A program made the position numbers and the translations under genes. Of a stretch of 64,000 nt of DNA, positions 1-64,000 are shown one piece after another. This stretch comes from Mycolicibacterium cosmeticum (GTDB taxonomy: Bacteria; Actinomycetota; Actinomycetes; Mycobacteriales; Mycobacteriaceae). Location of the stretch: assembly GCF_000613185.1 (NCBI RefSeq), contig NZ_CCBB010000003.1, forward strand, positions 1,860,001-1,924,000, in the 5' to 3' direction. Each line of letters opens with the position of its first letter. Position 1 is the stretch's first letter. Below the pieces are notes generated by a model. It saw nothing but the letters and a program-made list of their open reading frames with translations. It was not told the DNA's origin and did no database searches.

Positions 1-401
1 AGCGACACCGAGTTGATGCAGTACCGCTGGTCGGTCGGGGTGGGGTAGCCCTCACCCTCGAAGACGTGGCCGAGGTGGCTGTGGCAGTTGGCGCACAGCA
101 CCTCCACGCGGGTCATCCCCAGTGAGTCGTCGCGGCGCAGGATCACCGCGTCGGAATTGGCCGGATCGAAGAAAGACGGCCAGCCGCAATGGGATTCGAA
201 CTTCTCGGTGCTGCGGAACAGCTCGGCCCCGCACGCCCGGCACTCGTAGACGCCGGGGGTCTTGGTATCGGTGTACTCACCGGTGAACGGGCGCTCGGTA
301 CCCGCGCGGCGCAGCACCGCGAACTCGGCGGCGGTGAGCTTGTCCCGCCACTCGTCATCGGTCAGCTGGATGCGGGGTGCCGGCAGTCCTGCGTCGCTCA
401 T
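1..401 (-). CDS. msrB: Peptide-methionine (R)-S-oxide reductase MsrB (3' end outside window)
   Basis: This enzyme reduces methionine-R-sulfoxide in oxidised proteins in the cytoplasm, using thioredoxin. About 133 codons are visible; the stop lies beyond the window's left edge. The translation shows both zinc-binding CxxC pairs (C54/C57 and C103/C106), the HCGWPSF substrate-pocket motif at residues 71-77, the HSHLGHVF segment and the catalytic cysteine C128 in RYCINS. The ATG at 401 overlaps the stop of aftC (ATGA), so the two genes are co-transcribed. The same aftC-msrB pairing is Rv2673-Rv2674 in M. tuberculosis. Confidence 0.96.
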
Positions 402-1684
402 GTCGCCACGCTAGCGCGTGGCCGGTCCTCCGTCATCCAGGGCGGGTCGATGCCCGCGTCCAGCCGGTTCTCGGCCTTGGCGTCGGCGTAGCGGTAGTAG
501 AGCACGCAGAACACCACCACCAGCAGCAGCGACCAGCCGTAGGTGATCTTCATGTACTCCAGGAACCGTCCCGTGGTCGGCCAGCGCCACAGCAGCCAGC
601 GGTCCATGGTGAGGAAGCCGTACACGCCCAGCCAGGCCGGCCAGTTGCGCACCACCGAGTTGGGCAGCACCACCGTCATCAAGAACGGGAACAGCATCAT
701 CGAGTAGTAACCCTGTGCCAGGGACAGCACCAGCCACGACGCGATGAGCAGCACGCCCGAGGACGTCAGCATCCAGAACAGCGGATCGCGCACCCGGTAG
801 TACCGGTACAGCAGCCACAGGCTGACGACGGCCAGGATCACCGCGACCACCCGCAGCACCAGGATCAGCCACATCGGCAGGCCGTAGTAGATGCCGTTGC
901 CCAGGATCGACGAGTTGAAGTAGTCGCGGGTCTCGAGGATGTAGGGCACGGTGTTGCGCACGAAGCCCATCGGGTCGGCCGACAGCGGCCAGGCCACCGC
1001 GTTGAACACCAGCGGCACGGCGAACGCCGTCACCAGCGCGCGCCACTGCCGGTTCAGTACCGGCAGCAGCAGCAACGGCAGCAGCAGCGGTTTGACCACC
1101 AGCGTCAATCCGATCGCGGCGCCGGCCCACCACTGGTGGCCCACTTTCCCGGACAGCAGCCAGTAGAAGAACAGCACCTCGGCCAGCAGCAGGCAGCCGT
1201 TGATGTTGGTGAACACCAGTGTGTTGGTGACCGATTCGGTGCAGTACATGGCCAGCAGCAGGGCCGGCAGCGCCACCGAGGTCAGCGAGAACTTGAACAG
1301 CCGTACCAGAATGCAGGCCGCGATGATGACCGCCACCGAGTTGAACGCGACGAACCAGAACCGCGACGCGAACTCCGGTAGAAACCCGAAGGGCGCCAAC
1401 AGCAGCGTGCCGCCGGGCGGATACAGGTAGTGCGGATCGACGTAGTTGAAGTGCTCGTTGTAAATGTCCCAGTGCCGCCGGAAGTTGGACACCGCCCGGT
1501 ACACCGGCCCGAAATCGTCGGTGATGTAGCCGTTCGTGGACAGCACGTAGCTGCGGTGGATGATCGACATGACCGCGATCGGCCAGAGGGCCGCCCGGAC
1601 CACATTGGCGGTGGTGGGAGCGGACGTGCGAGGCCGAAAGACGCTCAGGATGATATCGGTTGGCGCCACCTGCGCACCGTACAC
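398..1684 (-). CDS. aftC: Alpha-(1->3)-arabinofuranosyltransferase AftC (GT87)
   Basis: This polytopic membrane enzyme adds alpha-1,3 branching arabinofuranose residues from decaprenyl-phosphoryl-arabinose to arabinogalactan and lipoarabinomannan. The 428-residue product is close to the 433 residues of M. tuberculosis AftC (Rv2673). An Asp-Asp pair (residues 56-57, in ITDDFGPVY) sits in the first extracytoplasmic loop, as in GT-C enzymes, and is followed by many hydrophobic helices. The start is GTG; no internal ATG upstream of the first helix fits better. Its order before msrB and after the lipoprotein hydrolase matches M. tuberculosis. Confidence 0.93.
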
Positions 1685-1704
1685 TGCAGCGCGCCGGGCT
1701 CCGT

Positions 1705-3279
1705 TCAGGCGGGGCAGAACGTGTCGGTCTCGGGCAGCTTGCCGGTATCCAGATAGCCGAGCACCGGCGGCAACGCGCAGGGCGAGTAGATCGTCGCGCC
1801 GTGGCCGATGCCCTGCCAGATCACCCGACGGCTGGTGGCGCCGGCGTTGATGATGGTCGCGGCCACCGCGGCGACGCCCTCGTTGCCGATGATCGGGTCG
1901 TTCTGGACGCCGAGCAGCAGTACCGGAATCTTGAGGTCCTTGGGGTCCTTCGGGGCGTTGCCACTGGGCCAGCTCAGGCAGTTCACCATGCGCAGCGCAC
2001 CGACACCGCCGAACTGCGGGTAGAGCTTCGGCCAGGCGACGACCAGCTCGCGCACCCGGTCGGGGGTGGGCCGGTTGAGGGCGTCGCTGCAGCCGTTGAC
2101 GAACTGGCCGTCGGTCTGGCGCATCGCGTCGGCCTGGCTGATCAGATCGTTCAGGCCGCCGGCGTCACCGCCGCGGGCCGCGGCGAGCGCGCCGGCCACC
2201 GCGTTGGTGGCGGCCACCCGGTCACCCCGCGGGAAGGCCAGTGCGGTGCTGATGGCGTCGGCGACGGCGGCGACGCTGGCACCGCCGGGTCCGTTGCCGG
2301 CGCGGGCGGCGGCCAGGATCGCGTCGACGGCGCCCTTGGGGTCGGGCCCGAGCGGGCAGTTGACGGCGGCGCACTGGGCGGCGAAGGCGTCCAGTGCGGC
2401 CTGCTGACCCTTCACCTTCTGTTCGGCGGTGGCCTCGGCGTTGATCGCCAGCGGCAGCGGCGAATCCAGCACCAGGCGCGACACCTTGTTCGGGTGCGAC
2501 CCGGCGTAGGCCAGCGCGACCTGGGCCCCGTTGCCGATGCCGAGCAGGGCTATGGTGTCTACGTTCCAGGTGCTGCGCAGTCGTTCGATGTCCTCGGCGG
2601 CGTGTGCGTTGTCGTAGGCCGAGTCGCCGGGGGCGATGGTGTCGGTGCAGCTGGTGGTGGCGGTTTGGGCGATGGCGCTCAGGTTGGCCACCGGATCGTC
2701 ACCGGACTCGAACTGGGCCTGGTCGATCATCTCCTGGCGGTCGTAGGCGTCGCGGCAGTTGATGGCCGCCGAGGTGCCGGTGCCGCGGCGGTCCACCGCG
2801 ACGATCGGGTGCGTCTTGAGCACGTCGGTGCCGCTGCGGCTCAGCCAGGCGGGCAGCTGGATCGACGACGGCAGGTCGGTGCCGGTGGTCATCACCAACG
2901 GTCCGGCGTCGGCGGGGGTGTCGGCCCGCGACGCCCGCACTACGCCGATCTCGAGGGTGCCGTTGGCGCCGCTGATCGGGTCGAGGTCGGCCTCGAAGGC
3001 GGTGCACTCCAGCTTGACGCCGGGCACCGGCGCCACCGCGGCCGTGCTGAACGTCTGCGCCGTGCAGTCCCGCCAGCCCTGCAGGTCGTTCTTGGGGGCG
3101 GCGATCGGGGGCGGCCCGGCCACCGTGCTGGTGGTCGGGGGCTGGCCCTGCGGGTGGGCGCCGGAGTCGGTGGCGTAGCGCGGGTTTGCGGCCAGCAAGG
3201 GAGCGCACGAGGTGAGCAGCATGACGGTCACACCCAGACCGATGGCCGCAAGTGGACGCATTCCCGGGGCCGTACGCAT
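1705..3279 (-). CDS. Lipoprotein, TAP-like alpha/beta hydrolase (Rv2672 type) lacking the nucleophile serine
   Basis: A 524-residue exported protein homologous to M. tuberculosis Rv2672, annotated there as a secreted protease. The ATG at 3279 is chosen because it gives a short n-region, a hydrophobic core and a lipobox (LLTSC, lipid-modified C25). The body resembles S33 tripeptidyl-aminopeptidases: an RRGTG oxyanion region, a nucleophile-elbow strand, an acid site in GVQNDP and a histidine in GIGHG near the C-terminus. At the elbow, where the family has G-x-S-x-G, this protein reads GIGNG (residues 247-251), so the usual serine is absent. It may be non-catalytic or use another residue. It lies 20 bp upstream of aftC. 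Confidence 0.85.
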   Translation of the reverse strand: MRTAPGMRPLAAIGLGVTVMLLTSCAPLLAANPRYATDSGAHPQGQPPTTSTVAGPPPIAAPKNDLQGWRDCTAQTFSTAAVAPVPGVKLECTAFEADLDPISGANGTLEIGVVRASRADTPADAGPLVMTTGTDLPSSIQLPAWLSRSGTDVLKTHPIVAVDRRGTGTSAAINCRDAYDRQEMIDQAQFESGDDPVANLSAIAQTATTSCTDTIAPGDSAYDNAHAAEDIERLRSTWNVDTIALLGIGNGAQVALAYAGSHPNKVSRLVLDSPLPLAINAEATAEQKVKGQQAALDAFAAQCAAVNCPLGPDPKGAVDAILAAARAGNGPGGASVAAVADAISTALAFPRGDRVAATNAVAGALAAARGGDAGGLNDLISQADAMRQTDGQFVNGCSDALNRPTPDRVRELVVAWPKLYPQFGGVGALRMVNCLSWPSGNAPKDPKDLKIPVLLLGVQNDPIIGNEGVAAVAATIINAGATSRRVIWQGIGHGATIYSPCALPPVLGYLDTGKLPETDTFCPA

Positions 3280-3319
3280 GCCGACCACAGTAGCGATGGT
3301 CAGCGCCTGCACTTGTGCA

Positions 3320-4096
3320 CTAGCGGCTGTAGCGCGTGTACAGGTAGCCCTGCGAATCGGTGAGCACATGCCGGGGCTGCAGGCGGTGCAGCGCCTCGCG
3401 CGGGCTGTCGGTGACGCGTTTGGCGGTGCCGCCGACGACGAACGGGGCGATGGTCAGGCACAGCTCGTCGAGCAGGTCGGCGGCGATGAAGGTGCCGAGC
3501 AGGCTGGGGCCGCCCTCGGTCAGCACCCTGGTCAGCCCGAGGCGGCCCAGGGCGGCGACCATGGCGTGCGGGTCCACCTCGTCGGGGTCGCCGGCCGAGC
3601 AGTCGTGCACCTCGGCCAGCCCGGCCAGCCGGCCGCGCGCACCGCCGGCCGCGTTGTGCGAGGTGAGCACCAGCGGCGGCACCTCGGTGTGGGTGAACAC
3701 CAGCAGATCGTTGTCCAGATGACCGGACCGGGTGACGATGGCGATGGGCGGGACCTCGGCCTGGCCACGGCTCTGGCGCCGGGCGCGTTCACCGGCGCCC
3801 AGGTGGGCCCCGGAGTAGTTCTCGGTGCGCACCGTGCCCGCACCCACCACGACGACGTCGGCGAGTTCCCGCATCACCCCGAACAGCGCCCGGTCGCCGG
3901 CCCCACCCAGCCCGCCGGAGCGTCCGCCGGTGGTGGCGGCACCGTCCAGGCTGGTGATGAAGTTGGCCCGGACCCAGCAGTCGGTGAGCCCGTCCGGATA
4001 CGCGTAATGCTCGGCGAGCTGGCCGTCGGTGGTGCTCCCGGTGGGTTGCAGTGTTGTGAGTTCTGTCCCAGCGGCGGCATCCGGCATGGGGATCAT
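3320..4096 (-). CDS. ribD: RibD C-terminal-like reductase (Rv2671 type)
   Basis: A 258-residue NADPH-dependent reductase with the RibD_C (dihydrofolate-reductase-like) fold and no deaminase domain. Visible motifs are the substrate loop NFITSLDGAAT, the VGAGTVRTENY stretch and the glycine-rich LTEGGPSLLG near the cofactor site. M. tuberculosis Rv2671 has the same architecture; it is linked to para-aminosalicylate resistance and reported to have dihydrofolate reductase activity, so a role in folate rather than riboflavin metabolism is likely. The ATG at 4087 is an alternative start. It is divergent from the ATPase gene, with a very short shared promoter region. Confidence 0.9.
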   Translation of the reverse strand: MIPMPDAAAGTELTTLQPTGSTTDGQLAEHYAYPDGLTDCWVRANFITSLDGAATTGGRSGGLGGAGDRALFGVMRELADVVVVGAGTVRTENYSGAHLGAGERARRQSRGQAEVPPIAIVTRSGHLDNDLLVFTHTEVPPLVLTSHNAAGGARGRLAGLAEVHDCSAGDPDEVDPHAMVAALGRLGLTRVLTEGGPSLLGTFIAADLLDELCLTIAPFVVGGTAKRVTDSPREALHRLQPRHVLTDSQGYLYTRYSR

Positions 4097-4122
4097 TGCA
4101 GCACGTCGATAGGGTGCACGAC

Positions 4123-5160
4123 ATGCAAAGCGGCGAAGGTGTCGAAGCTCTGGTGGATCGGCACCCCAAGGTCACGCCGGAACAGCTGGTGGCGCGGCTG
4201 GTTCCGCCGCCGACGTTCGCCGATGTCAGCTTCGACACCTACCGGCCCGATCCGGCCGAGCCGTCGCAGGCCGAGGCCGTGGTGAAGTGCCGCTCGTTCT
4301 GCGAGCAGGCGCTGGCGCGGCGGGCCGGCAAGAAGAAACTGTTCGGCAAGCGTGAGGTGCTGCCCGGGGTGGGGGTGTACCTGGATGGCGGGTTCGGCGT
4401 CGGCAAGACCCACCTGCTGGCCTCGACCTATTACGCCCTGTCGGCGGCCGACGTGGCGCCGACCGCGTTCGCGACGTTCGGCGAGCTGACGCAGCTGGCC
4501 GGGGTGTTCGGTTTCACCGAGTGCATCGATCTGCTGGCCGACTACGTGGTGGTGTGCATCGACGAGTTCGAACTCGACGATCCGGGCAACACCACGCTGA
4601 TCTCGCGGTTGCTCTCGGCACTGGTGGAGCGCGGGGTGTCGATCGCGGCCACCTCCAACACGCTGCCCGAGCAGCTGGGTGAGGGCCGGTTCGCCGCGCA
4701 GGATTTCCTGCGCGAAATCAACACGCTGGCGGCGATCTTCACCACGGTGCGGGTGGAGGGTCCCGACTACCGGCACCGCGGACTGCCGCCCGCGCCCGAA
4801 CCGCTGTCCGACGATGACGTGCGGGCCCGTGCCCAAGGGGTGCCCGGGGCGACGCTGGACGATTTCGACGCGTTGTGCGCGCACCTGGCCACCATGCACC
4901 CGTCGCGCTATCACGCGCTGATCGACGGGGTGCGCGAGGTGTTCATCACCGGGGTGCACCCGATCGAGGACCAGAGCGTGGCGCTGCGGTTGGTGTCACT
5001 GACCGACCGGCTCTACGACGAAGGTATCCCGGTGCTGGCGTCGGGCACCAAGCTGGACACCATCTTCAGCGCCGAGATGCTGGCCGGCGGTTTCCGCAAG
5101 AAGTACCTGCGGGCCACCTCGCGCCTGCTGGCACTGACCGCGGCCGCGCAGAACGCCTAG
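4123..5160 (+). CDS. zapE: AFG1/ZapE-family ATPase (Rv2670c type)
   Basis: A 345-residue cytoplasmic P-loop ATPase. Walker A is GFGVGKTH (about residues 90-97) and Walker B is VVCIDEFEL (about 143-151). The SNTLPEQLGEGRF stretch is typical of the AFG1/ZapE family, which binds FtsZ in proteobacteria and handles misfolded proteins in mitochondria; the mycobacterial role is not established. The ATG at 4123 is chosen because AGGG lies 8 nt upstream. GTG 4114 and ATG 4096 are in frame but would intrude on the divergent ribD start. The symbol follows the family name only. Confidence 0.85.
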   Translation: MQSGEGVEALVDRHPKVTPEQLVARLVPPPTFADVSFDTYRPDPAEPSQAEAVVKCRSFCEQALARRAGKKKLFGKREVLPGVGVYLDGGFGVGKTHLLASTYYALSAADVAPTAFATFGELTQLAGVFGFTECIDLLADYVVVCIDEFELDDPGNTTLISRLLSALVERGVSIAATSNTLPEQLGEGRFAAQDFLREINTLAAIFTTVRVEGPDYRHRGLPPAPEPLSDDDVRARAQGVPGATLDDFDALCAHLATMHPSRYHALIDGVREVFITGVHPIEDQSVALRLVSLTDRLYDEGIPVLASGTKLDTIFSAEMLAGGFRKKYLRATSRLLALTAAAQNA

Positions 5161-5192
5161 CGGAGCGCAGGAGCGCAGCGACCCGGGAATTG

Positions 5193-5717
5193 TTACAGCG
5201 CCCGCACCATGACGTAGTCGTTCTCGACGTGCTCGCCGAGCCGAAAGGTCTTGGTACCGCTGACCGAGAATCCCGCTTTGGCGTAGAAGCATTGGGCCCG
5301 TTGGTTTTCCTGGTTGACGCCCAACCAGACACAGGCCGCGCCCAGCGCCGCGGCGCGCTTCAGCACCTCGGTCATCAGCGCCGTCGACACGCCGGCGCCG
5401 TGCACGTCGGGCAGCGCGTACATCTTGGACAGCTCGACTGCCGGCCGCAGGGGCACCGCCGCCGCCACGCCTGCGTCGTCGGGCGCCCCGCGAATCAGCA
5501 TGGCGTAGCCCAGGATTCGGGCGTCGTCGCGGGCCAGCAGCACCACCCGCTGCGGGTCGTCGAGGTGGCCCGCGAAGTGGTCGGCGGACAGGTTGGCGGC
5601 GATGAACGCGGCGACGTTGGCGGGCGACACCGCGGGCGGGCAGGCCAGCGGGAAGGTGGTCGCGGCGACCTGCGCCAGTTCGGACAGATCTGCGGGGCCG
5701 GCCGGCTCGACGTGCAC
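5193..5717 (-). CDS. GNAT-family N-acetyltransferase (Rv2669 type)
   Basis: A 174-residue acetyl-CoA-dependent N-acetyltransferase; the substrate cannot be deduced. The GNAT signature is visible: a beta4 strand ending in ELSKMYALP, then the acetyl-CoA loop (VHGAGVSTALM, in place of Q/RxxGxG/A), and a C-terminal NQRAQCFYAKAGF motif. The start is GTG at 5717, 5 nt after the stop of the upstream secreted protein gene, so the two probably share a transcript. Position and length match Rv2669. Upstream in-frame sequence has no acetyltransferase character and overlaps the neighbouring gene. Confidence 0.88.
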   Translation of the reverse strand: MHVEPAGPADLSELAQVAATTFPLACPPAVSPANVAAFIAANLSADHFAGHLDDPQRVVLLARDDARILGYAMLIRGAPDDAGVAAAVPLRPAVELSKMYALPDVHGAGVSTALMTEVLKRAAALGAACVWLGVNQENQRAQCFYAKAGFSVSGTKTFRLGEHVENDYVMVRAL

Positions 5718-5722
5718 GGTCC

Positions 5723-6277
5723 CTACGGTAGCGGGGTGCCCGGCTGCCAGATGTTCCACTGCGCCAGGTGCGTGCCGGTCTGCGGGTTGAGCATCACCAC
5801 GTTGGTCACCAGACCGCGGTAGACGTCCCAGTACACCGCGCCGTTCACGGTCGAGCCCGGGGGAGCGTTGAGCAGTGCGGTCTCCAGCGCGTCCGGGGCG
5901 TCGGTGTGCTTGGCGGTGTACGCGTCGGCGTACGGGGTGACACCGCTGAAGGTGGTGCTGATGGAGAGCTGGTACGGGTTCGGCGCGGAGATGACGTGCA
6001 CCGTGATCGGCGCCTTCCACGGCCCGCCGGTGGCTCGCCAGCGCGGCGAACCGTTCCAGCCCCAGCCCGGCGGGACGTCGGTGGGCACTACGTCGTGCAC
6101 GGTGACATCGGCGGCGAAATCGCCGAACCGCACGTGCAACGTGTCACCCAGATTGCCGATCGGGGCGATGGCGTCGGTGAACTTCGGTGCCGCCGATGCC
6201 TGCGGCGCCAGCCCGAACGCCATCGCCGCCGTCAATCCAGCAATCATTGCCGCCATCGCGCGAAGCATGTCTGGCAT
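5723..6277 (-). CDS. Secreted MPT63/DUF1942-like protein (Rv2668 type)
   Basis: A 184-residue exported protein with a classical signal peptide and likely cleavage after ASA near residue 29. The mature part has the beta-rich pattern of DUF1942/MPT63-like proteins: a hydrophobic TLHVRFGDF strand and a C-terminal WNIWQPG segment. These proteins have an immunoglobulin-like fold and no known enzymatic role. The ATG at 6268 is an alternative start with an equally good signal peptide. It matches Rv2668 in position and directly precedes the acetyltransferase gene. Confidence 0.83.
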   Translation of the reverse strand: MPDMLRAMAAMIAGLTAAMAFGLAPQASAAPKFTDAIAPIGNLGDTLHVRFGDFAADVTVHDVVPTDVPPGWGWNGSPRWRATGGPWKAPITVHVISAPNPYQLSISTTFSGVTPYADAYTAKHTDAPDALETALLNAPPGSTVNGAVYWDVYRGLVTNVVMLNPQTGTHLAQWNIWQPGTPLP

Positions 6278-6308
6278 CTTGGCACATGCCTTCGCGCGCG
6301 TCGGAGGT

Positions 6309-6734
6309 TTAGTCGACCCAGGGGCCGTGCCCGCCCACCGCGTCGATGCGGATCCTGGTCAGGAAGCCGTCGGGGGCGTCCGCGGGCGGGAAGTGTTCGG
6401 CGGAGCCGAGCAGCGCGGTCGCCAGGTCCTTGAGCAGTTCGGGGGCGCCGCCCTCGACGATGCGCGCGGTCCCGTTCACCGACAGGTACTCGCGCTGCTG
6501 TCCGGGTTTGGGCGGAGCCAGGATGGTCAGCGCCACGTTCGGGTTGCGGCGCACGTTGCGAACCTTCTTGTAGGCGTCGGACAGGTGCGCGGATACCAGT
6601 TCGTCGCCGTCGGGGGTGGATTGCAGCGCAACCCACACCACCGACACCTGCGGGGTGCCGTCCGGGTTGATGGTGACCAGCGTGGCGTCGGCGCCCGCCC
6701 CGATCAGTGTGCGTGCGGCTTCGTTGAGTGTCAT
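6309..6734 (-). CDS. PPOX-class F420-dependent/FMN-binding oxidoreductase
   Basis: A 141-residue split-barrel flavin or deazaflavin protein of the pyridoxamine-5'-phosphate-oxidase-like superfamily. Features typical of the Rv1155-like group are the N-terminal TLVTINPDGTPQVSVVWV strands, the KKVRNVRRNPNVALTI segment that contacts the cofactor phosphate, and a C-terminal RIRIDAVGGHGPW strand. The members known from mycobacteria often use F420H2. The substrate is unknown. It lies 8 nt downstream of clpC2 on the same strand, so the two are probably co-transcribed. Confidence 0.85.
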   Translation of the reverse strand: MTLNEAARTLIGAGADATLVTINPDGTPQVSVVWVALQSTPDGDELVSAHLSDAYKKVRNVRRNPNVALTILAPPKPGQQREYLSVNGTARIVEGGAPELLKDLATALLGSAEHFPPADAPDGFLTRIRIDAVGGHGPWVD

Positions 6735-6742
6735 GGCATTCT

Positions 6743-7471
6743 CTACTCCGCGGCGCCGGAATTCATTCCCGACAGGGAGGACAGCAGCGACACCAGATCG
6801 GTCTCGGCGCGTTCTTTGTCGATGCCGACGCGGTGCAGCGGGCCGGTGCCATCCTCGGACTCCAGCAGTGCGAGCAGGATGTGCTCGGTGCCGATGTAGT
6901 TGTGTCCCAAGCGAAGTGCCTCGCGGAAGGTCAGCTCCAGCACCTTCTTGGCGGGCCCGCTGAAGGGCACCAGGCTCAGCTTCTCACCGGTGTCGGCGGG
7001 CAGGCGGACCGCGTCGCGCACGGCGGCCGGGGTGATGTCCTGCGCCTTGACAACGGCGATGCCCAGCGAGCCCTCGTCGCCGAGCAGGCCCAGGATGAGG
7101 TGGTCGGGGGTGATCTCGGTGTTGCCGGCGTCGCGCGCGGCGTCCTGGGCGGCGACGATCGCGGCCCGCGCGCGGGGGGTGAAGCGGGCGAAACCCTCGT
7201 TCGGGTCGATGGTGTCGGCCTTGGGGACGAAGCGCTTCTGCGCGGCCTGTTTGGTGACGCCCATGCGGGCGCCGATATCGGTCCAGGACGCGCCGGAGCG
7301 CCGGGCCTGGTCGACGAAGTGGCCGATGAGGTGATCGGCCACCTCACCGAGGTGTTCGGCGGCCAGCATCGCGTCGGTGAGTTGGTCGAGTGCGTCGTCG
7401 TGGACCGACTTGATGGCGCGGATCAGGGTGTCGAGGCTGACGGAGGACGTGGGCGACGGTGTATCGGTCAT
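6743..7471 (-). CDS. clpC2: ClpC2: HTH plus Clp N-domain protein without ATPase modules
   Basis: A 242-residue homologue of M. tuberculosis Rv2667. A helix-turn-helix-like segment (about residues 62-81, SWTDIGARMGVTKQAAQKRF) precedes a double Clp_N repeat (about 95-235: TPDHLILGLLG and GTEHILLALLE). There are no Walker motifs. Published work on mycobacterial ClpC2 describes it as a decoy that protects ClpC1 from cyclomarin-type antibiotics and as transcriptionally autoregulated. The ATG at 7471 sits exactly at the predicted transcription start, so the mRNA is probably leaderless. Two perfect palindromes cover its promoter (see the operator entries). Confidence 0.93.
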   Translation of the reverse strand: MTDTPSPTSSVSLDTLIRAIKSVHDDALDQLTDAMLAAEHLGEVADHLIGHFVDQARRSGASWTDIGARMGVTKQAAQKRFVPKADTIDPNEGFARFTPRARAAIVAAQDAARDAGNTEITPDHLILGLLGDEGSLGIAVVKAQDITPAAVRDAVRLPADTGEKLSLVPFSGPAKKVLELTFREALRLGHNYIGTEHILLALLESEDGTGPLHRVGIDKERAETDLVSLLSSLSGMNSGAAE

Positions 7472-7506
7472 GCGTCAACCCTAGGTTGACTCTGGCTCGT
7501 CGTCAA
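7472..7506 (-). promoter_or_regulatory. clpC2 core promoter (leaderless)
   Basis: Read on the minus strand: TTGACG (-35) at 7506-7501, a 17-nt spacer (7500-7484), TAGGGT (-10, TANNNT class) at 7483-7478, then 6 nt and the A of the clpC2 ATG at 7471. This is near-consensus sigma-A spacing with +1 at the start codon. Confidence 0.8.
7474..7490. promoter_or_regulatory. Palindromic operator 1 of clpC2 (GTCAACC-N3-GGTTGAC)
   Basis: A perfect 7-bp inverted repeat, GTCAACC CTA GGTTGAC, embedding the predicted -10 element of clpC2. Binding here would block RNA polymerase directly. Together with the identical repeat at 7502-7518 it is the obvious candidate site for the HTH of ClpC2. Confidence 0.78.
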
Positions 7507-7518
7507 CCACTGGTTGAC
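7502..7518. promoter_or_regulatory. Palindromic operator 2 of clpC2 (GTCAACC-N3-GGTTGAC)
   Basis: A second perfect inverted repeat with the same 7-bp arms and a different 3-bp centre (ACT), 28 bp from operator 1. It contains the predicted -35 hexamer of clpC2. It also lies 40 bp upstream of the divergent small membrane protein gene, so it may affect both directions. Confidence 0.78.
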
Positions 7519-7557
7519 GACACGCGCGTGGTCGGCGCGGCGGCCTACTGTGGAGGC

Positions 7558-7743
7558 GTGCGTTACTTCGTGATCGGTATCGGCGTGGTGCTGGCGTTCT
7601 TCGGGACGGTGTGGGCCCTGCAGGGCTTCGGTGCGTTACAGGGCAGTCCGATGAGCAACACCACCACGTGGTCGATCATCGGTCCGATCACCGCGCTGAT
7701 CGGCGTCGGAATCGCGGTCTATGCGTGGCGCCTGCGCAAGTAG
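7558..7743 (+). CDS. Small two-helix membrane protein
   Basis: A 61-residue predicted inner-membrane protein with two hydrophobic helices: residues about 4-20 (FVIGIGVVLAFFGTVWAL) and about 37-55 (IIGPITALIGVGIAVYAW). A polar loop separates them and the C-terminus is basic (RLRK). The GTG at 7558 is chosen because the protein starts directly at the first helix. GGAGG lies only 1 nt upstream, while TACTGT at 7547-7552 could be a -10 of a leaderless transcript. It is divergent from clpC2. Function unknown. Confidence 0.7.
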   Translation: MRYFVIGIGVVLAFFGTVWALQGFGALQGSPMSNTTTWSIIGPITALIGVGIAVYAWRLRK

Positions 7744-7746
7744 CGG

Positions 7747-8244
7747 CTAACGACGTTGTCGCGCAGGTAGATTCGCCAGCGCCTCGTCGATCTGCCGGAC
7801 CTTTTCCAAGTCGACACCCCACGGGTGCTCGACGCCGACGCGGCGGTCCAGGTCCCACAGCACGCACTGCTCGCCGGGTTCGGCGACCAACGACCACGCG
7901 ATGACGGTGCGGCGCAACTGCTCGGCCATCGAGTCCGCGGTGGCCGGCGTGTCGCCATCCGGGTGGTGGTGCAGGAAGCGGCCGTAGGCTCGGTCGCAGA
8001 ATGCGGCGTAGCGGGCGGTGCACAGGATCAGGCCGTGCCAGGCCTCGTCGACGGCGTGCGAGGGCATCCCGATCACCTGGTTGTCGCGCAGTGCTGCGCC
8101 GCAGCACCGAAGCCATTGGCGCAGACCGGTTTCGACAAGGTCGCGCGGTTGCCACGGGCACGTCTTGAACACCGCGTCGGGCAGCTCCAGGGCGGCGACG
8201 GCGGCGGCCGTCTGCCCGGGGTGGTGTCGGCGCTGCGTTCGCAC
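7747..8244 (-). CDS. Conserved hypothetical protein with HxVDxxWH motif
   Basis: A 165-residue protein without signal peptide or membrane helix. The centre reads HAVDEAWHGLILCTARYAAFCDRAYG followed by FLHH, resembling the histidine-rich motif of plant and bacterial glycine-rich-domain (DUF1399-like) proteins, which could bind a metal. The GTG at 8244 is preferred because TATCGT (8256-8251 on the minus strand) stands exactly 6 nt upstream, giving a leaderless transcript. Its 3' end abuts the convergent small membrane protein gene. Function unknown. Confidence 0.72.
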   Translation of the reverse strand: MRTQRRHHPGQTAAAVAALELPDAVFKTCPWQPRDLVETGLRQWLRCCGAALRDNQVIGMPSHAVDEAWHGLILCTARYAAFCDRAYGRFLHHHPDGDTPATADSMAEQLRRTVIAWSLVAEPGEQCVLWDLDRRVGVEHPWGVDLEKVRQIDEALANLPARQRR

Positions 8245-8353
8245 AGTCCCACGATAGTGCTCACAACGGGCCGGCGGTCGCCGTGAACACATCGTGACAC
8301 GCTGGTGAATCGGGCGCTGTGTCCGGGAAATAACCGTCTGACACCGTGCGCTG

Positions 8354-8626
8354 ATGCAGACCTCAGCCGCGCGTGCTGTGCGGCCGGCCGTCGCCCACCG
8401 TGGCGATGTGCGCCAGGCCGAGTATTACCTGGACCTGCTCGACGAGTTGCGGGTGGCGGTCACCGAAGATCTGGCGCATCAGCGGGCGTCGCTGGCCAGG
8501 CGCGAACTCGACGGTGTGGGCTTCGGCGTGAGCCGGCTGCAGCGGGCCATCAAGATGAAAGAGACCGAACTCGCCACGCTCACCCGGTTGGCCGAGGCGC
8601 TCAGCTCCCGGTTTCCGACGGGGTAG
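8354..8626 (+). CDS. Hypothetical protein, predicted helical
   Basis: A 90-residue, mostly helical and charged protein with no signal peptide, cysteine or known motif. The stretch from about residue 20 to 85 (AEYYLDLLDELRVAVTEDL, then RELDGVGFGVSRLQRAIKMKE) has heptad-like hydrophobic spacing, consistent with a helical hairpin or coiled coil. The ATG at 8354 is the first good start. It stands alone between a divergent and a downstream gene. Not recognised. Confidence 0.6.
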   Translation: MQTSAARAVRPAVAHRGDVRQAEYYLDLLDELRVAVTEDLAHQRASLARRELDGVGFGVSRLQRAIKMKETELATLTRLAEALSSRFPTG

Positions 8627-8688
8627 GTGGCCAGATTCGCTCGTTCGTAGGACACCTGTGGCCGACGGGCTGCGCGTAGCGTTCTGGC

Positions 8689-8985
8689 ATGAGCCTGCTG
8701 GCCGCGATCGGCGTTGCCGCCGTCGCCCTGTCGCTGGTGATCGGCGGCGCAGTCGTCGGGTGGCGGCGCCGAGCGGCCCGGCTGCGTGGCGAGACGCCGC
8801 TGCAGCGGTACCGGCACGAGGCGCGCAATCTGCGCGGTGCCTCCGGCCCGGCGCGGGGCGCCTTGGGTGGCGCGGCGGGGTTCTGGGCAACCGGTGACGG
8901 GACCGGATCCGGTGACGGCGGTCATGGTCACAGCGGTTGCGGCGGTGGCTGTGGTGGCGGCGGCTGTGGCGGTGGCGGAAGCTGA
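8689..8985 (+). CDS. Small membrane protein with Gly/Cys/His-rich tail
   Basis: A 98-residue protein: one N-terminal transmembrane helix (about residues 2-24), an Arg-rich cytoplasmic segment with LQRYRHEARNLRG, and a C-terminal tail rich in Gly, Cys and His (HGHSGCGGGCGGGGCGGGGS). Similar Cys-Gly tails occur in bacterial TIGR04222-type and glycine-rich proteins, where they may bind metal. TAGCGT (8677-8682) lies 6 nt before the ATG, which fits a leaderless transcript. Function unknown. Confidence 0.68.
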   Translation: MSLLAAIGVAAVALSLVIGGAVVGWRRRAARLRGETPLQRYRHEARNLRGASGPARGALGGAAGFWATGDGTGSGDGGHGHSGCGGGCGGGGCGGGGS

Positions 8986-8997
8986 CGGGTGCTCAGC

Positions 8998-9297
8998 TCA
9001 CGCGATCGCGCGGGTGTCGGCACCGGCGTGGCGCACGGTCCAGCCGGCCAAGCTCAGCCGGCGGATCACCCGTGTCGACTGCTGCCGGACGTCGCCGTCG
9101 CGGCCCAGGCTGGTATGTCGGACGCTGATCAGGAACGGCCACTGCTCGGCGGCGTCGTAATGCACCACCGCAAAGACCGCTTCGCGGTCCAGCCAGACGC
9201 TGGCGATGCTGCCCAGTGGGCGCGGATGGTCGGGGGCGAGGGCAGACACCAGCGCAGCCAGCGACGCCGGGCCGCTCACCTCGAGGAGATCTGTCAT
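8998..9297 (-). CDS. Hypothetical protein
   Basis: A 99-residue soluble protein with alternating strands (SIASVWLDREAVFAVVHYD, WPFLISVRHTS) suggesting a small alpha/beta fold. No catalytic motif, signal peptide or membrane helix is visible. It is divergent from the membrane protein gene that starts 15 bp away, so the promoters overlap. Not recognised. Confidence 0.6.
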   Translation of the reverse strand: MTDLLEVSGPASLAALVSALAPDHPRPLGSIASVWLDREAVFAVVHYDAAEQWPFLISVRHTSLGRDGDVRQQSTRVIRRLSLAGWTVRHAGADTRAIA

Positions 9298-9311
9298 GAC
9301 TCAACTTTCTC

Positions 9312-10094
9312 GTGAATGGGGAACCGGATTCAACCGGTTTTGGTGGTAGACGTCGAAGGGTGACCGTCCGGAGGCTTGCGGTGCCCGTTCTGCCGATCCT
9401 GGCGGCGGTGCTCGCCGTGGCGTTTGTCGTGGCGCCGTCGCCGTTGGCCGCATCGGCGGGGGTGGGGTTCGGCGGTGAGGCGGATCTGCGGGCGGCTGCC
9501 GGTGTGGCGGTGCTCGACTACTGGGCGGCCGACACCCGGAATCTGACGGCGGGTCTGAGTGTCCTGACGGACTTCTGGTTTCGCTTCCACCTCGTCAAGG
9601 CCGTGTTGGCGGCGCTGCTGGTCCCCGTGTTCATCGCGCTGGCGTGGCGCTGTCGGCGCGCGGCGCCGTGGGGGCGGTGGTGGCGGGCCGGCGCCGCGTT
9701 CGGTGGGGCCGTGAGCGTCGGGCTGGCGGTGCTCTCGCTGCTGGCGGTGATGGCGAATGTGCAGGGTGCGGTGGCGCCGCTGTCGTCGCTGCTGCCGATG
9801 GTGCCCGACGAGGTGCGGAGCAGATTCGGTGGTGCGCTACGGGTGGGCGCGCAGGAACCCGCGGCGTTGCCGGTGTTGATCGGTGACTTCTCTCGGTATC
9901 ACGCCGCGATGGCGGTGGTCGCCGGGCTGGTGGCCGCGGGGCTCATCGTCGCGGCGGTGTACTGGCGGCGAACCAGGGTCGGGGTCTGTGCAGCCGTGCT
10001 GGCGTGCGGGGCGCTCGTCATCGGGGTGGTGAACACGAAGACCGCGCTGGACCCGGTGCCGGCGCTGCAGGCCTTCTTCGACGGCGGATGGTGA
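9312..10094 (+). CDS. Polytopic membrane protein of unknown function
   Basis: A 260-residue predicted membrane protein with four hydrophobic helices (about residues 20-45, 95-115, 128-150 and 195-245, the last possibly two helices). A large outer loop contains GVAVLDYWAADTRNLTAGLS. The layout resembles DUF1772-like or other small actinobacterial membrane proteins, but no family signature was recognised. The start is GTG at 9312; GTG 9360 would also precede the first helix. It ends 43 bp from the minus-strand tRNA cluster. Confidence 0.68.
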   Translation: MNGEPDSTGFGGRRRRVTVRRLAVPVLPILAAVLAVAFVVAPSPLAASAGVGFGGEADLRAAAGVAVLDYWAADTRNLTAGLSVLTDFWFRFHLVKAVLAALLVPVFIALAWRCRRAAPWGRWWRAGAAFGGAVSVGLAVLSLLAVMANVQGAVAPLSSLLPMVPDEVRSRFGGALRVGAQEPAALPVLIGDFSRYHAAMAVVAGLVAAGLIVAAVYWRRTRVGVCAAVLACGALVIGVVNTKTALDPVPALQAFFDGGW

Positions 10095-10136
10095 TTCGCC
10101 TCGCGGAATATGGCCGCTGAGCTGGGATGATGTTGC

Positions 10137-10211
10137 TGGTGCGCGATACTGGGATTGAACCAGTGACCTCTTCCGTGTCAGGGAAGCGCTCTCCCGCTGA
10201 GCTAATCGCGC
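10137..10211 (-). tRNA. tRNA-Val (anticodon GAC)
   Basis: The minus strand folds into a full cloverleaf. Acceptor arms GCGCGAT and ATCGCGC pair perfectly, the anticodon stem CTTCC/GGAAG encloses loop CTGACAC (anticodon GAC), and the T-arm is ACTGG-TTCAATC-CCAGT. The 3' CCA is encoded at 10139-10137. It is the last of three tandem tRNA genes. Confidence 0.95.
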
Positions 10212-10224
10212 CGGGTCCAACTTT

Positions 10225-10298
10225 TGGAGGTGGAGACGGGAATCGAACCCGTGTGCACGGCTTTGCAGGCCGTTGCCTCACCACTCGGCCACTCCACC
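10225..10298 (-). tRNA. tRNA-Cys (anticodon GCA)
   Basis: Cloverleaf on the minus strand: acceptor arms GGTGGAG and CTCCACC, anticodon stem ACGGC/GCCGT with loop CTGCAAA (anticodon GCA), a T-arm with GGTTCGATTCC, and an encoded CCA. It is the middle gene of the Gly-Cys-Val cluster. Confidence 0.95.
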
Positions 10299-10325
10299 GC
10301 TGGGGTTGATGCCACTGCACCTTCG

Positions 10326-10398
10326 AGCGGATGACGGGATTCGAACCCGCGACCCTCACCTTGGCAAGGTGATGCGCTACCAACTGCGCTACATCCGC
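10326..10398 (-). tRNA. tRNA-Gly (anticodon GCC)
   Basis: Cloverleaf on the minus strand: acceptor arms GCGGATG and CATCCGC, anticodon stem TCACC/GGTGA with loop TTGCCAA (anticodon GCC), and T-loop GGTTCGAATCCC. CCA is not encoded (CGA follows), unlike its two neighbours. It is the first gene of the cluster. Confidence 0.95.
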
Positions 10399-10493
10399 GT
10401 GCCTCGGGTGAGATCGTCACCCGGTGCGGGATGGAACATTAGTCCAACCATGCGAAGAACCACAAATCACTTGGAACCGAACGGCAATCAGAC

Positions 10494-10913
10494 TCAAAAC
10501 AGCTGGTAAATCTCCCGTGAGAGCGAGAACCCGCGGCCACTGCTCGTATCGCGGCACGCGATCCCGTTCTCGGAGCTCTCGCACGTGAGCCGCCCGCGGG
10601 TCAGCGAGTCGCCGTAGCCGAGCACCCGTTCGCCGCCCAGGGTGGTGTCGCCGGCGCAGACGAACGCCGCGCGATCGCCCGGCGCGAGCCCGATGCCCTG
10701 GCCGTAGTCGAATTCGCAGTCGGCGGGTCGGGGCGGGGGATTCCAGTCGCGGTCGACGATGTCGCAGCGGGCGTAGTCGGCATCCAGCGCGCAGCCGACG
10801 TTGCCGCTCGGTGAGATGAACGTCACCAGATCGTCGGCGCCGGCCGTCGCCGCCGGGGCGGTCAGCGGCAACAGTGCGGCCGTCGTGATGAGGGCGAGTC
10901 TCCAACGCGTCAC
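10494..10913 (-). CDS. Secreted DUF6636-like protein
   Basis: A 139-residue exported protein with a GTG start and a signal peptide (hydrophobic LALITTAALLPLTAPAA, cleavage near AGA at about residue 25). The mature part contains FISPSGNVGCALD, a WNPPPRPADCEFDYG segment, two GxxxFxC-like strands and paired cysteines, the pattern of the actinobacterial DUF6636 family. Four to six cysteines suggest disulfides outside the membrane. Function unknown. It lies just upstream of the minus-strand tRNA cluster. Confidence 0.78.
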   Translation of the reverse strand: MTRWRLALITTAALLPLTAPAATAGADDLVTFISPSGNVGCALDADYARCDIVDRDWNPPPRPADCEFDYGQGIGLAPGDRAAFVCAGDTTLGGERVLGYGDSLTRGRLTCESSENGIACRDTSSGRGFSLSREIYQLF

Positions 10914-10999
10914 GGGCCAGACGCTACTGGCCGGGCGGCCACGGATGGTGCGATTCGGAGCCGGTGTCAGCGCCGTGCTAGTCTTCCCTCTCGTTCCCC

Positions 11000-11074
11000 G
11001 GTCTCGTAGCTCAGGGGGAGAGCGTCCGCCTCACACGCGGAAGGTCACTGGTTCGATCCCAGTCGGGACCACCA
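11000..11074 (+). tRNA. tRNA-Val (anticodon CAC)
   Basis: Cloverleaf on the plus strand: acceptor arms GGTCTCG and CGGGACC (one G-T pair), anticodon stem TCCGC/GCGGA around loop CTCACAC (anticodon CAC), and T-arm ACTGG-TTCGATC-CCAGT. CCA is encoded at 11072-11074. A terminator follows directly. Confidence 0.95.
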
Positions 11075-11078
11075 CAAG

Positions 11079-11100
11079 AACCCCACTCAGGTGGGGTTTT
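11079..11100 (+). terminator. Intrinsic terminator of tRNA-Val(CAC)
   Basis: The 8-bp stem AACCCCAC/GTGGGGTT with a TCAG loop is followed by a T run, 5 nt after the tRNA CCA. This is a textbook rho-independent terminator. Confidence 0.85.
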
Positions 11101-11297
11101 GTGGTTTCTGGGCAGGGGGCTCTACACCCCTGCCGATCGAGATCCGGCCGAACTGGCGGCGTTGCGGTCGGTCGGCATCTCGCTGCGGTGCTGGCCGCCG
11201 CCTCTTTCGTCCACGCCGGAATGTCGTCCGGCAATAGGAGTCTCGCCGGGGCGTCACCTATTCGTCGTACCCAGCTTAAGTGCTGAAGGAGCCTGCT

Positions 11298-11576
11298 GTG
11301 ACCGCTGTCCTGAACCCGGGGCGACCGTTCGCCGGCGGCGAGCGTGAACTGCTGGAGGACACGCTGAACCTCAACCGCGCCGAGCTGGTGCGCGCGGTCG
11401 AGGACCTCTCCGATGCCGAAGCGCATGAGAGGCGGGTGCCCTCGTTCACGGTCGAGCATCACATCGTCGGCACGGTCAGCCTGCGGTTCATCTATCTGGT
11501 CATGATCGCCGAAGTGGCCCGCCATGCTGGGCATGCCGACATCCTGGCCGAACAGATCAGAGCCCACCGGCGTTGA
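11298..11576 (+). pseudogene. Truncated DinB/DUF664-family protein (internal deletion)
   Basis: A 92-residue reading frame carrying only the two ends of a DinB-like DUF664 protein, normally about 170 residues. The N-terminus (PGRPFAGGERELLEDTLNLNR) and the C-terminal helix (EVARHAGHADILAEQIR) are both family-typical, but the central part with the metal-site region is missing. The join near SFTVEHHIVGTVSLRF keeps the frame. GTG 11298 has a good Shine-Dalgarno (GAAGGAG, 11285-11291). It may still be translated but is unlikely to be an active metalloenzyme. It borders the catabolic island. Confidence 0.65.
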
Positions 11577-11628
11577 GCGAAAACGGTGGTCGTGAGGATC
11601 CAACGCACGGATCAGTTCTGGACCCGCG

Positions 11629-12321
11629 TCATACCGCCAGCGAGCGCGACGCCGCCCCGGGTCGTCCGGGACGGGTATGTGGTTCCGTTGCATCGCGCCG
11701 AATGCGGGCGTCCTCCCGGCGTTCGACCGCCGCGAGGACGTGGGCGAGTCGTGTCGTGAGTTCGGTGAGCGGTGTTCGCTGCTGTGCGACCGAGGACAGG
11801 TTGGTCGCCCACACGTCGGTCACCATGTCCGCAATGTTGCTGCGCAGCGCAGCGGGATAGCTGTCTGCCATTGCGGCGCTGAAGATTTCGACGATCTGGT
11901 CGCGTACCCGCTGTGCGTGCTCGGCAGCGGGTCCCTGTGCGTAGAGATACGGCCGGATCATCGCATCGGCCAGCCCGGGCGTGCCCGACAACCTGGCGGT
12001 GAGCAGCTCGAACACCAGAAGAAGTCGCGCGTAGCCGTTGGCCGATCCGCCCTCTGAGGTGTGGATTTCATCACCGAATGCCCGCAGCCAGCGGCGCAGG
12101 CAGGCCAGCAGCAAGTCGTCCTTGGAGGGGAAGTAGAGGTAGACCGTGCTGGCCGCGACGCCGGCAATTGCCGCGACCGCTCTCATCTGGCAGCTGTCGT
12201 AGCCAAAGTGTGCCAATTCTGTTGCGGCCGTGACAATCCGATCGCGCCGCTGCACTTTCGCTGTGGCCAGGTCAGGGGTGACAGCGGGCGACGACGGGAA
12301 CACACGGCGGCGGTCGGTCAT
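11629..12321 (-). CDS. TetR-family regulator, KstR-like
   Basis: A 230-residue one-component repressor. The N-terminal HTH (about residues 22-70) contains RRDRIVTAATELAHFGYDSCQMRAV and ASTVYLYFPSKDDLL, closely resembling the DNA-binding domain of KstR, the cholesterol-catabolism repressor. The C-terminal ligand domain is longer and ends in a basic tail. KstR-type repressors usually bind CoA thioesters or early steroid intermediates. The ATG at 12321 overlaps the thioesterase stop (ATGA), making a three-gene operon with the thioesterase and flavin reductase. The actual ligand is unknown. Confidence 0.85.
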   Translation of the reverse strand: MTDRRRVFPSSPAVTPDLATAKVQRRDRIVTAATELAHFGYDSCQMRAVAAIAGVAASTVYLYFPSKDDLLLACLRRWLRAFGDEIHTSEGGSANGYARLLLVFELLTARLSGTPGLADAMIRPYLYAQGPAAEHAQRVRDQIVEIFSAAMADSYPAALRSNIADMVTDVWATNLSSVAQQRTPLTELTTRLAHVLAAVERREDARIRRDATEPHTRPGRPGAASRSLAV

Positions 12322-12941
12322 GTCGACTCTTTCGGACGGGAGTGCTGCCCAACAGCTGGATGGAAGAACACGCCCTCTGCGCACACCGAAACACCCTCGG
12401 CGGTCTCCAAGTGGCCGACGACGAACGTCTTGCGGCCCTCGACCCGGTCGATGCGCGCCTCGGCGTGTAGTCGGCCGAGCGGCGTGCCGGCCGCGTAGCG
12501 CACCGTGAGTGTTCCCGTCACTGCCGGGCGCCCGGGTCGGTGCGCGGCGGCACCGAGTACATGATCGAGCAGCAATGCGCACACGCCGCCGTGCACGTGT
12601 CCAGCAGGTCCCTCGTAGGCCGCGCCGAGTATCACATCGGCCCAAACGCTTCCATCGGACCGGTGGTGAACGACCACGGGGGGCGCCAGGGCATTGCGCA
12701 GTCCGATGACGGCGTTACCCCACGTCAAAATGCGGCCGTCACCGGATCGGGGCAGCCCGAATGATCCGGGTATCAGCGATCCGCTGAGTTCCTCCACTAT
12801 CGCGTCCACCCTCGATCGGGCGGCCGCGATGGTGGCACGGTCGGCTCGGCTGCGAATGGTGACATCGACGAGGCGGCGGACGGAGTCTGTCAGTGCGGCG
12901 TACTCCGCTTCGCCGGCCGCGAAGTCGTCGGCAATTGACAC
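12318..12941 (-). CDS. PaaI-like hotdog-fold acyl-CoA thioesterase
   Basis: A 207-residue protein with a C-terminal hotdog domain (about residues 90-200). The signature HVHGGVCALLLDHVLGAAA provides the usual PaaI-type active-site segment (HGG plus a following Asp). The N-terminal 80 residues are helical, as in Rv3541-neighbour-type mycobacterial thioesterases. It probably hydrolyses an acyl-CoA from the pathway in this island. It lies 6 bp after the flavin reductase and overlaps the TetR gene by 4 bp. Confidence 0.82.
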   Translation of the reverse strand: MSIADDFAAGEAEYAALTDSVRRLVDVTIRSRADRATIAAARSRVDAIVEELSGSLIPGSFGLPRSGDGRILTWGNAVIGLRNALAPPVVVHHRSDGSVWADVILGAAYEGPAGHVHGGVCALLLDHVLGAAAHRPGRPAVTGTLTVRYAAGTPLGRLHAEARIDRVEGRKTFVVGHLETAEGVSVCAEGVFFHPAVGQHSRPKEST

Positions 12942-12947
12942 TTTCGG

Positions 12948-13475
12948 CTAGCCCGTCGCGGACGATTCGGCTTCCAAGGCGGCGAACCCGCCGTAACCCC
13001 CGCGGTAGAACAGCAGCGGCCGTCCCGTCTCGGCCCGCAGGTTGGTGACGTGGGCGATGACGATCGTGTGGTCACCCGCTCCGTGCTCGAATTCGAGGTC
13101 GGCTTCGATGGTGGCCAGCGCGCCGTGGAGGCGTGGTGCACCGTTGGTGGCAGGACTCCAACCGACGGCGGCGAACTTGTCGATGCCGGCGCGAGCGAAC
13201 TGAGCGCACACGGCTTCCTGGTCGTCGGCCAGGATGTTGATACACATCCGCCCGGTGGCGCGGATCAAGGGCCAACTCGTCGACGCCAGCGCTGGACAGA
13301 AGGACACGTATGGCGGCTCCAGCGATACCGAGGTGACCGATTGACAGGTGAAGCCCAGAGGCCGTTGTCCGTCATGGCCGGTGATCACGGCGATACCGGT
13401 GCAGAAGTGGCCCAAAACCTTGCGCATGTCATGCGGCTCCGGCGGTAGTGGCGCTGCGGTCTCGCTCGGTCTCAT
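12948..13475 (-). CDS. hsaB: HsaB-like flavin reductase component
   Basis: A 175-residue NADH:flavin reductase of the flavin_reductase-like (DIM6/NTAB) family. It closely resembles HsaB, the partner that supplies reduced FMN to the HsaA hydroxylase in steroid ring A degradation. Motifs include LGHFCTGIAVIT, FTCQSVTSVSLEPPYVSFCPA and the C-terminal PLLFYRGGYGGF. The ATG at 13475 has a strong GAGGAG ribosome-binding site. The likely partner, the HsaA homologue, is 27 kb away at 40454. It may be the paralogue of a second hsaB elsewhere in the genome. Confidence 0.85.
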   Translation of the reverse strand: MRPSETAAPLPPEPHDMRKVLGHFCTGIAVITGHDGQRPLGFTCQSVTSVSLEPPYVSFCPALASTSWPLIRATGRMCINILADDQEAVCAQFARAGIDKFAAVGWSPATNGAPRLHGALATIEADLEFEHGAGDHTIVIAHVTNLRAETGRPLLFYRGGYGGFAALEAESSATG

Positions 13476-13586
13476 CGGCGTTCTCCTCGTGTCGTCCCAG
13501 GACCCAGGATCGAGACTGCGGTGGCGCCGTGCAACGGCGTATCCCGGCCAGCGGTTCATCGAACGCGGCCCGGTGACCTCGGTTGT

Positions 13587-13592
13587 TACCCT
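13587..13592 (+). promoter_or_regulatory. Putative -10 (TACCCT) of the padR gene, leaderless
   Basis: TACCCT fits the TANNNT class and stands 6 nt before the GTG start at 13599. This predicts that the padR mRNA begins at its start codon. No clear -35 is seen. Confidence 0.5.
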
Positions 13593-13598
13593 GGGCGA

Positions 13599-14264
13599 GT
13601 GGAAGAACCGGATCGGCCGACTGCGCCTCAGTTGACGCCCACCGGCTGGGCGCTCCTCGGGATGCTGTCCTATGAGCACGAGCTGTCCGGTTATGACATC
13701 CGCAAGTGGACCGAATGGAGCATGCGGTTCTTCTACGGCAGTCCGGCCTACAGCCAGATCTATTCGGAGCTCAAGAAGCTGGAGAACCTCGGGTTACTGA
13801 CCTCGCGGGTGGAGAACAACGGTACGCGGTCGCGGCGGCTCTACAAGATCACCGAGACCGGCCTGGCGGCGGCAACCCAGTGGGCCCGCGAGACTCCGGC
13901 CGAACCACCATCCTTGAGACATCCGGCGATCTTGCGAGTCACGCTGGGGCACCTCAGCGATCCCCGGGCACTCAAAGAGATGTTGCAGGAGCACATCTCC
14001 TACGTCGACCAGATGCAGCGCGATGCGGCCAAGGAGGCCAAGTGGGCAGCTGCCGACCCGTCGTGGGCGTACGCGAAGATCGCGTTGGATTGGGCGAGCC
14101 GCTATTACACGGCCGAACGGGAGCTGGCCTTGGAGTTGATCAAGGATCTCGACGAAGCCGAGGCGAACTTCCCCAAAGTCGGTCAGGGCGCGAAGATTCC
14201 GTGGCCGGATCCCGAGTACTGGTATGAGATCGAGAAGAAGGCCGACGCCGACGACGCCGGCTGA
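13599..14264 (+). CDS. PadR-family transcriptional regulator
   Basis: A 221-residue regulator. The N-terminal winged helix (about residues 10-95) has the PadR core: LLGMLSYEHELSGYDIRKW, then YSQIYSELKKLENLGLL and the wing RRLYKITETGL. The C-terminal Vir_C-like helical domain (about 105-200) mediates dimerisation. PadR proteins typically respond to aromatic or hydrophobic compounds. The GTG at 13599 begins the protein, with a likely leaderless promoter. It is divergent from the HsaB-thioesterase-TetR operon, whose 123-bp shared promoter region it may control. Confidence 0.88.
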   Translation: MEEPDRPTAPQLTPTGWALLGMLSYEHELSGYDIRKWTEWSMRFFYGSPAYSQIYSELKKLENLGLLTSRVENNGTRSRRLYKITETGLAAATQWARETPAEPPSLRHPAILRVTLGHLSDPRALKEMLQEHISYVDQMQRDAAKEAKWAAADPSWAYAKIALDWASRYYTAERELALELIKDLDEAEANFPKVGQGAKIPWPDPEYWYEIEKKADADDAG

Positions 14265-14285
14265 TCTTCCCGCCGCTGGGGACCC

Positions 14286-15989
14286 CTACCGGGTGGCCGC
14301 GTCGAGTGCGGCGATGTAGCCGTACACCAGGCCCTGGGCGATCGTCGCTCCGGCTCCGGGGTAGGTGTGCCCGAACGCATTGGCAGCGGTGTTGCCGATC
14401 GCGTACAGGCCGTCGATGACGGTGCCGTCTTCGCGGAGCACCCGGGCGTGATCGTCAGCCATCAGACCGCCGCAGGTACCGAGATCGCTGAGCACCATCT
14501 TGACGGCGTAGAACGGCCCTTTGGTGATCGGCCGTAGGTTCGGGTTCGGGGTGACGGTCGGGTCGCCGTAGTACCGGTCGTAGGCGCTGCGACCGCGCTC
14601 GAAGTCAGGATCCTCACCGGCGAACGCGTGTTCGTTGAACCTGGCGACGGTGGCGCTGAATTCGTCGACCGGGACACCCATTCGTGCGCCCAGCGCACTG
14701 AGATCGTCCGCGCGCACCGCGATTCCGGCGTCGTACCATTTCTGCGGAATGGGCATCCGGGGGAACAGTTCGGCGGCGAAGACATAGCTGTTGCGGTACT
14801 GCTGGTCGAAGACGATCCACATCGATTCCACCGCTGTACCGGCGTTCTCCCGCTGCAAGATGCGTTGCCCGAAGCTCATGTAATCGGCCGACTCGTTGGC
14901 GAACCGTCGGCCGTGTTGGTCGACGATGAACGATCCGGGCAGCGAACGCTCTGCCAACATGACCGCCGGCGCGGCGCCCGGTAGCGGCGCGACCGCCGGG
15001 AACCACCACGATTGGTCCATCAACCCGATGGCCGCTCCCACGTCCTGACCGAGGCGGATCGCATCGCCGGTGTTGGATTCGGCACCCAGACTCAGATTGC
15101 TGCCCAGTGACTCGGATTGGAATTTCCACCGCATGTCCATGCGGTGGTCGAAGCCGCCGGCGGCCAGCACCACCCCGCGCCGGGCGGTGATCGTGTACCG
15201 CACTCCGTCGTGTTCGACGATGGCCCCGCTGACGCGGTCCTGTTCGGAAATCAGTTCGGTCAAGGCCGTATTGAGCCAGATCGGGATTCCGGCGCGGATC
15301 GCCCCGGCGAACAGACCGGCCGCCAGCGCCTGACCGCCGGCGGCGTATCGCCGACCCAGCAGCAGCCCACCGACTCCTTGCGCTAGTCGTTTGACGAAGG
15401 TTGGGATGCCCTTGCGCGGGACACGGCTCATCAGGTTGAGCCAGCGGTAGTCCGCGCCCGTCGTGGGCATAGGGAAGCTGACTTCCATCACACCGGGGCG
15501 CAACGCCGACAGGTATTTCCCGAGGATCGCGGTATTCAGTGGCCGGCATTCGCAGGTGCGGCCGGCGGCGGAACCACCCGGAGCTTCGGGATGGTAGTCG
15601 GAGTACTCCTTGGCCCAGAACAGTTTCATCGGTGTGGTGCGGCGCAGCATGTCGATCGTGGCCGGCAGGTGCTGCAGATAAGCCTCTGAGCGTGCCGGTG
15701 CTGCGGTGTCACCGACGACCGACTCAAGATACGTCTGAGCGCGCTGAGCGGAATCGGATCCGCCGCACTCCTCGATGACGCGACTGGCCGGCAGCCAGAT
15801 CGCGCCGCCGGACCGTGCCGTGGACCCTCCGACGACCGACGCCTTTTCGATCACGAGCACGGACAGCCCTTGCTCATGAGCGGCCAATGCTGCGGCGAGT
15901 CCGGTGCCGGAGCCGACGACGAGCAGGTCGACCTGGGTGTCGGCCACGGTCAGCCCCGCCGGGATGGTCTGGTGGTGAGAGACGGTCAC
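14286..15989 (-). CDS. kstD: 3-Ketosteroid-delta1-dehydrogenase-like flavoprotein
   Basis: A 567-residue FAD-dependent enzyme that introduces the 1,2 double bond into ring A of 3-ketosteroids. The N-terminal Rossmann motif is VVGSGTGLAAALAAHEQG (from about residue 25), followed by EKASVVGGSTARSGG. The C-terminal FAD clamp with YPGAGATIAQGLVYGY is a KstD hallmark. Length fits the family (510-570). Together with KshA it would open ring B. It is divergent from kshA, with an inverted repeat (16026-16048) between them. It is one of two KstD-type genes here. Confidence 0.88.
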   Translation of the reverse strand: MTVSHHQTIPAGLTVADTQVDLLVVGSGTGLAAALAAHEQGLSVLVIEKASVVGGSTARSGGAIWLPASRVIEECGGSDSAQRAQTYLESVVGDTAAPARSEAYLQHLPATIDMLRRTTPMKLFWAKEYSDYHPEAPGGSAAGRTCECRPLNTAILGKYLSALRPGVMEVSFPMPTTGADYRWLNLMSRVPRKGIPTFVKRLAQGVGGLLLGRRYAAGGQALAAGLFAGAIRAGIPIWLNTALTELISEQDRVSGAIVEHDGVRYTITARRGVVLAAGGFDHRMDMRWKFQSESLGSNLSLGAESNTGDAIRLGQDVGAAIGLMDQSWWFPAVAPLPGAAPAVMLAERSLPGSFIVDQHGRRFANESADYMSFGQRILQRENAGTAVESMWIVFDQQYRNSYVFAAELFPRMPIPQKWYDAGIAVRADDLSALGARMGVPVDEFSATVARFNEHAFAGEDPDFERGRSAYDRYYGDPTVTPNPNLRPITKGPFYAVKMVLSDLGTCGGLMADDHARVLREDGTVIDGLYAIGNTAANAFGHTYPGAGATIAQGLVYGYIAALDAATR

Positions 15990-16025
15990 GCTGGCCGACG
16001 ATAGAGCCGCGGCCGCCGGGCACCA

Positions 16026-16048
16026 TTCCGCTGTCCTGATGAGCGGAA
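16026..16048. promoter_or_regulatory. Inverted repeat TTCCGCT-N9-AGCGGAA (kstD/kshA intergenic)
   Basis: Perfect 7-bp arms, 37 bp upstream of kstD and 79 bp upstream of kshA. The half-site is the one repeated upstream of other operons of this island, so it is a likely operator of a shared regulator. Confidence 0.6.
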
Positions 16049-16126
16049 CGCGACCCTGTCACGGTGGCCGGACCGCAGTTCAATCAAAGGACAGCCCGAC
16101 ATCATCGATCGAAGGACGCACCGCAG

Positions 16127-17272
16127 ATGACCACGCATTCCGATGCCGGCGATATCCGACTGATCGAGGCCGGATCAGTCCCCACCAGGTTCGCCAGAGG
16201 ATGGCACTGCCTCGGATTGATCCGCGACTTCGGTGACGGACAACCACACCAGGTCAACGCATTCGGGCAGAAGCTGGTGGTCTTCCGGGGGCAGGACGGC
16301 GCCATCAACGTCCTCGACGGGTACTGCCGGCACATGGGCGGCGACTTGTCACAAGGGACCGTGAAAGGCAACGAGATCGCATGCCCGTTCCACGATTGGC
16401 GGTGGGGCGGGGACGGCCGGTGCAAGTTGGTGCCCTACAGCAAGCGCACCCCGCGCCTGGCACGTACCGCTGCGTGGCCGACCTTGGAGCAGGACGGCAT
16501 GCTCTTCGTCTGGAACGACCCCGAACGCAACCCCCCGCCTCCCGATGTCACCATCCCGCGGATCGAGGGTGCGACCAGCGATTCGTGGACCGACTGGCAT
16601 TGGTACACGACGGTGGTGCACACCAACTGCCGCGAGATCATCGACAACGTGGTCGACATGGCCCACTTCTTCTACATTCACGGCTCGCTGCCAACGCATT
16701 TCAAGAACATCTTCGAGGGCACCGTCGCCACGCAGTACATGAAGAGTGCGGGTCGTCCGGACGTGGGCGACCCCGAGGGATCAGTCATCCTCGGCACCAC
16801 CTCGTTGGCCGCTTACCACGGCCCGTCCTTCATGATCGACGATCTCACCTACCACTACCAGGATTTCGACCAGCGCACCGTGCTGATCAACTGCCACTAT
16901 CCGATCGACGCGAATTCCTTTGTGCTGCAGTACGGCATCGTGGTGGAGAAGAATGCATCGATGCCCGACGAGATGGCCACCCAGACCGCCGTCGCGCTGG
17001 GTGATTTCGTCAAGATGGGGTTCGAACAGGATGTTGAGATCTGGCGTAACAAGACCCGCATCGACAATCCGCTGCTGGTGGAGGAGGACGGCCCGGTGTA
17101 CCAGCTGCGCCGCTGGTACGAGCAGTTCTACGTCGATATCGCCGACGTGACGCCCGACATGGTCGACCGCTTCGAATTCGAATTGGACACCACACGGCCG
17201 ACCGAGGCCTGGATGAGGGAAGTGGAAGCCAACCTGGCGGCGCGCAGCGTTGCTTCCGGGCCGGTGGGATGA
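16127..17272 (+). CDS. kshA: 3-Ketosteroid-9alpha-monooxygenase oxygenase KshA
   Basis: A 381-residue Rieske oxygenase. The Rieske [2Fe-2S] ligands are C67, H69, C86 and H89 (CxH-x16-CxxH). The mononuclear iron site is visible as N174-x2-D177-x2-H180-x4-H185. This is the KshA layout, which hydroxylates C9 of 4-androstene-3,17-dione or its 1,2-dehydro form and so triggers ring B opening. Electrons would come from KshB, encoded at 41739. The ATG at 16127 has GAAGGA 10 nt upstream. It overlaps the following small CxxC gene by 4 bp. Confidence 0.92.
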   Translation: MTTHSDAGDIRLIEAGSVPTRFARGWHCLGLIRDFGDGQPHQVNAFGQKLVVFRGQDGAINVLDGYCRHMGGDLSQGTVKGNEIACPFHDWRWGGDGRCKLVPYSKRTPRLARTAAWPTLEQDGMLFVWNDPERNPPPPDVTIPRIEGATSDSWTDWHWYTTVVHTNCREIIDNVVDMAHFFYIHGSLPTHFKNIFEGTVATQYMKSAGRPDVGDPEGSVILGTTSLAAYHGPSFMIDDLTYHYQDFDQRTVLINCHYPIDANSFVLQYGIVVEKNASMPDEMATQTAVALGDFVKMGFEQDVEIWRNKTRIDNPLLVEEDGPVYQLRRWYEQFYVDIADVTPDMVDRFEFELDTTRPTEAWMREVEANLAARSVASGPVG

Positions 17273-17547
17273 CCGTCCGCATCGACAACCGACTCGATGA
17301 CATCCCGATGGTGCCGGTGAGCTGCCGGCGCTGCGGGGCCGAGGTGCAGGTACGCAAGAGCAGCTGGAGCCAGACCAGCGTCCAATGGACGGCTCGGGCC
17401 TTGGCCCGGTGCCAAGAGCGTTGCCGGGCAGAGCAATTGACCGGCCATCCCGGTAACCATCTGTTCCTCGCATGTTCGGCGCTGAATGCGTCGATCGTCG
17501 ATGCCGTGCGCACGGGCACGCTGCCAGTGGTCGACCATGGCCTCTGA
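17269..17547 (+). CDS. Small cysteine-containing protein cotranscribed with kshA
   Basis: A 92-residue protein with a CRRC pair (C19, C22) and three further cysteines (in RCQERC and LACSA). The segment AEVQVRKSSWSQTSVQW is highly characteristic; similar small proteins in actinobacterial steroid clusters are sometimes labelled ferredoxin. The cysteine spacing does not match plant-type or bacterial-type ferredoxins, so a zinc ribbon or atypical Fe-S site is equally possible. The 4-bp overlap with kshA implies a linked role, perhaps in electron transfer or cofactor assembly. Confidence 0.65.
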   Translation: MTVRIDNRLDDIPMVPVSCRRCGAEVQVRKSSWSQTSVQWTARALARCQERCRAEQLTGHPGNHLFLACSALNASIVDAVRTGTLPVVDHGL

Positions 17548-17569
17548 TGCCGCCGCAGTGCGATGAGAA

Positions 17570-18187
17570 TTACCCGGTCGGCAGTGGCAAAGGCGTGAGC
17601 GGCGCCACGATCATGCTCATTGCGGCGCGCAGTGCCGAGCGCAGATTCGTGAAGTCGCCGTGTTCAACCCAGTGGAGATAGGCGTGCCGGCAGGCTTGGA
17701 TGACGAACTGCGCCGGTAGCTCCCGGATGAAGGGGTCGGCGCCGAGGTCGTACCGCTTCGCCAGGAAATCGGTGATGGGGCCGACCAGGGCTTGACCCCA
17801 ATCCAGCCATCTCAGCCGGTACTGCGGATCGTTGATGACCAAGGCCATGAACGTGCGATCCATCTCGACCCGCCCGCGCCGTGGCACTTCGGTACTGAAT
17901 GCCTCGACGAGGATGTCGACGGCATCGGCATCTTCCTCGGCATCGGCGAGGAGCTGCTCGCTGAGCGAGCCGAACGCATTGAACAACGGTAGTACGACAT
18001 CTTCTTTCACCGGGAAGTGGCGGTGGAAGGTGCGCGGTGCGATACCCACGGCTGCGCAGATCCGATCCACGGTTGCCGACGTGGACCCGTCCGCCAGGAA
18101 GATGTCCCGCGCCGCGATGGCGATCTCCAGCCGAAGTTCTTCCGCTCGACGGACCATCAGCTTCGCCGGCTTCGCTGGCGCATTCAT
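17570..18187 (-). CDS. TetR-family transcriptional regulator
   Basis: A 205-residue repressor with an N-terminal HTH (about residues 12-60: LRLEIAIAARDIFLADGSTSATVDRICAAVGI and PRTFHRHFPVKED). The C-terminal ligand domain is not KstR-like; ligand unknown. The ATG at 18187 is preceded by GAGGAG at 6-7 nt spacing; the upstream GTG 18208 lacks one. It is divergent from the gene at 18427 across 239 bp containing several AGCGGAA-type half-sites, and convergent with the small CxxC protein gene. Confidence 0.85.
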   Translation of the reverse strand: MNAPAKPAKLMVRRAEELRLEIAIAARDIFLADGSTSATVDRICAAVGIAPRTFHRHFPVKEDVVLPLFNAFGSLSEQLLADAEEDADAVDILVEAFSTEVPRRGRVEMDRTFMALVINDPQYRLRWLDWGQALVGPITDFLAKRYDLGADPFIRELPAQFVIQACRHAYLHWVEHGDFTNLRSALRAAMSMIVAPLTPLPLPTG

Positions 18188-18261
18188 GTTGCGGCTCCTC
18201 GGTTTCACGGCAATTCATGATCCTAACGATCGAGCAACCATTCCTCGTGTCTGTCGCATGG

Positions 18262-18288
18262 TTCCGCTCCCGGTCAGCGGAATTCCGC
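18262..18288. promoter_or_regulatory. Cluster of TTCCGCT/AGCGGAA half-sites including CCGGTCAGCGGAA
   Basis: TTCCGCT (18262-18268), a 7-nt spacer, AGCGGAA (18276-18282) and then an overlapping TTCCGCC give three half-sites. The 13-mer CCGGTCAGCGGAA at 18270-18282 recurs exactly at 23728, 41706 and (inverted) 48122. It lies 75 bp upstream of the TetR gene and 145 bp upstream of the divergent gene. Confidence 0.65.
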
Positions 18289-18426
18289 CCAGTTACACGC
18301 CTCGGAGGGCACTATCTTCATCCATGTCACATTCTGCCACTCAGACGTGATCTGACAGCGGACTTGCAAAGTTCACTCAGCCCTTTCCGTCCATACCTGG
18401 CCATCGCCGCCAGAAAGGAGAAACCT

Positions 18427-19338
18427 GTGAACGTCGATAACGGGGAACTCAACTACGACGACTACACCCATGACTTCATGGGCAAGGTCGGCAACATCCA
18501 GGACTTCTCCCGTGATTTCTTGGTCGGCCTGGCCCGCGTGTTCGAGGATGTCCTGAATTTCATGCCCTATGCGCACGTCAAGATCTACTCGGAGAAAGTC
18601 GGAATCAACACGGCGATGGACGTGGCAGCCGAGGTGTCGAGAGCAGGCATGCGCCAGGTGCTTCCGATGGGGCGTTATCTGGCCCCGCCGGGGTGGGATT
18701 GGAAGAACGCCCAATATCAGGCCATTCCCTTCGACGTTCAGACCGAGGACTTGACCAAGCCGGCGTTGATCCGGCTGATCAAGACGTACTGGGACCAGTA
18801 CCTCAAGGGCCACAACTACTTCATCGACCAATGGACGAAGCTCATCCCGGAGGACGAAGTGTGGCTCGGTCTACCCGACATGTATCAGCTGATCATCGAC
18901 TATCAGTATCCGAAGCTGGCCAAGGTCCTCAAGATCGAGCCGGTACATGTGGTCGACTTCCTGAAGCTGGCAGTCCTGAGCATCGACGGCACGTTGGGAT
19001 ACGGCGGTGAGTACATCGTGTACAACCCCGACCACGTGGTCTTGAACATGCGCCGCTGTGAGGTTCTGCAGAAGTACACCGATGAAGGCCTGTACCCGCC
19101 GGCCAGGGCGTGGATGAATTGCACTTTCGAGCAACGCATCTCGGCTCCCTTCTTCCCGGGTTGCAAGCTGGCCATCAACCTGCCGCCCAAGGATTTCAAA
19201 TTCGCCCAAGGTGAACCGTTCTGCGTGTGGACGTACACGAGAGGAGAGGAGAACCACGCCGCCGCTGCGGCCGCCCCCGATCCTCGTGCCACGGCGATGG
19301 AGCGGATACCGCTGATGGATGTCACGGTAACGAACTAG
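18427..19338 (+). CDS. Unknown protein of the steroid island (303 residues)
   Basis: A 303-residue cytoplasmic protein. No signal peptide is seen. The N-terminal half is helical and the C-terminal half carries conserved-looking cysteines in MRRCEVLQ, WMNCTFE, FFPGCKLAI and GEPFCVW. Such a Cys-rich C-terminal region recalls the loosely defined V4R/ATC-hydrolase-like group, but this assignment is weak. The GTG at 18427 has an excellent Shine-Dalgarno (AAAGGAG, 6 nt upstream), which shows that it is well translated. It is divergent from a TetR regulator and monocistronic. Not recognised further. Confidence 0.75.
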   Translation: MNVDNGELNYDDYTHDFMGKVGNIQDFSRDFLVGLARVFEDVLNFMPYAHVKIYSEKVGINTAMDVAAEVSRAGMRQVLPMGRYLAPPGWDWKNAQYQAIPFDVQTEDLTKPALIRLIKTYWDQYLKGHNYFIDQWTKLIPEDEVWLGLPDMYQLIIDYQYPKLAKVLKIEPVHVVDFLKLAVLSIDGTLGYGGEYIVYNPDHVVLNMRRCEVLQKYTDEGLYPPARAWMNCTFEQRISAPFFPGCKLAINLPPKDFKFAQGEPFCVWTYTRGEENHAAAAAAPDPRATAMERIPLMDVTVTN

Positions 19339-19413
19339 CGTGCACTGTCGGCAAGGTGATGCCCATCGAGCGCCGCGGCTCGATGGGCATCGTCCACCAG
19401 TATGCCGCCGCGT

Positions 19414-20196
19414 TCAGGCGTGGGCGCCGCCGTCGACGCGGATCTCGGTGCCCGTGATGAACGCACCGTCATCGGAAGCGACCATGGCGATCACCGATGC
19501 CACGGCACTGGCGTCGCCGAGGATCGCATTCTCGTCACCGTGCAGCAGCGGCGTCTGCTTGGCCCACAAACCCAGGTCGTATCCCTCAGGCATCTTGTCC
19601 AACGTGCTGTTGGCCAAAGCGGTTGATATACCACCCGGTTGGATGTTGACCGCACGCAATCCCTGCTTGGAATACTCCAGTGCCAGTGAATGCGTGAAGC
19701 TCAGGATTCCGCCCTTGCTGGCGGCGTAGGCGGCCATATAGGGGTGGGCGAAGGTGGCGGCGGTGGAGGTGAAGTTGACCACCACCCCGTGCCCACTGGC
19801 CAGCAGAGCGGGCAGCGCCTGACGAGTCATCAGGAAGGTTCCTGTCAGGTTGACCGCCAGTGTCCGATTCCAGTCGGCCAGCGTCGTTTCATGGGTATGC
19901 GAACAGGTCTGCATCGCCGCGACGTTGACCAAGACATCCAATCCGCCGAGGTCGGCGACCGCGGCGTTCACCGCGGCGATCACGTCGTCTTCGACCGAGA
20001 TGTCCAGCACGGCGGTGCTCAAGCGCTTGTCGGTGCCGGCCCCCTCGGCAGCCGCCGCGGTGGAGGCCAGGCCCTCCGGGGAGATGTCGTAGGCGACCAC
20101 GGTGGCCCCTTCATCGAGCAGCCGTGCCGTGGTGGCCGCGCCGATACCGGAGCCCGCACCGGTGACGATGACGCGACGGTCGGTGAATCGATCCAT
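19414..20196 (-). CDS. SDR-family NAD(P)-dependent dehydrogenase
   Basis: A 260-residue classical short-chain dehydrogenase. The cofactor motif TGAGSGIG starts at about residue 12, and the acidic residue of YDIS (end of beta2) suggests NAD. The active site has S in NFTSTAA and the YAASK motif. It probably oxidises a hydroxyl or reduces a ketone on the island's substrate. The ATG at 20196 has GAAAGG 10 nt upstream. It is the last gene of the minus-strand operon running from 23682. Confidence 0.87.
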   Translation of the reverse strand: MDRFTDRRVIVTGAGSGIGAATTARLLDEGATVVAYDISPEGLASTAAAAEGAGTDKRLSTAVLDISVEDDVIAAVNAAVADLGGLDVLVNVAAMQTCSHTHETTLADWNRTLAVNLTGTFLMTRQALPALLASGHGVVVNFTSTAATFAHPYMAAYAASKGGILSFTHSLALEYSKQGLRAVNIQPGGISTALANSTLDKMPEGYDLGLWAKQTPLLHGDENAILGDASAVASVIAMVASDDGAFITGTEIRVDGGAHA

Positions 20197-20216
20197 GGGG
20201 GAGTGCCTTTCGGTGC

Positions 20217-21293
20217 TCAAGCCGGCTGGAACGCGCTCAGCGGGGCGTCGGCGGGATAGATCGCCGGGGCGCCGATGTCGTAGGCGGCGTTGAGTGCCGC
20301 GATGAACCCCGGGTCGTGCAGGGGCTCGCTGGGAATGTCGAGGTTGATGCCCTGTCCCTTCAGGTTGTCGACCAGCATGTCGATCGCCTTGTCGATGGTG
20401 AGGTCGTCCGAGCCGTCCATGTTCTTCTGGAGCTCGTCATAATCGGCGAACACTTCTGCCGACCAGTGCACCAGGAAACGCAGTTCGTCGGTGCGGTGCC
20501 GGGCGATGACGTCGTCACCGTTCTTCAGCAACCAGGCGTCGCGGTCGGTCGGGTCACCGGTGAAGACGGTCTCGAAGGCGAGTCCCGCCGGCACCTGTTG
20601 TTCCAGTGGACCGTTGGCCTCCCCGCGGTGCACCATCATCTCGTTCTGCACGACGACACCACGGTTGTTTATCGGCGGCAGTACCCGGCCCGGAGCCTTG
20701 AGGGGCCCGTCCGGCCAGTAGGTGAACCCGGATCCCTCGTCCAACGAGAACCACGTGATCACCTGGGCCATCTTGATCAGATAGTCGGTGAACAGACCCG
20801 ACTTGCCCATCACACTGCACAGCCAGGTGGGGGCGTTCTCGTGGCGGACGCCGCGGAAACTCGGAGAGTCCAGATGGCCCGGATCGCGGTTGGCGCACGG
20901 ACCGTTGATGTTGAACAACATCAGTTCGGGTTTGGCGTACTCGGCGTTCCAGTAACTCTTGGCGTGCTCCAGGAAGGTCGCGTTGTAGAAGCAGTCGTGC
21001 AGCTCGGGGTAGAGCACCGTGCCGTAATTCGCCAGGTAACCGCGAAAGGTCGGGGTGAGGAAGAGATCGAGCGACGGGGTGAACCCCTCGGGGAAGGCCC
21101 CGCTCATGGTGGCCATCAGCTCGTCGGCGGAGGCGAAGTGCTGGGCGATGATCAGGTTCCATGGTCCCTGGGTGCGTACCACGTCGAGAAGCCGCTCGCG
21201 TTGGTCGGCGGTGTAGACATCGCTGATCTCGCGGGGTGGGGCGACGGGCCGCAGGACATCGGACAGTTCTCGGCGACGCTCATCGGTCAGCAT
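20217..21293 (-). CDS. Putative Fe(II)/2-oxoglutarate oxygenase-like protein
   Basis: A 358-residue protein with no close family recognised. An HxD pair (PGHLDSPSFRG, about residue 137) and a distal histidine in NEMMVHRGEANG, followed by an arginine in TDELRFLVHW, are spaced like the 2-His-1-Asp metal triad and 2-oxoglutarate anchor of phytanoyl-CoA-dioxygenase-type enzymes. A role in hydroxylating the substrate is therefore plausible but unproven. Its start overlaps the 3' end of the esterase gene by 14 bp, so it is translated from the same operon. Confidence 0.6.
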   Translation of the reverse strand: MLTDERRRELSDVLRPVAPPREISDVYTADQRERLLDVVRTQGPWNLIIAQHFASADELMATMSGAFPEGFTPSLDLFLTPTFRGYLANYGTVLYPELHDCFYNATFLEHAKSYWNAEYAKPELMLFNINGPCANRDPGHLDSPSFRGVRHENAPTWLCSVMGKSGLFTDYLIKMAQVITWFSLDEGSGFTYWPDGPLKAPGRVLPPINNRGVVVQNEMMVHRGEANGPLEQQVPAGLAFETVFTGDPTDRDAWLLKNGDDVIARHRTDELRFLVHWSAEVFADYDELQKNMDGSDDLTIDKAIDMLVDNLKGQGINLDIPSEPLHDPGFIAALNAAYDIGAPAIYPADAPLSAFQPA

Positions 21294-22320
21294 CGTGTTC
21301 TCCTTCGGTGGTGAGGTCCTCGATTGTGGACAGCTCGGCGGTTGTCAGCGTGGCGGGCGTCCGGTGATCGGGACACGCGTTCGACAGCTGGGTATGGGCG
21401 AGCTTTGCGGCCAGGAGCGCACCGGTTTCGGCCATCGCGAGACGACCTCGTGCGGTGGCATCCGAGCGCATCAAAAATCCGTGATACACACCGGGATAGC
21501 GAGTGACGGTGGTCTGCACGCCGGCGTCGCGCAAGCGGGTGGCATAACGTTCGCCCCAATCCCGGATGGGGTCGCATTCACCGGTGACGATGATGGCCGA
21601 GGGCAGACCACTCACCTCGGTGGTGTAGGCGGGTACCTGGTATGGCGAATGCGGAGTCCCCGCAACACGATCGACGATTTCGTGCATATAGGCGATATCG
21701 TCGAGGCTCAGTAGGGGAGCATCGGGCATCGCCGTGATGGACGGTGCGCCCATGTCGCGGTCCAATCCCGGGTAGAGCAGCACCTGCGCGGCCAGCGGCG
21801 GCCCGCCGTGGTCACGGGCAGCCAAGGCAACCGCCGCGGCCAGGGAACCCCCTGCGCTGTCGCCCACCACCGCCAGCCGACCGGCGTCGACGTCGAGGTC
21901 GTCTGCCTGCGCCGAGACCCATTCGGTGGCGGCGTAGGCATCGTCGAATTGGGCGGGCGGCGGAGCCTCGGGTGCTAACCGGTACTCCACGGCGGCGACC
22001 ACGGCCCCGCTGGCCCGCGCCAGTTCTCGGGCCAGCGGCTCGAAGGAGTGGTTGGATCCCATGACCAGGCCGCCGCCGTGGAAATAGACCAGAACCGGTT
22101 GGCGGGAAGCTGTCTTGGGCCGGTACAGCCGGATCGGAATCGGGCCGGCGGGTCCCGGTGCGGTCACATCCTCGATGGCCGCCATGGTCGGCATGTCGGG
22201 GTGGGGGGCGGATTCGATACCGGCCCGTACGGCGGCGAGTCCCCGGGTGCGCATTGGCGCCAGCGCTCCCATGGCGGCGACGCGTGCGGCGGCGTCCGGA
22301 TCCAGTTGTGGCGAACGCAT
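21280..22320 (-). CDS. HSL-type alpha/beta hydrolase (esterase)
   Basis: A 346-residue carboxylester hydrolase of the hormone-sensitive-lipase group. Visible are the oxyanion motif HGGG (FHGGGLVMGS), the nucleophile GDSAGG, a DPIRD-type acid site and a catalytic histidine in GVYHGF. The C-terminus extends about 40 residues past the core. Mycobacterial Lip proteins of this type hydrolyse small lipophilic esters, so it could act on lactones or esters made by the island's Baeyer-Villiger enzymes. It lies 1 bp from the SDR gene upstream. Confidence 0.9.
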   Translation of the reverse strand: MRSPQLDPDAAARVAAMGALAPMRTRGLAAVRAGIESAPHPDMPTMAAIEDVTAPGPAGPIPIRLYRPKTASRQPVLVYFHGGGLVMGSNHSFEPLARELARASGAVVAAVEYRLAPEAPPPAQFDDAYAATEWVSAQADDLDVDAGRLAVVGDSAGGSLAAAVALAARDHGGPPLAAQVLLYPGLDRDMGAPSITAMPDAPLLSLDDIAYMHEIVDRVAGTPHSPYQVPAYTTEVSGLPSAIIVTGECDPIRDWGERYATRLRDAGVQTTVTRYPGVYHGFLMRSDATARGRLAMAETGALLAAKLAHTQLSNACPDHRTPATLTTAELSTIEDLTTEGEHDADR

Positions 22321-22321
22321 T

Positions 22322-23185
22322 TCAGTTCTGGGCCGGGTCGAAGCGCCGTTCGGTGCGCAGTCGTGGCGCTTCCTGACTGGTCAGCACACGTGCCCGCTCC
22401 GACATGGCGGACCCGACGTAATCGGGCTGGGTGAGCAGGTAGAACTTGCCTTCAGCGGCCTGCTCGAACACCACTTCTGCCGCCGACAGCGGGTCCATGG
22501 CCTCGGCCTTGATGTCGAGCATCGCGCTGCGCTGCGCCTCGGCAGCTCCGGTGTCACCGGACTGCACGCCGCCGGCGGACTCGAAGATGTTGGACACCAC
22601 AGCGCCCGGCAATACCGCCTGGATGTGCAGGTGATGATCGTGGCCGGCGGCCTGCACTTCCAGGTGCAGGCATTCGGTCAGGGCCAGCACCGCGTGCTTG
22701 CTCACGATGTAGGGTGCCTGCAGCGGAACGACGGCGACGCCGCCGATCGAGGACAGGTTCCACACCCATGCCGGCGATTCGGTGGCCATCATGTGCGGCA
22801 GGAAGGCGCGGATGCCGTGGAAGACCCCGCTGACATTGATATCCATGACGCGTTGCCAGTTGTCGACCGGTGTATCCCAGAGGTAGCCGAACTGTTCGAC
22901 GCCGGCGTTGTTCACCAGCAGGCGTACCGCTCCGACATCCTGGTACACCCGGTCCGCCATGGTCTGCACGGCGACAGCGTCCCGAACATCGCAGACGATG
23001 TCGTGTGCGGAACCGCCTGCAGCGCACAGCTCTTCTCGCAGGGCGGCAATCGCAGCGGCGTCAACGTCGACGAGCACCACCGTCATCCCCAGCCGCGCGG
23101 CGTGGCGCGCCAAGCCGGCACCGATCCCGGCGCCTGCCCCGGTGATGACCGCTACACCGCCGCTGAAGGTTTCGCGTGCGTTCAC
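22322..23185 (-). CDS. SDR-family dehydrogenase
   Basis: A 287-residue short-chain dehydrogenase: ITGAGAGIGAGLA at the N-terminus, VDVD after beta2 (NAD preference), NNAG in beta4, and an active site of S in NLSSIGG plus YIVSK. The C-terminal 40 residues are an extension rich in Arg and Glu. Substrate unknown. It overlaps the NTF2-like gene (ATGA at 23182-23185), so the two proteins are translationally coupled. Confidence 0.87.
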   Translation of the reverse strand: MNARETFSGGVAVITGAGAGIGAGLARHAARLGMTVVLVDVDAAAIAALREELCAAGGSAHDIVCDVRDAVAVQTMADRVYQDVGAVRLLVNNAGVEQFGYLWDTPVDNWQRVMDINVSGVFHGIRAFLPHMMATESPAWVWNLSSIGGVAVVPLQAPYIVSKHAVLALTECLHLEVQAAGHDHHLHIQAVLPGAVVSNIFESAGGVQSGDTGAAEAQRSAMLDIKAEAMDPLSAAEVVFEQAAEGKFYLLTQPDYVGSAMSERARVLTSQEAPRLRTERRFDPAQN

Positions 23186-23682
23186 GCCGGTTGAGAGGTG
23201 GCCGAGGTCTTGGCGGCGTGTTCGGCGAACGGGATCGAGTCCTCCGCGTCGAGCACGACGGTCATCGAGGTGAACACCAAGCCGTCACCGCGGCGCCGGA
23301 TGCCGACGTCGACCACTCCGCTGGAGACGTCGAAGGGAATGTTGTTGGTGACCTGGTTGACGTAGAGGTAGAACCGGGCGGTGGTGACGTCACCGTCTGG
23401 ACCGGGCTGGCTACCGGTGCGGAAGATGTTGGTGGCGTGGTGGCGCAGCGGGTACGGATTCTCGTTGCGGTGCGCGGTGAGCCAGGCCAGTGTCTCGGCC
23501 CCACCGGTCAGGTCGGCGGCAAGCAGATGCTCGAAGGGGCACGCCCCGGAATCCGAGCGGCTCAGATAGGTCATCTGGTCATCGATGCGGGCGGCGAGCT
23601 CGTCGAAATGTCCCTGGTCGTAGTGGAACCAGAAGCCGGCGATGAATTCCTGGACCTCGGGGAGGGTCAACTCGTTGCTCAT
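23182..23682 (-). CDS. SnoaL/NTF2-like protein
   Basis: A 166-residue single-domain protein with the alpha+beta cone of the NTF2-like superfamily: N-terminal helices (VQEFIAGFWFHYDQGHFDELAARI), DQMTYLS, and a curved sheet (TTARFYLYVNQV, LVFTSMTVVLD). Homologues in steroid clusters act as isomerases, dehydratases or binding proteins, for example Ksi-like and the hydratase halves. No catalytic pair could be assigned. It is first in a minus-strand operon. The conserved 13-mer at 23728-23740 lies 46 bp upstream of its ATG. Confidence 0.78.
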   Translation of the reverse strand: MSNELTLPEVQEFIAGFWFHYDQGHFDELAARIDDQMTYLSRSDSGACPFEHLLAADLTGGAETLAWLTAHRNENPYPLRHHATNIFRTGSQPGPDGDVTTARFYLYVNQVTNNIPFDVSSGVVDVGIRRRGDGLVFTSMTVVLDAEDSIPFAEHAAKTSATSQPA

Positions 23683-23727
23683 ATGCAGGAGTCAACCCCG
23701 ACGCGGCCGCGCTGACACCGGCGGTGA

Positions 23728-23756
23728 CCGGTCAGCGGAACAGCGTATGGTCCGCT
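23728..23756. promoter_or_regulatory. CCGGTCAGCGGAA with inverted half-site TCCGCT
   Basis: An exact copy of the 13-mer at 23728-23740, followed by TCCGCT at 23751-23756, giving AGCGGA-N11-TCCGCT. It lies upstream of the NTF2-like operon. The last bases touch the end of the acyl-CoA dehydrogenase gene. Confidence 0.62.
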
Positions 23757-24823
23757 CAGCTGCCGGCAGCGATCAACTCCCACAAGCCTTTCTGGCCCGC
23801 GGCCATGGCCGCCGCGGCGACCTGCCCATCCCAGAAATGCACGGAACCGAACTCGCATCGCCAAGCCAGTGCCGCGCGGGTGAATTCGGGTAGCCGGTGC
23901 TCGTGTGTCGTGCCGATCGCACCGTGGACCTGATGGCTGTTGCGGGTGACCACCGACGCCGCGTGACCGGCGCAGGAGCGGGCCACCGCTATCTGGAAGG
24001 CCAGATACGGTGATTTCCAGTGAGTTTCGATCGCCATGTTGAGCGCGGCTTCGGTGGCCGAACGTGCGAGCGCTGCTTGGGCCGCGGCGTCGGAGACGAG
24101 ATTCTGGATCGCCTGAAATTTCGCCAGCGGACGCCCGAACTGGAGACGAGTGCTTACATGCTCCACCGACATCTGCACGGCGCGGTCCAGCGCGGCGCAC
24201 ACCTGTACGGCCCGGACCAGAGCTGCCTTCTGCTTGAGCTGGGTGACCAATGCGGGCGAGACCGGGTGTCCGTTGTGCGGTGTCGGGTCGACGACGACGA
24301 CATCGCGTGGTTCGCCGATCAGATTGGTCCTCGGGCCGATCGCCAGTGCCGTCGTCGCGAGATCGACGACGCGGTACTCCGGGCCTGACGGCCACACCAC
24401 CACGACGCGGTCAACCTCGCCGGCCCACGGCACCGGCACCTCGGCATGCCCGTCTCTGGGCAGCACGCACACGGTACGCACGCAGTCATCGCCGGAATCG
24501 CCGGTCACCGCTTCCCACAGCCAATTTGCCAGCAGGTCGTGCTCGGCAAGCGGCACCCGCACACCGTGCCGCACGGCGCAGGACAGTAGTTCGGCCGCCT
24601 CGCGCCAACCGGCGCCGCTGCCACCCGAGGCCTCGGCTCCGGTGAGCCGGACCAACCCGAGGTCGTCCAAGCGGCGCCACAGAGCGCGATCGAGGGTCGC
24701 ACGCCGTCCAGGCACGCGTTCGGCGCTGCCGGCCCGGTAATCGGCAAAGACCGCGTCCATCATGGCGCTCAGATCGGCGTCCACCGCCGGCGCGGTGGTC
24801 CTGGTCAGGTCGGGGGCGTTCAT
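23756..24823 (-). CDS. Acyl-CoA dehydrogenase, second-subunit (FadE27/FadE29-like) type
   Basis: A 355-residue acyl-CoA dehydrogenase. The N-terminal domain is short and Ala-rich. The C-terminal helical domain has FGRPLAKFQAIQ and the HQVHGAIGTTHEHRLPEF motif typical of the non-catalytic-glutamate partners in mycobacterial steroid side-chain dehydrogenases (ChsE-type heterotetramers). FAD and acyl-CoA binding are probably shared with the adjacent subunit. Its ATG (24823) overlaps the stop of the partner gene, which supports a 1:1 complex. Annotated by resemblance; the acyl substrate is unknown. Confidence 0.85.
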   Translation of the reverse strand: MNAPDLTRTTAPAVDADLSAMMDAVFADYRAGSAERVPGRRATLDRALWRRLDDLGLVRLTGAEASGGSGAGWREAAELLSCAVRHGVRVPLAEHDLLANWLWEAVTGDSGDDCVRTVCVLPRDGHAEVPVPWAGEVDRVVVVWPSGPEYRVVDLATTALAIGPRTNLIGEPRDVVVVDPTPHNGHPVSPALVTQLKQKAALVRAVQVCAALDRAVQMSVEHVSTRLQFGRPLAKFQAIQNLVSDAAAQAALARSATEAALNMAIETHWKSPYLAFQIAVARSCAGHAASVVTRNSHQVHGAIGTTHEHRLPEFTRAALAWRCEFGSVHFWDGQVAAAAMAAGQKGLWELIAAGS

Positions 24824-25989
24824 CGCATACCCAACCCGCGCGCGATCACGCCGCGCAGCACTTCGTTGGTTCCACCGCGCAACGTGAAGCCGGGGCGTTG
24901 GTCGACCGCCGCGCTGACCAGATCGGCCCACACCGGTGGCGGTGCGGTCTCGTCACCCGTGCGCAGGTCGGCGAAGTCGGCGATATCGCCCTCCACGGTG
25001 GTGCCGAGCACCTTGACCACTGCGGCCGGTACGTCGGGTGTCTCCCCGCGCTGCAGGGCACCAGCCACCGCGGTACACATGTGGTGCAGGCCGGCCACCT
25101 GCGCCACCAGCCGGCCCAGTTCGACATCACCGGACTCTGCTTGGGCAGCAACGTTCGTGGTGTCGATCCGGTCAACGGCGTACGCCAGCAGCGGGAAGGT
25201 GGACAGGAACCGCTCTGGGCCGCTGCGTTCGAAGCTGAGCTCCGAGGTGACTTGGGTCCAGCCGTCGCCGATGTGCCCGAAGACCATGGTGTCGGGAACG
25301 AACACGGCGTCCAGGACGACCTCGTTGAAGTGGTGCGAGCCGTTCATCGCGATGATCGGCCGGATCTGCACGCCGGGGGAGTGCAGATCGACGATGAACT
25401 GGCTCAGCCCGGCATGCCGATGCGCAGGATCCACCGCAGCGGTGCGGGCCAGCACGATGAAGGCGTGCGCGCGGTGTGCTCCCGAAGTCCACACTTTGGT
25501 GCCGGTGATCGACCAGCCGCCGTCGACACGCACTGCGCGGGTACGCACACTGGCCAGATCTGAACCGGAATCGGGTTCGCTCATCCCGATTCCGAAGAAG
25601 CACTCTCCGGCGACGATGCGCGGAAGGAACACCGCCTTCTGCTCTTCGGTGCCGTACTTGAGCAGCGAGGGAACGATCTGCCGATCGGCGATCCAGTGTG
25701 CCGCCACCGGTGCGCCGCCGGCGAGCAATTCCTCGGTCACCACGAAACGCTCCTGGAATGAGCGACCATGCCCGCCGTACTGCCGCGGCACTGTCATCCC
25801 GAGCCAACCGCGCTCAGCCAGGGCCTTGGTGAACGTTTCGTCCCATCCGGACAGCCACCCGTCCACCGCCGGGGTGTAGGCCCCCGTGCTGAGTTGCTCG
25901 GCCAGGAACGCGCGGACCTCCTGCCGCAGGGCATCGGTATCGGGGCTGGTTGCCGCCGGCGGCACCAATCGCGGGAACGCCACGCTCAT
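24820..25989 (-). CDS. Acyl-CoA dehydrogenase, first-subunit (FadE26/FadE28-like) type
   Basis: A 389-residue acyl-CoA dehydrogenase with the full fold: MSEPDSGSDLASV (FAD/substrate site), GTKVWTSGAHRA, ELSFERSG (candidate catalytic glutamate of the E247 type) and the C-terminal RGGTNEVLRGVIARGLG. At the usual YEGT position the glutamate is Gly, as in steroid-specific FadEs, which place the base on another helix. The ATG at 25989 is preferred: GGAGGAG lies just upstream and the start overlaps the hydratase stop. It pairs with the downstream subunit. Confidence 0.88.
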   Translation of the reverse strand: MSVAFPRLVPPAATSPDTDALRQEVRAFLAEQLSTGAYTPAVDGWLSGWDETFTKALAERGWLGMTVPRQYGGHGRSFQERFVVTEELLAGGAPVAAHWIADRQIVPSLLKYGTEEQKAVFLPRIVAGECFFGIGMSEPDSGSDLASVRTRAVRVDGGWSITGTKVWTSGAHRAHAFIVLARTAAVDPAHRHAGLSQFIVDLHSPGVQIRPIIAMNGSHHFNEVVLDAVFVPDTMVFGHIGDGWTQVTSELSFERSGPERFLSTFPLLAYAVDRIDTTNVAAQAESGDVELGRLVAQVAGLHHMCTAVAGALQRGETPDVPAAVVKVLGTTVEGDIADFADLRTGDETAPPPVWADLVSAAVDQRPGFTLRGGTNEVLRGVIARGLGMR

Positions 25990-26762
25990 ACGCTCCTCCA
26001 TTTCGCGATGCGCCGGTCGTGTTCCGAGTCATGGTGGGCCAGCGGCTGCATGGCCGCGGCCAATGAAAGGGTCGATTCCAGCGATCCCGCTCGCGATTCC
26101 TGCAGTAGTCGCTTGGCCATCCGCAACGCGTGTGGGGGATTGACGGCGATCCGGTCGGCCAGGACGCGGGCTTGTTCCAGTAGGTCATCGTGGCGCACCA
26201 CTCGGTTGACCAAACCCCACTCCAACGCGGTGGCCGCATCGATGCGTTCGCCGGTGAACGTCATCTCGGCGGCCCGGGCATACCCGATGGCCGGCGGCAG
26301 AAACCAGGTGCCGCCGTCGCCGGGGATCAAACCCAATTGCACGAAACTCTCGGCGAAAGAGGCGCGTTCGGAGGCGATGCGAATATCGCACATCATGGCC
26401 AGATCACAGCCGGCGCCGATGGCGGCGCCGTTGACGGCGGCGATCAGTGGTACTTCCAAACGGGCCAGGGCTCGGGGGATCCGCTGGATTCCGTCCACAT
26501 AGGCCCGGCGCTGGTCGATGGCCGCCAAGCCGAACATGCCCAACCGATCGGCCATCTCTTTGACGTTGCCGCCGGCGGAGAAGATCTTGCCTGCACCGGT
26601 GAGGATGATCGCCCGAATTTCGTTGTCCTGGTTGGCGGCATCGATCGCACTTTCAAACGCCGCGATGACGTCCTTGCCGGTGATGGCATTGCCGACTTCT
26701 GGGCGGTCGATCGTCCAGAGTTGGACACCGCCCTCGGTGCGGATGTCCAGTGGTGCACTCAT
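25986..26762 (-). CDS. Enoyl-CoA hydratase/isomerase family protein
   Basis: A 258-residue crotonase. The oxyanion-hole segments are IFSAGGNVKEM and NGAAIGAGCDLAMMCDIRIA, and residue E in FAESFVQLGLIPGDGG matches a crotonase catalytic glutamate position. It would hydrate the enoyl-CoA made by the paired dehydrogenases, whose first gene it overlaps by 4 bp. It overlaps the aldehyde dehydrogenase gene in the same way, so it is part of one translationally coupled unit. Confidence 0.9.
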   Translation of the reverse strand: MSAPLDIRTEGGVQLWTIDRPEVGNAITGKDVIAAFESAIDAANQDNEIRAIILTGAGKIFSAGGNVKEMADRLGMFGLAAIDQRRAYVDGIQRIPRALARLEVPLIAAVNGAAIGAGCDLAMMCDIRIASERASFAESFVQLGLIPGDGGTWFLPPAIGYARAAEMTFTGERIDAATALEWGLVNRVVRHDDLLEQARVLADRIAVNPPHALRMAKRLLQESRAGSLESTLSLAAAMQPLAHHDSEHDRRIAKWRSV

Positions 26763-28183
26763 GCGTGTTCCTTGAGCTGAAGGGATTTGGTCTGGAGGTA
26801 TTCCTCGAACCCGAACCGACCCAGCTCCCGACCGATACCGGACTTCTTGTAGCCGCCGAACGGGGCGGCCGGGTTGTAAGCACCGCCGTTGATGTCGAGT
26901 TGGCCGGTCTGCACGCCGCGCGCGAACGCAATCGCGGTGTCGTCATCGGCAGCCCATACGGCACCGGAGAGCCCGTAGGGGGTGCCGTTGGCGATGCGCA
27001 GGGCATCATCGGTATCGCGGTAGGGGATGACCGCGAGCACCGGGCCGAACACTTCTTCCTGGCCCAGTTCGGAGTCGGGGTCGACGTCGGCGAACACCGT
27101 CGGCGCCAGGAAGAAGCCCTTCTCGTGCACAGGGTCGGCCCCACCGACGAGCAGGCGGGCACCGTCGGACTGGGCGCGCTCGATGAATCCGCGCACCGTT
27201 TGGAACTGGGCGCGGGACGCCGAAGGTCCGATGCGGGTGCCCGGATCCCAGGGATCACCCACGGTGTAACGGGCGGTGGCGGCCTCGATCAGCCCGAGGG
27301 CCTCCTGGTAATGCGCCGTGGGCACCAGCATCCTGGTCCACGCCATGCACGTCTGTCCGCCGTTGAGGAATGCGTTACCGACGCCCACCTTCACCGCGGT
27401 GGCCAGATCGGCGCCGTCGAGAATCACGTTGGCGGACTTGCCGCCCAGCTCCAGCGCCACCTTTTTCACCGACCGGCCGGCCAGTTCCCCGACCCGGGCC
27501 CCGACGCTGGTGGAGCCGGTGAAGGACACGAAATCGACGTCGGGGTGTGCCGCCAGATGCTCGCCGATGACGCGTCCGGGCCCGGAGACGACGTTGATCA
27601 CCCCGGGTGGGAGTCCGGCGTCCTGGCATGCCTCGATGAACTCGAACACCGATAGCGGAGCCTCGTTACTCGGTTTCAGCACGACGGTGCAGCCGGCCGC
27701 GATTGCCGGCAGCACCTTGGCCACGACCTGGTACAGCGGGTAGTTCCACGGGGTGATGGCCGCGACCACACCATACGGTTCACGCAACACCAGTGAGTTG
27801 CCGATGCGCTCTTCGAATGCGAAAGTGTCCATCACATCGGCAAATCCATGGGCCACGGCCAGCGGAACCTGAGTTTGCACCGTCTGCGCGACACGCACCG
27901 GTGCGCCCATCTCGGCGGTGATCAGGTGCGCGATATCGGGGAGACGCTTCTCCATGGCGTCGATGACCCGCTGTAGCCGGGACCGGCGTTCGGCGACGGT
28001 GATGGCCGGATCGAACGCCCGCCGGGCGGCCGCGACGGCGGCGTCGGCGTCGGCGGTGCCGCCCTCCGGTACGTAACCGATCACCTTCTCGGTGGCCGGA
28101 TCGATCACGTCGACGACACCGCCGCCGGACGGGGCCACCCACTCGCCGTCGATGAACAGGGCGGGACGTTCGAATTGAGGCAT
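26759..28183 (-). CDS. Aldehyde dehydrogenase
   Basis: A 474-residue NAD(P)-dependent aldehyde dehydrogenase. Signatures are the cofactor region TPWNYPLYQ, LKPSNEAPLS, FTGSTSVG, the general-base ELGGKS and the nucleophilic cysteine in GGQTCMAW, with a PFGGYKKSGIGRE C-terminus. It is of typical length. It probably oxidises a side-chain aldehyde produced by the neighbouring alcohol dehydrogenase before CoA activation. It is second in a minus-strand operon after the alcohol dehydrogenase (27 bp gap). Confidence 0.92.
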   Translation of the reverse strand: MPQFERPALFIDGEWVAPSGGGVVDVIDPATEKVIGYVPEGGTADADAAVAAARRAFDPAITVAERRSRLQRVIDAMEKRLPDIAHLITAEMGAPVRVAQTVQTQVPLAVAHGFADVMDTFAFEERIGNSLVLREPYGVVAAITPWNYPLYQVVAKVLPAIAAGCTVVLKPSNEAPLSVFEFIEACQDAGLPPGVINVVSGPGRVIGEHLAAHPDVDFVSFTGSTSVGARVGELAGRSVKKVALELGGKSANVILDGADLATAVKVGVGNAFLNGGQTCMAWTRMLVPTAHYQEALGLIEAATARYTVGDPWDPGTRIGPSASRAQFQTVRGFIERAQSDGARLLVGGADPVHEKGFFLAPTVFADVDPDSELGQEEVFGPVLAVIPYRDTDDALRIANGTPYGLSGAVWAADDDTAIAFARGVQTGQLDINGGAYNPAAPFGGYKKSGIGRELGRFGFEEYLQTKSLQLKEHA

Positions 28184-28210
28184 GACGATGTCCTTTTCGG
28201 TGCGAGGCGC

Positions 28211-29317
28211 TCAGGGAATCAGGCTGGCGCGGACGTCGCGCTTGCCCTCGGCAGCGGCGAACGCGGCGTTGATGTCGTCGAGCGGGTAGGACGCTGCGGC
28301 CAGCCGGTCGAGGGGCAGCTGATGCTGGTGGCGGTCGAGGAAGGTCAACGCGCGCGACAGAACCGCCGGGTCGTAGAGCGACACCCCGACCATCGTCTTG
28401 TTGGTGAAGACGAAGCGCGACGGGTCGAACGGGAACGTCTGCCCGACATTGATGTTGCCGATCTCGACGTAGCGGCCGAACTGGGACAGCATCTGCAGGC
28501 CCTCCTCTATCGCCGAGGGATGGCCGACCACCTCGACCACGACATCGGCTCCGTGGCCGTCGGTGTGTTTGCGCACCGCCTTGGCGCGCTCCTTGGGCGT
28601 GGTGACCGCGTTGAGATCGATGACGGTGTCTGCACCGAAAGCGGTGGCCAGCTCCAGCCGCTCGGCGATGCCGTCGATGGCGATGATGTTGGCGGCTCCG
28701 CGAGCCTTCGCCACCGCGATCGCATACAGCCCCAGCGCCCCGGCGCCCTGGATCACGACGTGTTCACCGAGTTGCAGATCTACCCGCTCGAGTCCGTACA
28801 TCACTTGGGAAAGGGCGCAATTGGCGCCGGCGGCGATCTCGTCGCTGACGGTGTCGGGCACGGTATAGACGACCGCTCCGGCGGGCAGCAGGTAGTAGTC
28901 GCCGTATCCTCCGACGAAGTATGGGGGCTGGTCGGCCCGGCTCAGCATCGCCATGGTGAGGTTCAGGCAGGCGTTGCGCCGTCCGGCCAGGCAGTTGCGG
29001 CAGACGTGACAGCTGTAGAAGTAGGGGAACACCACCCGGGTGCCTTCACGCAGCGGTTTGCCGTTGGAGTCCGTGGCCACGCCGGCGCCGAGAGCGGCTA
29101 CGGCGCCGACCATTTCGTGGCCGAGCACGGTGGGCAGCTGCCCGCCCAGACCGCGGGTGGCGAAGGTTCCGTGCCAGGCGTGCACATCTGATCCGCAGAT
29201 GTTGGCGCGCAGGACGCGGATGAGGATCTCACCCGGGCCGACCTCGGGCAGGGTGACCGTTTCGATCTGGAACGGCGTCCTGGGTTCGTCGAACCGGGCG
29301 ATACGACCCTGATACAC
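28211..29317 (-). CDS. Zinc-dependent alcohol dehydrogenase (MDR family)
   Basis: A 368-residue medium-chain dehydrogenase. The catalytic zinc motif GHE (LGHEMVGAVAALG) and the ANICGSDVHAWHG ligand segment are present. The structural zinc cluster is CHVCRNCLAGRRNAC. The NAD motif GAGALGLYA follows. It probably interconverts an alcohol and an aldehyde or ketone, feeding the downstream aldehyde dehydrogenase. It lies 11 bp after the CoA-ligase gene. Confidence 0.92.
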   Translation of the reverse strand: MYQGRIARFDEPRTPFQIETVTLPEVGPGEILIRVLRANICGSDVHAWHGTFATRGLGGQLPTVLGHEMVGAVAALGAGVATDSNGKPLREGTRVVFPYFYSCHVCRNCLAGRRNACLNLTMAMLSRADQPPYFVGGYGDYYLLPAGAVVYTVPDTVSDEIAAGANCALSQVMYGLERVDLQLGEHVVIQGAGALGLYAIAVAKARGAANIIAIDGIAERLELATAFGADTVIDLNAVTTPKERAKAVRKHTDGHGADVVVEVVGHPSAIEEGLQMLSQFGRYVEIGNINVGQTFPFDPSRFVFTNKTMVGVSLYDPAVLSRALTFLDRHQHQLPLDRLAAASYPLDDINAAFAAAEGKRDVRASLIP

Positions 29318-29328
29318 GTGTTTTCCCT

Positions 29329-30915
29329 TCAGTTGCTGATGAATTCGCGGCTGAATTGCTCGCGCAGGTCGCGTTTGAGCAGCTTGCCGCTGGGGTTCTT
29401 GGGCAGGGCGTCGACGAAGAAAACCTGTTTGGGGATCTTGAAGCCGGCCAGATGGGCGCGGCAGTGTTGCAGTACCGCGTCTTCGGTGACATCGGCGCCG
29501 GCACGCACCACCACGGCGGCGACCACGGCCTCGACCCAGACCGGGTGCGCTATCCCGAATACCGCGACCTCTTCGATGCCGTTGTGCCGGTAAAGCACTT
29601 CTTCGACCTCACGGCTGGCGACGTTCTCCCCGCCGGTTTTGATCATGTCCTTCTTGCGGTCCACCACATGCAGCAGGCCGTGCTCGTCGTAGAAGCCCAG
29701 ATCGCCGGAGTGAAACCAGCCGCCGGCGAATGCTTGGGCCGTCTGGTCCGGCGCGTCGAGGTAGCCGAGCATCAGGTGTGGGCTGCGGTGCGCGATCTCC
29801 CCGACAGTCCCGACCGGTACGGGGGCGTTCTCCTCGTTAAGGATGATCGTTTCGACGTTGACGACCGGTCGGCCCGCGGCACCGGCGTGCGCGTCCTGCT
29901 GCTCGGGCCGCAACGCCGACGCCAGCGGGGCCATCTCGGTTTGCCCGTAGAAGTTCCACAGCCGCAGGTTGGGGAGCCGGTCGCGCATCTCGTGCAGAAT
30001 CTCGGTGGGCATCGGCGAGGCGCCGTAGTACCCCTTCTGCAGCGAGGACAGGTCCACCTCGTCGAACACCGGGCTGCGCAGCAAGCTGATCCACACCGTC
30101 GGTGGCGCAAAGTAGTTGGTGACGCGGTGGCGCTCGATGGCGCGCAATACCAGTGCTGGATCGGGCCGCGGGAGGATGACGCTGGTCGCCCCGAGGTAGA
30201 TGTCGGTGGCCAGGAAGTTGTCCAATTGTGCGCAGTGATACAGGGGCATCGAGTGGATTTCGATGTCGTCACCGGTCATGGCGCCGGCCGTGATCGTGCT
30301 GACGTACTGCCACATCAAGCTGCGGCTACTGTGCATCACGCCTTTGGGCCGCGACTCGGTGCCGCTGGTGTACATCACCCGCACGAGCTGATCGTCATCG
30401 AGGTGGCAGTCGGGCAACCGCGCCGTGGTGGTCAGCCATTCGGCGAAGTCATCCCAACCACGGGGGCTGCGCTGCCCGGCGGGCAGCAACGCCACTTTCG
30501 TCCGTACCGAGGAGCCCAGGGCCATTGCCTGCTCGGCCACCTGGAGCAGACCATCCCCGACGATGAAACCACCGGCCCGACTGTGCCCGAGGATGAACGA
30601 GATCTCTTCGGGCTTGAGCATGAAGTTGATGGGCACCAGCACCACGCCTGCGCGGGCGGTGGCGAAGGCCAGCACGGCGTATTGCCAACAGTTGCGCGAC
30701 AGCAGTGCCAGCCGATCGCCGGGCAGCAGGCCGTGTTCGTGCAATGCCGCGGCGGCCCGGTCCACCGCAGCGTCGAAGTCGGCGAAGCTCAGCACGACGT
30801 CGCCGTCGATGATCGCCGTCTTGTCGGGCTGTCTGCGGGCCGACCGGCGGGGGATATCGGCCAGACTGTGGCTGCGAGCCCGGGCGATGACCGCGGCCAG
30901 GTCGTCGGAGTGCAT
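29329..30915 (-). CDS. AMP-dependent acyl-CoA synthetase (FadD type)
   Basis: A 528-residue ANL-superfamily ligase that activates a carboxylate with ATP and CoA. Motifs: the P-loop YTSGTESRPKGVMHS, A5 YGQTEMAP, A7 GWFHSGDLGFYDEHG, A8 DRKKDMIKTGGENV and the catalytic lysine in NPSGKLLKRDLRE. The ATG at 30915 is chosen because TACTGT (30928-30923, minus strand) lies 7 nt before it, suggesting a leaderless transcript. It heads the six-gene operon down to 23756, consistent with side-chain or ring-derived acid activation. Confidence 0.9.
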   Translation of the reverse strand: MHSDDLAAVIARARSHSLADIPRRSARRQPDKTAIIDGDVVLSFADFDAAVDRAAAALHEHGLLPGDRLALLSRNCWQYAVLAFATARAGVVLVPINFMLKPEEISFILGHSRAGGFIVGDGLLQVAEQAMALGSSVRTKVALLPAGQRSPRGWDDFAEWLTTTARLPDCHLDDDQLVRVMYTSGTESRPKGVMHSSRSLMWQYVSTITAGAMTGDDIEIHSMPLYHCAQLDNFLATDIYLGATSVILPRPDPALVLRAIERHRVTNYFAPPTVWISLLRSPVFDEVDLSSLQKGYYGASPMPTEILHEMRDRLPNLRLWNFYGQTEMAPLASALRPEQQDAHAGAAGRPVVNVETIILNEENAPVPVGTVGEIAHRSPHLMLGYLDAPDQTAQAFAGGWFHSGDLGFYDEHGLLHVVDRKKDMIKTGGENVASREVEEVLYRHNGIEEVAVFGIAHPVWVEAVVAAVVVRAGADVTEDAVLQHCRAHLAGFKIPKQVFFVDALPKNPSGKLLKRDLREQFSREFISN

Positions 30916-30922
30916 GAGCGGC

Positions 30923-30928
30923 ACAGTA
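30923..30928 (-). promoter_or_regulatory. Putative -10 (TACTGT) of the fadD operon
   Basis: On the minus strand TACTGT precedes the ATG at 30915 by 7 nt, with no ribosome-binding site between, so the message is likely leaderless. The 102-bp intergenic region also serves the divergent monooxygenase gene. Confidence 0.5.
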
Positions 30929-31017
30929 AGCGCGGCGACCCACGTTGTGGTGGTTCGTCTCCCGCTCAGTAGACAAGGCGGGGGGAGCACCGGTCGTCGC
31001 CTTCGATACTCGATTCC

Positions 31018-32943
31018 ATGACCGCCACCACTGAACCGTCCTCGCTCGCGGATCACGCCGCCGACCGGGAAACGCTGCGACGCCATCTGTTGGCGGCCGA
31101 CCCCGGTGTGTTGGTCGCGGTATTGGCGCAGATGACCGGCGATGCGTCCGTCATCGATCGGTTCGCCACCGAGATCACCTATGTGCTCGATCCGCCCGAG
31201 CGCGCCGGGCGCACCAGCGCCAAGGCAGCTGCCGAACTGGCCGACGCGATCATCGACGCCCTCGACCGACCGCGGGCCGCCGATGCCATCGCCCCCGATG
31301 ACCGGGAGTTGTTCGCCCGGTTGCTGCCGGTGGCACTGGGTACACCGGTCGAGGACGAGCAGGTGGATCTCCTTCTGGAGCAGGGTGGTTTCCGGCCGTC
31401 ACAGCCGACACTGCCCAGGACGACGCCGATCCCGAAGTCGACGACGATGGTGATCATCGGTGCGGGTATCGCCGGGATTGCAGTGGCCCTGGCCGCCGCC
31501 GAGGAAGGTGTGCATTTCGAGATCTTCGAACGCAATCACGAGGTGGGCGGCACCTGGCTGACCACCACCTACCCCGGTATCGGTGTGGATACGCCGTCGG
31601 CCTACTACTCGCTGTCTCGGGAAGTGAACCCGGATTGGTCTCATTACTATCCGCAAGGCGCGGAGTACCAGTCCTACCTGGTGGCGCTCGCCGACAAGCA
31701 TGATCTACGCCGCCACATCCGGTTCGGCACCGAGGTCGAAGCGCTGTGGTGGGACGAGGAACGGCAGCAGTGGCAGATCCGTTCGCGGGATGCGGACGGT
31801 ACGCAGAGGGTCGACTACGCCAGCGTGGTGGTGACCGCGGCGGGCTATCTGAATCGCCCACGGTGGCCCGAGCTGAAGGGTCGGGAGACGTTCGGCGGCC
31901 GCAGTATTCACTCGGCACAGTGGGATACCGAGCTGGATCTGACGGGTAAGAAGGTCGCGGTCATCGGGGCAGGTTGCACAGCCGTGCAGATCGTCGACGC
32001 CTGTGTCGATCAGGTGGACCATCTGACGGTGTTCCAGCGCCAACCGCACTGGGTGGCGCCGCGCAAACGACGCTCCGATGAGGTGCCCGAGTATCGGAGG
32101 TACTTGGGCAGGGCGCTGCCGTATTACGCGAACTGGCATCGCCTGAAGTCGTATTGGGCAACCGCGGACAACAATTACCCGGTCATCCTGCAAGACCCGG
32201 AGTGGTCCAAGACGCACCTGTCCATTTCACCGGCCAATGATGTGCTGCTGCAGATGTGCTTGGAGTACATCGATGAGACGTTCGGGGCGGGGACCGAGTT
32301 GGCACGAAAAGTCACACCGGACTTCGCGCCGTACGGCAAGCGCATCATCCGCGATCCCGGCGGGTACTACGCCGCGCTGACCCGCGAGCATGTCGACGTG
32401 GAAGCCAGTGAACCTGCGGAGGTCAATGCCGCCGGCATCGTCACCGCCGACGGCCGCCAGATCGACCTGGATGTCATCATCTATGCCACCGGCTACCACC
32501 TGGACTTCCTGTCGACCGTCGATATTCGCGGGCGCGACGGCAAGACCCTGGCGCACGTGTGGGGCAAGAGCCCCAGCGCCTACCGCGGCGGCACCGTTCC
32601 CGGGTTCCCGAACCTGTTCATCACCTCGGCACCCAACTACAGTCCCGGCCACGGCGCCGGCGCCAATTTCTCGATGGAAGTCCTGGCGCACTACATCCTG
32701 GAGTGCCTGCAGTTGATGGCCATCCGGGGCGCATCGACCATCGAAGTCACCGAGCGCGCCTTCAACGACTACGTGGCGGATATCGACGAAGCGATGCAGG
32801 ACACCGTCTGGTGCCACACCCCGAACGCGCACACCTATTATCGGTCGCAGTCGGGTCGGGTGGTGGTGGCCACACCGTTTCGGTTGGTCGACCTGTGGCG
32901 GCAGCACCGCGCACCGATCGAAGCAGACTTCATCCTGCGATGA
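31018..32943 (+). CDS. Baeyer-Villiger monooxygenase, HAPMO-like with N-terminal extension
   Basis: A 641-residue FAD/NADPH enzyme inserting oxygen next to a ketone. It has a roughly 140-residue N-terminal extension, then the FAD motif GAGIAGIAVALAAAEEG (about residue 145) with GGTWLTTTYPG. The type I fingerprint FGGRSIHSAQW follows at about 292-302, and a second Rossmann motif GAGCTAVQ comes after it. Extension and length match 4-hydroxyacetophenone monooxygenase (640 residues). It could convert a steroid ketone to an ester or lactone. It overlaps the SDR gene (ATGA) and is divergent from fadD. Confidence 0.9.
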   Translation: MTATTEPSSLADHAADRETLRRHLLAADPGVLVAVLAQMTGDASVIDRFATEITYVLDPPERAGRTSAKAAAELADAIIDALDRPRAADAIAPDDRELFARLLPVALGTPVEDEQVDLLLEQGGFRPSQPTLPRTTPIPKSTTMVIIGAGIAGIAVALAAAEEGVHFEIFERNHEVGGTWLTTTYPGIGVDTPSAYYSLSREVNPDWSHYYPQGAEYQSYLVALADKHDLRRHIRFGTEVEALWWDEERQQWQIRSRDADGTQRVDYASVVVTAAGYLNRPRWPELKGRETFGGRSIHSAQWDTELDLTGKKVAVIGAGCTAVQIVDACVDQVDHLTVFQRQPHWVAPRKRRSDEVPEYRRYLGRALPYYANWHRLKSYWATADNNYPVILQDPEWSKTHLSISPANDVLLQMCLEYIDETFGAGTELARKVTPDFAPYGKRIIRDPGGYYAALTREHVDVEASEPAEVNAAGIVTADGRQIDLDVIIYATGYHLDFLSTVDIRGRDGKTLAHVWGKSPSAYRGGTVPGFPNLFITSAPNYSPGHGAGANFSMEVLAHYILECLQLMAIRGASTIEVTERAFNDYVADIDEAMQDTVWCHTPNAHTYYRSQSGRVVVATPFRLVDLWRQHRAPIEADFILR

Positions 32944-33827
32944 CCCACTTACTCGCCGGGAGAACGGCATTGGTCACGGGCAGCAGCCGCGGGATCGGTC
33001 GGGCGATCGCACAACGATTGGCTGCCGAAGGCGCCACCGTCGCGGTGACCGCACGCGCATACACGCCGTCGGTGTCCACCCGCGCCGGACGGAGCGAGGC
33101 CATCGCCGGCACCATCGAGGAAACCGTCACCCTCATCGAGCGAGCCGGCGGGACCGCCTTCGGTGTGGCCGCCGACCTCGAGGACGCTACCGCGCGGACC
33201 GCGCTCGTCGATGCGGTGGTCGAGCGCACCGGCCGGATCGACATCCTGGTCAACAATGCCGGCTTCGCCGACTACGCGAAGGTCGAGGACATGCCGATGG
33301 ACACCTTCGACCGCACTGTCGAACACTATCTGAAGACACCCTTCGTGTTGACCAAATGTGCTGTCCCACATATGCGCAACCAAAGAGCCGGCTGGATCGT
33401 GAATATCGGCTCGGTCACCGGTGTGGCTCCGGTGCGGCCGTACCGTGACTACAACAAGACTGCCGGTGACGTGATCTATGCCTCCTGCAAGGCGGCCCTG
33501 CACCGATTCACACAGGGAGTCGCGGCCGAGTTACTCGACGACAACATCGCCGTCAACTGCGTGGGGCCCTCGACTGCCGTCCGTACGCCAGGAGCGGCCT
33601 CGCTCATCCCGGACAGTTTTCCCACCGAGCCGGTGGAGTATCTGGCCGAGACCGTCTTGGCGATGAGCCATCTGCCCGCAGCCGAACGCACCGGGCTGGT
33701 TGCGTTCAGCCTGCACTATCCCTGGTCTCAACAGCTGACCGTGCGATCCCTGGACGGGCGTACGGTGTTGCCGCCGTTGCAACCACCGGCGGCGGCCAAT
33801 CCCAACATCCTGTCGGCCGGCGTCTAG
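32940..33827 (+). CDS. SDR-family dehydrogenase
   Basis: A 295-residue short-chain dehydrogenase: TGSSRGIGRAIAQRLAAEG, VTARAY (an arginine after beta2 suggests NADP), NNAG, an active-site serine in NIGSVTG, and YASCK in place of YxxSK spacing (Y-A-S-C-K keeps Y and K). It has a 20-residue insertion after beta2 and a long Pro-rich C-terminus. It is coupled to the Baeyer-Villiger gene by a 4-bp overlap, so it may make the ketone substrate or handle its product. Confidence 0.87.
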   Translation: MTHLLAGRTALVTGSSRGIGRAIAQRLAAEGATVAVTARAYTPSVSTRAGRSEAIAGTIEETVTLIERAGGTAFGVAADLEDATARTALVDAVVERTGRIDILVNNAGFADYAKVEDMPMDTFDRTVEHYLKTPFVLTKCAVPHMRNQRAGWIVNIGSVTGVAPVRPYRDYNKTAGDVIYASCKAALHRFTQGVAAELLDDNIAVNCVGPSTAVRTPGAASLIPDSFPTEPVEYLAETVLAMSHLPAAERTGLVAFSLHYPWSQQLTVRSLDGRTVLPPLQPPAAANPNILSAGV

Positions 33828-34822
33828 ACCGGTTGGCGCAGTATCGATTCGGGCGCCGCGCAGAAGCTGTGGCACACCCGGTCGCGGACGATCATGTCGG
33901 TGGTCTCGGGGTCGAACCAGCGATCCACCACCGCCCAGTGGATCGGATGCATGAGATACGGGCCCATCAAGCCGTCGACGTCGGTGAATTCCTGTTCGAA
34001 GACATGGGTCCACTCACTGGTCCCGATCGCCTCGTCGACGCGGCTGAGCTGCCACGCCGTGATCGTCGAGACATAGCGTGGCATCATCGCCAGTTCATGT
34101 TCGAACGCCGCCACCGTGGCCGCGTCGGTCTCGGGGGTGACCCGCAGCAGCAGGGTGCGATACACCGTCCCGGTGCCTCGATGTCGTGCGCGGCCGCGGT
34201 AGGTTGCACCGTTGACATGGGTGATCGCCGGGTCATCGAGTACGGTGTCGAAATCGGCTTGCCGCCAGGCGGTGTCGTCGGCGAACCGCAGGTGGGCCAG
34301 GATATCGCCGCCATTGCGTGAACCGGGCAGCGTCGGCTGCACGATCCAGGTGAGCGCGCCACTGCGCTGCGCAGCGGCGCGGAGCTCAGCCATGATCCGC
34401 TCGCGATCGGTCTCGGTGGTCTCGATCAGACGCGTCACGCCCAGCGTCTCGACGGAGTGTTCCGAGGTGGCCGGCGGCAGCGCCGGCACGTCCTCGACGG
34501 TCACGTCGGCGGCGGCCGAGGCGACGCTGCGGCTGCGTTGCGTGATGAGATCGGACACGCTGTCCCACCATTGCGCCACCGCGGGGTCGGGACGGCCCTG
34601 CCAGGTCATGCGCCACCACGCCTGGGCATCGGGCAGCGACCAGGTGATGGTGACGACGTTGGCCCGATCGTCGAACCAGATGGGTGGGCTGACCAGGACT
34701 TCGCGCAGCGTCATGCCGCGGCGCCGCGCCGCGGGGGCGTATCCGGCCAGGTAGGAATCCACGAAGCGCCGAGCACATCCGGGCTCGGTGACCACCCGGT
34801 CGACGACGAGGACCTCCGACAT
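33824..34822 (-). CDS. Unknown protein with Dabb/ferredoxin-like repeats
   Basis: A 332-residue soluble protein that reads as two or three alpha+beta dimeric-barrel-like repeats. Each has a strand such as VLVVDRVVTEPG or ILAHLRFADDTAW and helices between. The C-terminal FTDVDGLMGPYLMHPIHWAVVDRWFDPE is typical of the Dabb (stress-responsive A/B barrel) superfamily. No catalytic role can be assigned. Its stop codon overlaps the stop of the convergent SDR gene (CTAG at 33824-33827). A palindrome TCCCG-N5-CGGGA (34865-34879) lies just upstream. Confidence 0.65.
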   Translation of the reverse strand: MSEVLVVDRVVTEPGCARRFVDSYLAGYAPAARRRGMTLREVLVSPPIWFDDRANVVTITWSLPDAQAWWRMTWQGRPDPAVAQWWDSVSDLITQRSRSVASAAADVTVEDVPALPPATSEHSVETLGVTRLIETTETDRERIMAELRAAAQRSGALTWIVQPTLPGSRNGGDILAHLRFADDTAWRQADFDTVLDDPAITHVNGATYRGRARHRGTGTVYRTLLLRVTPETDAATVAAFEHELAMMPRYVSTITAWQLSRVDEAIGTSEWTHVFEQEFTDVDGLMGPYLMHPIHWAVVDRWFDPETTDMIVRDRVCHSFCAAPESILRQPV

Positions 34823-34864
34823 GGCCCGAGGCTATGGTCTGGGACCCAGGCGGTGTCGATGCTC

Positions 34865-34879
34865 TCCCGACCATCGGGA
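34865..34879. promoter_or_regulatory. Inverted repeat TCCCG-N5-CGGGA between divergent genes
   Basis: A perfect 5-bp inverted repeat in the 99-bp region between the Dabb-like gene (minus) and the old-yellow-enzyme gene (plus). It could be an operator; the short arms make chance occurrence possible. Confidence 0.35.
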
Positions 34880-34921
34880 ATCCGCCGTCGACCGCGGCCC
34901 GCGCCGCGCGATGGTAGGGCA

Positions 34922-36157
34922 ATGACGGATCCGTTCAGCCCAGCCCGGCTGGGACCTATCACATTGCGCAATCGCGTGATCAAAGCCGCTACGTCCGAAG
35001 GCCGTTCACCGCATGGCATGGTCACCGACGACCTGATCGCGTTTCACCGATCCTTCGCCGAGGGTGGTGTCGGGATGACCACCGTCGCGTACTGTTGCGT
35101 CTCACCCGAGGCGGCCAGCGCTCCGGGACAGATCGTCATGAACGTGGCCGCGTTGCTCGGTCTGCGCAAGCTCACCGATGCCGTGCACCAGGCGGGTGCG
35201 GCGATCTCGGCGCAGCTCGGGCACGCCGGCGTGGTCGCGCAGCGCGCGCTCACCGGCGTCACCGCGGTGGCACCCAGCAGGTTCATCAACCCGACCTCCT
35301 TCGCCTACTGCCGGGCGATCAGCACCGACGAAATTCGCACGGTGATCAAGCAATTCGGTTCCGCCGCCCAGGTTGCCGTCGACGCCGGATTCGATGCCGT
35401 CGAGTTGCATTTCGGTCACCTCTACCTTCCGAGCTCATTCCTGAGCCCACTGATCAACCGCCGCAAAGACAGCTACGGTGGCTCCATCGACAACCGCTCG
35501 CGGCTGGTGCGCGAGATCGCCGAGCATGTGCGTGCGGTGGTAAATGACCAGATTGCCGTGATCGCCAAACTGGACATGGATGACGGCCTTCCCGGCAGCA
35601 TCTGGATAGACGAGGCGCTTCGCACAGCGCAACTCCTCGACGGCGATGCCACTCTGGATGCGCTGGAACTCACCCAGGGGTCATCGGTGTACAAACCGAT
35701 GTACCTGTTCCGCGGCGACGTGCCGGTACGGGAATTCGCCACGGTGATGCCACCGGCACTGCGTCCGGCGATCAGGTTGTTCGGCAAGCGGACGATGGGG
35801 GTGTATCCGTATCAGAATCTCTACATGCTGGAGGCTGCGCGTCAGTTCGTGCCCGTCATGAGCAATACCAAGCTGATTCTGCTGGGCGGCATCACCGATC
35901 GCGAGCATCTGGAGACCGGACTGCGGGAGGGTTTCGATTTCCTCGCCATGGGCAGGGCGCTTCTGCGCGAGCCCGACCGGGTGAACGTCATGATGGCCGA
36001 ACCGGGTTCCCGTAGTCGGTGCAATCACAACAACAAGTGCATGGTGACCGTGTTCGGGCGCACGCACTGTGTGCTGGACCCGGTCCAGCGCTACGGCGCT
36101 GCCGCCACGCCCGACCGCGGCACCCCGGATCTGTCAGTCGCCGAGCAGCTGACCTAA
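34922..36157 (+). CDS. NADH:flavin oxidoreductase, old yellow enzyme family
   Basis: A 411-residue FMN TIM-barrel reductase. The N-terminus LGPITLRNRVIKAATSEG, the substrate site QLGHAGVVAQ, FDAVELHFGHLYLPSSFLSPLINRR and SYGGSIDNRSR are family-typical. The C-terminus keeps cysteines in CNHNNKC and THC, reminiscent of the 2,4-dienoyl-CoA-reductase 4Fe-4S site, but the second dinucleotide-binding domain is absent. It probably reduces an enone or dienoyl system in the substrate. Its 3' end overlaps the convergent esterase gene by 24 bp. Confidence 0.88.
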   Translation: MTDPFSPARLGPITLRNRVIKAATSEGRSPHGMVTDDLIAFHRSFAEGGVGMTTVAYCCVSPEAASAPGQIVMNVAALLGLRKLTDAVHQAGAAISAQLGHAGVVAQRALTGVTAVAPSRFINPTSFAYCRAISTDEIRTVIKQFGSAAQVAVDAGFDAVELHFGHLYLPSSFLSPLINRRKDSYGGSIDNRSRLVREIAEHVRAVVNDQIAVIAKLDMDDGLPGSIWIDEALRTAQLLDGDATLDALELTQGSSVYKPMYLFRGDVPVREFATVMPPALRPAIRLFGKRTMGVYPYQNLYMLEAARQFVPVMSNTKLILLGGITDREHLETGLREGFDFLAMGRALLREPDRVNVMMAEPGSRSRCNHNNKCMVTVFGRTHCVLDPVQRYGAAATPDRGTPDLSVAEQLT

Positions 36158-37057
36158 GGCGCGGCCGGCTTGCCGGCGGGCGCGCTGGGCGATATCGAAC
36201 ATCGGCATCGTCATGAACCCGTGGATGCCGCCTTCGAACGCGCACCGCGTCGTCGGCACACCGGCGGCCTCCAGGGCGTCGGCGTAGGCAATGCCCTCGT
36301 CGCGCAACGGATCGTGGCCAGCCAGCACGATCACCGCGGGCGGCAATCCGGTGAGCGTGGCCTGCAGTGGTGATGCGTAAGGGTGGACCCGATCACCGAC
36401 GGCTGGAACATACTGATCCCAGTACCACTGCAACGCGGGACGCGGATTGTAAAAACCACGGCCGAACAACCGATATGACGGTGTGTCGAAGTCGGCGGCG
36501 ATCACGGGGTACAGCAGTAGTTGGGCCGCCAGAGTCGGGCCCCCGCGGTCGCGGGCCATCAGGGCGACCACGGCCGCCAGATTTCCGCCGGCACTGTCTC
36601 CGCCGACGGCCACCTTCGTCGGGTCGGCACCCAGGTCGACCGCATGCTCGCTGGCCCAGCAGGTGGCGGCGTAGAGATCCTCCGCCGCGGTGGGCCACCG
36701 GTGCTCGGGTGCCAATCGGTAGGCAACCGAGACGACAACAGCCGGAACGAGGTTGGTCAAACTGCGACACAACCCGTCGTGGCTGTCCAGGTCACAGAAT
36801 ACGAACCCGCCGCCATGGGCATATATCAGCAGGGGTGCCGGCTCTGCCGTGTGTGGTCGATACACGCGGATATCGAGGCGGCCGTTGTCGACCGGGATCT
36901 GGTAGTTCTCCACCGAACCGACGGGTTCGGGATCAGGGTTGGCGACGAAACGGGCGCGGATCGCTGCCCGGGCCTGCTCGCCGGTCATCGTGTGCACGGG
37001 CGGGAAACCGGAGTCGAGGGTTTCGATCACGCCCGCGATCTGCGCGTCGAGCGTCAT
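36134..37057 (-). CDS. HSL-type alpha/beta hydrolase (esterase)
   Basis: A 307-residue carboxylesterase: the HGGG oxyanion motif (YAHGGGFVF), nucleophile GGDSAGGNLA, acid GHDPLRDEG and histidine in GGIHGF. This is the second such enzyme in the island and is similar to mycobacterial LipN/LipI-type proteins. The ATG at 37057 overlaps the stop of the IclR gene by 4 bp, so enzyme and regulator are co-expressed. Ester products of the Baeyer-Villiger enzymes are candidate substrates. Confidence 0.9.
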   Translation of the reverse strand: MTLDAQIAGVIETLDSGFPPVHTMTGEQARAAIRARFVANPDPEPVGSVENYQIPVDNGRLDIRVYRPHTAEPAPLLIYAHGGGFVFCDLDSHDGLCRSLTNLVPAVVVSVAYRLAPEHRWPTAAEDLYAATCWASEHAVDLGADPTKVAVGGDSAGGNLAAVVALMARDRGGPTLAAQLLLYPVIAADFDTPSYRLFGRGFYNPRPALQWYWDQYVPAVGDRVHPYASPLQATLTGLPPAVIVLAGHDPLRDEGIAYADALEAAGVPTTRCAFEGGIHGFMTMPMFDIAQRARRQAGRALGQLLGD

Positions 37058-37890
37058 GCCGGCAGCAGGGCGCCCGGGACCTGGCCGTTCCCGGGACCGC
37101 CACGCAGCGGACGCAGCGGCTGCAAGGTCGGTGCCACTCGTTCCGGACCGTCCTCGGCATTGCGCCAAATGCCCATCGCCGTCATGCGTACGGGTGCTGT
37201 CAACTTCTGGTCGAAGCTCATCCGGTTCATCGGGCCGCACACCGACACGGCCGCGACCGCGGCACCGGCCGGACCGATCGGCGCTGCGACACAACCGAAG
37301 CCGGGAAGGGATTCCTCGCGTTCGAAGGCGACGCCGTGCGCGCGGACCTTGGCCAGTTCGGCTGCCAATTGATGACTCGACCCGATCGAGAACCGCGTCC
37401 TGCGGCGGTCGAGGTCGACTTGTGCCGAAGGGCTGTCGGCGAGGATGGCCTTGCCGACAGCTGTGCAATGCGCGGGCTGGCGTCCTCCGACACGGGTGGG
37501 GATGGCGGTGACCATCTGGCCTCCGATCTTCTCCAGGTACACCACGTCGGCGCCGTCGAGGACGGCCAGATGGACAACCAGTCCGGTGGCGCGGTGCAGG
37601 TCGCGGAGCAAGGGGATGGCCGCCCGATGGATGCGATCCTGATGCACCGCCAGGGACCCGAGTTCCACGAGTCGCATGCCCAGCTCGTAGTCGCGGCCGT
37701 CGCGCCGTAGCCACCGCAGGTGCACCAGGCGCTCCAGCATGCGGTGTGCCGAGGACCGGGGGAGGCCGGTACGGCGCACGATTTGCGCCAAGGTGAGGCG
37801 ACCCGGCCCGTCGAAGGCGTCCAGCACCAGAGAGATTCGGTCGATGACAGCACTGGGCGTCTCGGCGGTCTTCTCGACAGTCATTGTCAT
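37054..37890 (-). CDS. IclR-family transcriptional regulator
   Basis: A 278-residue regulator with an N-terminal winged helix (about residues 15-70: LVLDAFDGPGRLTLAQIVRRTGLPRSSAHRMLERL) and a C-terminal effector-binding domain (GRQPAHCTAVGKAILA, GFGCVAAPIG). A Pro/Arg-rich tail of about 25 residues extends the family length. The ATG at 37890 has GGGAGA 7-8 nt upstream; ATG 37884 is an alternative. AT-rich repeats upstream (37914-37936) are a candidate operator. IclR proteins often sense aromatic acids or pathway intermediates. Confidence 0.88.
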   Translation of the reverse strand: MTMTVEKTAETPSAVIDRISLVLDAFDGPGRLTLAQIVRRTGLPRSSAHRMLERLVHLRWLRRDGRDYELGMRLVELGSLAVHQDRIHRAAIPLLRDLHRATGLVVHLAVLDGADVVYLEKIGGQMVTAIPTRVGGRQPAHCTAVGKAILADSPSAQVDLDRRRTRFSIGSSHQLAAELAKVRAHGVAFEREESLPGFGCVAAPIGPAGAAVAAVSVCGPMNRMSFDQKLTAPVRMTAMGIWRNAEDGPERVAPTLQPLRPLRGGPGNGQVPGALLPA

Positions 37891-37913
37891 GAGAGATCTC
37901 CCATCAGGCTCGG

Positions 37914-37936
37914 ATATGACTATTAGTAATATGACT
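37914..37936. promoter_or_regulatory. Direct repeat ATATGACT x2 upstream of iclR
   Basis: ATATGACT occurs at 37914-37921 and 37929-37936 (15-bp period). The overlapping palindrome ACTA-T-TAGT lies between them. The stretch is conspicuously AT-rich for this genome. It starts 24 bp upstream of the iclR ATG, which fits an autoregulatory site. Confidence 0.5.
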
Positions 37937-38003
37937 GTTTGTAGCACACTGCTGTGCCGCTTGTCACATATCGGCCAAGATTCGAATTGGGTCACGACAG
38001 AAG

Positions 38004-38027
38004 CCCCTGTCGCATACGCGACAGGGG
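38004..38027 (-). terminator. Hairpin downstream of the kstD-like gene
   Basis: The perfect 10-bp stem CCCCTGTCGC/GCGACAGGGG with loop ATAC lies 42 nt past the stop at 38069. No T run follows, as is common for mycobacterial terminators. Confidence 0.65.
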
Positions 38028-38068
38028 GACTCCAGGGGATCGACTCGGCGCAGCGCGCCGCCGGGGCG

Positions 38069-39535
38069 TTACCCGATTGCGGCGGCGCGACCGGCGCGCC
38101 GTCCGTAGAAACTGCCATCGCCGAGGGACACGCCGCTGGCGTAGCCCCACGCCGCCAGGCCTGCGGCACTCCGCCCGGCGGCGAACAAACCGGGGATGGG
38201 CTCGCCGCTGACGTGCAGCACCTCGGCATCAAGGGAGGTGTGCAGACCACCGAGGGTGAAGCCACCGGTGCTGTCGCGGAGGTCGATGGCACCCACCGGG
38301 GATTTGATCGGGTTGAGCCACTGCGCTTTCTTGTGCAAAAGCGGATCCTCGCCGCGCGACGCGCCCTCGTTGTATGCATCGACGGTGGCCCGTAACGAGT
38401 TCGGCGGTAGCCCGATTTCGGCCTCCAGATCGGCGACGGTGTCGGCGACCCACGTCGGCGGCCGAAGCATCAACCGCGGTGTCAGGGACGCTATCGCCTC
38501 CTCCTGGGCGTCGCCGTCGATGATCAGGTACGCGGTGTTGTTCTGGTGATACAGCGTCAGTTGCCCGACCCTGCCCGGATAGGTGTCCTCGGCGACATAG
38601 CGTTGACCGCGTTCGTTCACCAGGATTCCGCGCACCAACTGCTGGGGATCGATGAACAGCGCCACCTCGGTGGCATCCATGTGCGCCAGGTCAGCCCCGA
38701 GTGCCTGCGCCATCCGGATGCCCTGCCCGTCGTGCTGCTCGACCGAGGCGGCCGGTCGCCCGGCGATGCGGGGCGTGTACCGGGTGACCATGCCGGCGTT
38801 GTAGGCGAAACTGCCGGTGGCCAGGATGACGCCGCGGCGGGCGCGGATATCGACGACGGTGCCGTAGCGCCGGGCCCGGATACCCGCGACGCGGCCGTCG
38901 GATTCCACGATCAGCGACTGCACACGCACGTCGTACAGCGACCGTGTTCCGGCCGCCGTCGCGGTGTCGACGAGGCCTTTCATCAGCATGAAACCGGCGC
39001 TGGACTCGCCTTGCTTCTTGTTCTGCATTTGGGGTATGTGCCCGCGCGGCGCGGGCTCGGCAATCGTGTTGAACGGGTAGGCATTTTCGCCGCCGCTGTA
39101 CATCAGCCCCTGGTCGCCTATCGGCTCCCAACCGGGTTCTCCGAAGAATTCGGCTTTGAAGGGCACCCCGCAGCCCACCAGCCAGTCGAAGTGCGCGACA
39201 CTGCCTGCGCAGTAGTCGGCGATACGGTGCTCGTCGGCGCCTGGCCCCATGGCGGCGTTGAGGAAGGCGGCCATGTTCTCCGGTGAATCCTCGAAGCCGC
39301 ATGCCTTTTGGAGGGCTGTTCCGCCGCCGAGGTAGATGAAACCACCCGCCATGGCGGCCGCACCGCCCCATGCGCTGGTGCGTTCGAGTACCAGCACGTC
39401 CGCCCCGGCGCGTGCAGCCTCCACTGCGGCGGCGGCACCGGCGACACCGTAACCGGCGATCACCACGTCGGCCTCGTCGGCCCACTCGGTCACCGCGCTG
39501 ATCGGGATGGGGTGGACGTCGTCGCCGGGGGTCAT
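38069..39535 (-). CDS. FAD-dependent 3-ketosteroid dehydrogenase-like protein
   Basis: A 488-residue flavoprotein of the fumarate-reductase/KstD family. Motifs are GYGVAGAAAAVEAARAGADVLVLERTSAWGG at the N-terminus, an RRGVILATGSFAYN strand and the C-terminal FAD clamp GLFAAGRSAAGLAAWGYASG. It lacks the YPGAG motif of the other KstD here, so it may act on a different ring position (for example a delta4 or seco-intermediate). The ATG at 39535 overlaps the hsaC-like stop (ATGA). It is the third gene of the hsaA-hsaC-kstD-like operon. Confidence 0.83.
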   Translation of the reverse strand: MTPGDDVHPIPISAVTEWADEADVVIAGYGVAGAAAAVEAARAGADVLVLERTSAWGGAAAMAGGFIYLGGGTALQKACGFEDSPENMAAFLNAAMGPGADEHRIADYCAGSVAHFDWLVGCGVPFKAEFFGEPGWEPIGDQGLMYSGGENAYPFNTIAEPAPRGHIPQMQNKKQGESSAGFMLMKGLVDTATAAGTRSLYDVRVQSLIVESDGRVAGIRARRYGTVVDIRARRGVILATGSFAYNAGMVTRYTPRIAGRPAASVEQHDGQGIRMAQALGADLAHMDATEVALFIDPQQLVRGILVNERGQRYVAEDTYPGRVGQLTLYHQNNTAYLIIDGDAQEEAIASLTPRLMLRPPTWVADTVADLEAEIGLPPNSLRATVDAYNEGASRGEDPLLHKKAQWLNPIKSPVGAIDLRDSTGGFTLGGLHTSLDAEVLHVSGEPIPGLFAAGRSAAGLAAWGYASGVSLGDGSFYGRRAGRAAAIG

Positions 39536-40440
39536 GGGCGCATCGCGGCGGGAAGGTCCGACACCCATTGGTGGCCCCAATAACTGTCGGCGGTGATTTC
39601 CTCAGCGGTGTAGGAGGATTCGTCGACGCGCATCCCTTCGGTGCCGAACTCGATGTCCCAGTCGCCGGGACTGCGGACGTAGAACGACACCATCTTGTCG
39701 TTGGTGTGGCGGCCCAGCGTCGAGGACAGTTGGAAGCCTTCGGTGTTGACTCGGTCCAGGGCCTGCCCGACGGCATCGAGGGTGTCGACCTCGACCATCA
39801 GATGGATCAGCCCGGGATCACGCAACGTCTGAGCGGGGCAGATCGCCAAGCTGTGGTGGCGCTGATTGACGCCCATGAACCGAACCCGTACCGGGCCGAA
39901 CTCCGGCGGAACCGGAACGCGGAATGCGCCGCGGGACTTGAAGCCCAAGACCTCGGTGTAGAACTCGAACAAGCCGTTGACGTCGAGTGCGGGCAGCACC
40001 ACATGCCCCAGACCCTGGTCGCCGGTGACGAACCGCGCCCCGTGCGGCGTGATGACGGGGGAATGGTCCAGCACCGCACCGTGGAACACCTCCACGGCGG
40101 TGCCGGCCGGATCCTCGAAGGCGATGACCTCCTCGACGCGCCGGGTGTCGGCCTCTTCCAGCGAGAGCTGCTTGAACGGCACCCCGGCGGCGTCGAGGGC
40201 GGCCTTGACCCGCTCCAGTTCGGCGTGGTCACGTACCTCCCACCCGACGGTCATGATCTTGTCGACCTCGCCGGGCACGATGATGATGCGGGCGGCGCGT
40301 TCGTCCATGCGCAGATACAGCGCGTCGTCGCGCGGTCCCTGCCCTTGGGCGAATCCGAGCACGTTGAAGGCGAAATGGCGCCAGCGCTCGATATCGGCGG
40401 TCGAAGCGGTGACATAGCCGAGGCTCTTGATCAGTCCCAT
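39532..40440 (-). CDS. hsaC: HsaC-like extradiol ring-cleavage dioxygenase
   Basis: A 302-residue two-domain type I extradiol dioxygenase. Fe(II) ligands are H146 (GHVVLP), H213 (HLMVEVD) and E264 (DIEFG), with H196 in RHHS nearby. It closely resembles HsaC of M. tuberculosis, which opens the aromatised A ring of 3,4-DHSA by meta-cleavage. It lies 13 bp after the hsaA-like gene and overlaps the flavoprotein gene by 4 bp. A second, core hsaC is expected elsewhere in such a genome, so this may be a paralogue with altered specificity. Confidence 0.9.
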   Translation of the reverse strand: MGLIKSLGYVTASTADIERWRHFAFNVLGFAQGQGPRDDALYLRMDERAARIIIVPGEVDKIMTVGWEVRDHAELERVKAALDAAGVPFKQLSLEEADTRRVEEVIAFEDPAGTAVEVFHGAVLDHSPVITPHGARFVTGDQGLGHVVLPALDVNGLFEFYTEVLGFKSRGAFRVPVPPEFGPVRVRFMGVNQRHHSLAICPAQTLRDPGLIHLMVEVDTLDAVGQALDRVNTEGFQLSSTLGRHTNDKMVSFYVRSPGDWDIEFGTEGMRVDESSYTAEEITADSYWGHQWVSDLPAAMRP

Positions 40441-40453
40441 GTGAGCTGTCCTC

Positions 40454-41638
40454 TCAGATCATCGCCCGCAGCGGGCCCTGCGGGTCGACACCCAGCGAAC
40501 TGAGCGCCGAGGCGTGGTACACCGTGCCGGGAACGTGGATGGCGTGGGCCTGGCCGACGTGTACATCGCGCCAATACCGTTGCAGGGGTTTGTCCATCCG
40601 GGCTGCGTTGCCACCGCAGCGCGCGAAGATCTCGTCCACGGCCGAGACCGCGCGCCAGACCGCGCGCACCTGGGTGCGCCGACCGGCCGCGCGGTCCTCG
40701 AAAGACACCTCCTTGCCGGCGTCCACCATGTCGAAGATGCGGTCGGCATTGGCCAGTAGTTCCTGGCGGCCTGCGTTGATGTCGGCGGCGGCCTCACCGA
40801 TCGCGTACATCACGTAGGGATCGTCCTTGATGGCCACACCGCTGGAATTCACCCGTTCACGCTGGTAATCGAGGGCGGCCGCCAGCGCGCCCTCTGCGAT
40901 GCCGATGGTTGCCGAGCTGATGCCGAGCGGGAACATCGTCGACCACGGCATCAGGTAGAGCGTCTCGGTCATTCCGGCCTCACGCTGAGCGGTGCCGTCC
41001 ATCACCTTCATCGCGTCCATGGTGCGGTAGGACGGTACGAAGGCATCCTTGACGATGACGTCCTTGGAACCGGTGCCGCGCAATCCGACGACGTTCCAGG
41101 AGTCCTCGACGATCTCGTAGTCCTTGCGCGGCAGGATCATGTGCAGCATCTGGGGTGGCATCAGGGGCTTGCCGTCGGCGTCACCGATCATCGCGCCCAA
41201 AAAAATCCAGTCGCAGTGGTCGGTGCCCGAGCTGAACTGCCAGCGGCCGTTGAAGAGGTAGCCGCCTTCGACCGGCACAGCCACACCTTGAGGGGCATAG
41301 GGGGAGGCCACCCAGGTGTCCACATCGTCGGCCCAGATCTCGGCGGCCACCCGCGGGTCGGCATAGGCCAGTTGGTAGGGGTGGACACCCACCACGCCGT
41401 TGATCCAGCCGGCCGCGGGATCGAGGGCGGCCGTGGCCATCACCGTCTCGGCGAATTCTCGCGGATGAACCTGCAGACCGCCGTGGGTGCTCGGTTGCAG
41501 AAGGCGGATGTTGCCCGCCGATTTCATGAGCTTGACCGTGTCGTCGGTGAGTTTGCCGATCGTCTCGGCTTGAGGTCCTTGGCTGCGCAGCTGGTCTGCC
41601 ATGTCGCGCACCCGGTCGATTACCCGCTCGGTCATCAT
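40454..41638 (-). CDS. hsaA: HsaA-like flavin-dependent hydroxylase
   Basis: A 394-residue acyl-CoA-dehydrogenase-fold monooxygenase, the same length as M. tuberculosis HsaA, which ortho-hydroxylates 3-HSA using reduced flavin from HsaB. Conserved pieces are LLQPSTHGGLQ, GVHPYQLAYAD, SYAP-like SPYAPQG, RWQFSSGTDHCDW, VVGLRGTGSKDVIV and RYWRDVHVGQAH. The first codon is ATG 41638 with another ATG next to it. Its operon promoter carries the island's 13-mer at 41706-41718. Confidence 0.9.
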   Translation of the reverse strand: MMTERVIDRVRDMADQLRSQGPQAETIGKLTDDTVKLMKSAGNIRLLQPSTHGGLQVHPREFAETVMATAALDPAAGWINGVVGVHPYQLAYADPRVAAEIWADDVDTWVASPYAPQGVAVPVEGGYLFNGRWQFSSGTDHCDWIFLGAMIGDADGKPLMPPQMLHMILPRKDYEIVEDSWNVVGLRGTGSKDVIVKDAFVPSYRTMDAMKVMDGTAQREAGMTETLYLMPWSTMFPLGISSATIGIAEGALAAALDYQRERVNSSGVAIKDDPYVMYAIGEAAADINAGRQELLANADRIFDMVDAGKEVSFEDRAAGRRTQVRAVWRAVSAVDEIFARCGGNAARMDKPLQRYWRDVHVGQAHAIHVPGTVYHASALSSLGVDPQGPLRAMI

Positions 41639-41705
41639 GTGGTCCTATCGTCGAGGGCTCTTCAGAGATGATCTATCGCCTCGTATACGCGGGCGAAGAC
41701 CGTTC

Positions 41706-41729
41706 CCGGTCAGCGGAAATCTGTTCCGC
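41706..41729. promoter_or_regulatory. CCGGTCAGCGGAA with inverted TTCCGC upstream of the hsaA operon
   Basis: The exact 13-mer at 41706-41718 is followed by TTCCGC at 41724-41729, giving GCGGAA-N5-TTCCGC. It starts 68 bp upstream of the hsaA-like ATG and is the only intergenic sequence between that gene and kshB. Confidence 0.65.
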
Positions 41730-41738
41730 GGGTGACGC

Positions 41739-42830
41739 TCAGAACTCGATGTACAGGTCATCGGAGACCGGCCGGGCCTGGCAGCCGAGGATCAGCCCTT
41801 CGGCGCGATCCTCGGGTTCCAGAATGTCGCACCGGGCCATCTCCACCTCACCGCGCACCACGGTGGCGGCGCACGATCCGCACTGCCCCTCCTTGCAGGA
41901 ATAGGGCACGTCGACACCCGCCGCTACCAGAGCGTCGACCAGCGTCGCGCTCCGCGGCCAGCGCAGCTGATGGCTGGATCCGTCCAGGTCGACGCGTAAG
42001 GTGGCCGCATCACCGTCATCGGAATCGATTGCCGCAGTGGCTGCCTCGTCGGCGAAAGGGTCACCCGACAGCGATTGGAACACCTCGAGGTGCACCTGCC
42101 GGCGCGGCACCCCCACCTCGGCGAGCGCCTCCTTGATTACGGTCATGAACGGTGCGGGACCACAGACGAACGACTCGAACCCCGCAGATGCGGCATAGAC
42201 GGTTCGCGTGAACCCACTCATCTGGGCGCGGGTGGGCAGACCCTGGAGCGACTCCAGCCAGTGCAACACGCTCAGCCGGCCCGCATAACGAGCGGCGAGC
42301 TCGCGCAACTCGGCGGCGAAGATCACCGATCGTTCGTCACGGTTGGCGTAGCACAGCACCACCCGACCCGTTCCGGCTGCCAACACCGACTTCACGATCG
42401 AGATGATCGGCGTGATCCCGCTGCCGGCCGCCCACAACAGGAAATCGGCATCCAGGTTCTCGGGCGTGAACGTCCCCGACGGTGGCAACACCTCGATGGT
42501 GTCGCCCGGGGAGATGTTGTCGCACAACCAGTTCGAACCGTAGCCTCCGACGGTCCGCTTCACCGTGACCTTGAGTTCGGCATCGGTGTGCGGTGAGCTG
42601 GCCAGCGAGTAGCACCGAGCCACCGAGCCGGTCCGGTCACTGGGCACGCGCAGCGTCAAGAACTGCCCGGGCCGGTAGGCGAAGCGGGCGCGTTGATCGT
42701 CGGGCACCGTGAACACCAGCGAGCGGGCGTCGGGACATTCCTCGATGACGTCGGCCACCGTCACTCGGACACCCCTGGACATCGAGGGGCCCATGCCCGC
42801 CGTGTCGGCCGCGCACTCGAGGTCGGTCAT
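41739..42830 (-). CDS. kshB: 3-Ketosteroid-9alpha-monooxygenase reductase KshB
   Basis: A 363-residue class IA reductase that passes electrons from NADH to the KshA Rieske centre. Domains in order: FAD-binding (RCYSLASSP), NAD-binding (GSGITPIISI, CGPAPFM) and a C-terminal plant-type ferredoxin (YSCKEGQCGSCAATV with a distal cysteine in LGCQARP). Length matches KshB of M. tuberculosis (358). The ATG at 42830 is selected because upstream in-frame sequence lacks domain character. It is divergent from the second Baeyer-Villiger gene. Confidence 0.92.
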   Translation of the reverse strand: MTDLECAADTAGMGPSMSRGVRVTVADVIEECPDARSLVFTVPDDQRARFAYRPGQFLTLRVPSDRTGSVARCYSLASSPHTDAELKVTVKRTVGGYGSNWLCDNISPGDTIEVLPPSGTFTPENLDADFLLWAAGSGITPIISIVKSVLAAGTGRVVLCYANRDERSVIFAAELRELAARYAGRLSVLHWLESLQGLPTRAQMSGFTRTVYAASAGFESFVCGPAPFMTVIKEALAEVGVPRRQVHLEVFQSLSGDPFADEAATAAIDSDDGDAATLRVDLDGSSHQLRWPRSATLVDALVAAGVDVPYSCKEGQCGSCAATVVRGEVEMARCDILEPEDRAEGLILGCQARPVSDDLYIEF

Positions 42831-42949
42831 GTTCGGTGAGTCTGACCGTGATGGCGGCGCGGGCCAACCCGGCCCGTCCGATAGTCGGGATACCCATTCA
42901 ATCCGTCCGGTGACCGGGAAGAGCGGCGGGCACCGTCGGGGCGGACGCC

Positions 42950-42955
42950 TACCGT
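42950..42955 (+). promoter_or_regulatory. Putative -10 (TACCGT) of the second BVMO operon, leaderless
   Basis: TACCGT lies 7 nt upstream of the GTG at 42963 with no Shine-Dalgarno between. A degenerate relative of the island motif (CCGGTGACCGGGAA, 42907-42920) lies about 30 bp further upstream. Confidence 0.48.
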
Positions 42956-42962
42956 ACGGCGG

Positions 42963-44570
42963 GTGAGCTCGAGTAGCCGTGTGGATGTCGTGGTGGTAGG
43001 GGCTGGCTTCGGTGGCCTGTATGCGCTGCACAAGTTCCGTTCGATGGGGCTGTCGGTGCGGGTGTTCGAAGCCGCCCCGGATGTTGGCGGCACCTGGTAC
43101 TACAACCGGTACCCAGGGGCGCGTTGTGATGTCGAGAGCGTGGACTATTGCTACTCGTTTTCCGATGAGCTCCAACAGGAGTGGACCTGGACCGAGAAGT
43201 ACGCGACCCAAGGCGAGATCCTTCGCTACATCAACTGGGTGGCCGACAAGCTCGATTTGCGGCGCGATATCACCTTCGACACCAGGGTGGTTTCGGCGAT
43301 CTTGGACGAGCACACCCTGCGCTGGACCGTCGGCACCGATGGGGGCGAATCGGTTGATGCCCGATTCGTGGTCATGGCCACCGGTCCGCTGTCGGCCGCG
43401 GTGACACCGAACATCCCGGGTTTGGGCAGCTTCGGCGGGGAGATCTACCACACGGCGCACTGGCCACACGAGAACGTCGACTTCAGTGGCAAACGGGTCG
43501 CAGTGATCGGAACCGGATCCTCGGGCATCCAGTCGATCCCGATCATCGCCGAACAAGCCGACCACCTGTACGTCTTTCAGCGCACGCCGAATTACAGTGT
43601 GCCGGCCGGTAATCGCCCACTGACCGCCGAGGAGATCGCCGACATCAAGGCGAACTACGCCGAGCGGCGCAGGATGTCATGGCGCAGTGGCGGCGGCTCG
43701 CCGCACGTGGCGCACCCGAAATTGACGATGGAGGCCAGCCCGCAGGAACGCGAGGAAGCGTTTGAGAGGCGCTGGGAGCTCGGCGGTGTGCTGTTCTCCA
43801 AGACGTTCAGCGATCAGATGATCACCCTGGAGGCCAACGAGGAGGCGCGCAAGTTCTACGAGAACAAGATCCGCGCCGTCATCGACGATCCACAGCTCGC
43901 CGACATGTTGATCCCCACCGACCATCCGATCGGCACGAAACGGATCTGCACCGACACCAACTATTTCCAAACCTATAACCGTGACAACGTCACGCTTGTC
44001 AGCGTGCGCAAGACGCCGATCGAGTCGATCGACGAAACCGGGATCAACACCGAGGACAAGCACTACGACATCGATGCCCTGGTGCTGGCCACCGGATTCG
44101 ACGCGATGACCGGCACGCTGGCCAAGATCGACATCGTCGGGCGCGGTGGCCAGAAGCTGGTTGACGACTGGGCGGCCGGACCGCGCACCTACCTGGGACT
44201 GGGCACCGACGGCTTCCCCAACCTGTTCCTGGTATCCGGCCCCGGTGCGCCCGCGGTGCTGGCCAACATGGTGCTGCACGCCGAGGCGCACATCAACTGG
44301 ATCGCCGACGCCATCACCTATCTCGACACCCACGGTTACGCAGCCCTGGAACCGACCGTCGACGCGGTGGACAACTGGGTCGCCGAATGTGCGCAACGCG
44401 CCGAGGCCACCCTGTTCACCAAGGCCAACTCCTGGTACATGGGCGCCAACATTCCCGGAAAGCCCCGGATGTTCATGCTCTTCCTGGGTGGGTTCGGGAC
44501 CTACCTGGACATCTGCAACGAAGCTGCGGCCGCCCGCTACAAAGGATTCGATCTGTTGAAGGCACCCTGA
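42963..44570 (+). CDS. Baeyer-Villiger monooxygenase (CHMO/CPDMO-like)
   Basis: A 535-residue type I Baeyer-Villiger monooxygenase without N-terminal extension. The FAD motif GAGFGGLYALHKF begins at about residue 13, followed by GGTWYYNRYPGARCDVES; the fingerprint FGGEIYHTAHWP is at about 157-168; the NADPH motif is GTGSSGIQ. This architecture is that of cyclohexanone- and steroid-type enzymes, which turn cyclic ketones into lactones. The start is GTG. It heads a four-gene operon with three SDR genes; the TGATG junction with the first SDR implies coupled translation. Confidence 0.92.
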   Translation: MSSSSRVDVVVVGAGFGGLYALHKFRSMGLSVRVFEAAPDVGGTWYYNRYPGARCDVESVDYCYSFSDELQQEWTWTEKYATQGEILRYINWVADKLDLRRDITFDTRVVSAILDEHTLRWTVGTDGGESVDARFVVMATGPLSAAVTPNIPGLGSFGGEIYHTAHWPHENVDFSGKRVAVIGTGSSGIQSIPIIAEQADHLYVFQRTPNYSVPAGNRPLTAEEIADIKANYAERRRMSWRSGGGSPHVAHPKLTMEASPQEREEAFERRWELGGVLFSKTFSDQMITLEANEEARKFYENKIRAVIDDPQLADMLIPTDHPIGTKRICTDTNYFQTYNRDNVTLVSVRKTPIESIDETGINTEDKHYDIDALVLATGFDAMTGTLAKIDIVGRGGQKLVDDWAAGPRTYLGLGTDGFPNLFLVSGPGAPAVLANMVLHAEAHINWIADAITYLDTHGYAALEPTVDAVDNWVAECAQRAEATLFTKANSWYMGANIPGKPRMFMLFLGGFGTYLDICNEAAAARYKGFDLLKAP

Positions 44571-45373
44571 TGCCTGATCTGCGCGACCAGGTTGTCCTGG
44601 TCACCGGCGCAGGCCGGGGCACGGGTCGCGTGCATTGCCGGCGTTTCGCCGAGGCCGGTGCCGATGTCATCATGCTCGATCACCGGCATGCCGCCGATGA
44701 CCTGAAGGAGACGGCCGCGCAGGTGCACGGGCGCGGGCGACGCAGCTTTGCCGGTGTCGGCGATGTCGCGGACGCGACCGAGGTCACCGCGGTGGTTGAC
44801 GCCGGGGTGCGCACCCTCGGTCGCCTCGATGTCATCGTCGCCAACGCAGGCATCCACACTGCGTCCGCACCGGCGTGGACCATCAGCCCCCAGGACTGGC
44901 AGCGCACCCTCGACATCAACCTCACCGGTGTGTGGCACACCGTCAAAGCCGGTGTCCGGCATATCGGGCCGGGCGGTGGCTCGGTGGTGATCATCAGCTC
45001 CACCAATGGCCTGCGCGGTACCGCAGGCACCGCGCCGTACACCGCCAGCAAGCATGCCGTCGTCGGGCTGGCCCGCACGTTGGCCAATGAACTTGGATCG
45101 CGACGGATCCGGGTGAACACCATCCACCCGGGAGCTGTCGCGACGCCGATGGTGCGCAACACCGCCACCTACAAGCGGCTCCGTCCCGATCTGACCAATC
45201 CCACTGAGGCCGACGCCGTCGAGGTCCTCGCCGCCCGCAACCTGCTCCCGGTGCCCTGGGTCGAACCGGTCGATGTGGCCAACGCCGCGGTGTTCCTCGC
45301 GTCCGATGACGCCCGATACATCACGGGTACCCAGCTGGTCGTCGATGCGGGCCTGACCCAGAAGACCACATGA
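44570..45373 (+). CDS. Mycofactocin-coupled SDR-family oxidoreductase
   Basis: A 267-residue short-chain dehydrogenase with the features of the mycofactocin-linked subgroup: VTGAGRGTGRVHCRRFAEAGADVI, ANAGIHT, NLTGVWHTVKA, active site SSTNGLRG...YTASKHAVVGL, and the C-terminal PVPWVEPVDVANAAVFLASDDARYITG. Such enzymes hold NAD tightly and pass electrons to the peptide-derived cofactor mycofactocin instead of exchanging NADH. It is the second gene of the BVMO operon. A likely role is oxidation of a secondary alcohol to the BVMO's ketone. Confidence 0.9.
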   Translation: MPDLRDQVVLVTGAGRGTGRVHCRRFAEAGADVIMLDHRHAADDLKETAAQVHGRGRRSFAGVGDVADATEVTAVVDAGVRTLGRLDVIVANAGIHTASAPAWTISPQDWQRTLDINLTGVWHTVKAGVRHIGPGGGSVVIISSTNGLRGTAGTAPYTASKHAVVGLARTLANELGSRRIRVNTIHPGAVATPMVRNTATYKRLRPDLTNPTEADAVEVLAARNLLPVPWVEPVDVANAAVFLASDDARYITGTQLVVDAGLTQKTT

Positions 45374-46203
45374 GCGCGCGTTTGGCAGGCAAGACCGCAC
45401 TGATCACCGGCGCGGCTCGCGGTATCGGACGCGCTCAGGCCGTCAGATTCGCCCAAGAAGGCGCGGCGATCATCGCCATGGATATCTGCGGGCCTGTCGA
45501 CACCGTGCGGATTCCTCCCAGCGGCCCACAGGATCTGGACGAGACCGCCCGCTTGGTCCGGCAGGTCGGTGGCCGCATCGTCACGGAAATCGTCGACGTA
45601 CGTGACCCGGCCGCCCTTCGCCACGCAACCGACAGTGCCGCCACTGCGTTCGGCGGTATCGACATCGTCTGCGCCACTGCGGGCATCACGTCGCGCGCGC
45701 TCGCCGATGAGATGTCCGAAGCGACGTGGCGCACCATGCTGGACATCAATCTCACCGGCGTGTGGAGTACCTGTGCTGCGACGGCGCCGCACCTGATCGA
45801 CCGCGGGGCGGGCTCCATGATCCTGGTCAGTTCCATTGCCGGGCTGCGTGGTCTGGTCGGGGTGGCGCACTACACCGCGGCCAAGCACGGCGTGGTGGGG
45901 CTGATGCGCAGCCTTGCTCACGACCTGGCACCGCACAACGTCCGGGTGAATTGCGTGCACCCGACCAACGTCGACACCGACATGATTCAGAATGACGTCG
46001 TGCGCAGCGCATTCCGCCCGGATTTGGATCGCCCGCCCACCCGGTCGGAATTCGCCGACGCCGCGGGCGCGATGAACCTGCTCGCCGTTCCCTGGGTCGA
46101 CCCGGTCGACGTCGCCAACGCCTGCCTGTTCCTCGCGTCAGATGAGGCACGGTATATCACCGCCGTCACCCTGCCCGTCGATGCGGGGGCAACCCAACGA
46201 TGA
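45370..46203 (+). CDS. Mycofactocin-coupled SDR-family oxidoreductase
   Basis: A 277-residue relative of the preceding gene: ITGAARGIGRAQAVRFAQEGA, a DICGPVDT insertion after beta2 as in mycofactocin-coupled SDRs, NLTGVWSTCAA, SSIAGLRG...YTAAKHGVVGLMR, HPTNVDTDM and PWVDPVDVANACLFLASDEARYIT at the C-terminus. It overlaps its neighbours on both sides by 4 bp. Two adjacent enzymes of this class suggest two different hydroxyl groups of the same substrate. Confidence 0.9.
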   Translation: MSARLAGKTALITGAARGIGRAQAVRFAQEGAAIIAMDICGPVDTVRIPPSGPQDLDETARLVRQVGGRIVTEIVDVRDPAALRHATDSAATAFGGIDIVCATAGITSRALADEMSEATWRTMLDINLTGVWSTCAATAPHLIDRGAGSMILVSSIAGLRGLVGVAHYTAAKHGVVGLMRSLAHDLAPHNVRVNCVHPTNVDTDMIQNDVVRSAFRPDLDRPPTRSEFADAAGAMNLLAVPWVDPVDVANACLFLASDEARYITAVTLPVDAGATQR

Positions 46204-47084
46204 CCGACAGGACCGATGCGAGGATGCTAGTGCCGAAGACCTACGCGGTGACCGGCGCGGCGTCGGGGATGGGGCGCGCCGTCGCGGCGCGGCTTCGGGC
46301 CGACGGGCATCGGGTGATCACCGTGGATATCCGCGACGCCGACGTCGTCGCCGATCTGTCTACGCCCCTAGGCCGGTCGCATGCCGCAGCGGCCGTACTC
46401 CACGATGCCGACGGGCGCCTCGACGGTGCGGTCCTGGCGGCCGGGCTCGGGCCGCGGCCAGGCATCGCGAATGTCCCGCGCATCATGTCGGTCAATTACC
46501 TCGGCGTCGTCGAATTGTTGGAGGCGTGGCGGTCCGCTCTGGCTGCCGGAGGCGCCAAAGTGGTGGTGGTAGGTAGTAATTCGGCGACCACCATGCCCAT
46601 GGTGCCGCACCGTGCGGTACGCGCCTTGTTGCGCAACGACCTCGACACTGCCGTCCGGGCCGTCCGTATCTTCCGCAAGGCCGCGTCGCCCATGGCCTAC
46701 GGTGCGTCAAAGATCGCGCTCATGCGTTGGGTACGTCGCACCGCCGTGCAACCCACATGGGCCGGCGCAGGCATACGTCTCAACGCCATCGCCCCTGGTG
46801 CGATCAGTACGCCGCTCCTGGACGAGCAACTGGCCACCCCGCGCGAAGCCAAAGCCGTCCAGTCTTTTCCGGTGCCGGTGGGAGGGTTCGGCGCGGCCGA
46901 ACACCTCGCCGAGTGGATGTGCTTCATGTTGACCGATGCTGCCGAATTTCTATGCGGCAGTGTGATATTCGTGGACGGCGGATCGGATGCCTATTTCCGG
47001 GCTGACCACTGGCCACGTCGTGTCCCGGCCGTGGGGCTGCCCCGTTATCTGTATCGGCTTGTCAGTCATTCACGATTACGCTGA
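46200..47084 (+). CDS. SDR-family dehydrogenase, 3alpha-HSD-like
   Basis: A 294-residue short-chain dehydrogenase with TGAASGMGRAVAARLRADG, VDIRDADVVADLS after beta2, a shortened central region (VLAAGLGPRPG), S in GSNSATT and YGASK. The shortened beta3-beta4 region with an insertion before YxxxK recalls bacterial 3alpha-hydroxysteroid dehydrogenases, so a hydroxysteroid substrate is plausible. It is the last gene of the BVMO operon and ends in a convergent terminator zone. Confidence 0.83.
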   Translation: MTDRTDARMLVPKTYAVTGAASGMGRAVAARLRADGHRVITVDIRDADVVADLSTPLGRSHAAAAVLHDADGRLDGAVLAAGLGPRPGIANVPRIMSVNYLGVVELLEAWRSALAAGGAKVVVVGSNSATTMPMVPHRAVRALLRNDLDTAVRAVRIFRKAASPMAYGASKIALMRWVRRTAVQPTWAGAGIRLNAIAPGAISTPLLDEQLATPREAKAVQSFPVPVGGFGAAEHLAEWMCFMLTDAAEFLCGSVIFVDGGSDAYFRADHWPRRVPAVGLPRYLYRLVSHSRLR

Positions 47085-47101
47085 ACACCGGGAGTGCGTG
47101 C

Positions 47102-47160
47102 CCAAAACCGACGTTTGGCCGGTTGGTTCTCGGCTTCTTCGACCCAAACGTGAGTTTGGG
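47102..47160. terminator. Bidirectional terminator zone with CCCAAAC/GTTTGGG hairpin
   Basis: Between convergent genes lie a perfect 7-bp hairpin (CCCAAAC-GTGA-GTTTGGG, 47143-47160) and a smaller one (CCAAA...TTTGG, 47102-47118). ACGTTTGG (47111-47118) can also pair with CCAAACGT (47144-47151), so alternative structures are possible. It probably ends transcription from both sides. Confidence 0.65.
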
Positions 47161-47165
47161 CGGAC

Positions 47166-48050
47166 TCAGCTGCTCGGGCGGTTCAGGAACCCGAGAACCA
47201 CCGATTCGAATGCCTGCTTGGCTTCGATCATGGCCCAGTGCCCGCAGCGCGGGAAGACATGCAGTTCCGCATTGGGAATGGTCCGCATCGGAATGAGGGC
47301 CATGTCCAAGGGGCTCACGCGGTCATCGCGCCCCCAGGCCAGCAGTGTCGGGGCGGCGACTTTGTGCATCTGTGCCCACGGCAGCGGCAGGTCCGACGAC
47401 GCCATGGCCGCCATCATCGCGGCGAACGCGGCCTTGCCGTACATCCGTCGCGCGGCCGCGAGCGTTTCCGGGTCGGTGGCCAGTGCCCACCGCTCCTCGA
47501 TGAGTTCGTCGGTGACCACCGCGGGGTCGAAGACCATCGAATGCAGCCACCGGATCAGGGTGTCGCGGCTGGGCTCCTCGGTGAACTCCTGAAGGAGGCG
47601 GATCCCTTCGCTGGGGCCGGGGGAGAACACATTGGTGCCTATCCCGCCGATGCTGACCAGCCGACCTACGCGCTGGGGTGCGTTGATCGCGACACTGATT
47701 CCGACACCACCGCCCATCGAGTTACCGATGATGTCGACGCGCTCGACCCCGAGCGCGTCGAGGAACGGAGTCACCGCACCCTGTGCCGTGATCATCGGAT
47801 GACCACCCCAGTCGTCGGAGACACCGAAACCTGGGAACTCCAGCACCAGGCAGCGATGCTGCTCGGCGAACACCGGCAGCACGCCGCGGAAGTTGCGCCA
47901 GCCGGTCACGCCGGGCCCGGATCCGTGCAGGAACAGCACGGTCGGCCCGTCGCCGGCATCGTAATAGCGCAAAGTCCCAGCACTGGTGTCGATTTCGCGC
48001 AGCCCACCGAAGCGCTCAGCTTCGTCGACCATCAAAGTGGAATCGGACAT
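47166..48050 (-). CDS. hsaD: HsaD-like meta-cleavage product hydrolase
   Basis: A 294-residue C-C bond hydrolase of the alpha/beta fold. Visible are the oxyanion region HGSGPGVTGW, nucleophile S111 in GNSMGGG, an acid residue in WGRDDRVSPLD and the histidine in CGHWAMIE. It resembles HsaD of M. tuberculosis, which hydrolyses 4,9-DSHA, the product of HsaC. The ATG at 48050 has GGGAGG upstream. It is monocistronic, 235 bp from the divergent mce operon, sharing with it a region containing the conserved 13-mer. Confidence 0.88.
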   Translation of the reverse strand: MSDSTLMVDEAERFGGLREIDTSAGTLRYYDAGDGPTVLFLHGSGPGVTGWRNFRGVLPVFAEQHRCLVLEFPGFGVSDDWGGHPMITAQGAVTPFLDALGVERVDIIGNSMGGGVGISVAINAPQRVGRLVSIGGIGTNVFSPGPSEGIRLLQEFTEEPSRDTLIRWLHSMVFDPAVVTDELIEERWALATDPETLAAARRMYGKAAFAAMMAAMASSDLPLPWAQMHKVAAPTLLAWGRDDRVSPLDMALIPMRTIPNAELHVFPRCGHWAMIEAKQAFESVVLGFLNRPSS

Positions 48051-48121
48051 CCACCCTCCCGGGAGTTGGATCACTGTCCAGCTCAGCTTCGCCCCCGAAG
48101 CGCAGCAGGTGCAACGCGACA

Positions 48122-48134
48122 TTCCGCTGACCGG
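48122..48134 (-). promoter_or_regulatory. CCGGTCAGCGGAA (minus strand) between hsaD and the mce operon
   Basis: A fourth exact copy of the 13-mer, here on the minus strand, 72 bp upstream of the hsaD-like gene and 151 bp upstream of yrbEA. It links the import operon to the catabolic genes. Confidence 0.62.
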
Positions 48135-48284
48135 TGACTGCACGTGCGCTCGCCAGAGGCGTGACTTCGGTTCCCGATGGGCGGGACACTGCCTGCCACG
48201 TCGGGACCGGGGCTGTCATGGTTCCCGGTCGAGAGTGTCCCGGATCACAGGATCCGGTCGCCGATCAGGGAACGGAGGGCCGCG

Positions 48285-49055
48285 ATGCCACAAGGACGGC
48301 TCGCAGCCCCGCTGCAGGCGGTGGGCGGGCTGTTCGCCATGTCGGTGGATGCGGCCAAATACGTGGTTCGTGGCCCGTTCCAGTGGCGCGAGTTCCTGGA
48401 TCAATCGTGGTTCGTCGCTCGTGTCTCACTCGCGCCGACCCTGTTGGTGGCCATTCCGTTCACCGTCCTGGTGTCGTTCACCCTCAACATCCTGCTGCGC
48501 GAACTCGGTGCGGCCGACCTGTCCGGGGCCGGCGCCGCGTTCGGGGCGGTGACCCAAGTCGGGCCCATGGTCACGGTGCTCATCGTGGCCGGCGCCGGCG
48601 CCACGGCGATGTGTGCGGACCTCGGATCGCGCACCATTCGCGAGGAGATCGACGCCATGGAGGTCCTCGGTATCAACCCGGTGCAGCGGTTGGTCACGCC
48701 CCGCATGCTGGCATCGGGTTTGGTGGCCCTGCTGCTCAACAGTCTGGTGGTCATCATCGGCATCCTCGGCGGCTACCTCTTCTCGGTGTTCGTGCAAGAC
48801 GTCAACCCCGGCGCCTTCGCCGCCGGCATCACGTTGCTCACCGGCGTTCCGGAGGTGATCATCTCCTGCATCAAGGCCGCGCTGTTCGGCCTGATCGCCG
48901 GCCTGGTGGCCTGTTACCGCGGCCTGACCATCTCGGGCGGTGGGGCCAAGGCCGTGGGTAACGCCGTCAACGAGACCGTCGTCTACGCCTTCATGGCTCT
49001 CTTCGTGATCAATGTCGTCGTCACCGCCATCGGCATTCAGATGACGACCCGATGA
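48285..49055 (+). CDS. yrbEA: Mce-system permease YrbEA
   Basis: A 256-residue MlaE-family permease subunit with five to six predicted transmembrane helices and the conserved EEIDAMEVLGINPVQRLV cytoplasmic loop that couples to the ATPase (MceG/MlaF, encoded elsewhere). It is the first gene of the mce operon. The ATG at 48285 has GGAGG 6 nt upstream. With YrbEB it forms the inner-membrane channel of a lipid or steroid importer. Confidence 0.94.
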   Translation: MPQGRLAAPLQAVGGLFAMSVDAAKYVVRGPFQWREFLDQSWFVARVSLAPTLLVAIPFTVLVSFTLNILLRELGAADLSGAGAAFGAVTQVGPMVTVLIVAGAGATAMCADLGSRTIREEIDAMEVLGINPVQRLVTPRMLASGLVALLLNSLVVIIGILGGYLFSVFVQDVNPGAFAAGITLLTGVPEVIISCIKAALFGLIAGLVACYRGLTISGGGAKAVGNAVNETVVYAFMALFVINVVVTAIGIQMTTR

Positions 49056-49912
49056 CAGGATCGCTGTTGACAGTGCAATCGACCTACCCACGCTTGTCCC
49101 GAGTGGTGCGCCAACCTGCGGTCGTGGTGGGCGGAATCGGCGACCATGTGCTCTTCTATGGTCGCGCGCTGGCGGCCATGCCCTACGCGGCCATGCATTA
49201 CCGCCGGGAAGTGATCCGGTTGATCGCCGAAATAAGCATGGGCGCGGGCACCTTGGCGATGATCGGCGGCACCGTGGTGATCGTCGGTTTCCTGACACTG
49301 GCCACCGGTGGAGTCTTGGCCATTCAGGGATACAGCTCGTTGGGCAATATCGGCATCGAGGCCCTCACCGGCTTCCTGGCCGCCTTCATCAACGTTCGCA
49401 TCTCGGCCCCCATCGTTGCGGGGATCGGGTTGGCCGCCACCTTCGGTGCCGGCGTCACCGCCCAGCTGGGCGCAATGCGGATCAACGAGGAGATCGATGC
49501 CCTGGAATCGATGGGCATCCGAGCGGTGGAGTATCTGGTCAGTACCCGCATCGCGGCCGGCATGCTGGCCATCACACCGCTGTACTCGATCGCAGTGATC
49601 CTGTCGTTCGTCGCCAGCCAGTTCACCACCGTGGTGCTCCTCGGACAATCCGGTGGCTTGTACGACCATTACTTCAACACCTTCCTGAACCCCATCGACC
49701 TGCTGTGGTCGTTCCTGCAGGCCTTGCTGATGGCCTTGGCGATCCTGCTGATCCACACCTACTACGGCTTCTTCGCCAACGGCGGTCCCGCGGGTGTCGG
49801 TGTGGCGGTGGGCAATGCGGTGCGCACGTCGCTGATCGTCGTCGTCTCCATCACGTTGCTCATCTCGCTGGCCGTGTACGGCTCCAACGGCAACTTCAAC
49901 CTCTCCGGTTAG
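49052..49912 (+). CDS. yrbEB: Mce-system permease YrbEB
   Basis: A 286-residue MlaE-family permease, the second subunit. It has the coupling loop NEEIDALESMGIRAVEYLVSTR and about five hydrophobic helices, with an N-terminal amphipathic segment. It overlaps yrbEA by 4 bp (ATGA) and precedes mceA by 9 bp. No ATPase gene is present in this window. Confidence 0.94.
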   Translation: MTGSLLTVQSTYPRLSRVVRQPAVVVGGIGDHVLFYGRALAAMPYAAMHYRREVIRLIAEISMGAGTLAMIGGTVVIVGFLTLATGGVLAIQGYSSLGNIGIEALTGFLAAFINVRISAPIVAGIGLAATFGAGVTAQLGAMRINEEIDALESMGIRAVEYLVSTRIAAGMLAITPLYSIAVILSFVASQFTTVVLLGQSGGLYDHYFNTFLNPIDLLWSFLQALLMALAILLIHTYYGFFANGGPAGVGVAVGNAVRTSLIVVVSITLLISLAVYGSNGNFNLSG

Positions 49913-49921
49913 CAGGCTGTG

Positions 49922-51109
49922 ATGTCGCGTGACGCTGTTCGAATCTTGACCGGCCTTCTGGCCCTCACGGTGGTCGCCGGCGCCGTCGCCGGTGCGGTGG
50001 TGCTCTTCCGGGGAGGAGCCGCCCCGACGGTGGCGGTGACCGTCGTCGCTCCGCGTGCCGGCTTGGTGCTCAACCCGGAGGCCAAGGTCAAACTGCACGG
50101 AGCTCAAGTCGGCAAGGTCGTCGCGATCGACGTCCTGCCTGACGGGCAAGCTGCCATTCGCCTGGCGATGAACCCCGACGATCTGTCCCTCATCCCGGCC
50201 AACACCCATGCCCAGATCGCCTCCAGCACCGTCTTCGGCGCGAAGTTCATCGACCTGGTCCCGCCCGAGAGCCCCTCACCGGACACCATGCATGCCGGTC
50301 AGGTTCTCGACGCCCGGCACGTGACCGTCGAGGTCAACACGGTCTTCGAGCAACTCGTCACGGTGCTCGCCCAGATTCAGCCAGAGAAGCTCAACGAGAC
50401 ACTCGGTGCCCTGGCCCAGGCATTCGACGGGCGCGGCGCCAAACTGGGGGAGACCATGGGCCAGCTCGATGACCTGATGACCAAGATCGATCCCAGCCTG
50501 CCCACATTCAGCCACGAAATCAGCACTCTGCCAACCGTCCTGAATGCGTATGCCGACGCCGCACCCGATCTGATGAGTACCGTGCGCACCGCCACGGCAT
50601 TGAGCGACACCGTCGTGGATCGCCAGCGCGACCTCGACCGCCTGCTGATCAGCTCGATCGGCTTGGCTGAAACCGGCAACGAGGTCGTCGCCGCCGACAG
50701 CGATCCGTTGATCGACGTCCTGCACCTCCTGGTTCCCACCACCACGCTGACCAACCAGTACAACCCCGCTCTGACCTGCGCACTCAAAGGGGTGGAACCA
50801 CTGGCCCTTGGTGCACCGCAACCGTTGCCCGGGGTCATGCTGCTCGACTCGTTCCTGTTGGGCACCGAACGCTACCGCTACCCGAAGAACCTGCCGAAAG
50901 TCGCAGCGACGGGCGGGCCACAGTGCATGGATCTGCCGAATGTCGGCTTCGGACAACGTCCTCCGTTCGTGGTCACCGACATCGACGCCAATCCCGCGCA
51001 GTACGGCAATCAAGGGATTCTGTTGAACTCCGACGCGCTCAAGCAAGCCTTGTTCGGTCCCCTGGACGGGCCGCCCCGCAACACTGCCCAGATAGGACAG
51101 CCAGGATGA
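49922..51109 (+). CDS. mceA: Mce-family substrate-binding protein MceA
   Basis: A 395-residue exported Mce protein: N-terminal membrane anchor (about residues 8-30), MCE/MlaD domain (about 38-118, with VVAPRAGLVLNPEAKVKLHGAQVGKV), a long helical region forming the periplasmic tube, and a C-terminal globular part with paired cysteines. The ATG at 49922 is chosen over GTG 49919 for its 5-nt spacing to AGCAGG. It is one of six subunits expected to form a hexameric shuttle from outer to inner membrane. Confidence 0.92.
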   Translation: MSRDAVRILTGLLALTVVAGAVAGAVVLFRGGAAPTVAVTVVAPRAGLVLNPEAKVKLHGAQVGKVVAIDVLPDGQAAIRLAMNPDDLSLIPANTHAQIASSTVFGAKFIDLVPPESPSPDTMHAGQVLDARHVTVEVNTVFEQLVTVLAQIQPEKLNETLGALAQAFDGRGAKLGETMGQLDDLMTKIDPSLPTFSHEISTLPTVLNAYADAAPDLMSTVRTATALSDTVVDRQRDLDRLLISSIGLAETGNEVVAADSDPLIDVLHLLVPTTTLTNQYNPALTCALKGVEPLALGAPQPLPGVMLLDSFLLGTERYRYPKNLPKVAATGGPQCMDLPNVGFGQRPPFVVTDIDANPAQYGNQGILLNSDALKQALFGPLDGPPRNTAQIGQPG

Positions 51110-52137
51110 CCGCCCGCTACGGCACCGCGATCAAGTTCGGCGCATTCGGTCTGACCATGGCCGTGCTGACGGGCGCACTGTTCGTGATCATGGGGCAGTA
51201 CCGAACCGGGACGACCAACGGCTACACCGCGGTGTTCGCCGACGCCTCCAGCCTGCGTGCCGGTGACTCGGTACGCGTGGCGGGCGTGCGGGTCGGCACC
51301 GTCGACGACGTGGCATTGCAACCCGACAACACGGTGCTGGTGCGCTTCGATGCCGACCGCGACATCGTGCTGACCACCGCGACGAAGGTCGCCGTGCGTT
51401 ACCTGGACCTGGTGGGTAACCGCTATCTCGAATTGCTCGACGCCCCCGGATCGACCCGACTGCAGCCGCCGGGATCTCAGATTCCGCGTGAACGCACCGA
51501 GCCCGCACTCGATCTCGACCTGCTGCTGGGCGGGCTCAAACCCGTCATCCAGGGTCTCAACGCCCAGAACGTCAACGCCTTGACCAACTCGCTCATCCAA
51601 ATTCTGCAAGGCCAAGGCGGCACGGTGGAATCGCTTATGGCGCATACGTCTTCTTTTACCCAGGCCGTTGCCGACAACGGACAAACCGTGCAGCAGGTGA
51701 TCGACAGTCTGCGCACCGTCATGGCCACGGTGGCCAACGACGGCGACCAATTCACCGGCACCGTAGAGCGCCTGCAACAGTTGGTCACCGGCCTGGCGCA
51801 AGACCGCGATCCCATCGGCGATGCCATCAACGCACTGGACGCCGGCACGGCGTCCCTGGCTGATCTGATGACCCAAGCCCGCCCGCCGTTGTCGGGCACG
51901 ATCGACCAGCTCACCCGGCTGGCCCCGTTGTTGGCCGACGACGAGGCCAAGGCGCGGCTGGACCTGTCGCTGCAGAAAGCGCCGGCAAACTATCGCAAAC
52001 TGGTGCGGCTGGGTTCCTACGGCAGCTTCATCAATCAATACTTGTGCGGCATGAACGTGCGGGTCACCGACCTGCAAGGGCGGACCGCCTACTTCCCTTG
52101 GATCATGCAAACCACCGGACGCTGCGGAGAACCCTGA
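51106..52137 (+). CDS. mceB: Mce-family protein MceB
   Basis: A 343-residue Mce protein with one N-terminal transmembrane segment (about residues 10-30), an MCE domain containing FADASSLRAGDSVRVAGVRVGTV (about 44-120) and a helical C-terminal half. The Cys-containing end (LCGMNVRV...TTGRCGEP) is typical of MceB. It overlaps mceA by 4 bp and mceC by 1 bp. Confidence 0.93.
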   Translation: MTARYGTAIKFGAFGLTMAVLTGALFVIMGQYRTGTTNGYTAVFADASSLRAGDSVRVAGVRVGTVDDVALQPDNTVLVRFDADRDIVLTTATKVAVRYLDLVGNRYLELLDAPGSTRLQPPGSQIPRERTEPALDLDLLLGGLKPVIQGLNAQNVNALTNSLIQILQGQGGTVESLMAHTSSFTQAVADNGQTVQQVIDSLRTVMATVANDGDQFTGTVERLQQLVTGLAQDRDPIGDAINALDAGTASLADLMTQARPPLSGTIDQLTRLAPLLADDEAKARLDLSLQKAPANYRKLVRLGSYGSFINQYLCGMNVRVTDLQGRTAYFPWIMQTTGRCGEP

Positions 52138-53219
52138 TGCTGAAATATCGCGGATCCCAATTGGTCCGCAGCGGACTCATCGGCATCGTGTTGATCGCGC
52201 TGATCGTCGCGGTCGGACTGCAACCCCAGGCACTGCTGTCCTGGGCGACGTCGCTGAAATATCGGGCGCTCTTCGCCGAGGCCGGCGGCCTCACCGCGGG
52301 CAACGACGTCAAAGTCTCCGGGGTCACGAAGGGTACGGTCGTCGACGTCACACTGAGCCACGGCAAAGCACTGGTGACCTTCACCCTCGACAGCACGGTG
52401 CGCCTGGGCACCGAGACCACGGCCCATATCCGCACCGGAACGGTGCTCGGTGCGCGCATGCTCGCACTGGAGCCCGCCGGCACCGGTGCCCTTCACGCCT
52501 CGGACACCATCCCACTGACGCATACGTCCTCTCCGTATTCGCTGACCGACGCCGTCAGCGATTTCACCGCTAACACTGCGGCCACCGATACCGGCGCCCT
52601 GACCCAGTCGCTGGACACTCTCTCGGACACCATCGACAGGATGGCTCCGCAACTCGGCCCGACGTTCGACGGGTTGAGCCGGCTGTCCGAAACCATCAAC
52701 GGCCGCAACGAATCTCTGGCCGGTCTGCTCAAGAGCGCGGCAGATGTGACCGGCATCCTGTCGCAGCGCAGCCAACAGGTCAACACGCTGCTGCTCGATG
52801 CCAACACGCTGACGCAGGTTCTCGACGAACGGCGATACGCCATCGTCACACTGCTGGCCAATACCTCGGCGCTGGCACAACAGCTGTCCGGGCTGGTACA
52901 GGACAACGAGAAGGAACTCGCGCCCACCTTGCAGAAACTGAACTCGGTGACCGCGATGCTGGAAAAGAACCGTGACAACATCGCCGGCGCCCTGGCCGGG
53001 TTGGCCAAATACCAGGTCACGCAGGGTGAATCGGTGAACAACGGCTTCTATTACAACGCCTTCATCGGCAACCTGCTGCCGTCGCAAACCCTGCAGCCGT
53101 TCCTGGATTACGCGTTCGGGTTCCGCCGCGGCACCAACGCGGGCCAGCCGCCCGACAACGCGGGCCCCCGTGCCGAGTTCCCCTGGCCGCACAACGGTAT
53201 TCCGGGAGGTAGCCGGTGA
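52137..53219 (+). CDS. mceC: Mce-family protein MceC
   Basis: A 360-residue Mce protein: hydrophobic anchor (about 13-30), MCE domain (LFAEAGGLTAGNDVKVSGVTKGTV, about 44-120), then a predicted coiled helical tube (residues about 130-300) and a Pro-rich end with NGFYYNAFIGN. It overlaps mceB by 1 bp and mceD by 4 bp. Confidence 0.93.
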   Translation: MLKYRGSQLVRSGLIGIVLIALIVAVGLQPQALLSWATSLKYRALFAEAGGLTAGNDVKVSGVTKGTVVDVTLSHGKALVTFTLDSTVRLGTETTAHIRTGTVLGARMLALEPAGTGALHASDTIPLTHTSSPYSLTDAVSDFTANTAATDTGALTQSLDTLSDTIDRMAPQLGPTFDGLSRLSETINGRNESLAGLLKSAADVTGILSQRSQQVNTLLLDANTLTQVLDERRYAIVTLLANTSALAQQLSGLVQDNEKELAPTLQKLNSVTAMLEKNRDNIAGALAGLAKYQVTQGESVNNGFYYNAFIGNLLPSQTLQPFLDYAFGFRRGTNAGQPPDNAGPRAEFPWPHNGIPGGSR

Positions 53220-54661
53220 TCACGCGACACAAGAAGCGGTTCAGCAGGGCCGCGCTGGCCACCCTGACCGCCGTGGGTATCGCCGGCGCAGCAATCCTCG
53301 TGCGAGCAACGGTCTTAGGACCGACCACCATCACGGCCGACTTCAGCTCGGCCACCGCCATCTATCCCGGCGACGAGGTCCGTGTTGCCGGTGTCAAGGT
53401 CGGGACCATCACCGATATCCAGCCCGCCGGCGACCGCGCCACGCTCACCCTGGCCATCGACCACGGCGTGGCCGTACCGGCCGATGCCAAAGCGATCATC
53501 ATGGCGCAGAACCTCGTTGCGGCCCGCTACGTGCAGTTGACGCCGGCCTACGAGGACAACGGCCCGGTGCTGACCGCCGGCGCCCACCTCGGCCTCGATC
53601 GCACCGCAGTGCCCGTCGAGTGGGACCAGGTCAAAGAGCAACTGATGCGCCTGGCCACCGACCTCGGCCCGGTGAGCGGATCTTCGGCTACCTCGTTGAG
53701 CCGGTTCATCGACAGCGCTGCCACCGCCATGGACGGCAACGGTGACAAACTGCACCAGGCGATCAGCCAACTGTCGGGGGTGGGCCGCATCTTGGCCCAG
53801 GGCAGCGGCAACATCGTCGACATCATCAAGAACCTGCAGATCTTCGTGACCGCGCTGCGCGACAGCAACACGCAGATCGTCGAGTTCCAGCATCGACTCG
53901 CCAGCGTCACCGGGGTGATCGACGGTAGCCGCTCCGACCTGGATGCAGCGCTGACCAATCTGGCATCCGCCGTGGGCGACGTCCGTCGATTCATCGCCGG
54001 TACCCGCGACCAAACCGCCGAGCAGTTGCAACGGCTGAACAACGTCACCCAGAACCTCGTCGACAACAAGCTCAAACTCGAAAACGTGCTGCACGTCGCC
54101 CCGAACGCAATCGCCAACGGCTACAACATCTACAACCCCGACAGCGGAACCGCAGTCGGTGCCTTCGCGATGTCGAACTTCGCCGATCCGGTCAGCGTGG
54201 TCTGTTCGGCGATCGCAGCCGTGAAGAACGCCACGGCGGCCGAGACGGCGAAGCTGTGTGCCCAATACCTCGGTCCCGCTTTGTCGTTGATCAACTTCAA
54301 CTACCTGCCGATGCCGTTCAACGCCTACCTTCGCAAGGCGCCCAGCCCCGAGAACCTGGTGTACACCGACCCCGCCATCGCACCCGGCGGGCCGGGTGGT
54401 CGCCCCCAGCCGGTATCCGAGCCTCCGGCCGTGTCCGCCTACACCGGCGCCGGCGACATCACGCCCCCAGCTGGATGGGGTGCACCACCCGGGCCGCCGG
54501 GGGCATACGCGCCCAACGGGTTACCCGCCGATCCCGCTCCCGCACTGTTCCCCGGGGCGCCCATCCCGCCCGGGACACCCGCACCGCAGACGCCCCGCAG
54601 CCTGCGCGACATGCTGCTGCCCGCCGAAGCCGGCCCGCCGGTCTCAGGAGGTACACCGTGA
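53216..54661 (+). CDS. mceD: Mce-family protein MceD with Pro-rich tail
   Basis: A 481-residue Mce protein with a GTG start. It has a transmembrane anchor (about 12-30), an MCE domain (SSATAIYPGDEVRVAGVKVGTI, about 40-120), a helical region, and a C-terminal tail of roughly 90 residues rich in Pro, Gly and Ala. Such tails are common in MceD and MceF and probably project into or through the cell wall. It overlaps mceE by 4 bp. Confidence 0.92.
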   Translation: MITRHKKRFSRAALATLTAVGIAGAAILVRATVLGPTTITADFSSATAIYPGDEVRVAGVKVGTITDIQPAGDRATLTLAIDHGVAVPADAKAIIMAQNLVAARYVQLTPAYEDNGPVLTAGAHLGLDRTAVPVEWDQVKEQLMRLATDLGPVSGSSATSLSRFIDSAATAMDGNGDKLHQAISQLSGVGRILAQGSGNIVDIIKNLQIFVTALRDSNTQIVEFQHRLASVTGVIDGSRSDLDAALTNLASAVGDVRRFIAGTRDQTAEQLQRLNNVTQNLVDNKLKLENVLHVAPNAIANGYNIYNPDSGTAVGAFAMSNFADPVSVVCSAIAAVKNATAAETAKLCAQYLGPALSLINFNYLPMPFNAYLRKAPSPENLVYTDPAIAPGGPGGRPQPVSEPPAVSAYTGAGDITPPAGWGAPPGPPGAYAPNGLPADPAPALFPGAPIPPGTPAPQTPRSLRDMLLPAEAGPPVSGGTP

Positions 54662-55875
54662 ACACCCGTCGCTCCCTGCCCCGGCTGGCAGCAGCCGCCG
54701 CCTGTACAGTACTGACACTGTCCGGGTGCGCTTTCAACGGCCTCAACTCGCTGCCGCTGCCCGGCACCGTCGGCCGCGGCTCCGATGCGACCGTGTATCA
54801 CGTCGAGCTGGCCAATGTCGGTACGCTGGAGGCGAACTCGCCGGTCATGGTCAGCGATGTGATCGTAGGCAGCGTGTCCCGGATGACGGTGCGGGACTGG
54901 CACGCCGACGTCGAGGTCTCGGTCCAGCCGCACGTCGTCATCCCCGCCAATGCCGTTGCCACCGTCGGCCAGACCAGCCTGTTGGGTTCCATGCACATTG
55001 CCTTGGACCCGCCGGTCGGGCAGCAGCCGACGGGGCGGTTGTCGCCGGGCGCAGTACTCGGACTGAACCACACCTCCACTTACCCCTCGACCGAGCAAAC
55101 CTTGTCGTCGTTGTCAGTGCTGGTCAACGGCGGCGGGCTCGGCAAGATCGGCGAGCTGGTCCACGAGTTGAACGCCGCGCTCGACGGTCGCCAGGACAAG
55201 ATCCGCGATCTGCTCACCCGGTTGGACAACGTCGTGGGCATCTTCGCCGACCAACGCGACGACATCAACGCCTCCATCACCGCACTGAACCGGTTGTCGG
55301 GCACACTCGCGGGCCAAAGTGACGTCATCACCCAAGCGCTGCACCGTATTCCGCCCGCACTGGATGTACTGGTCAAGGAGCGCCCCCGCATCACCGCCGC
55401 GCTGCAGAAATTCGGCCGTTTCAGCGATACCGCGACAAAACTCATCAGTTCGGCACGGGATGATCTGCTGACCAACCTGCGCAACTTCGAGCCCACCTTA
55501 CGGGCGTTGGCCGACGTCGGGCCCAATCTGGCGGCCGATCTGGCGTTCATGCCGACCTACCCGTACCCGCAGAACTTCATCGATCGTGCCATCCGGGGTG
55601 ACTACCTCAACGAGTTCATCACTTTCGACTTCACCATCCCCCGGTTGAAGCGCGGACTGTTCCTCGGTACCCGGTGGGGACAGGAAGGAGCTCCGCTGGT
55701 TCCTGCTCCGGGAGATCCCTGGTACGCGAACTACACCAAAGACCCGCTCAACATGCCGCTGACACCCGCTCCGAACGCGGTCGCGACGATGCCGCCGTTG
55801 GTCGACGCACCGGCACCTGCCGCGGCACCGGCCCCGGCAGCTGAGCAGGCAACCCCGACGGCCGGAGGCAACTAG
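54658..55875 (+). CDS. mceE: Mce-family lipoprotein MceE (LprN-like)
   Basis: A 405-residue Mce subunit with a lipoprotein signal: GTG start, Arg-rich n-region, hydrophobic stretch and lipobox LTLSGC (lipidated C24). The MCE domain follows (VELANVGTLEANSPVMVSDVIVGSV) and the protein ends in a Pro/Ala tail. MceE is the only lipid-anchored Mce subunit. It overlaps mceD by 4 bp and mceF by 1 bp. Confidence 0.93.
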   Translation: MNTRRSLPRLAAAAACTVLTLSGCAFNGLNSLPLPGTVGRGSDATVYHVELANVGTLEANSPVMVSDVIVGSVSRMTVRDWHADVEVSVQPHVVIPANAVATVGQTSLLGSMHIALDPPVGQQPTGRLSPGAVLGLNHTSTYPSTEQTLSSLSVLVNGGGLGKIGELVHELNAALDGRQDKIRDLLTRLDNVVGIFADQRDDINASITALNRLSGTLAGQSDVITQALHRIPPALDVLVKERPRITAALQKFGRFSDTATKLISSARDDLLTNLRNFEPTLRALADVGPNLAADLAFMPTYPYPQNFIDRAIRGDYLNEFITFDFTIPRLKRGLFLGTRWGQEGAPLVPAPGDPWYANYTKDPLNMPLTPAPNAVATMPPLVDAPAPAAAPAPAAEQATPTAGGN

Positions 55876-57461
55876 TGCTCACTCGATTGGTCCGCGCCCA
55901 GCTGGTCATCTTCACGATCGCCTCGATCATCGGCGTGACGGTGATGGTGGTGGCATACCTGCAAGCTCCCACCTTGCTGGGCATCGGCCGGATGACCGTG
56001 ACACTGCAGCTACCGGGCACCGGTGGTCTATACCGGTTCTCCAACGTCACCTACCGCGGCGTGCAGATCGGGAAGGTCACCGATGTACGCCCCACCCGCG
56101 ACGGTGCCGAAGCCACCCTCTCACTGAATACGACGCCGAGCATCCCGGCCGACGTGCATGCCGCGGTGCTCAGCGTGTCCGCGGTCGGTGAACAGTACGT
56201 CGACCTGCAACCACGCAACGATGCGGGCCCCTTCCTGCGGGACGGCGCGACCATCCCTGCCACGCAGGCGTCGATTCCGCAAGCGGTCGGCCCCATGCTG
56301 GATCAGGTCAGCGCCCTGATCGGCAGCATCCCCGAGGACAAGATCCGGCCGCTGCTCGACGAGACGTTCAGGGGATTCAACGGTTCCGGCGCGGACGTCG
56401 GTTCTCTGCTCGATTCCTCGGCGCGCCTGATTGCCGACGCCAACGCCACAGCCGATCAATCCCGCACCCTCATCGACGACAGCGCCCCACTGCTCGACGG
56501 GCAAGCCGAATCGATCGATGCGATTCGGACCTGGGCACACAGCCTGGCCGGGATCACCCAGCAGCTGACTGACGACGACCCGGCGGTCCGGACGTTGCTA
56601 CGGGATGGACCGGATGCCGCTGACGAAGCCTCGCGGCTGTTCAACCAAGTCAAACCCACCCTGCCGGTCCTGCTGGCCAATCTGACCAGCATCGGCCAGG
56701 TCGCCGTCACCTACCATCCCTCCCTGGAGCAGCTGCTGGTGCTCCTGCCGCCCGTTGTCGCCTCGACCCAGGCCTACGGCGCGCCGAAGAACAACCCCAT
56801 CGGAATGTCGTTGGGCGACTTCACCCTCAACATCGGGGACCCGCCGGCCTGCACGGTCGGTTTCCTCCCACCGTCGGCGTGGCGCTCGCCCGAAGACACC
56901 AGCGACATCGACACGCCGGACGGTCTGTACTGCAAGCTGCCGCAGGACTCACCGATCGGAGTCCGCGGTGCGCGCAACTATCCGTGCATGGGTAAGCCGG
57001 GCAAGCGGGCACCGACCGTCGAAATCTGCGACAGCGACAAGCCCTACGAACCGTTGGCGATGCGCCAGCATGCTCTCGGCCCGTACCCGATCGATCCGAA
57101 CCTGCTCGCGCAGGGCATACCTCCGGATGGCCGCATCGACCGTGACCCTGCGATCTACGGGCCGCTGGAGGGCACCCCGCCGCCGCCCGCCGGCAACGGT
57201 GAGGCCGGGCCACCGCCACCGCCGACCGAGCCGGCACCCGGCCCTGAACCGGCACCCGTCGGCCCCGAGCCGGCGCCGGCTGGTCTACCCGCGGCACCAA
57301 GTGCATTCCAGCCCAACGGATCTGGTGGCCCGTCGGTGGCGATCGCCACCTACGACCCGCGTACCGGTCAATACGCCACGCCCGATGGCGCGGTGTTCCG
57401 GCAAACCGACTTGGCGCCGCGCGCCGGTGAACGGACCTGGAAGGATCTCTTTCCCAGCTGA
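55875..57461 (+). CDS. mceF: Mce-family protein MceF with long Pro-rich tail
   Basis: A 528-residue Mce protein, the last of the six. It has an N-terminal anchor (about 8-28), an MCE domain (TGGLYRFSNVTYRGVQIGKVTDV, about 38-115) and a helical region, then a globular part with two cysteine pairs. A roughly 90-residue tail is dense in Pro, Ala and Glu. The start is GTG, overlapping the mceE stop. A minus-strand secreted-protein gene begins 19 bp after its stop. Confidence 0.92.
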   Translation: MLTRLVRAQLVIFTIASIIGVTVMVVAYLQAPTLLGIGRMTVTLQLPGTGGLYRFSNVTYRGVQIGKVTDVRPTRDGAEATLSLNTTPSIPADVHAAVLSVSAVGEQYVDLQPRNDAGPFLRDGATIPATQASIPQAVGPMLDQVSALIGSIPEDKIRPLLDETFRGFNGSGADVGSLLDSSARLIADANATADQSRTLIDDSAPLLDGQAESIDAIRTWAHSLAGITQQLTDDDPAVRTLLRDGPDAADEASRLFNQVKPTLPVLLANLTSIGQVAVTYHPSLEQLLVLLPPVVASTQAYGAPKNNPIGMSLGDFTLNIGDPPACTVGFLPPSAWRSPEDTSDIDTPDGLYCKLPQDSPIGVRGARNYPCMGKPGKRAPTVEICDSDKPYEPLAMRQHALGPYPIDPNLLAQGIPPDGRIDRDPAIYGPLEGTPPPPAGNGEAGPPPPPTEPAPGPEPAPVGPEPAPAGLPAAPSAFQPNGSGGPSVAIATYDPRTGQYATPDGAVFRQTDLAPRAGERTWKDLFPS

Positions 57462-57479
57462 CCGGCTCGGTAGCCGGCT

Positions 57480-57992
57480 TCAGCCGGTCTTGATCAGCTT
57501 GAACGGCATGGTGATGAACAGGACCTTGCTGCTGCCGCAGTTGCCGCTGACGCCGGTCGTCGAGTCCTCGCCCATCAAAGTGGTGGACGTCGGGTCCATT
57601 CCGCTGCCATCGTCGGTGGCCGGATAGAAGCGGAACACCTGCAATCCCGGACCGGCGCCGCCGTCGGGGCACGGCTGCCACCGGTCAACCATCTTCTTGA
57701 CGAACCAGACCCCACTTCTCTGGTAGATCGGTGCGTTCCAGCCGAAATCACTGCTCACCGATCCGGTGCATTCGCCGGGATAGCTACACGTCGTGGTGAT
57801 CGACCACGTGCTGCGAATGCTCGCCTCGTCGTGATAGATGTCGTTGGTCTTCGCCCACTCGCCGTTCGACGTGGCGATGTACGTGCCGTTGAGACCCCAC
57901 TGCGGGGATGCCCCGGCGACCGACGGATCGACCATGCCCAGTGCCACGGCAGACACCATGCCCGCAACAAATGAGGTCCTGGACAACCGCAT
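57480..57992 (-). CDS. Secreted protein of unknown function
   Basis: A 170-residue exported protein with a signal peptide (MRLSRTSF then hydrophobic, cleavage near AGA at about residue 27). The mature part is Ser/Thr/Gly-rich with four cysteines (TTCSYPGECTG, QPCPDGG, GNCGS), suggesting two disulfides, and beta-strand character (GTYIATSNGEWAK, WSITTTC). Similar small secreted proteins are common near mce loci. ATG 57992 has GGAGTGG upstream; earlier starts would bury the signal. It lies opposite to the mce operon. Confidence 0.75.
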   Translation of the reverse strand: MRLSRTSFVAGMVSAVALGMVDPSVAGASPQWGLNGTYIATSNGEWAKTNDIYHDEASIRSTWSITTTCSYPGECTGSVSSDFGWNAPIYQRSGVWFVKKMVDRWQPCPDGGAGPGLQVFRFYPATDDGSGMDPTSTTLMGEDSTTGVSGNCGSSKVLFITMPFKLIKTG

Positions 57993-58118
57993 AACCACTC
58001 CTTCATGGTCGGCACGCGCCAGCGGCGCAGCAGGTTTCACCTTCTCTCCTCCCGCCCGCGATGACAGCGGCCCTCCCGCCCAGCGGACGATGCGCTGGCG
58101 AAACGCGCCGGCGGTGGC

Positions 58119-58511
58119 ATGGTGGCGGCCATGCGGTCTTCTGCGGCAGCAGCGGCGGTCACGGCCTTGCTCCTGGGTGCTCTCACCCCGGCAACAGCGA
58201 ACGCCGATCCGGACGAGTGCAACGACCCCTCCTGCGTTCCCGGCATCACCGGTGGTGTCGTCCTGGGCGCACCGTGTGCCGACACGGCGCGCTATGTGTT
58301 CGGCACGACGTCCTGGGGCCGGTTGGTGTTCTGTGGGTCGCCGCGCCGGTACGAGCCGCGCTACTTCCGGTCACCGCCCTTGAAGGGCGTCCGCGCGGAG
58401 AACTCGCCATGCGAAGGGGCGCTGAACACGGTCGCACAAGCCCCAGATGGGCTCTTCCTGACCTGCATTGCCGTCGAGGGCTCCACCCGGTGGGTCCGAG
58501 GTGATACCTGA
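58119..58511 (+). CDS. Secreted cysteine-containing protein
   Basis: A 130-residue exported protein with a signal peptide (Ala-rich core, cleavage near ANA). The mature chain has six cysteines (DECNDPSCVPG, GAPCAD, LVFCGS, NSPCEG, LTCIAVE), so it is disulfide-rich. ATG 58131 is an alternative start giving a shorter signal peptide. It forms a pair with the following gene (1 bp gap), which is also secreted. Function unknown. Confidence 0.72.
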   Translation: MVAAMRSSAAAAAVTALLLGALTPATANADPDECNDPSCVPGITGGVVLGAPCADTARYVFGTTSWGRLVFCGSPRRYEPRYFRSPPLKGVRAENSPCEGALNTVAQAPDGLFLTCIAVEGSTRWVRGDT

Positions 58512-58512
58512 G

Positions 58513-58935
58513 ATGCGCGCAATCCGCCTCCGCGCTGCCGGATGTGTCGTCGTCGTCCTGTGCGCCGGTTCAGGCACGCCCGCTCAAGCCGATGACGAGG
58601 TGCCGCTGCACCGGGTGACCTATACCGTGACGGCCGAACTGCCCGGTCATGCCGCCGTCTACTACCGCGACACCGACCCGCCGACGTGGGCTGACTACAG
58701 CCACAATCCCTATCAGTTCAGTCCCCGAGATGACATCAACCTGGCACCGGGAACACCGTGGATCCGCGACGCAATGCTGGCCGACCCGGCCCAGTGGGCG
58801 ATGGTCACGGTCACCACCGCGGGACAAGTGCCCGACGACCGCCAGATTCTGCGCTGCCAACTGAGCGTCGACGGCATCCAAGTCAGCCAAGCCGAAGGGG
58901 CCCGCGGGGCATTGTGTTCCGTACGCCATTGGTGA
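58513..58935 (+). CDS. Secreted MmpS-domain-like protein
   Basis: A 140-residue exported protein with a signal peptide of about 27 residues. The mature part resembles the periplasmic domain of MmpS proteins: a TYTVTAELPGHAAVYYRD strand, a WAMVTVTT segment, and a C-terminal LRCQLSVDGIQVSQAEGARGALCSV in which the two cysteines flank the strand pair. There is no membrane anchor or adjacent MmpL, so it is a free or wall-associated variant. It is 2 bp after the previous gene. Confidence 0.72.
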   Translation: MRAIRLRAAGCVVVVLCAGSGTPAQADDEVPLHRVTYTVTAELPGHAAVYYRDTDPPTWADYSHNPYQFSPRDDINLAPGTPWIRDAMLADPAQWAMVTVTTAGQVPDDRQILRCQLSVDGIQVSQAEGARGALCSVRHW

Positions 58936-59057
58936 GGCATCACGGACCGGCCGGAAGGTGACCGCTGGCCGGGACGGCGGAAACCGAGGGCGATCGGCCT
59001 GCCTTAGCGTGTGGCGACTGTCACACGTCGAGCCCACAACCGGCACCTGGAGGAATC

Positions 59058-59681
59058 ATGCCCGTTCTCAGCAGCGCAGCCCGGACGGATGAAACCGAAG
59101 ACACAGCCTCCGAGGCGGATTGCGGGGAGAGTTCGGACGAGGATGCGACCGACCCGGCCTTGGACCCAACCCAACCGGCCGAACCTCGCCGACGACGGCC
59201 GAAGCTCAGCACGGTGCTCGCCTACATCGCCGTGTCGGCCGGCATCGCGATGCTCGCCGTCAGTGGATACCTGCTCCGGGAACACCGGGCATACGAGCAG
59301 GAGCAACAACGTAGGGACGAATTCGCCAGGGCCGCTTCCCAAGCGGTGATCACGTTGATGTCGATCGACAGTGCCAAGGTGGCCGACAATGTCCGTCAGA
59401 TCATCGACAACTCGGCCGGGCAGTTCCGCGACGATTTCCAAGCGGAGGCGGACGACTTCATCAAGACGGCGCAAGCCTCGAAGGCGGCGACCAAAGCGAC
59501 CGCGCAGGTCGCCGCGGTCGAAACGATGACCGCGAACTCGGCGACGGTCCTCGTGACGGCCGCGACCACCGTCAGCGATGACGCCGGCGCCAACCAACAA
59601 CCGCGGAGCTGGCGGCTGAGCGTCGACATGGAGCGAGACGGAGAACAGATCAAGTTGGCGAAGGTGGAGTTCATCCCATGA
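59058..59681 (+). CDS. Mce-associated membrane protein (Mas)
   Basis: A 207-residue single-pass protein: an acidic, Glu/Asp-rich cytoplasmic N-terminus (about residues 1-50), one transmembrane helix (about 52-74) and an extracytoplasmic alpha+beta domain (about 80-207) with the repeated AAxxAV pattern of Mce-associated proteins. These stabilise or regulate Mce complexes. ATG 59058 has GGAGG 4 nt upstream. It overlaps the second mas gene (ATGA). Confidence 0.87.
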   Translation: MPVLSSAARTDETEDTASEADCGESSDEDATDPALDPTQPAEPRRRRPKLSTVLAYIAVSAGIAMLAVSGYLLREHRAYEQEQQRRDEFARAASQAVITLMSIDSAKVADNVRQIIDNSAGQFRDDFQAEADDFIKTAQASKAATKATAQVAAVETMTANSATVLVTAATTVSDDAGANQQPRSWRLSVDMERDGEQIKLAKVEFIP

Positions 59682-60214
59682 GCAGCGACGGTGCCGCGAC
59701 GGAACAGACCATCGGAGTGCGGGGACGTCGGGTGCGACGGTGGTGGCGCTCGGTGACTGTGACCGCGTTCTTGATAGGTGCCGCCGTGGTAGCAGCCGTT
59801 ACCTATCTTGGTCCCACCCGTAGTGATCAGGAGACCACGGCGGCGGCCGCGCAGGCCCTCGACGCGGCGAAGCAAGGTGCGGTGGCGTTGCTGTCGTATA
59901 CGCCCACCAGTTTGGGCGACGATCTCGCCAAAGCTCGAACCCACCTAACCGGAGAATTCCTGACCTACTACAGCCAGTTCGCCGACCAGATACTCATTCC
60001 GGCGGCCAAACAGAAGGATGTCCACGCCACTGCCAGTGTCGTTCGGGCCGCTGTCATCGATGCACACGCGGACACCGCCGATGTGTTGATCTTCGTCAAT
60101 CAGAACACCACCAGCAAGGACAATCCCGTATCCGTGCCGGCGGCCAGCAGCGTGAAAGTTGGGCTCACCAAAGTCGATGGTGCATGGCGCATCTCGTCTT
60201 TCGATCCGGTCTGA
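59678..60214 (+). CDS. Mce-associated membrane protein (Mas)
   Basis: A 178-residue companion: a basic cytoplasmic N-terminus (GRRVRRWWRS), a transmembrane helix (about 26-47) and an exported NTF2-like domain with AAKQGAVALLSYTPTSLGDDL, a typical Mas sequence, and a final WRISSFDPV strand. Overlapping start (ATGA) and shared architecture with the previous gene support co-translation. It completes the mce operon. Confidence 0.88.
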   Translation: MSSDGAATEQTIGVRGRRVRRWWRSVTVTAFLIGAAVVAAVTYLGPTRSDQETTAAAAQALDAAKQGAVALLSYTPTSLGDDLAKARTHLTGEFLTYYSQFADQILIPAAKQKDVHATASVVRAAVIDAHADTADVLIFVNQNTTSKDNPVSVPAASSVKVGLTKVDGAWRISSFDPV

Positions 60215-60245
60215 CCGGTCCGGATGTGTGAGCCGCCCGACTCCC

Positions 60246-60257
60246 GTTGAGCGGAAA
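60246..60257 (+). promoter_or_regulatory. AGCGGAA half-site upstream of the enoyl-CoA hydratase
   Basis: CCGTTGAGCGGAA-type sequence with AGCGGAA at 60251-60257, 74 bp upstream of the hydratase start. It is a single half-site with no inverted partner, so its membership in the island regulon is uncertain. Confidence 0.4.
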
Positions 60258-60330
60258 ATCATCTCCGGCCCGGCAGCGTGTCCGCGCATCCTGGTGGTGT
60301 TCGGTTGGGCACGGGATGAAGGGGCGCGGC

Positions 60331-61188
60331 GTGACGAGAGCTGACCACGACGTGGTGACGTATGAAGTCAACGGCAGCGTTGCCGTGGTGACGATGAACC
60401 GGCCCCAATACCGCAACGCGCAGAACTCGGTCATGACATACGCGTTGGACGCGGCGTTCCAGCGCGCGGTCGAAGACGACACCGTCAGCGTCATCGTGCT
60501 CGCCGGCAGTGGTGAGCACTTCAGCGCCGGCCACGATATCGGAACCCCGGAACGCGACCATCACGTGTCGTACGACAACAAGGCGGCATTGTGGTGGGAC
60601 CACGTCGACAAGCGCGGTGGTGACCAGCGTTATGCGCGCGAGATGGAGGTGTACCTCGGCATGTGCCGGCGGTGGCGCGAGATCCCCAAGCCGATGGTGG
60701 CCATGGTGCAGGGCGCGTGCATCGCAGGCGGATTGATGCTGGCCTGGGTGTGCGACCTCATCGTCGCAGCCGACGATGCATTCTTCGCTGATCCGGTGGT
60801 GCGCATGGGGATTCCCGGGGTCGAGTACTTCGCGCACCCGTGGGTGCTCGGCCCGCGGTTCGCCAAGGAGATCCTGTTCACCGCAGAGCGTTTCACCGCC
60901 GCGCGTGCGTATGAGGTCGGGATGGTCAACCGGGTGGTGTCCCGCGAAGCGCTGGAGACGGCAACGCTCGAACTCGCCGAACGGATCGCGCAGATGCCGG
61001 CGTTCGGCCTGGCGCTGACCAAGAGGGCCGTCAATGCGTGCGAAGACCAGATGGGCCTGCGCAACGGTATGGAGAGTGTCTTCGGCCTGCACCACTTCGC
61101 ACACGCCCACAACGCAGAGACGGGATCCGGATCGCTGGGCGGAATGGACGTCAAGGTGATGGCCGCCCGCAACGTCACATCAGGGTGA
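60331..61188 (+). CDS. Enoyl-CoA hydratase/isomerase family protein
   Basis: A 285-residue crotonase: the oxyanion hole GEHFSAGHDIGTP and the GACIAGGLMLAWVCDLIVAADDAFFADP segment, with a large insertion (HHVSYDNKAALWWDHVDKRG) after the first motif. The catalytic glutamates of classical hydratases are not obvious (Asp at the AFFADP position), so it may be an isomerase or hydrolase. GTG 60331 has AAGGGG 7 nt upstream; ATG 60316 is possible. Its 3' end overlaps the convergent secreted-protein gene by 14 bp. Confidence 0.87.
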   Translation: MTRADHDVVTYEVNGSVAVVTMNRPQYRNAQNSVMTYALDAAFQRAVEDDTVSVIVLAGSGEHFSAGHDIGTPERDHHVSYDNKAALWWDHVDKRGGDQRYAREMEVYLGMCRRWREIPKPMVAMVQGACIAGGLMLAWVCDLIVAADDAFFADPVVRMGIPGVEYFAHPWVLGPRFAKEILFTAERFTAARAYEVGMVNRVVSREALETATLELAERIAQMPAFGLALTKRAVNACEDQMGLRNGMESVFGLHHFAHAHNAETGSGSLGGMDVKVMAARNVTSG

Positions 61189-61609
61189 GTTCGAACGGAT
61201 AGGTCAACGCGCCTCCCGGCGCACCACCACACCCGGTGTCAAAGGATGAGGTGAGGGATCCGATATGTGACCGCGCATCCCATTCATAGACGTCACGGGT
61301 GGGGATCACCGGGCCGTAATAGACGTCACCGCAGCGCAATCCGTCGGGAACGTCGACGGTCAGTGTGTAACGTCCGTCGGTGAGCTGGGCATCACCCGCA
61401 TAGGGGAAAGCCTTGGCAATGGGTTGCGGAATGGCCTGAACATGCACGCATTCGCCGTCACACCCGGAGAGATTCCAAATCCAGGTATGGAAGTCGTAGC
61501 GGCCGTCGACGTGCATCGTGAAATTGCCATGTGGTGTGTCGGCCGCGGCAGAGGGCGCAACGAACACCGGTCCCAGTACGATCGCCAGGCTGAACACCGC
61601 TCGTCTCAT
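61175..61609 (-). CDS. Secreted protein of unknown function
   Basis: A 144-residue exported protein with a signal peptide (hydrophobic FSLAIVLGPVFVA, cleavage near SAA at about residue 23). The mature domain is beta-rich (FTMHVDGRYDFHTWIWNL, GRYTLTVDVPDG) with two disulfide-capable pairs (SGCDGECVHV, GLRCGDVYYG, TGCGG). It resembles the secreted protein at 57480 in size and cysteine pattern but is not clearly homologous. The ATG at 61609 gives the complete signal. Function unknown. Confidence 0.74.
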   Translation of the reverse strand: MRRAVFSLAIVLGPVFVAPSAAADTPHGNFTMHVDGRYDFHTWIWNLSGCDGECVHVQAIPQPIAKAFPYAGDAQLTDGRYTLTVDVPDGLRCGDVYYGPVIPTRDVYEWDARSHIGSLTSSFDTGCGGAPGGALTYPFELTLM

Positions 61610-61709
61610 AGCGTGAACACTGGAAGCGCCGAGACGTGCGGGCGGTTGCAGCGTCCGGTGAGTGGGAGTAGCTCCACCACGTGCATCACTGTCCCACAGT
61701 GTGGCCGAA

Positions 61710-62411
61710 CTACACCGATTTGGTGACGCCGACGTAAGACAGTACGACATCCGACTGGTCGGTGCGCCTGATCAGCGTGGCGTACGAGCGGATGAAGGAC
61801 TGTCCCACGCAACCGTCGATCTTGACGTGGAAGTTCGTGATCATCACCCAGGGATCCGCGCTCTTGAATTCCTTCTTGTCGACGGGCACCACAATCACCA
61901 GACCGGGTTTGAGTCCGACGGTGATGACTCCGTTGACAGGCGTCGAAACGGCCGGCACCACCGTCGTCGGCAGGGCGGCCAGTGGTCCCGATACGCCCAG
62001 CGTTGGGGTGATGCCCGCGCTTCCGGCCATCGTCACACCATTGGAGGTGCTCATGTCGATTCCACAGCCGATTTCGTAGCCGACCTCGAACACACCGCGG
62101 GGCTCATCGGGTCCACGTAGTGAGCCGATGAAGGTTCCGCTGGAGAGGTACTCGCGAGATGAGACCGCGGTTGTCAACGGCGGTACCGGCACCTGTGACT
62201 CGTCCTTGGCGCCGAGCGTGAGGGTCCAGCCGTCAGGGGTGTTGACGACGGCGGGCTCGTTGGAAGCAACGCGGCCGTCGTCCGGGGCCGTCGTCGCTGC
62301 GACGGGCTCGACATCGGGGTCAGCCTGCGCCGGCGATGTGACGGTCGCAGAGATGACGATGCACATGGCGGCAGCGAGCGATCGGCGGACGACCTGGGCC
62401 ATCTGCGTCAT
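61710..62411 (-). CDS. MspA-family porin
   Basis: A 233-residue exported protein: a signal peptide (about residues 1-32), a Pro/Thr-rich linker, and the MspA domain. Family marks are DGWTLTLGAKDESQVPVPPL, SLRGPDEPRGVFEVGYEIGCGIDMSTSNGV and a C-terminal VGQSFIRSYATLIRRTDQSDVVLSYVG. Members form outer-membrane channels for small hydrophilic solutes in mycobacteria and relatives. The GCGIDMSTS branch differs from M. smegmatis MspA itself, so pore size is not predictable. ATG 62402 is an alternative start. Confidence 0.87.
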   Translation of the reverse strand: MTQMAQVVRRSLAAAMCIVISATVTSPAQADPDVEPVAATTAPDDGRVASNEPAVVNTPDGWTLTLGAKDESQVPVPPLTTAVSSREYLSSGTFIGSLRGPDEPRGVFEVGYEIGCGIDMSTSNGVTMAGSAGITPTLGVSGPLAALPTTVVPAVSTPVNGVITVGLKPGLVIVVPVDKKEFKSADPWVMITNFHVKIDGCVGQSFIRSYATLIRRTDQSDVVLSYVGVTKSV

Positions 62412-62481
62412 GGCGACACCGTAGGCGGCGCCCGATTCGGAGCGGCGGACTCGCGGGCGCGGCATTCCGGGTCGATGTTGA

Positions 62482-62523
62482 TTCGTAACGGGAAAGCGAT
62501 CTATAGCCCGTTCGTAATGGAAA
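62482..62523. promoter_or_regulatory. Direct repeat TTCGTAAnGGnAA between divergent porin and secreted-protein genes
   Basis: TTCGTAACGGGAA (62482-62494) and TTCGTAATGGAAA (62511-62523) repeat at 29 bp. Between them AACGGG...CCCGTT forms an inverted repeat around CTATAG. A candidate operator region for the porin or its divergent neighbour; regulator unknown. Confidence 0.45.
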
Positions 62524-62584
62524 CCGCCCGATCTGAGGTGACATATCCTGGAGGGCAGGTCATCGCAAGCCGAGGGGGCAACGG

Positions 62585-62830
62585 ATGAGAACCCGTCTTT
62601 GCGTTCGTGCTGTGCTGGTGAGTGCACTGAGCGTTGTCGCCCTTGGTCATGCTACCGGCGTGGCTGTCGCGCAACCGGATCCGTCACCGCCCTGGGTGCC
62701 GTCGATCATCGATCAGTTGATCACACAGACGCCTGTGCTGTCGGTGGATCCGACCGACCAAGGTGGGCCGGCAACACAATGGGGCGGGTTCGGGATGTTC
62801 TGCCAGAACCAGGGTGTCTCGTGTCGCTGA
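62585..62830 (+). CDS. Small secreted protein
   Basis: An 81-residue exported protein with a signal peptide (about residues 1-29, cleavage near VAVA). The short mature chain is Pro-rich (PDPSPPWVPSIIDQLITQTP) and ends with two cysteines (MFCQNQGVSCR). Such short secreted proteins ending FGMFCQNQxxxC are seen in mycobacteria; function unknown. GGGGG lies upstream of the ATG, and TATCCT (62544-62549) is a possible -10. Confidence 0.7.
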   Translation: MRTRLCVRAVLVSALSVVALGHATGVAVAQPDPSPPWVPSIIDQLITQTPVLSVDPTDQGGPATQWGGFGMFCQNQGVSCR

Positions 62831-62864
62831 AGACGCCCGCAGCGCCCTGAAACCGCTGAGTTGC

Positions 62865-63365
62865 CTATCTCAAACCCGGCATGGGTCCGTGGTCCTTGAG
62901 GTAGTCCTGCACTCCTTGGACGCAACCGCGTCGGAGCTCGCGGTTGCGACGGAGGCGTGGATTGTCGCCCAAGTTGATCTTTCCGATCAACGCCAGATGG
63001 CACGCGTCGTCCGGGTCCTGGCCCATTGCACTCACCGCACCGGCCTTGTGGTAGCCGATGTCGTAGCCCTCCTGGTACCAGTCCGTGGAGGACGTGTTCT
63101 GCGCCAAGACGTACCAACCGATGCCACCCGCCACCAGGACGACGGCGGCGATCACGGCGATGATTCGGCTGCGTGTCTTGTGCCTGGCCTGCGCCGCCGC
63201 CACATCGTGGACCCACTGCGGCGGCACGTAGAGTCCGGGCGCGGGATGTGCTTGTTGCGGAACGGGTTGACGGTGCTCCGTCCACTGCCGCCCATCCCAC
63301 CAACGCAGCCCTCCGGTGGTCGGGTCGGGGAACCAGCCTGGGGGAGTGCCGGTGCTGTAGGTCAT
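62865..63365 (-). CDS. DUF2510 membrane protein
   Basis: A 166-residue protein: an N-terminal DUF2510 module (GWFPDPTTGGLRWWDGRQWTEH, about residues 10-32), a Pro/Gln-rich linker, one transmembrane helix (about 68-88, IIAVIAAVVLVAGGIGWYVL) and an extracytoplasmic C-terminal domain with two cysteines. DUF2510 proteins are common actinobacterial envelope proteins. The ATG at 63365 directly abuts the stop of the gene at 63366. Confidence 0.82.
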   Translation of the reverse strand: MTYSTGTPPGWFPDPTTGGLRWWDGRQWTEHRQPVPQQAHPAPGLYVPPQWVHDVAAAQARHKTRSRIIAVIAAVVLVAGGIGWYVLAQNTSSTDWYQEGYDIGYHKAGAVSAMGQDPDDACHLALIGKINLGDNPRLRRNRELRRGCVQGVQDYLKDHGPMPGLR

Positions 63366-63710
63366 CTAGACCTGACCCGTTCGCACGTAGGTGTGCCACC
63401 ATTCGGCATAGGCCTGGGCCTGTTGCGCGTCCTGGTTCAGCTTCTTTCGGGATTGCGAGTTGTGAATGAGCGCAACCCAATTGAGGATCAGGATCGACAG
63501 AAAACTCCACCAGCCGACGATGAGGTTCTGGGTCTGAGCCGATCGCAGCGCGGCGTCGCATTGCGCATAGGTCCCCTGGACGGTCCGGCGCTGGTTGAAC
63601 CAGAAGATCAACGCACCGATATGGCTCATCGTGGTGACCTGGAAGATCGGCACCTCCGGCGGAGGCGGATAGCCCGCGTGAGGATTCGGCTGCTGAATCG
63701 GACCTGCCAC
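63366..63710 (-). CDS. Small membrane protein
   Basis: A 114-residue protein with a Pro-rich N-terminus (PNPHAGYPPPPEVP), two hydrophobic segments (about 26-42 and 63-84, GWWSFLSILILNWVALI) and a charged cytoplasmic tail with QSRKKLNQDAQQAQAYAEWW. It is in an operon with the DUF2510 gene (0 bp spacing). Both may act together at the membrane. Not recognised further. Confidence 0.7.
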   Translation of the reverse strand: MAGPIQQPNPHAGYPPPPEVPIFQVTTMSHIGALIFWFNQRRTVQGTYAQCDAALRSAQTQNLIVGWWSFLSILILNWVALIHNSQSRKKLNQDAQQAQAYAEWWHTYVRTGQV

Positions 63711-63794
63711 GCGATTTCCCCCTTTTGTCGTGCTCCCCGTCTAGCAGCTTAAGGGCACGCCGGCGGTGGTCGAGACACGAATCCGGCCGGGCCG

Positions 63795-64000
63795 TTACGC
63801 CGTGACCGCGCTCAGGGCCGCATCCAACGTCGGCACCACGCCCAGGACGCCCGCGAAGCCGATCAGATCGAGCGGGCGGGCGGTGGCCGGCCCGTCGGCG
63901 ACAACCGCCAACCGGGTGCCGGCGGGCAGGGCGTCATGCGCGGCGACCAGCACGCCCATGCCCGTGGAGGCCAGGAAGTCGACGGCGCTCAGATCGACGA
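63795..64000 (-). CDS. STAS-domain anti-sigma factor antagonist (5' end outside window)
   Basis: The last 67 codons of a STAS protein on the minus strand, stop TAA at 63797-63795. VDLSAVDFLASTGMGVLVAAHD is the hallmark strand-helix containing the phosphorylatable serine (LASTGM), followed by RLAVVADGPATARPLDLIG, the second typical helix-strand. These proteins release sigma factors by partner switching with RsbW-type kinases. Start and full length lie beyond the window. Confidence 0.85.
   Translation of the reverse strand, partial: VDLSAVDFLASTGMGVLVAAHDALPAGTRLAVVADGPATARPLDLIGFAGVLGVVPTLDAALSAVTA

Follow-up and report, generated by a model that had tools for sequence, protein, structure and literature searches.

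Which protein controls the genes of a steroid-catabolic island in Mycolicibacterium cosmeticum, and through which DNA element? The window analysed here is a stretch of 64,000 nucleotides, and an earlier note on it had drawn attention to a 13-mer repeated before promoters of the island. The genes named there are upheld in Pfam (KshA, FAD_binding_2 of the KstD type, TetR, extradiol dioxygenase, HsaA-type, MlaE and ECH, with a weak SnoaL-like match). One name comes from synteny: the third gene of 38069-41638, called kstD, is nearest to FAD-binding subfamily models. Homologs of the C-19+ cluster gene set (kstD, kshA, kshB, hsaA, hsaC, hsaD and padR) occur all together in the island, which resembles by gene set the C-19+ cluster of Mycobacterium smegmatis and the second cluster of M. 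neoaurum. According to PMC10672877, the C-19+ pathway is silent and tightly regulated, is activated neither by phytosterol nor by C19 steroids, and has no established natural activation mechanism.

What recurs at the promoters of the island is a sign of 15-17 bases. The 13-mer CCGGTCAGCGGAA has four exact copies in the window (18270-18282, 23728-23740, 41706-41718 and, inverted, 48122-48134), as first described, where shuffles (n=100) expect 0.00. The genome-wide motif search suggested at that time has now been run and finds 5 copies in the 6.46-Mb genome, with 0 for the reversed control pattern; the fifth lies outside the island (C1:1754054), within a kdpB-like ORF. The description 'always intergenic' holds for the four copies provided that hsaD and the DUF gene begin at internal start codons; the mechanical ORFs overlap two of the four sites.

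The 13-mer belongs to a larger unit, here called M1: an imperfect palindrome of 17 bp with the core TTCCRCTSAYCGGGA. Matrix scores of at least 13 are counted as sites, of which the window has 15; the training set includes sites 23725-23741 and 41703-41719, and the promoter of the FMO-like gene (FMO43) was held out. All six sites in the earlier note fit M1, but their readings as an N9 repeat and a half-site give way to the one 17-bp unit. TTCCGCT-N9-AGCGGAA is indeed exact at 16026-16048, but the relatives that have this site keep the 17-mer and not this repeat, which has two further matches in the window, each with 3 mismatches. The 'single half-site' at 60251-60257 was one base off (60250-60256) and belongs to a full 17-mer, CTCCCGTTGAGCGGAAA. 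TTCCGCT itself occurs 16 times in the window against 6.2 +- 2.4 expected, and exact matches of TTCCRCTSANCGGNM number 5 in the genome, 4 of them in the island. The sites do precede genes, but 'six promoters' was too few: M1 also stands before FMO43, p20 and, as a variant, padR (Table 1). Some sites face a gene on either side.

Table 1. Regulatory sites and genes of the island, in window coordinates (distances run from the end of M1 to the -10-like box)
Feature	Position	Strand	Remarks
M1 variant ATCCCGGCCAGCGGTTC before padR	13541..13557		-10 TACCCT at 29 bp; below matrix threshold
padR, PadR-family regulator, candidate repressor of iclR	13599..14264	+	Pfam PF03551
kstD	14286..15989	-	NCBIfam 3-ketosteroid-delta-1-dehydrogenase over cut-off
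M1 between kstD and kshA	16033..16049		score 16.2; -10 TATCGT (kstD side), TTCAAT (kshA side), both 29 bp
kshA, 3-ketosteroid 9alpha-hydroxylase oxygenase	16064..17272	+	Pfam KshA_C; start probably internal to ORF
TetR-family regulator, MftR-like	17570..18190	-	conservation not shared with M1
M1 between TetR and DUF gene	18267..18283		score 20.1; -10 TATCTT at 29 bp, DUF side
M1 before p20, within upstream gene	21358..21374		score 13.9; CACAAT at 29 bp
NTF2-like protein, first gene of - strand operon 23682-19414	23182..23682	-	weak SnoaL_4 match, below cut-off
M1 before NTF2-like operon	23725..23741		score 23.9 (training set); TTGACT at 29 bp
iclR, IclR-family regulator, 278 aa, proposed M1-binding activator	37054..37890	-	Pfam HTH_IclR and IclR_C
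M2 palindrome CATATTACTAATAGTCATATC (- strand)	37913..37933		overlaps predicted iclR start site
predicted iclR promoter GTGACA-N18-TACAAA	37938..37967	-	read off the sequence; consensus of 80 rows
hsaA, hsaC, KstD-type flavoprotein gene	38069..41638	-	Pfam and NCBIfam
M1 before hsaA	41703..41719		score 25.1 (training set); TAGATC at 27 bp
M1 before FMO-like gene	42904..42920		-10 TACCGT at 29 bp; held-out promoter
M1 between hsaD and yrbE/mce	48121..48137		score 17.0; weak -10 TTCGGT at 28 bp, mce side
M1 before enoyl-CoA hydratase gene	60241..60257		score 20.1; CATCCT at 29 bp
possible further M1	61652..61668		score 14.8; CAGTGT at 29 bp before 144-aa - strand ORF (ATG 61609; no Pfam match)

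A feature missing from the earlier note, though it bears on how the site works, is the fixed distance from the end of M1 to a -10-like box, which is nearly constant at 29 bp (range 26-30). Over the 15 window sites read in both directions, 29 is the best of 54 offsets (circular shifts 0/10000), and among 92 ortholog pairs all 27 TANNNT boxes fall 28-30 bp from M1. FMO43 has the spacing in 60/61 cases, and for the padR variant a TANNNT lies 28-30 bp away in 27 of its 28 occurrences. Before the NTF2-like gene the box lies 29 or 30 bp from M1 in 16/16 islands, while the distance to the start codon varies from 41 to 105 bp. The hsaA promoter has a 27-bp spacing with TAGAYC-type boxes, and TANNNT at 28-30 bp is found in 0 of its 69 named loci; in the window, the directions toward hsaD and TetR likewise lack a -10 box at 29 bp. 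This distance places M1 near -57 to -41, immediately upstream of the expected -35 region. This would be an activator position and appears to fit activation better than repression.

Orthologous promoters with M1 occur in 20 fetched islands and in 80 named Mycobacterium/Mycolicibacterium contigs. The held-out FMO43 promoter scores at least 13 in 19/20 islands and 55/67 named loci, and hsaA retains the site in 69/72 named loci (hsaA sites are poor in some genomes with IclR, scoring 7.9 in L112, 6.5 in L121 and -0.9 in L172). Scores of at least 13 are also found between kstD and kshA (6/9 relatives for kstD, 6/10 for kshA), before p20 (6/14, a seventh having 12.5) and between hsaD and yrbE (10/18 relatives on the hsaD side, 3/3 on the yrbE side). 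The TetR/DUF site is kept in 2/3 relatives, and the padR variant, by a pattern drawn up after inspection, in 27/30 padR loci. M1 was not found before two homologs of the enoyl-CoA hydratase gene seen in relatives, nor before iclR in any of 79 named loci. The earlier idea of a regulon joining import and catabolism agrees with this distribution: the sites would form a regulon-like set that spans ring catabolism together with the intergenic region of hsaD/mce.

From these sequence comparisons, the IclR-family protein encoded in the island itself probably has M1 as its operator and acts there as an activator. The earlier note had left the choice open among two TetR proteins, a PadR and an IclR; the evidence favours IclR. 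The protein exceeds the curated Pfam cut-offs (HTH_IclR 52 bits, cut-off 22; IclR_C 104.6, cut-off 24). Its best NCBIfam model is PcaR/PcaU/PobR (TIGR02431), at 127 bits far under the cut-off of 284.75, so by this test it is not a member of that subfamily. The HTH recognition region LPRSSAHR is identical in 19 close IclR orthologs. A TTYCRYW3RYGRAA-type palindrome is given as the group-1 consensus of IclR sites (PMC8222616); compared by eye, the left arm of M1, TTCCRCT, fits, and the right arm, AYCGGGA, is off at 1-2 positions. More symmetric forms, TCCCGSTSASCGGGA, occur in outgroups. In 487,511 bases from regions whose IclR homologs fall outside the main group, symmetric M1-like sites number 16, where a Markov model of the window predicts 1.5, and the 7 TANNNT boxes among the top-scoring matches listed are all at 28-30 bp. 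Four genomes (G087, G128, G132 and G135) have M1-like sites with the same spacing and IclR homologs, and no PadR match at E 1e-30. A site score of at least 16 is reached in only 10/25 outgroup regions, and the sites of G170, G174 and G095 lack the -10 spacing. An IclR dimer bound to M1 would recruit RNA polymerase, and at divergent genes such as kstD/kshA it would do so in both directions. The ring-cleavage genes and the hsaD/mce region would thereby be switched on together when IclR is present with its ligand, probably a steroid-derived compound.

M1 could instead be the operator of PadR, directly repressing each catabolic promoter, with IclR acting elsewhere, e.g. at M2. PadR homologs occur in 50/148 genomes (E 1e-30; two are only 41-43 percent identical), and IclR and PadR co-occur in 45/45 close genomes, so the presence pattern there cannot separate the two. 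Mutation of PadR in M. smegmatis reportedly makes expression of the cluster constitutive, padR has an M1 variant in its own promoter, and G043 has retained M1 sites (the one before the NTF2-like gene scores 22.6) and a padR frame with one TGA inside, with no close IclR found. Against this stand the location of M1 upstream of the -35 region, an unusual spot for a repressor, the four genomes with same-spaced sites and no PadR match, and the resemblance of the motif to the IclR consensus; we regard PadR binding to M1 as unlikely. It is also rather improbable that IclR binds M1 as a repressor or dual regulator: IclR proteins often act in these ways (PMC8222616), but the fixed position at -57 to -41 and the exact -10 distance better match activation.

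There is only a slight chance that M1 belongs to either TetR or to a regulator whose gene lies elsewhere in the genome. The TetR gene at 17570 adjoins site 18267-18283, but M1 tracks islands with IclR, and this TetR has >50 percent identity in only 3/20 islands and is absent from several that span kshA-p20 completely, and is thus not the common regulator. Chance or coding conservation can practically be dismissed. Some M1 matches do lie in coding DNA (5254, in a GNAT-type frame with score 16.1, 34007, 42630, 53610 and 53666), and one-mismatch matches of TTCCRCTSANCGGNM occur at 104 places in the genome (control pattern 32), but the 13-mer expectation is 0.00, the held-out promoter is conserved and the -10 spacing is fixed.

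If IclR activates from M1, what controls iclR? M2, the palindrome at its predicted start site, is found before iclR within 2 mismatches in 19/19 PadR-bearing islands, and in the named loci within 4 mismatches in 79/79 (73 within 2). In the genome it occurs in one place at up to 3 mismatches, as does the reversed control pattern. M2 is absent in G087, which has IclR and no PadR match, and in G018 despite PadR (49 percent identity) and IclR (54 percent). From this distribution M2 may be the PadR operator; alternatively, it could be an IclR autoregulation site. We tentatively suggest, at slightly under an even chance, a two-tier switch in which PadR on M2 silences iclR and IclR, once made, activates about ten M1 promoters, including that of padR. 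In this scheme, which is less certain than the M1 reading, the near-consensus iclR promoter would be shut by a repressor on M2, probably PadR. Upon PadR release, IclR would be made and act from M1 at about -49, at some promoters in both directions; the padR M1 variant would, again with less certainty, close a negative feedback loop. Such a switch would account for the silence of the pathway on ordinary steroids, and for the reported constitutive expression upon padR loss even though direct PadR control would be limited to one or a few targets.

As proposed for the M1 set, the KstR and KstR2 regulons exert local control over steroid catabolism genes; unlike it, they depend on TetR repressors with other motifs. 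The KstR operator is TNNAACNNGTTNNA and the KstR2 operator ANCAAGNNCTTGNT, and strict searches of the window return 0 matches for each, in line with the earlier view that the 13-mer is unlike both. In M. smegmatis, kshA2, kshB2, MSMEG_2869 and MSMEG_2867 are listed with no KstR operator and ~1-fold cholesterol induction (PMC5270728). Motif X of Mycobacterium sp. VKM Ac-1817D, like M1, is a palindrome before steroid genes outside KstR/KstR2; unlike M1, it is assigned to a TetR (G155_05115, Rv0767c type) and to P450, isomerase and dehydrogenase operons (PMC6593523).

The island IclR shares its protein family with PobR, PcaU and PcaR of aromatic-acid catabolism. PobR and PcaU are activators, and a PDB title calls PobR an activator. 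In the PobR site TTGTCCGATSATCGGACAR the layout matches that of the M1 core, odd in length with a central S (PMC8222616 Table 1). GenR of Corynebacterium glutamicum, also an actinobacterial IclR protein, has the site ATTCC-N7(5)-GGAAT, compared with TTCC-N7-GGRA in M1, and differs in its half-sites and in serving the gentisate pathway (PMC8222616). Members of the family are described as usually controlling one or two operons (PMC8222616), whereas the proposed targets here are steroid genes at about ten promoters.

How C-19+ is activated becomes testable through a candidate operator, a candidate regulator gene and an exact promoter geometry, and M1 with a -10 box at 26-30 bp provides a rule for finding targets in other mycobacteria. 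Should the ligand of IclR become known, a steroid sensor could be built on the M1 promoter module. Deletion of C-19+ kstD and ksh isoenzymes has been proposed for better industrial steroid strains (PMC5962712). Passages of that source on the C-19+ and M. neoaurum clusters, in which the cluster of ATCC 25795 is termed a homolog of C-19+, mention neither an operator nor an IclR regulator. On contig L179 of M. neoaurum ATCC 25795, the gene order around iclR is that of the island, M1 sites precede hsaA (score 21.7) and the FMO gene (score 13.9), and M2 is perfect.

An earlier note had proposed that a 13-mer, CCGGTCAGCGGAA, and its half-sites mark six promoters of the steroid island, the set being four copies of the 13-mer, one TTCCGCT-N9-AGCGGAA repeat and one half-site. 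The four copies lie between island genes, where the note had placed them, and none would be expected by chance; a search of the whole genome (6.46 Mb, five contigs) gives five copies in total, the fifth within a kdpB-like reading frame. When orthologous islands are compared (20 islands in 40 stretches, collected where close relatives of the island IclR are encoded), a longer element, TTCCRCTSAYCGGGA, is found conserved upstream of both hsaA and the NTF2-like gene, and its reverse complement includes the 13-mer. To describe this 17-bp imperfect palindrome, M1, the best consensus match before each of these two genes alone was used to train a 17-column matrix, with which the window and the islands were scanned. 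All 39 training sites were retained, including three weak ones (one in G006, two at the second hsaA copy in G004 and in G053). The promoters of FMO43 (an FMO-like gene), kstD/kshA, hsaD/yrbE, TetR/DUF and p20 were held out; M1 counts at hsaA and the NTF2-like gene are partly circular, because the matrix was trained there. The six sites score 16.2 to 25.1, two of them (hsaA and NTF2-like) belonging to the training set, and one match in coding sequence, at 16.1, is on par with the weakest of the six. Neither the half-site, which is part of a full 17-mer, nor the N9 repeat, which a 17-mer supersedes, is kept as a functional unit, since the 17-mer fits all the sites and relatives keep the 17-mer. 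The original observation is confirmed and sharpened, and its interpretation as the target of a regulator encoded here is supported in part.

The matrix scan also finds sites before FMO43 (score 17.4) and, weaker, before p20 (13.9), both absent from the original set. Upstream of the first FMO43 copy, every island but G087 (19 of 20) has an M1 that scores 13 or more; G004 and G053 have a second FMO43 copy, where M1 reaches 11.4 and so falls below 13. At the same threshold the site is present in 6 of 9 relatives before kstD (under 13 in three), in 6 of 10 before kshA (under in four), in 10 of 18 before hsaD (under in eight), in all three before yrbE and in two of three before the DUF gene DUF18 (under in one). 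No M1 site was found before the two homologs of the enoyl-CoA hydratase seen in relatives. In a wider sample of 80 named Mycobacterium and Mycolicibacterium contigs, the score of 13 is reached at hsaA in 69/72, FMO43 in 55/67 and the NTF2-like gene in 11/11, and before iclR in 0 of 79 loci; among random 150-bp windows drawn from these contigs the rate is 2.3 percent. These rows are not independent, because some named contigs are the fetched islands and all are related. Of 30 padR loci, 27 carry an M1 variant, TCCCGGCCAGCGGT, a pattern chosen by eye and composed after inspection. In two stretches, L041 and L043 (from G004 and G053), genes of the hsaA-hsaC-kstD2 type and an FMO43 homolog recur as a second set some 10 kb away from the first, and upstream of hsaA and FMO in this set the sites reach only 11.4.

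A -10-like hexamer lies at a nearly constant distance from M1, counted from where the 17-mer ends. Among 92 site-gene pairs there are 27 TANNNT hexamers, every one at 28-30 bp and 21 at exactly 29 bp. The 28-30 bp spacing holds in 60 of 61 cases before FMO43 (64 named loci), and it is kept in 27 of 28 at the padR variant. At the NTF2-like gene the hexamer is TTGACT or TTCACT, 29 or 30 bp away in each of 16 islands, while the distance between motif and start codon ranges from 41 to 105 bp. The exception is hsaA, which has TAGACC-type boxes at 27 bp and no TANNNT at 28-30 bp. Because orthologs are not independent, the spacing test was rerun with sites of the window only. Across 12 selected gene directions, the mean score at offset 29 is 2.93 versus -3.99 (sd 1.33) over 54 offsets, a value reached by 0 of 20000 circular shifts; 10 of the 12 directions are positive at this offset, TetR17 and hsaD being the two that are not. 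With all 15 sites scoring at least 13 taken unselected in both directions, offset 29 is still best (-1.03 versus -4.02, sd 0.67) and is matched by 0 of 10000 shifts. The kstD/kshA site is flanked on each side by a -10 box at 29 bp. If the -10 box is taken to start at -12, the 17-mer spans about -57 to -41, which would be the position of an activator.

Which protein might bind M1? The TetR at 17570, suggested earlier as one candidate, is present in 3 of 20 islands and is rejected as the common regulator. IclR and PadR occur together: each of the 45 genomes whose IclR shares 71 percent or more identity with that of the island also has a PadR match, and so other evidence is needed to tell the binder. 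M1 resembles the IclR group-1 consensus, and the PobR site is close to it (PMC8222616, in excerpt); the nearest curated model to the island IclR is PcaR/PcaU/PobR, below its cut-off, and the 19 close orthologs share one and the same HTH recognition region, LPRSSAHR. An IclR homolog (43-64 percent identity) occurs without any PadR match at E 1e-30 in four genomes, G087, G128, G132 and G135. These nonetheless carry M1-like sites of greater symmetry; in G128 and G135, for example, one stands 89 bp upstream of hsaA, and in G132 sites precede hsaA and hsaD by 75-77 bp. After 5 of 30 outgroup regions had been set aside as controls, the other 25 contain 16 sites scoring at least 16, versus about 1.5 expected under a Markov model built on the window rather than on the outgroup genomes; seven TANNNT occur among their listed top scores, all at 28-30 bp. 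Among the controls, G043 has two such sites, and none is found in G076, in the extension of G076 or in two flanks of G087. One more fetched stretch, L254, was left out of the comparison.

Against IclR, sites scoring at least 16 occur in just 10 of the 25 regions, those of G095, G170 and G174 are without the 28-30 bp spacing, and G043 retains M1 sites though no close IclR was found there. The poor hsaA site (9.4) of G076, which has PadR and no close IclR, is weak evidence, because some IclR-bearing loci score as low. The best reading of these sequence comparisons is a local regulon in which IclR would act as an activator with a fixed promoter geometry. Two sites, GTTCCGCTGAATGGACC and GTTCCGCTGAGTGGAAC (L237 near 10379, from G174; L244 near 1774, from G170), each lie between a divergent pair of IclR-type genes, lack a -10 box at the 29-bp spacing and perhaps serve autoregulation of another IclR pair. 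A second TetR-type protein of the window has KstR as its best curated model (115 bits, cut-off 280); despite this likeness, no strict KstR operator is found in the window.

A different palindrome, M2 (CATATNNCTAWTAGNNATATG), lies upstream of iclR. It is present within two mismatches in 19 of 19 PadR-bearing islands and absent, up to four mismatches, from G087 and 30 outgroup regions; M2 is also missing from G018, whose PadR and IclR homologs are distant. In the named loci it occurs within four mismatches in 79 of 79 and within two in 73, and 2 Mb of Markov sequence gives two chance matches at four mismatches. The organism's own genome has one M2 place up to three mismatches, as does a reversed control pattern. 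In the window, M2 follows a near-consensus promoter (GTGACA-N18-TACAAA) and overlaps the predicted iclR start, a placement that would suit a repressor. The inner bases of M2 are not fixed (28 loci have TC/GA and 13 have GA/TC), so what stays constant is ATAT..CTA and not TTCC, an argument against binding by IclR. PadR mutants of M. smegmatis reportedly express the cluster constitutively, and PadR is for this reason a candidate to bind M2. The boldest reading that the data allow would be a cascade with PadR over IclR. In some genomes (G012, G073, G077 and G085), overlapping copies of M2 recur every 15 bp.

The island fits descriptions, in the available text of PMC5962712, of the M. smegmatis C-19+ cluster and of the second cluster of M. 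neoaurum ATCC 25795 (contig L179). Passages of PMC5270728 report no KstR operator for kshA2, kshB2, MSMEG_2869 and MSMEG_2867 and no induction on cholesterol. According to parts of PMC4881515, MSMEG_2867 and MSMEG_2869 are somewhat higher on cholesterol than on glycerol and the mce genes MSMEG_2854-2861 are induced by cholesterol, which speaks in part against a silent cluster. Natural activation of C-19+ is described as not established in an excerpt of PMC10672877, and another palindrome is assigned to a TetR in one of PMC6593523. The literature search, over partial texts, found no description of an IclR regulon, or of an IclR or PadR operator, for this cluster.

Regulatory genes, M1 and M2 sites and further matches (window coordinates unless prefixed)
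Feature	Position	Remark
TetR-type gene	11629-12300 (-)	
padR	13599-14264 (+)	PadR-family regulator
N9 inverted repeat	16026-16048	rejected as unit
M1	16033-16049	supersedes N9 repeat
M1	21358-21374	before p20
NTF2-like gene	23182-23682	
iclR	37054-37890 (-)	
M2	37913-37933	before iclR
M1	41703-41719	before hsaA
M1	42904-42920	before FMO43
Half-site	60250	rejected as unit
M1	60241-60257	includes half-site
Match	5254	coding; treated as chance
Matches	34007, 42630, 53610, 53666	treated as chance
Match	48171	CATGGT at 29 bp
Match	61652-61668	CAGTGT at 29 bp; before 144-aa ORF (-)
Off-island match	C1:1754054	within kdpB-like ORF
Off-island match	C3:1387077	within AMP-ligase-like ORF
Off-island match	L226	within ORF with PPE and Tox-REase-5 matches
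Off-island match	L227	after Fapy-glycosylase gene
Off-island match	L228	at start of CoA-transferase ORF
Off-island match	L229	within 501-aa ORF
Off-island match	L230	within molybdopterin-enzyme ORF

The five in-window matches treated as chance have no good -10 box at 29 bp. The match at 61652, before an ORF whose product looks secreted and has no Pfam match, is a possible further M1 site. Across the genome there are 104 one-mismatch matches, and seven off-island places were inspected: the fifth 13-mer copy, one exact core match and five one-mismatch sites chosen by eye. Judged from 7 of 104, the regulon may reach beyond the island. The ORF on L226 (827-2191; C3, about 1364327-1365691), with its PPE-type match and a Tox-REase-5 match at the end, looks like a polymorphic-toxin arrangement.
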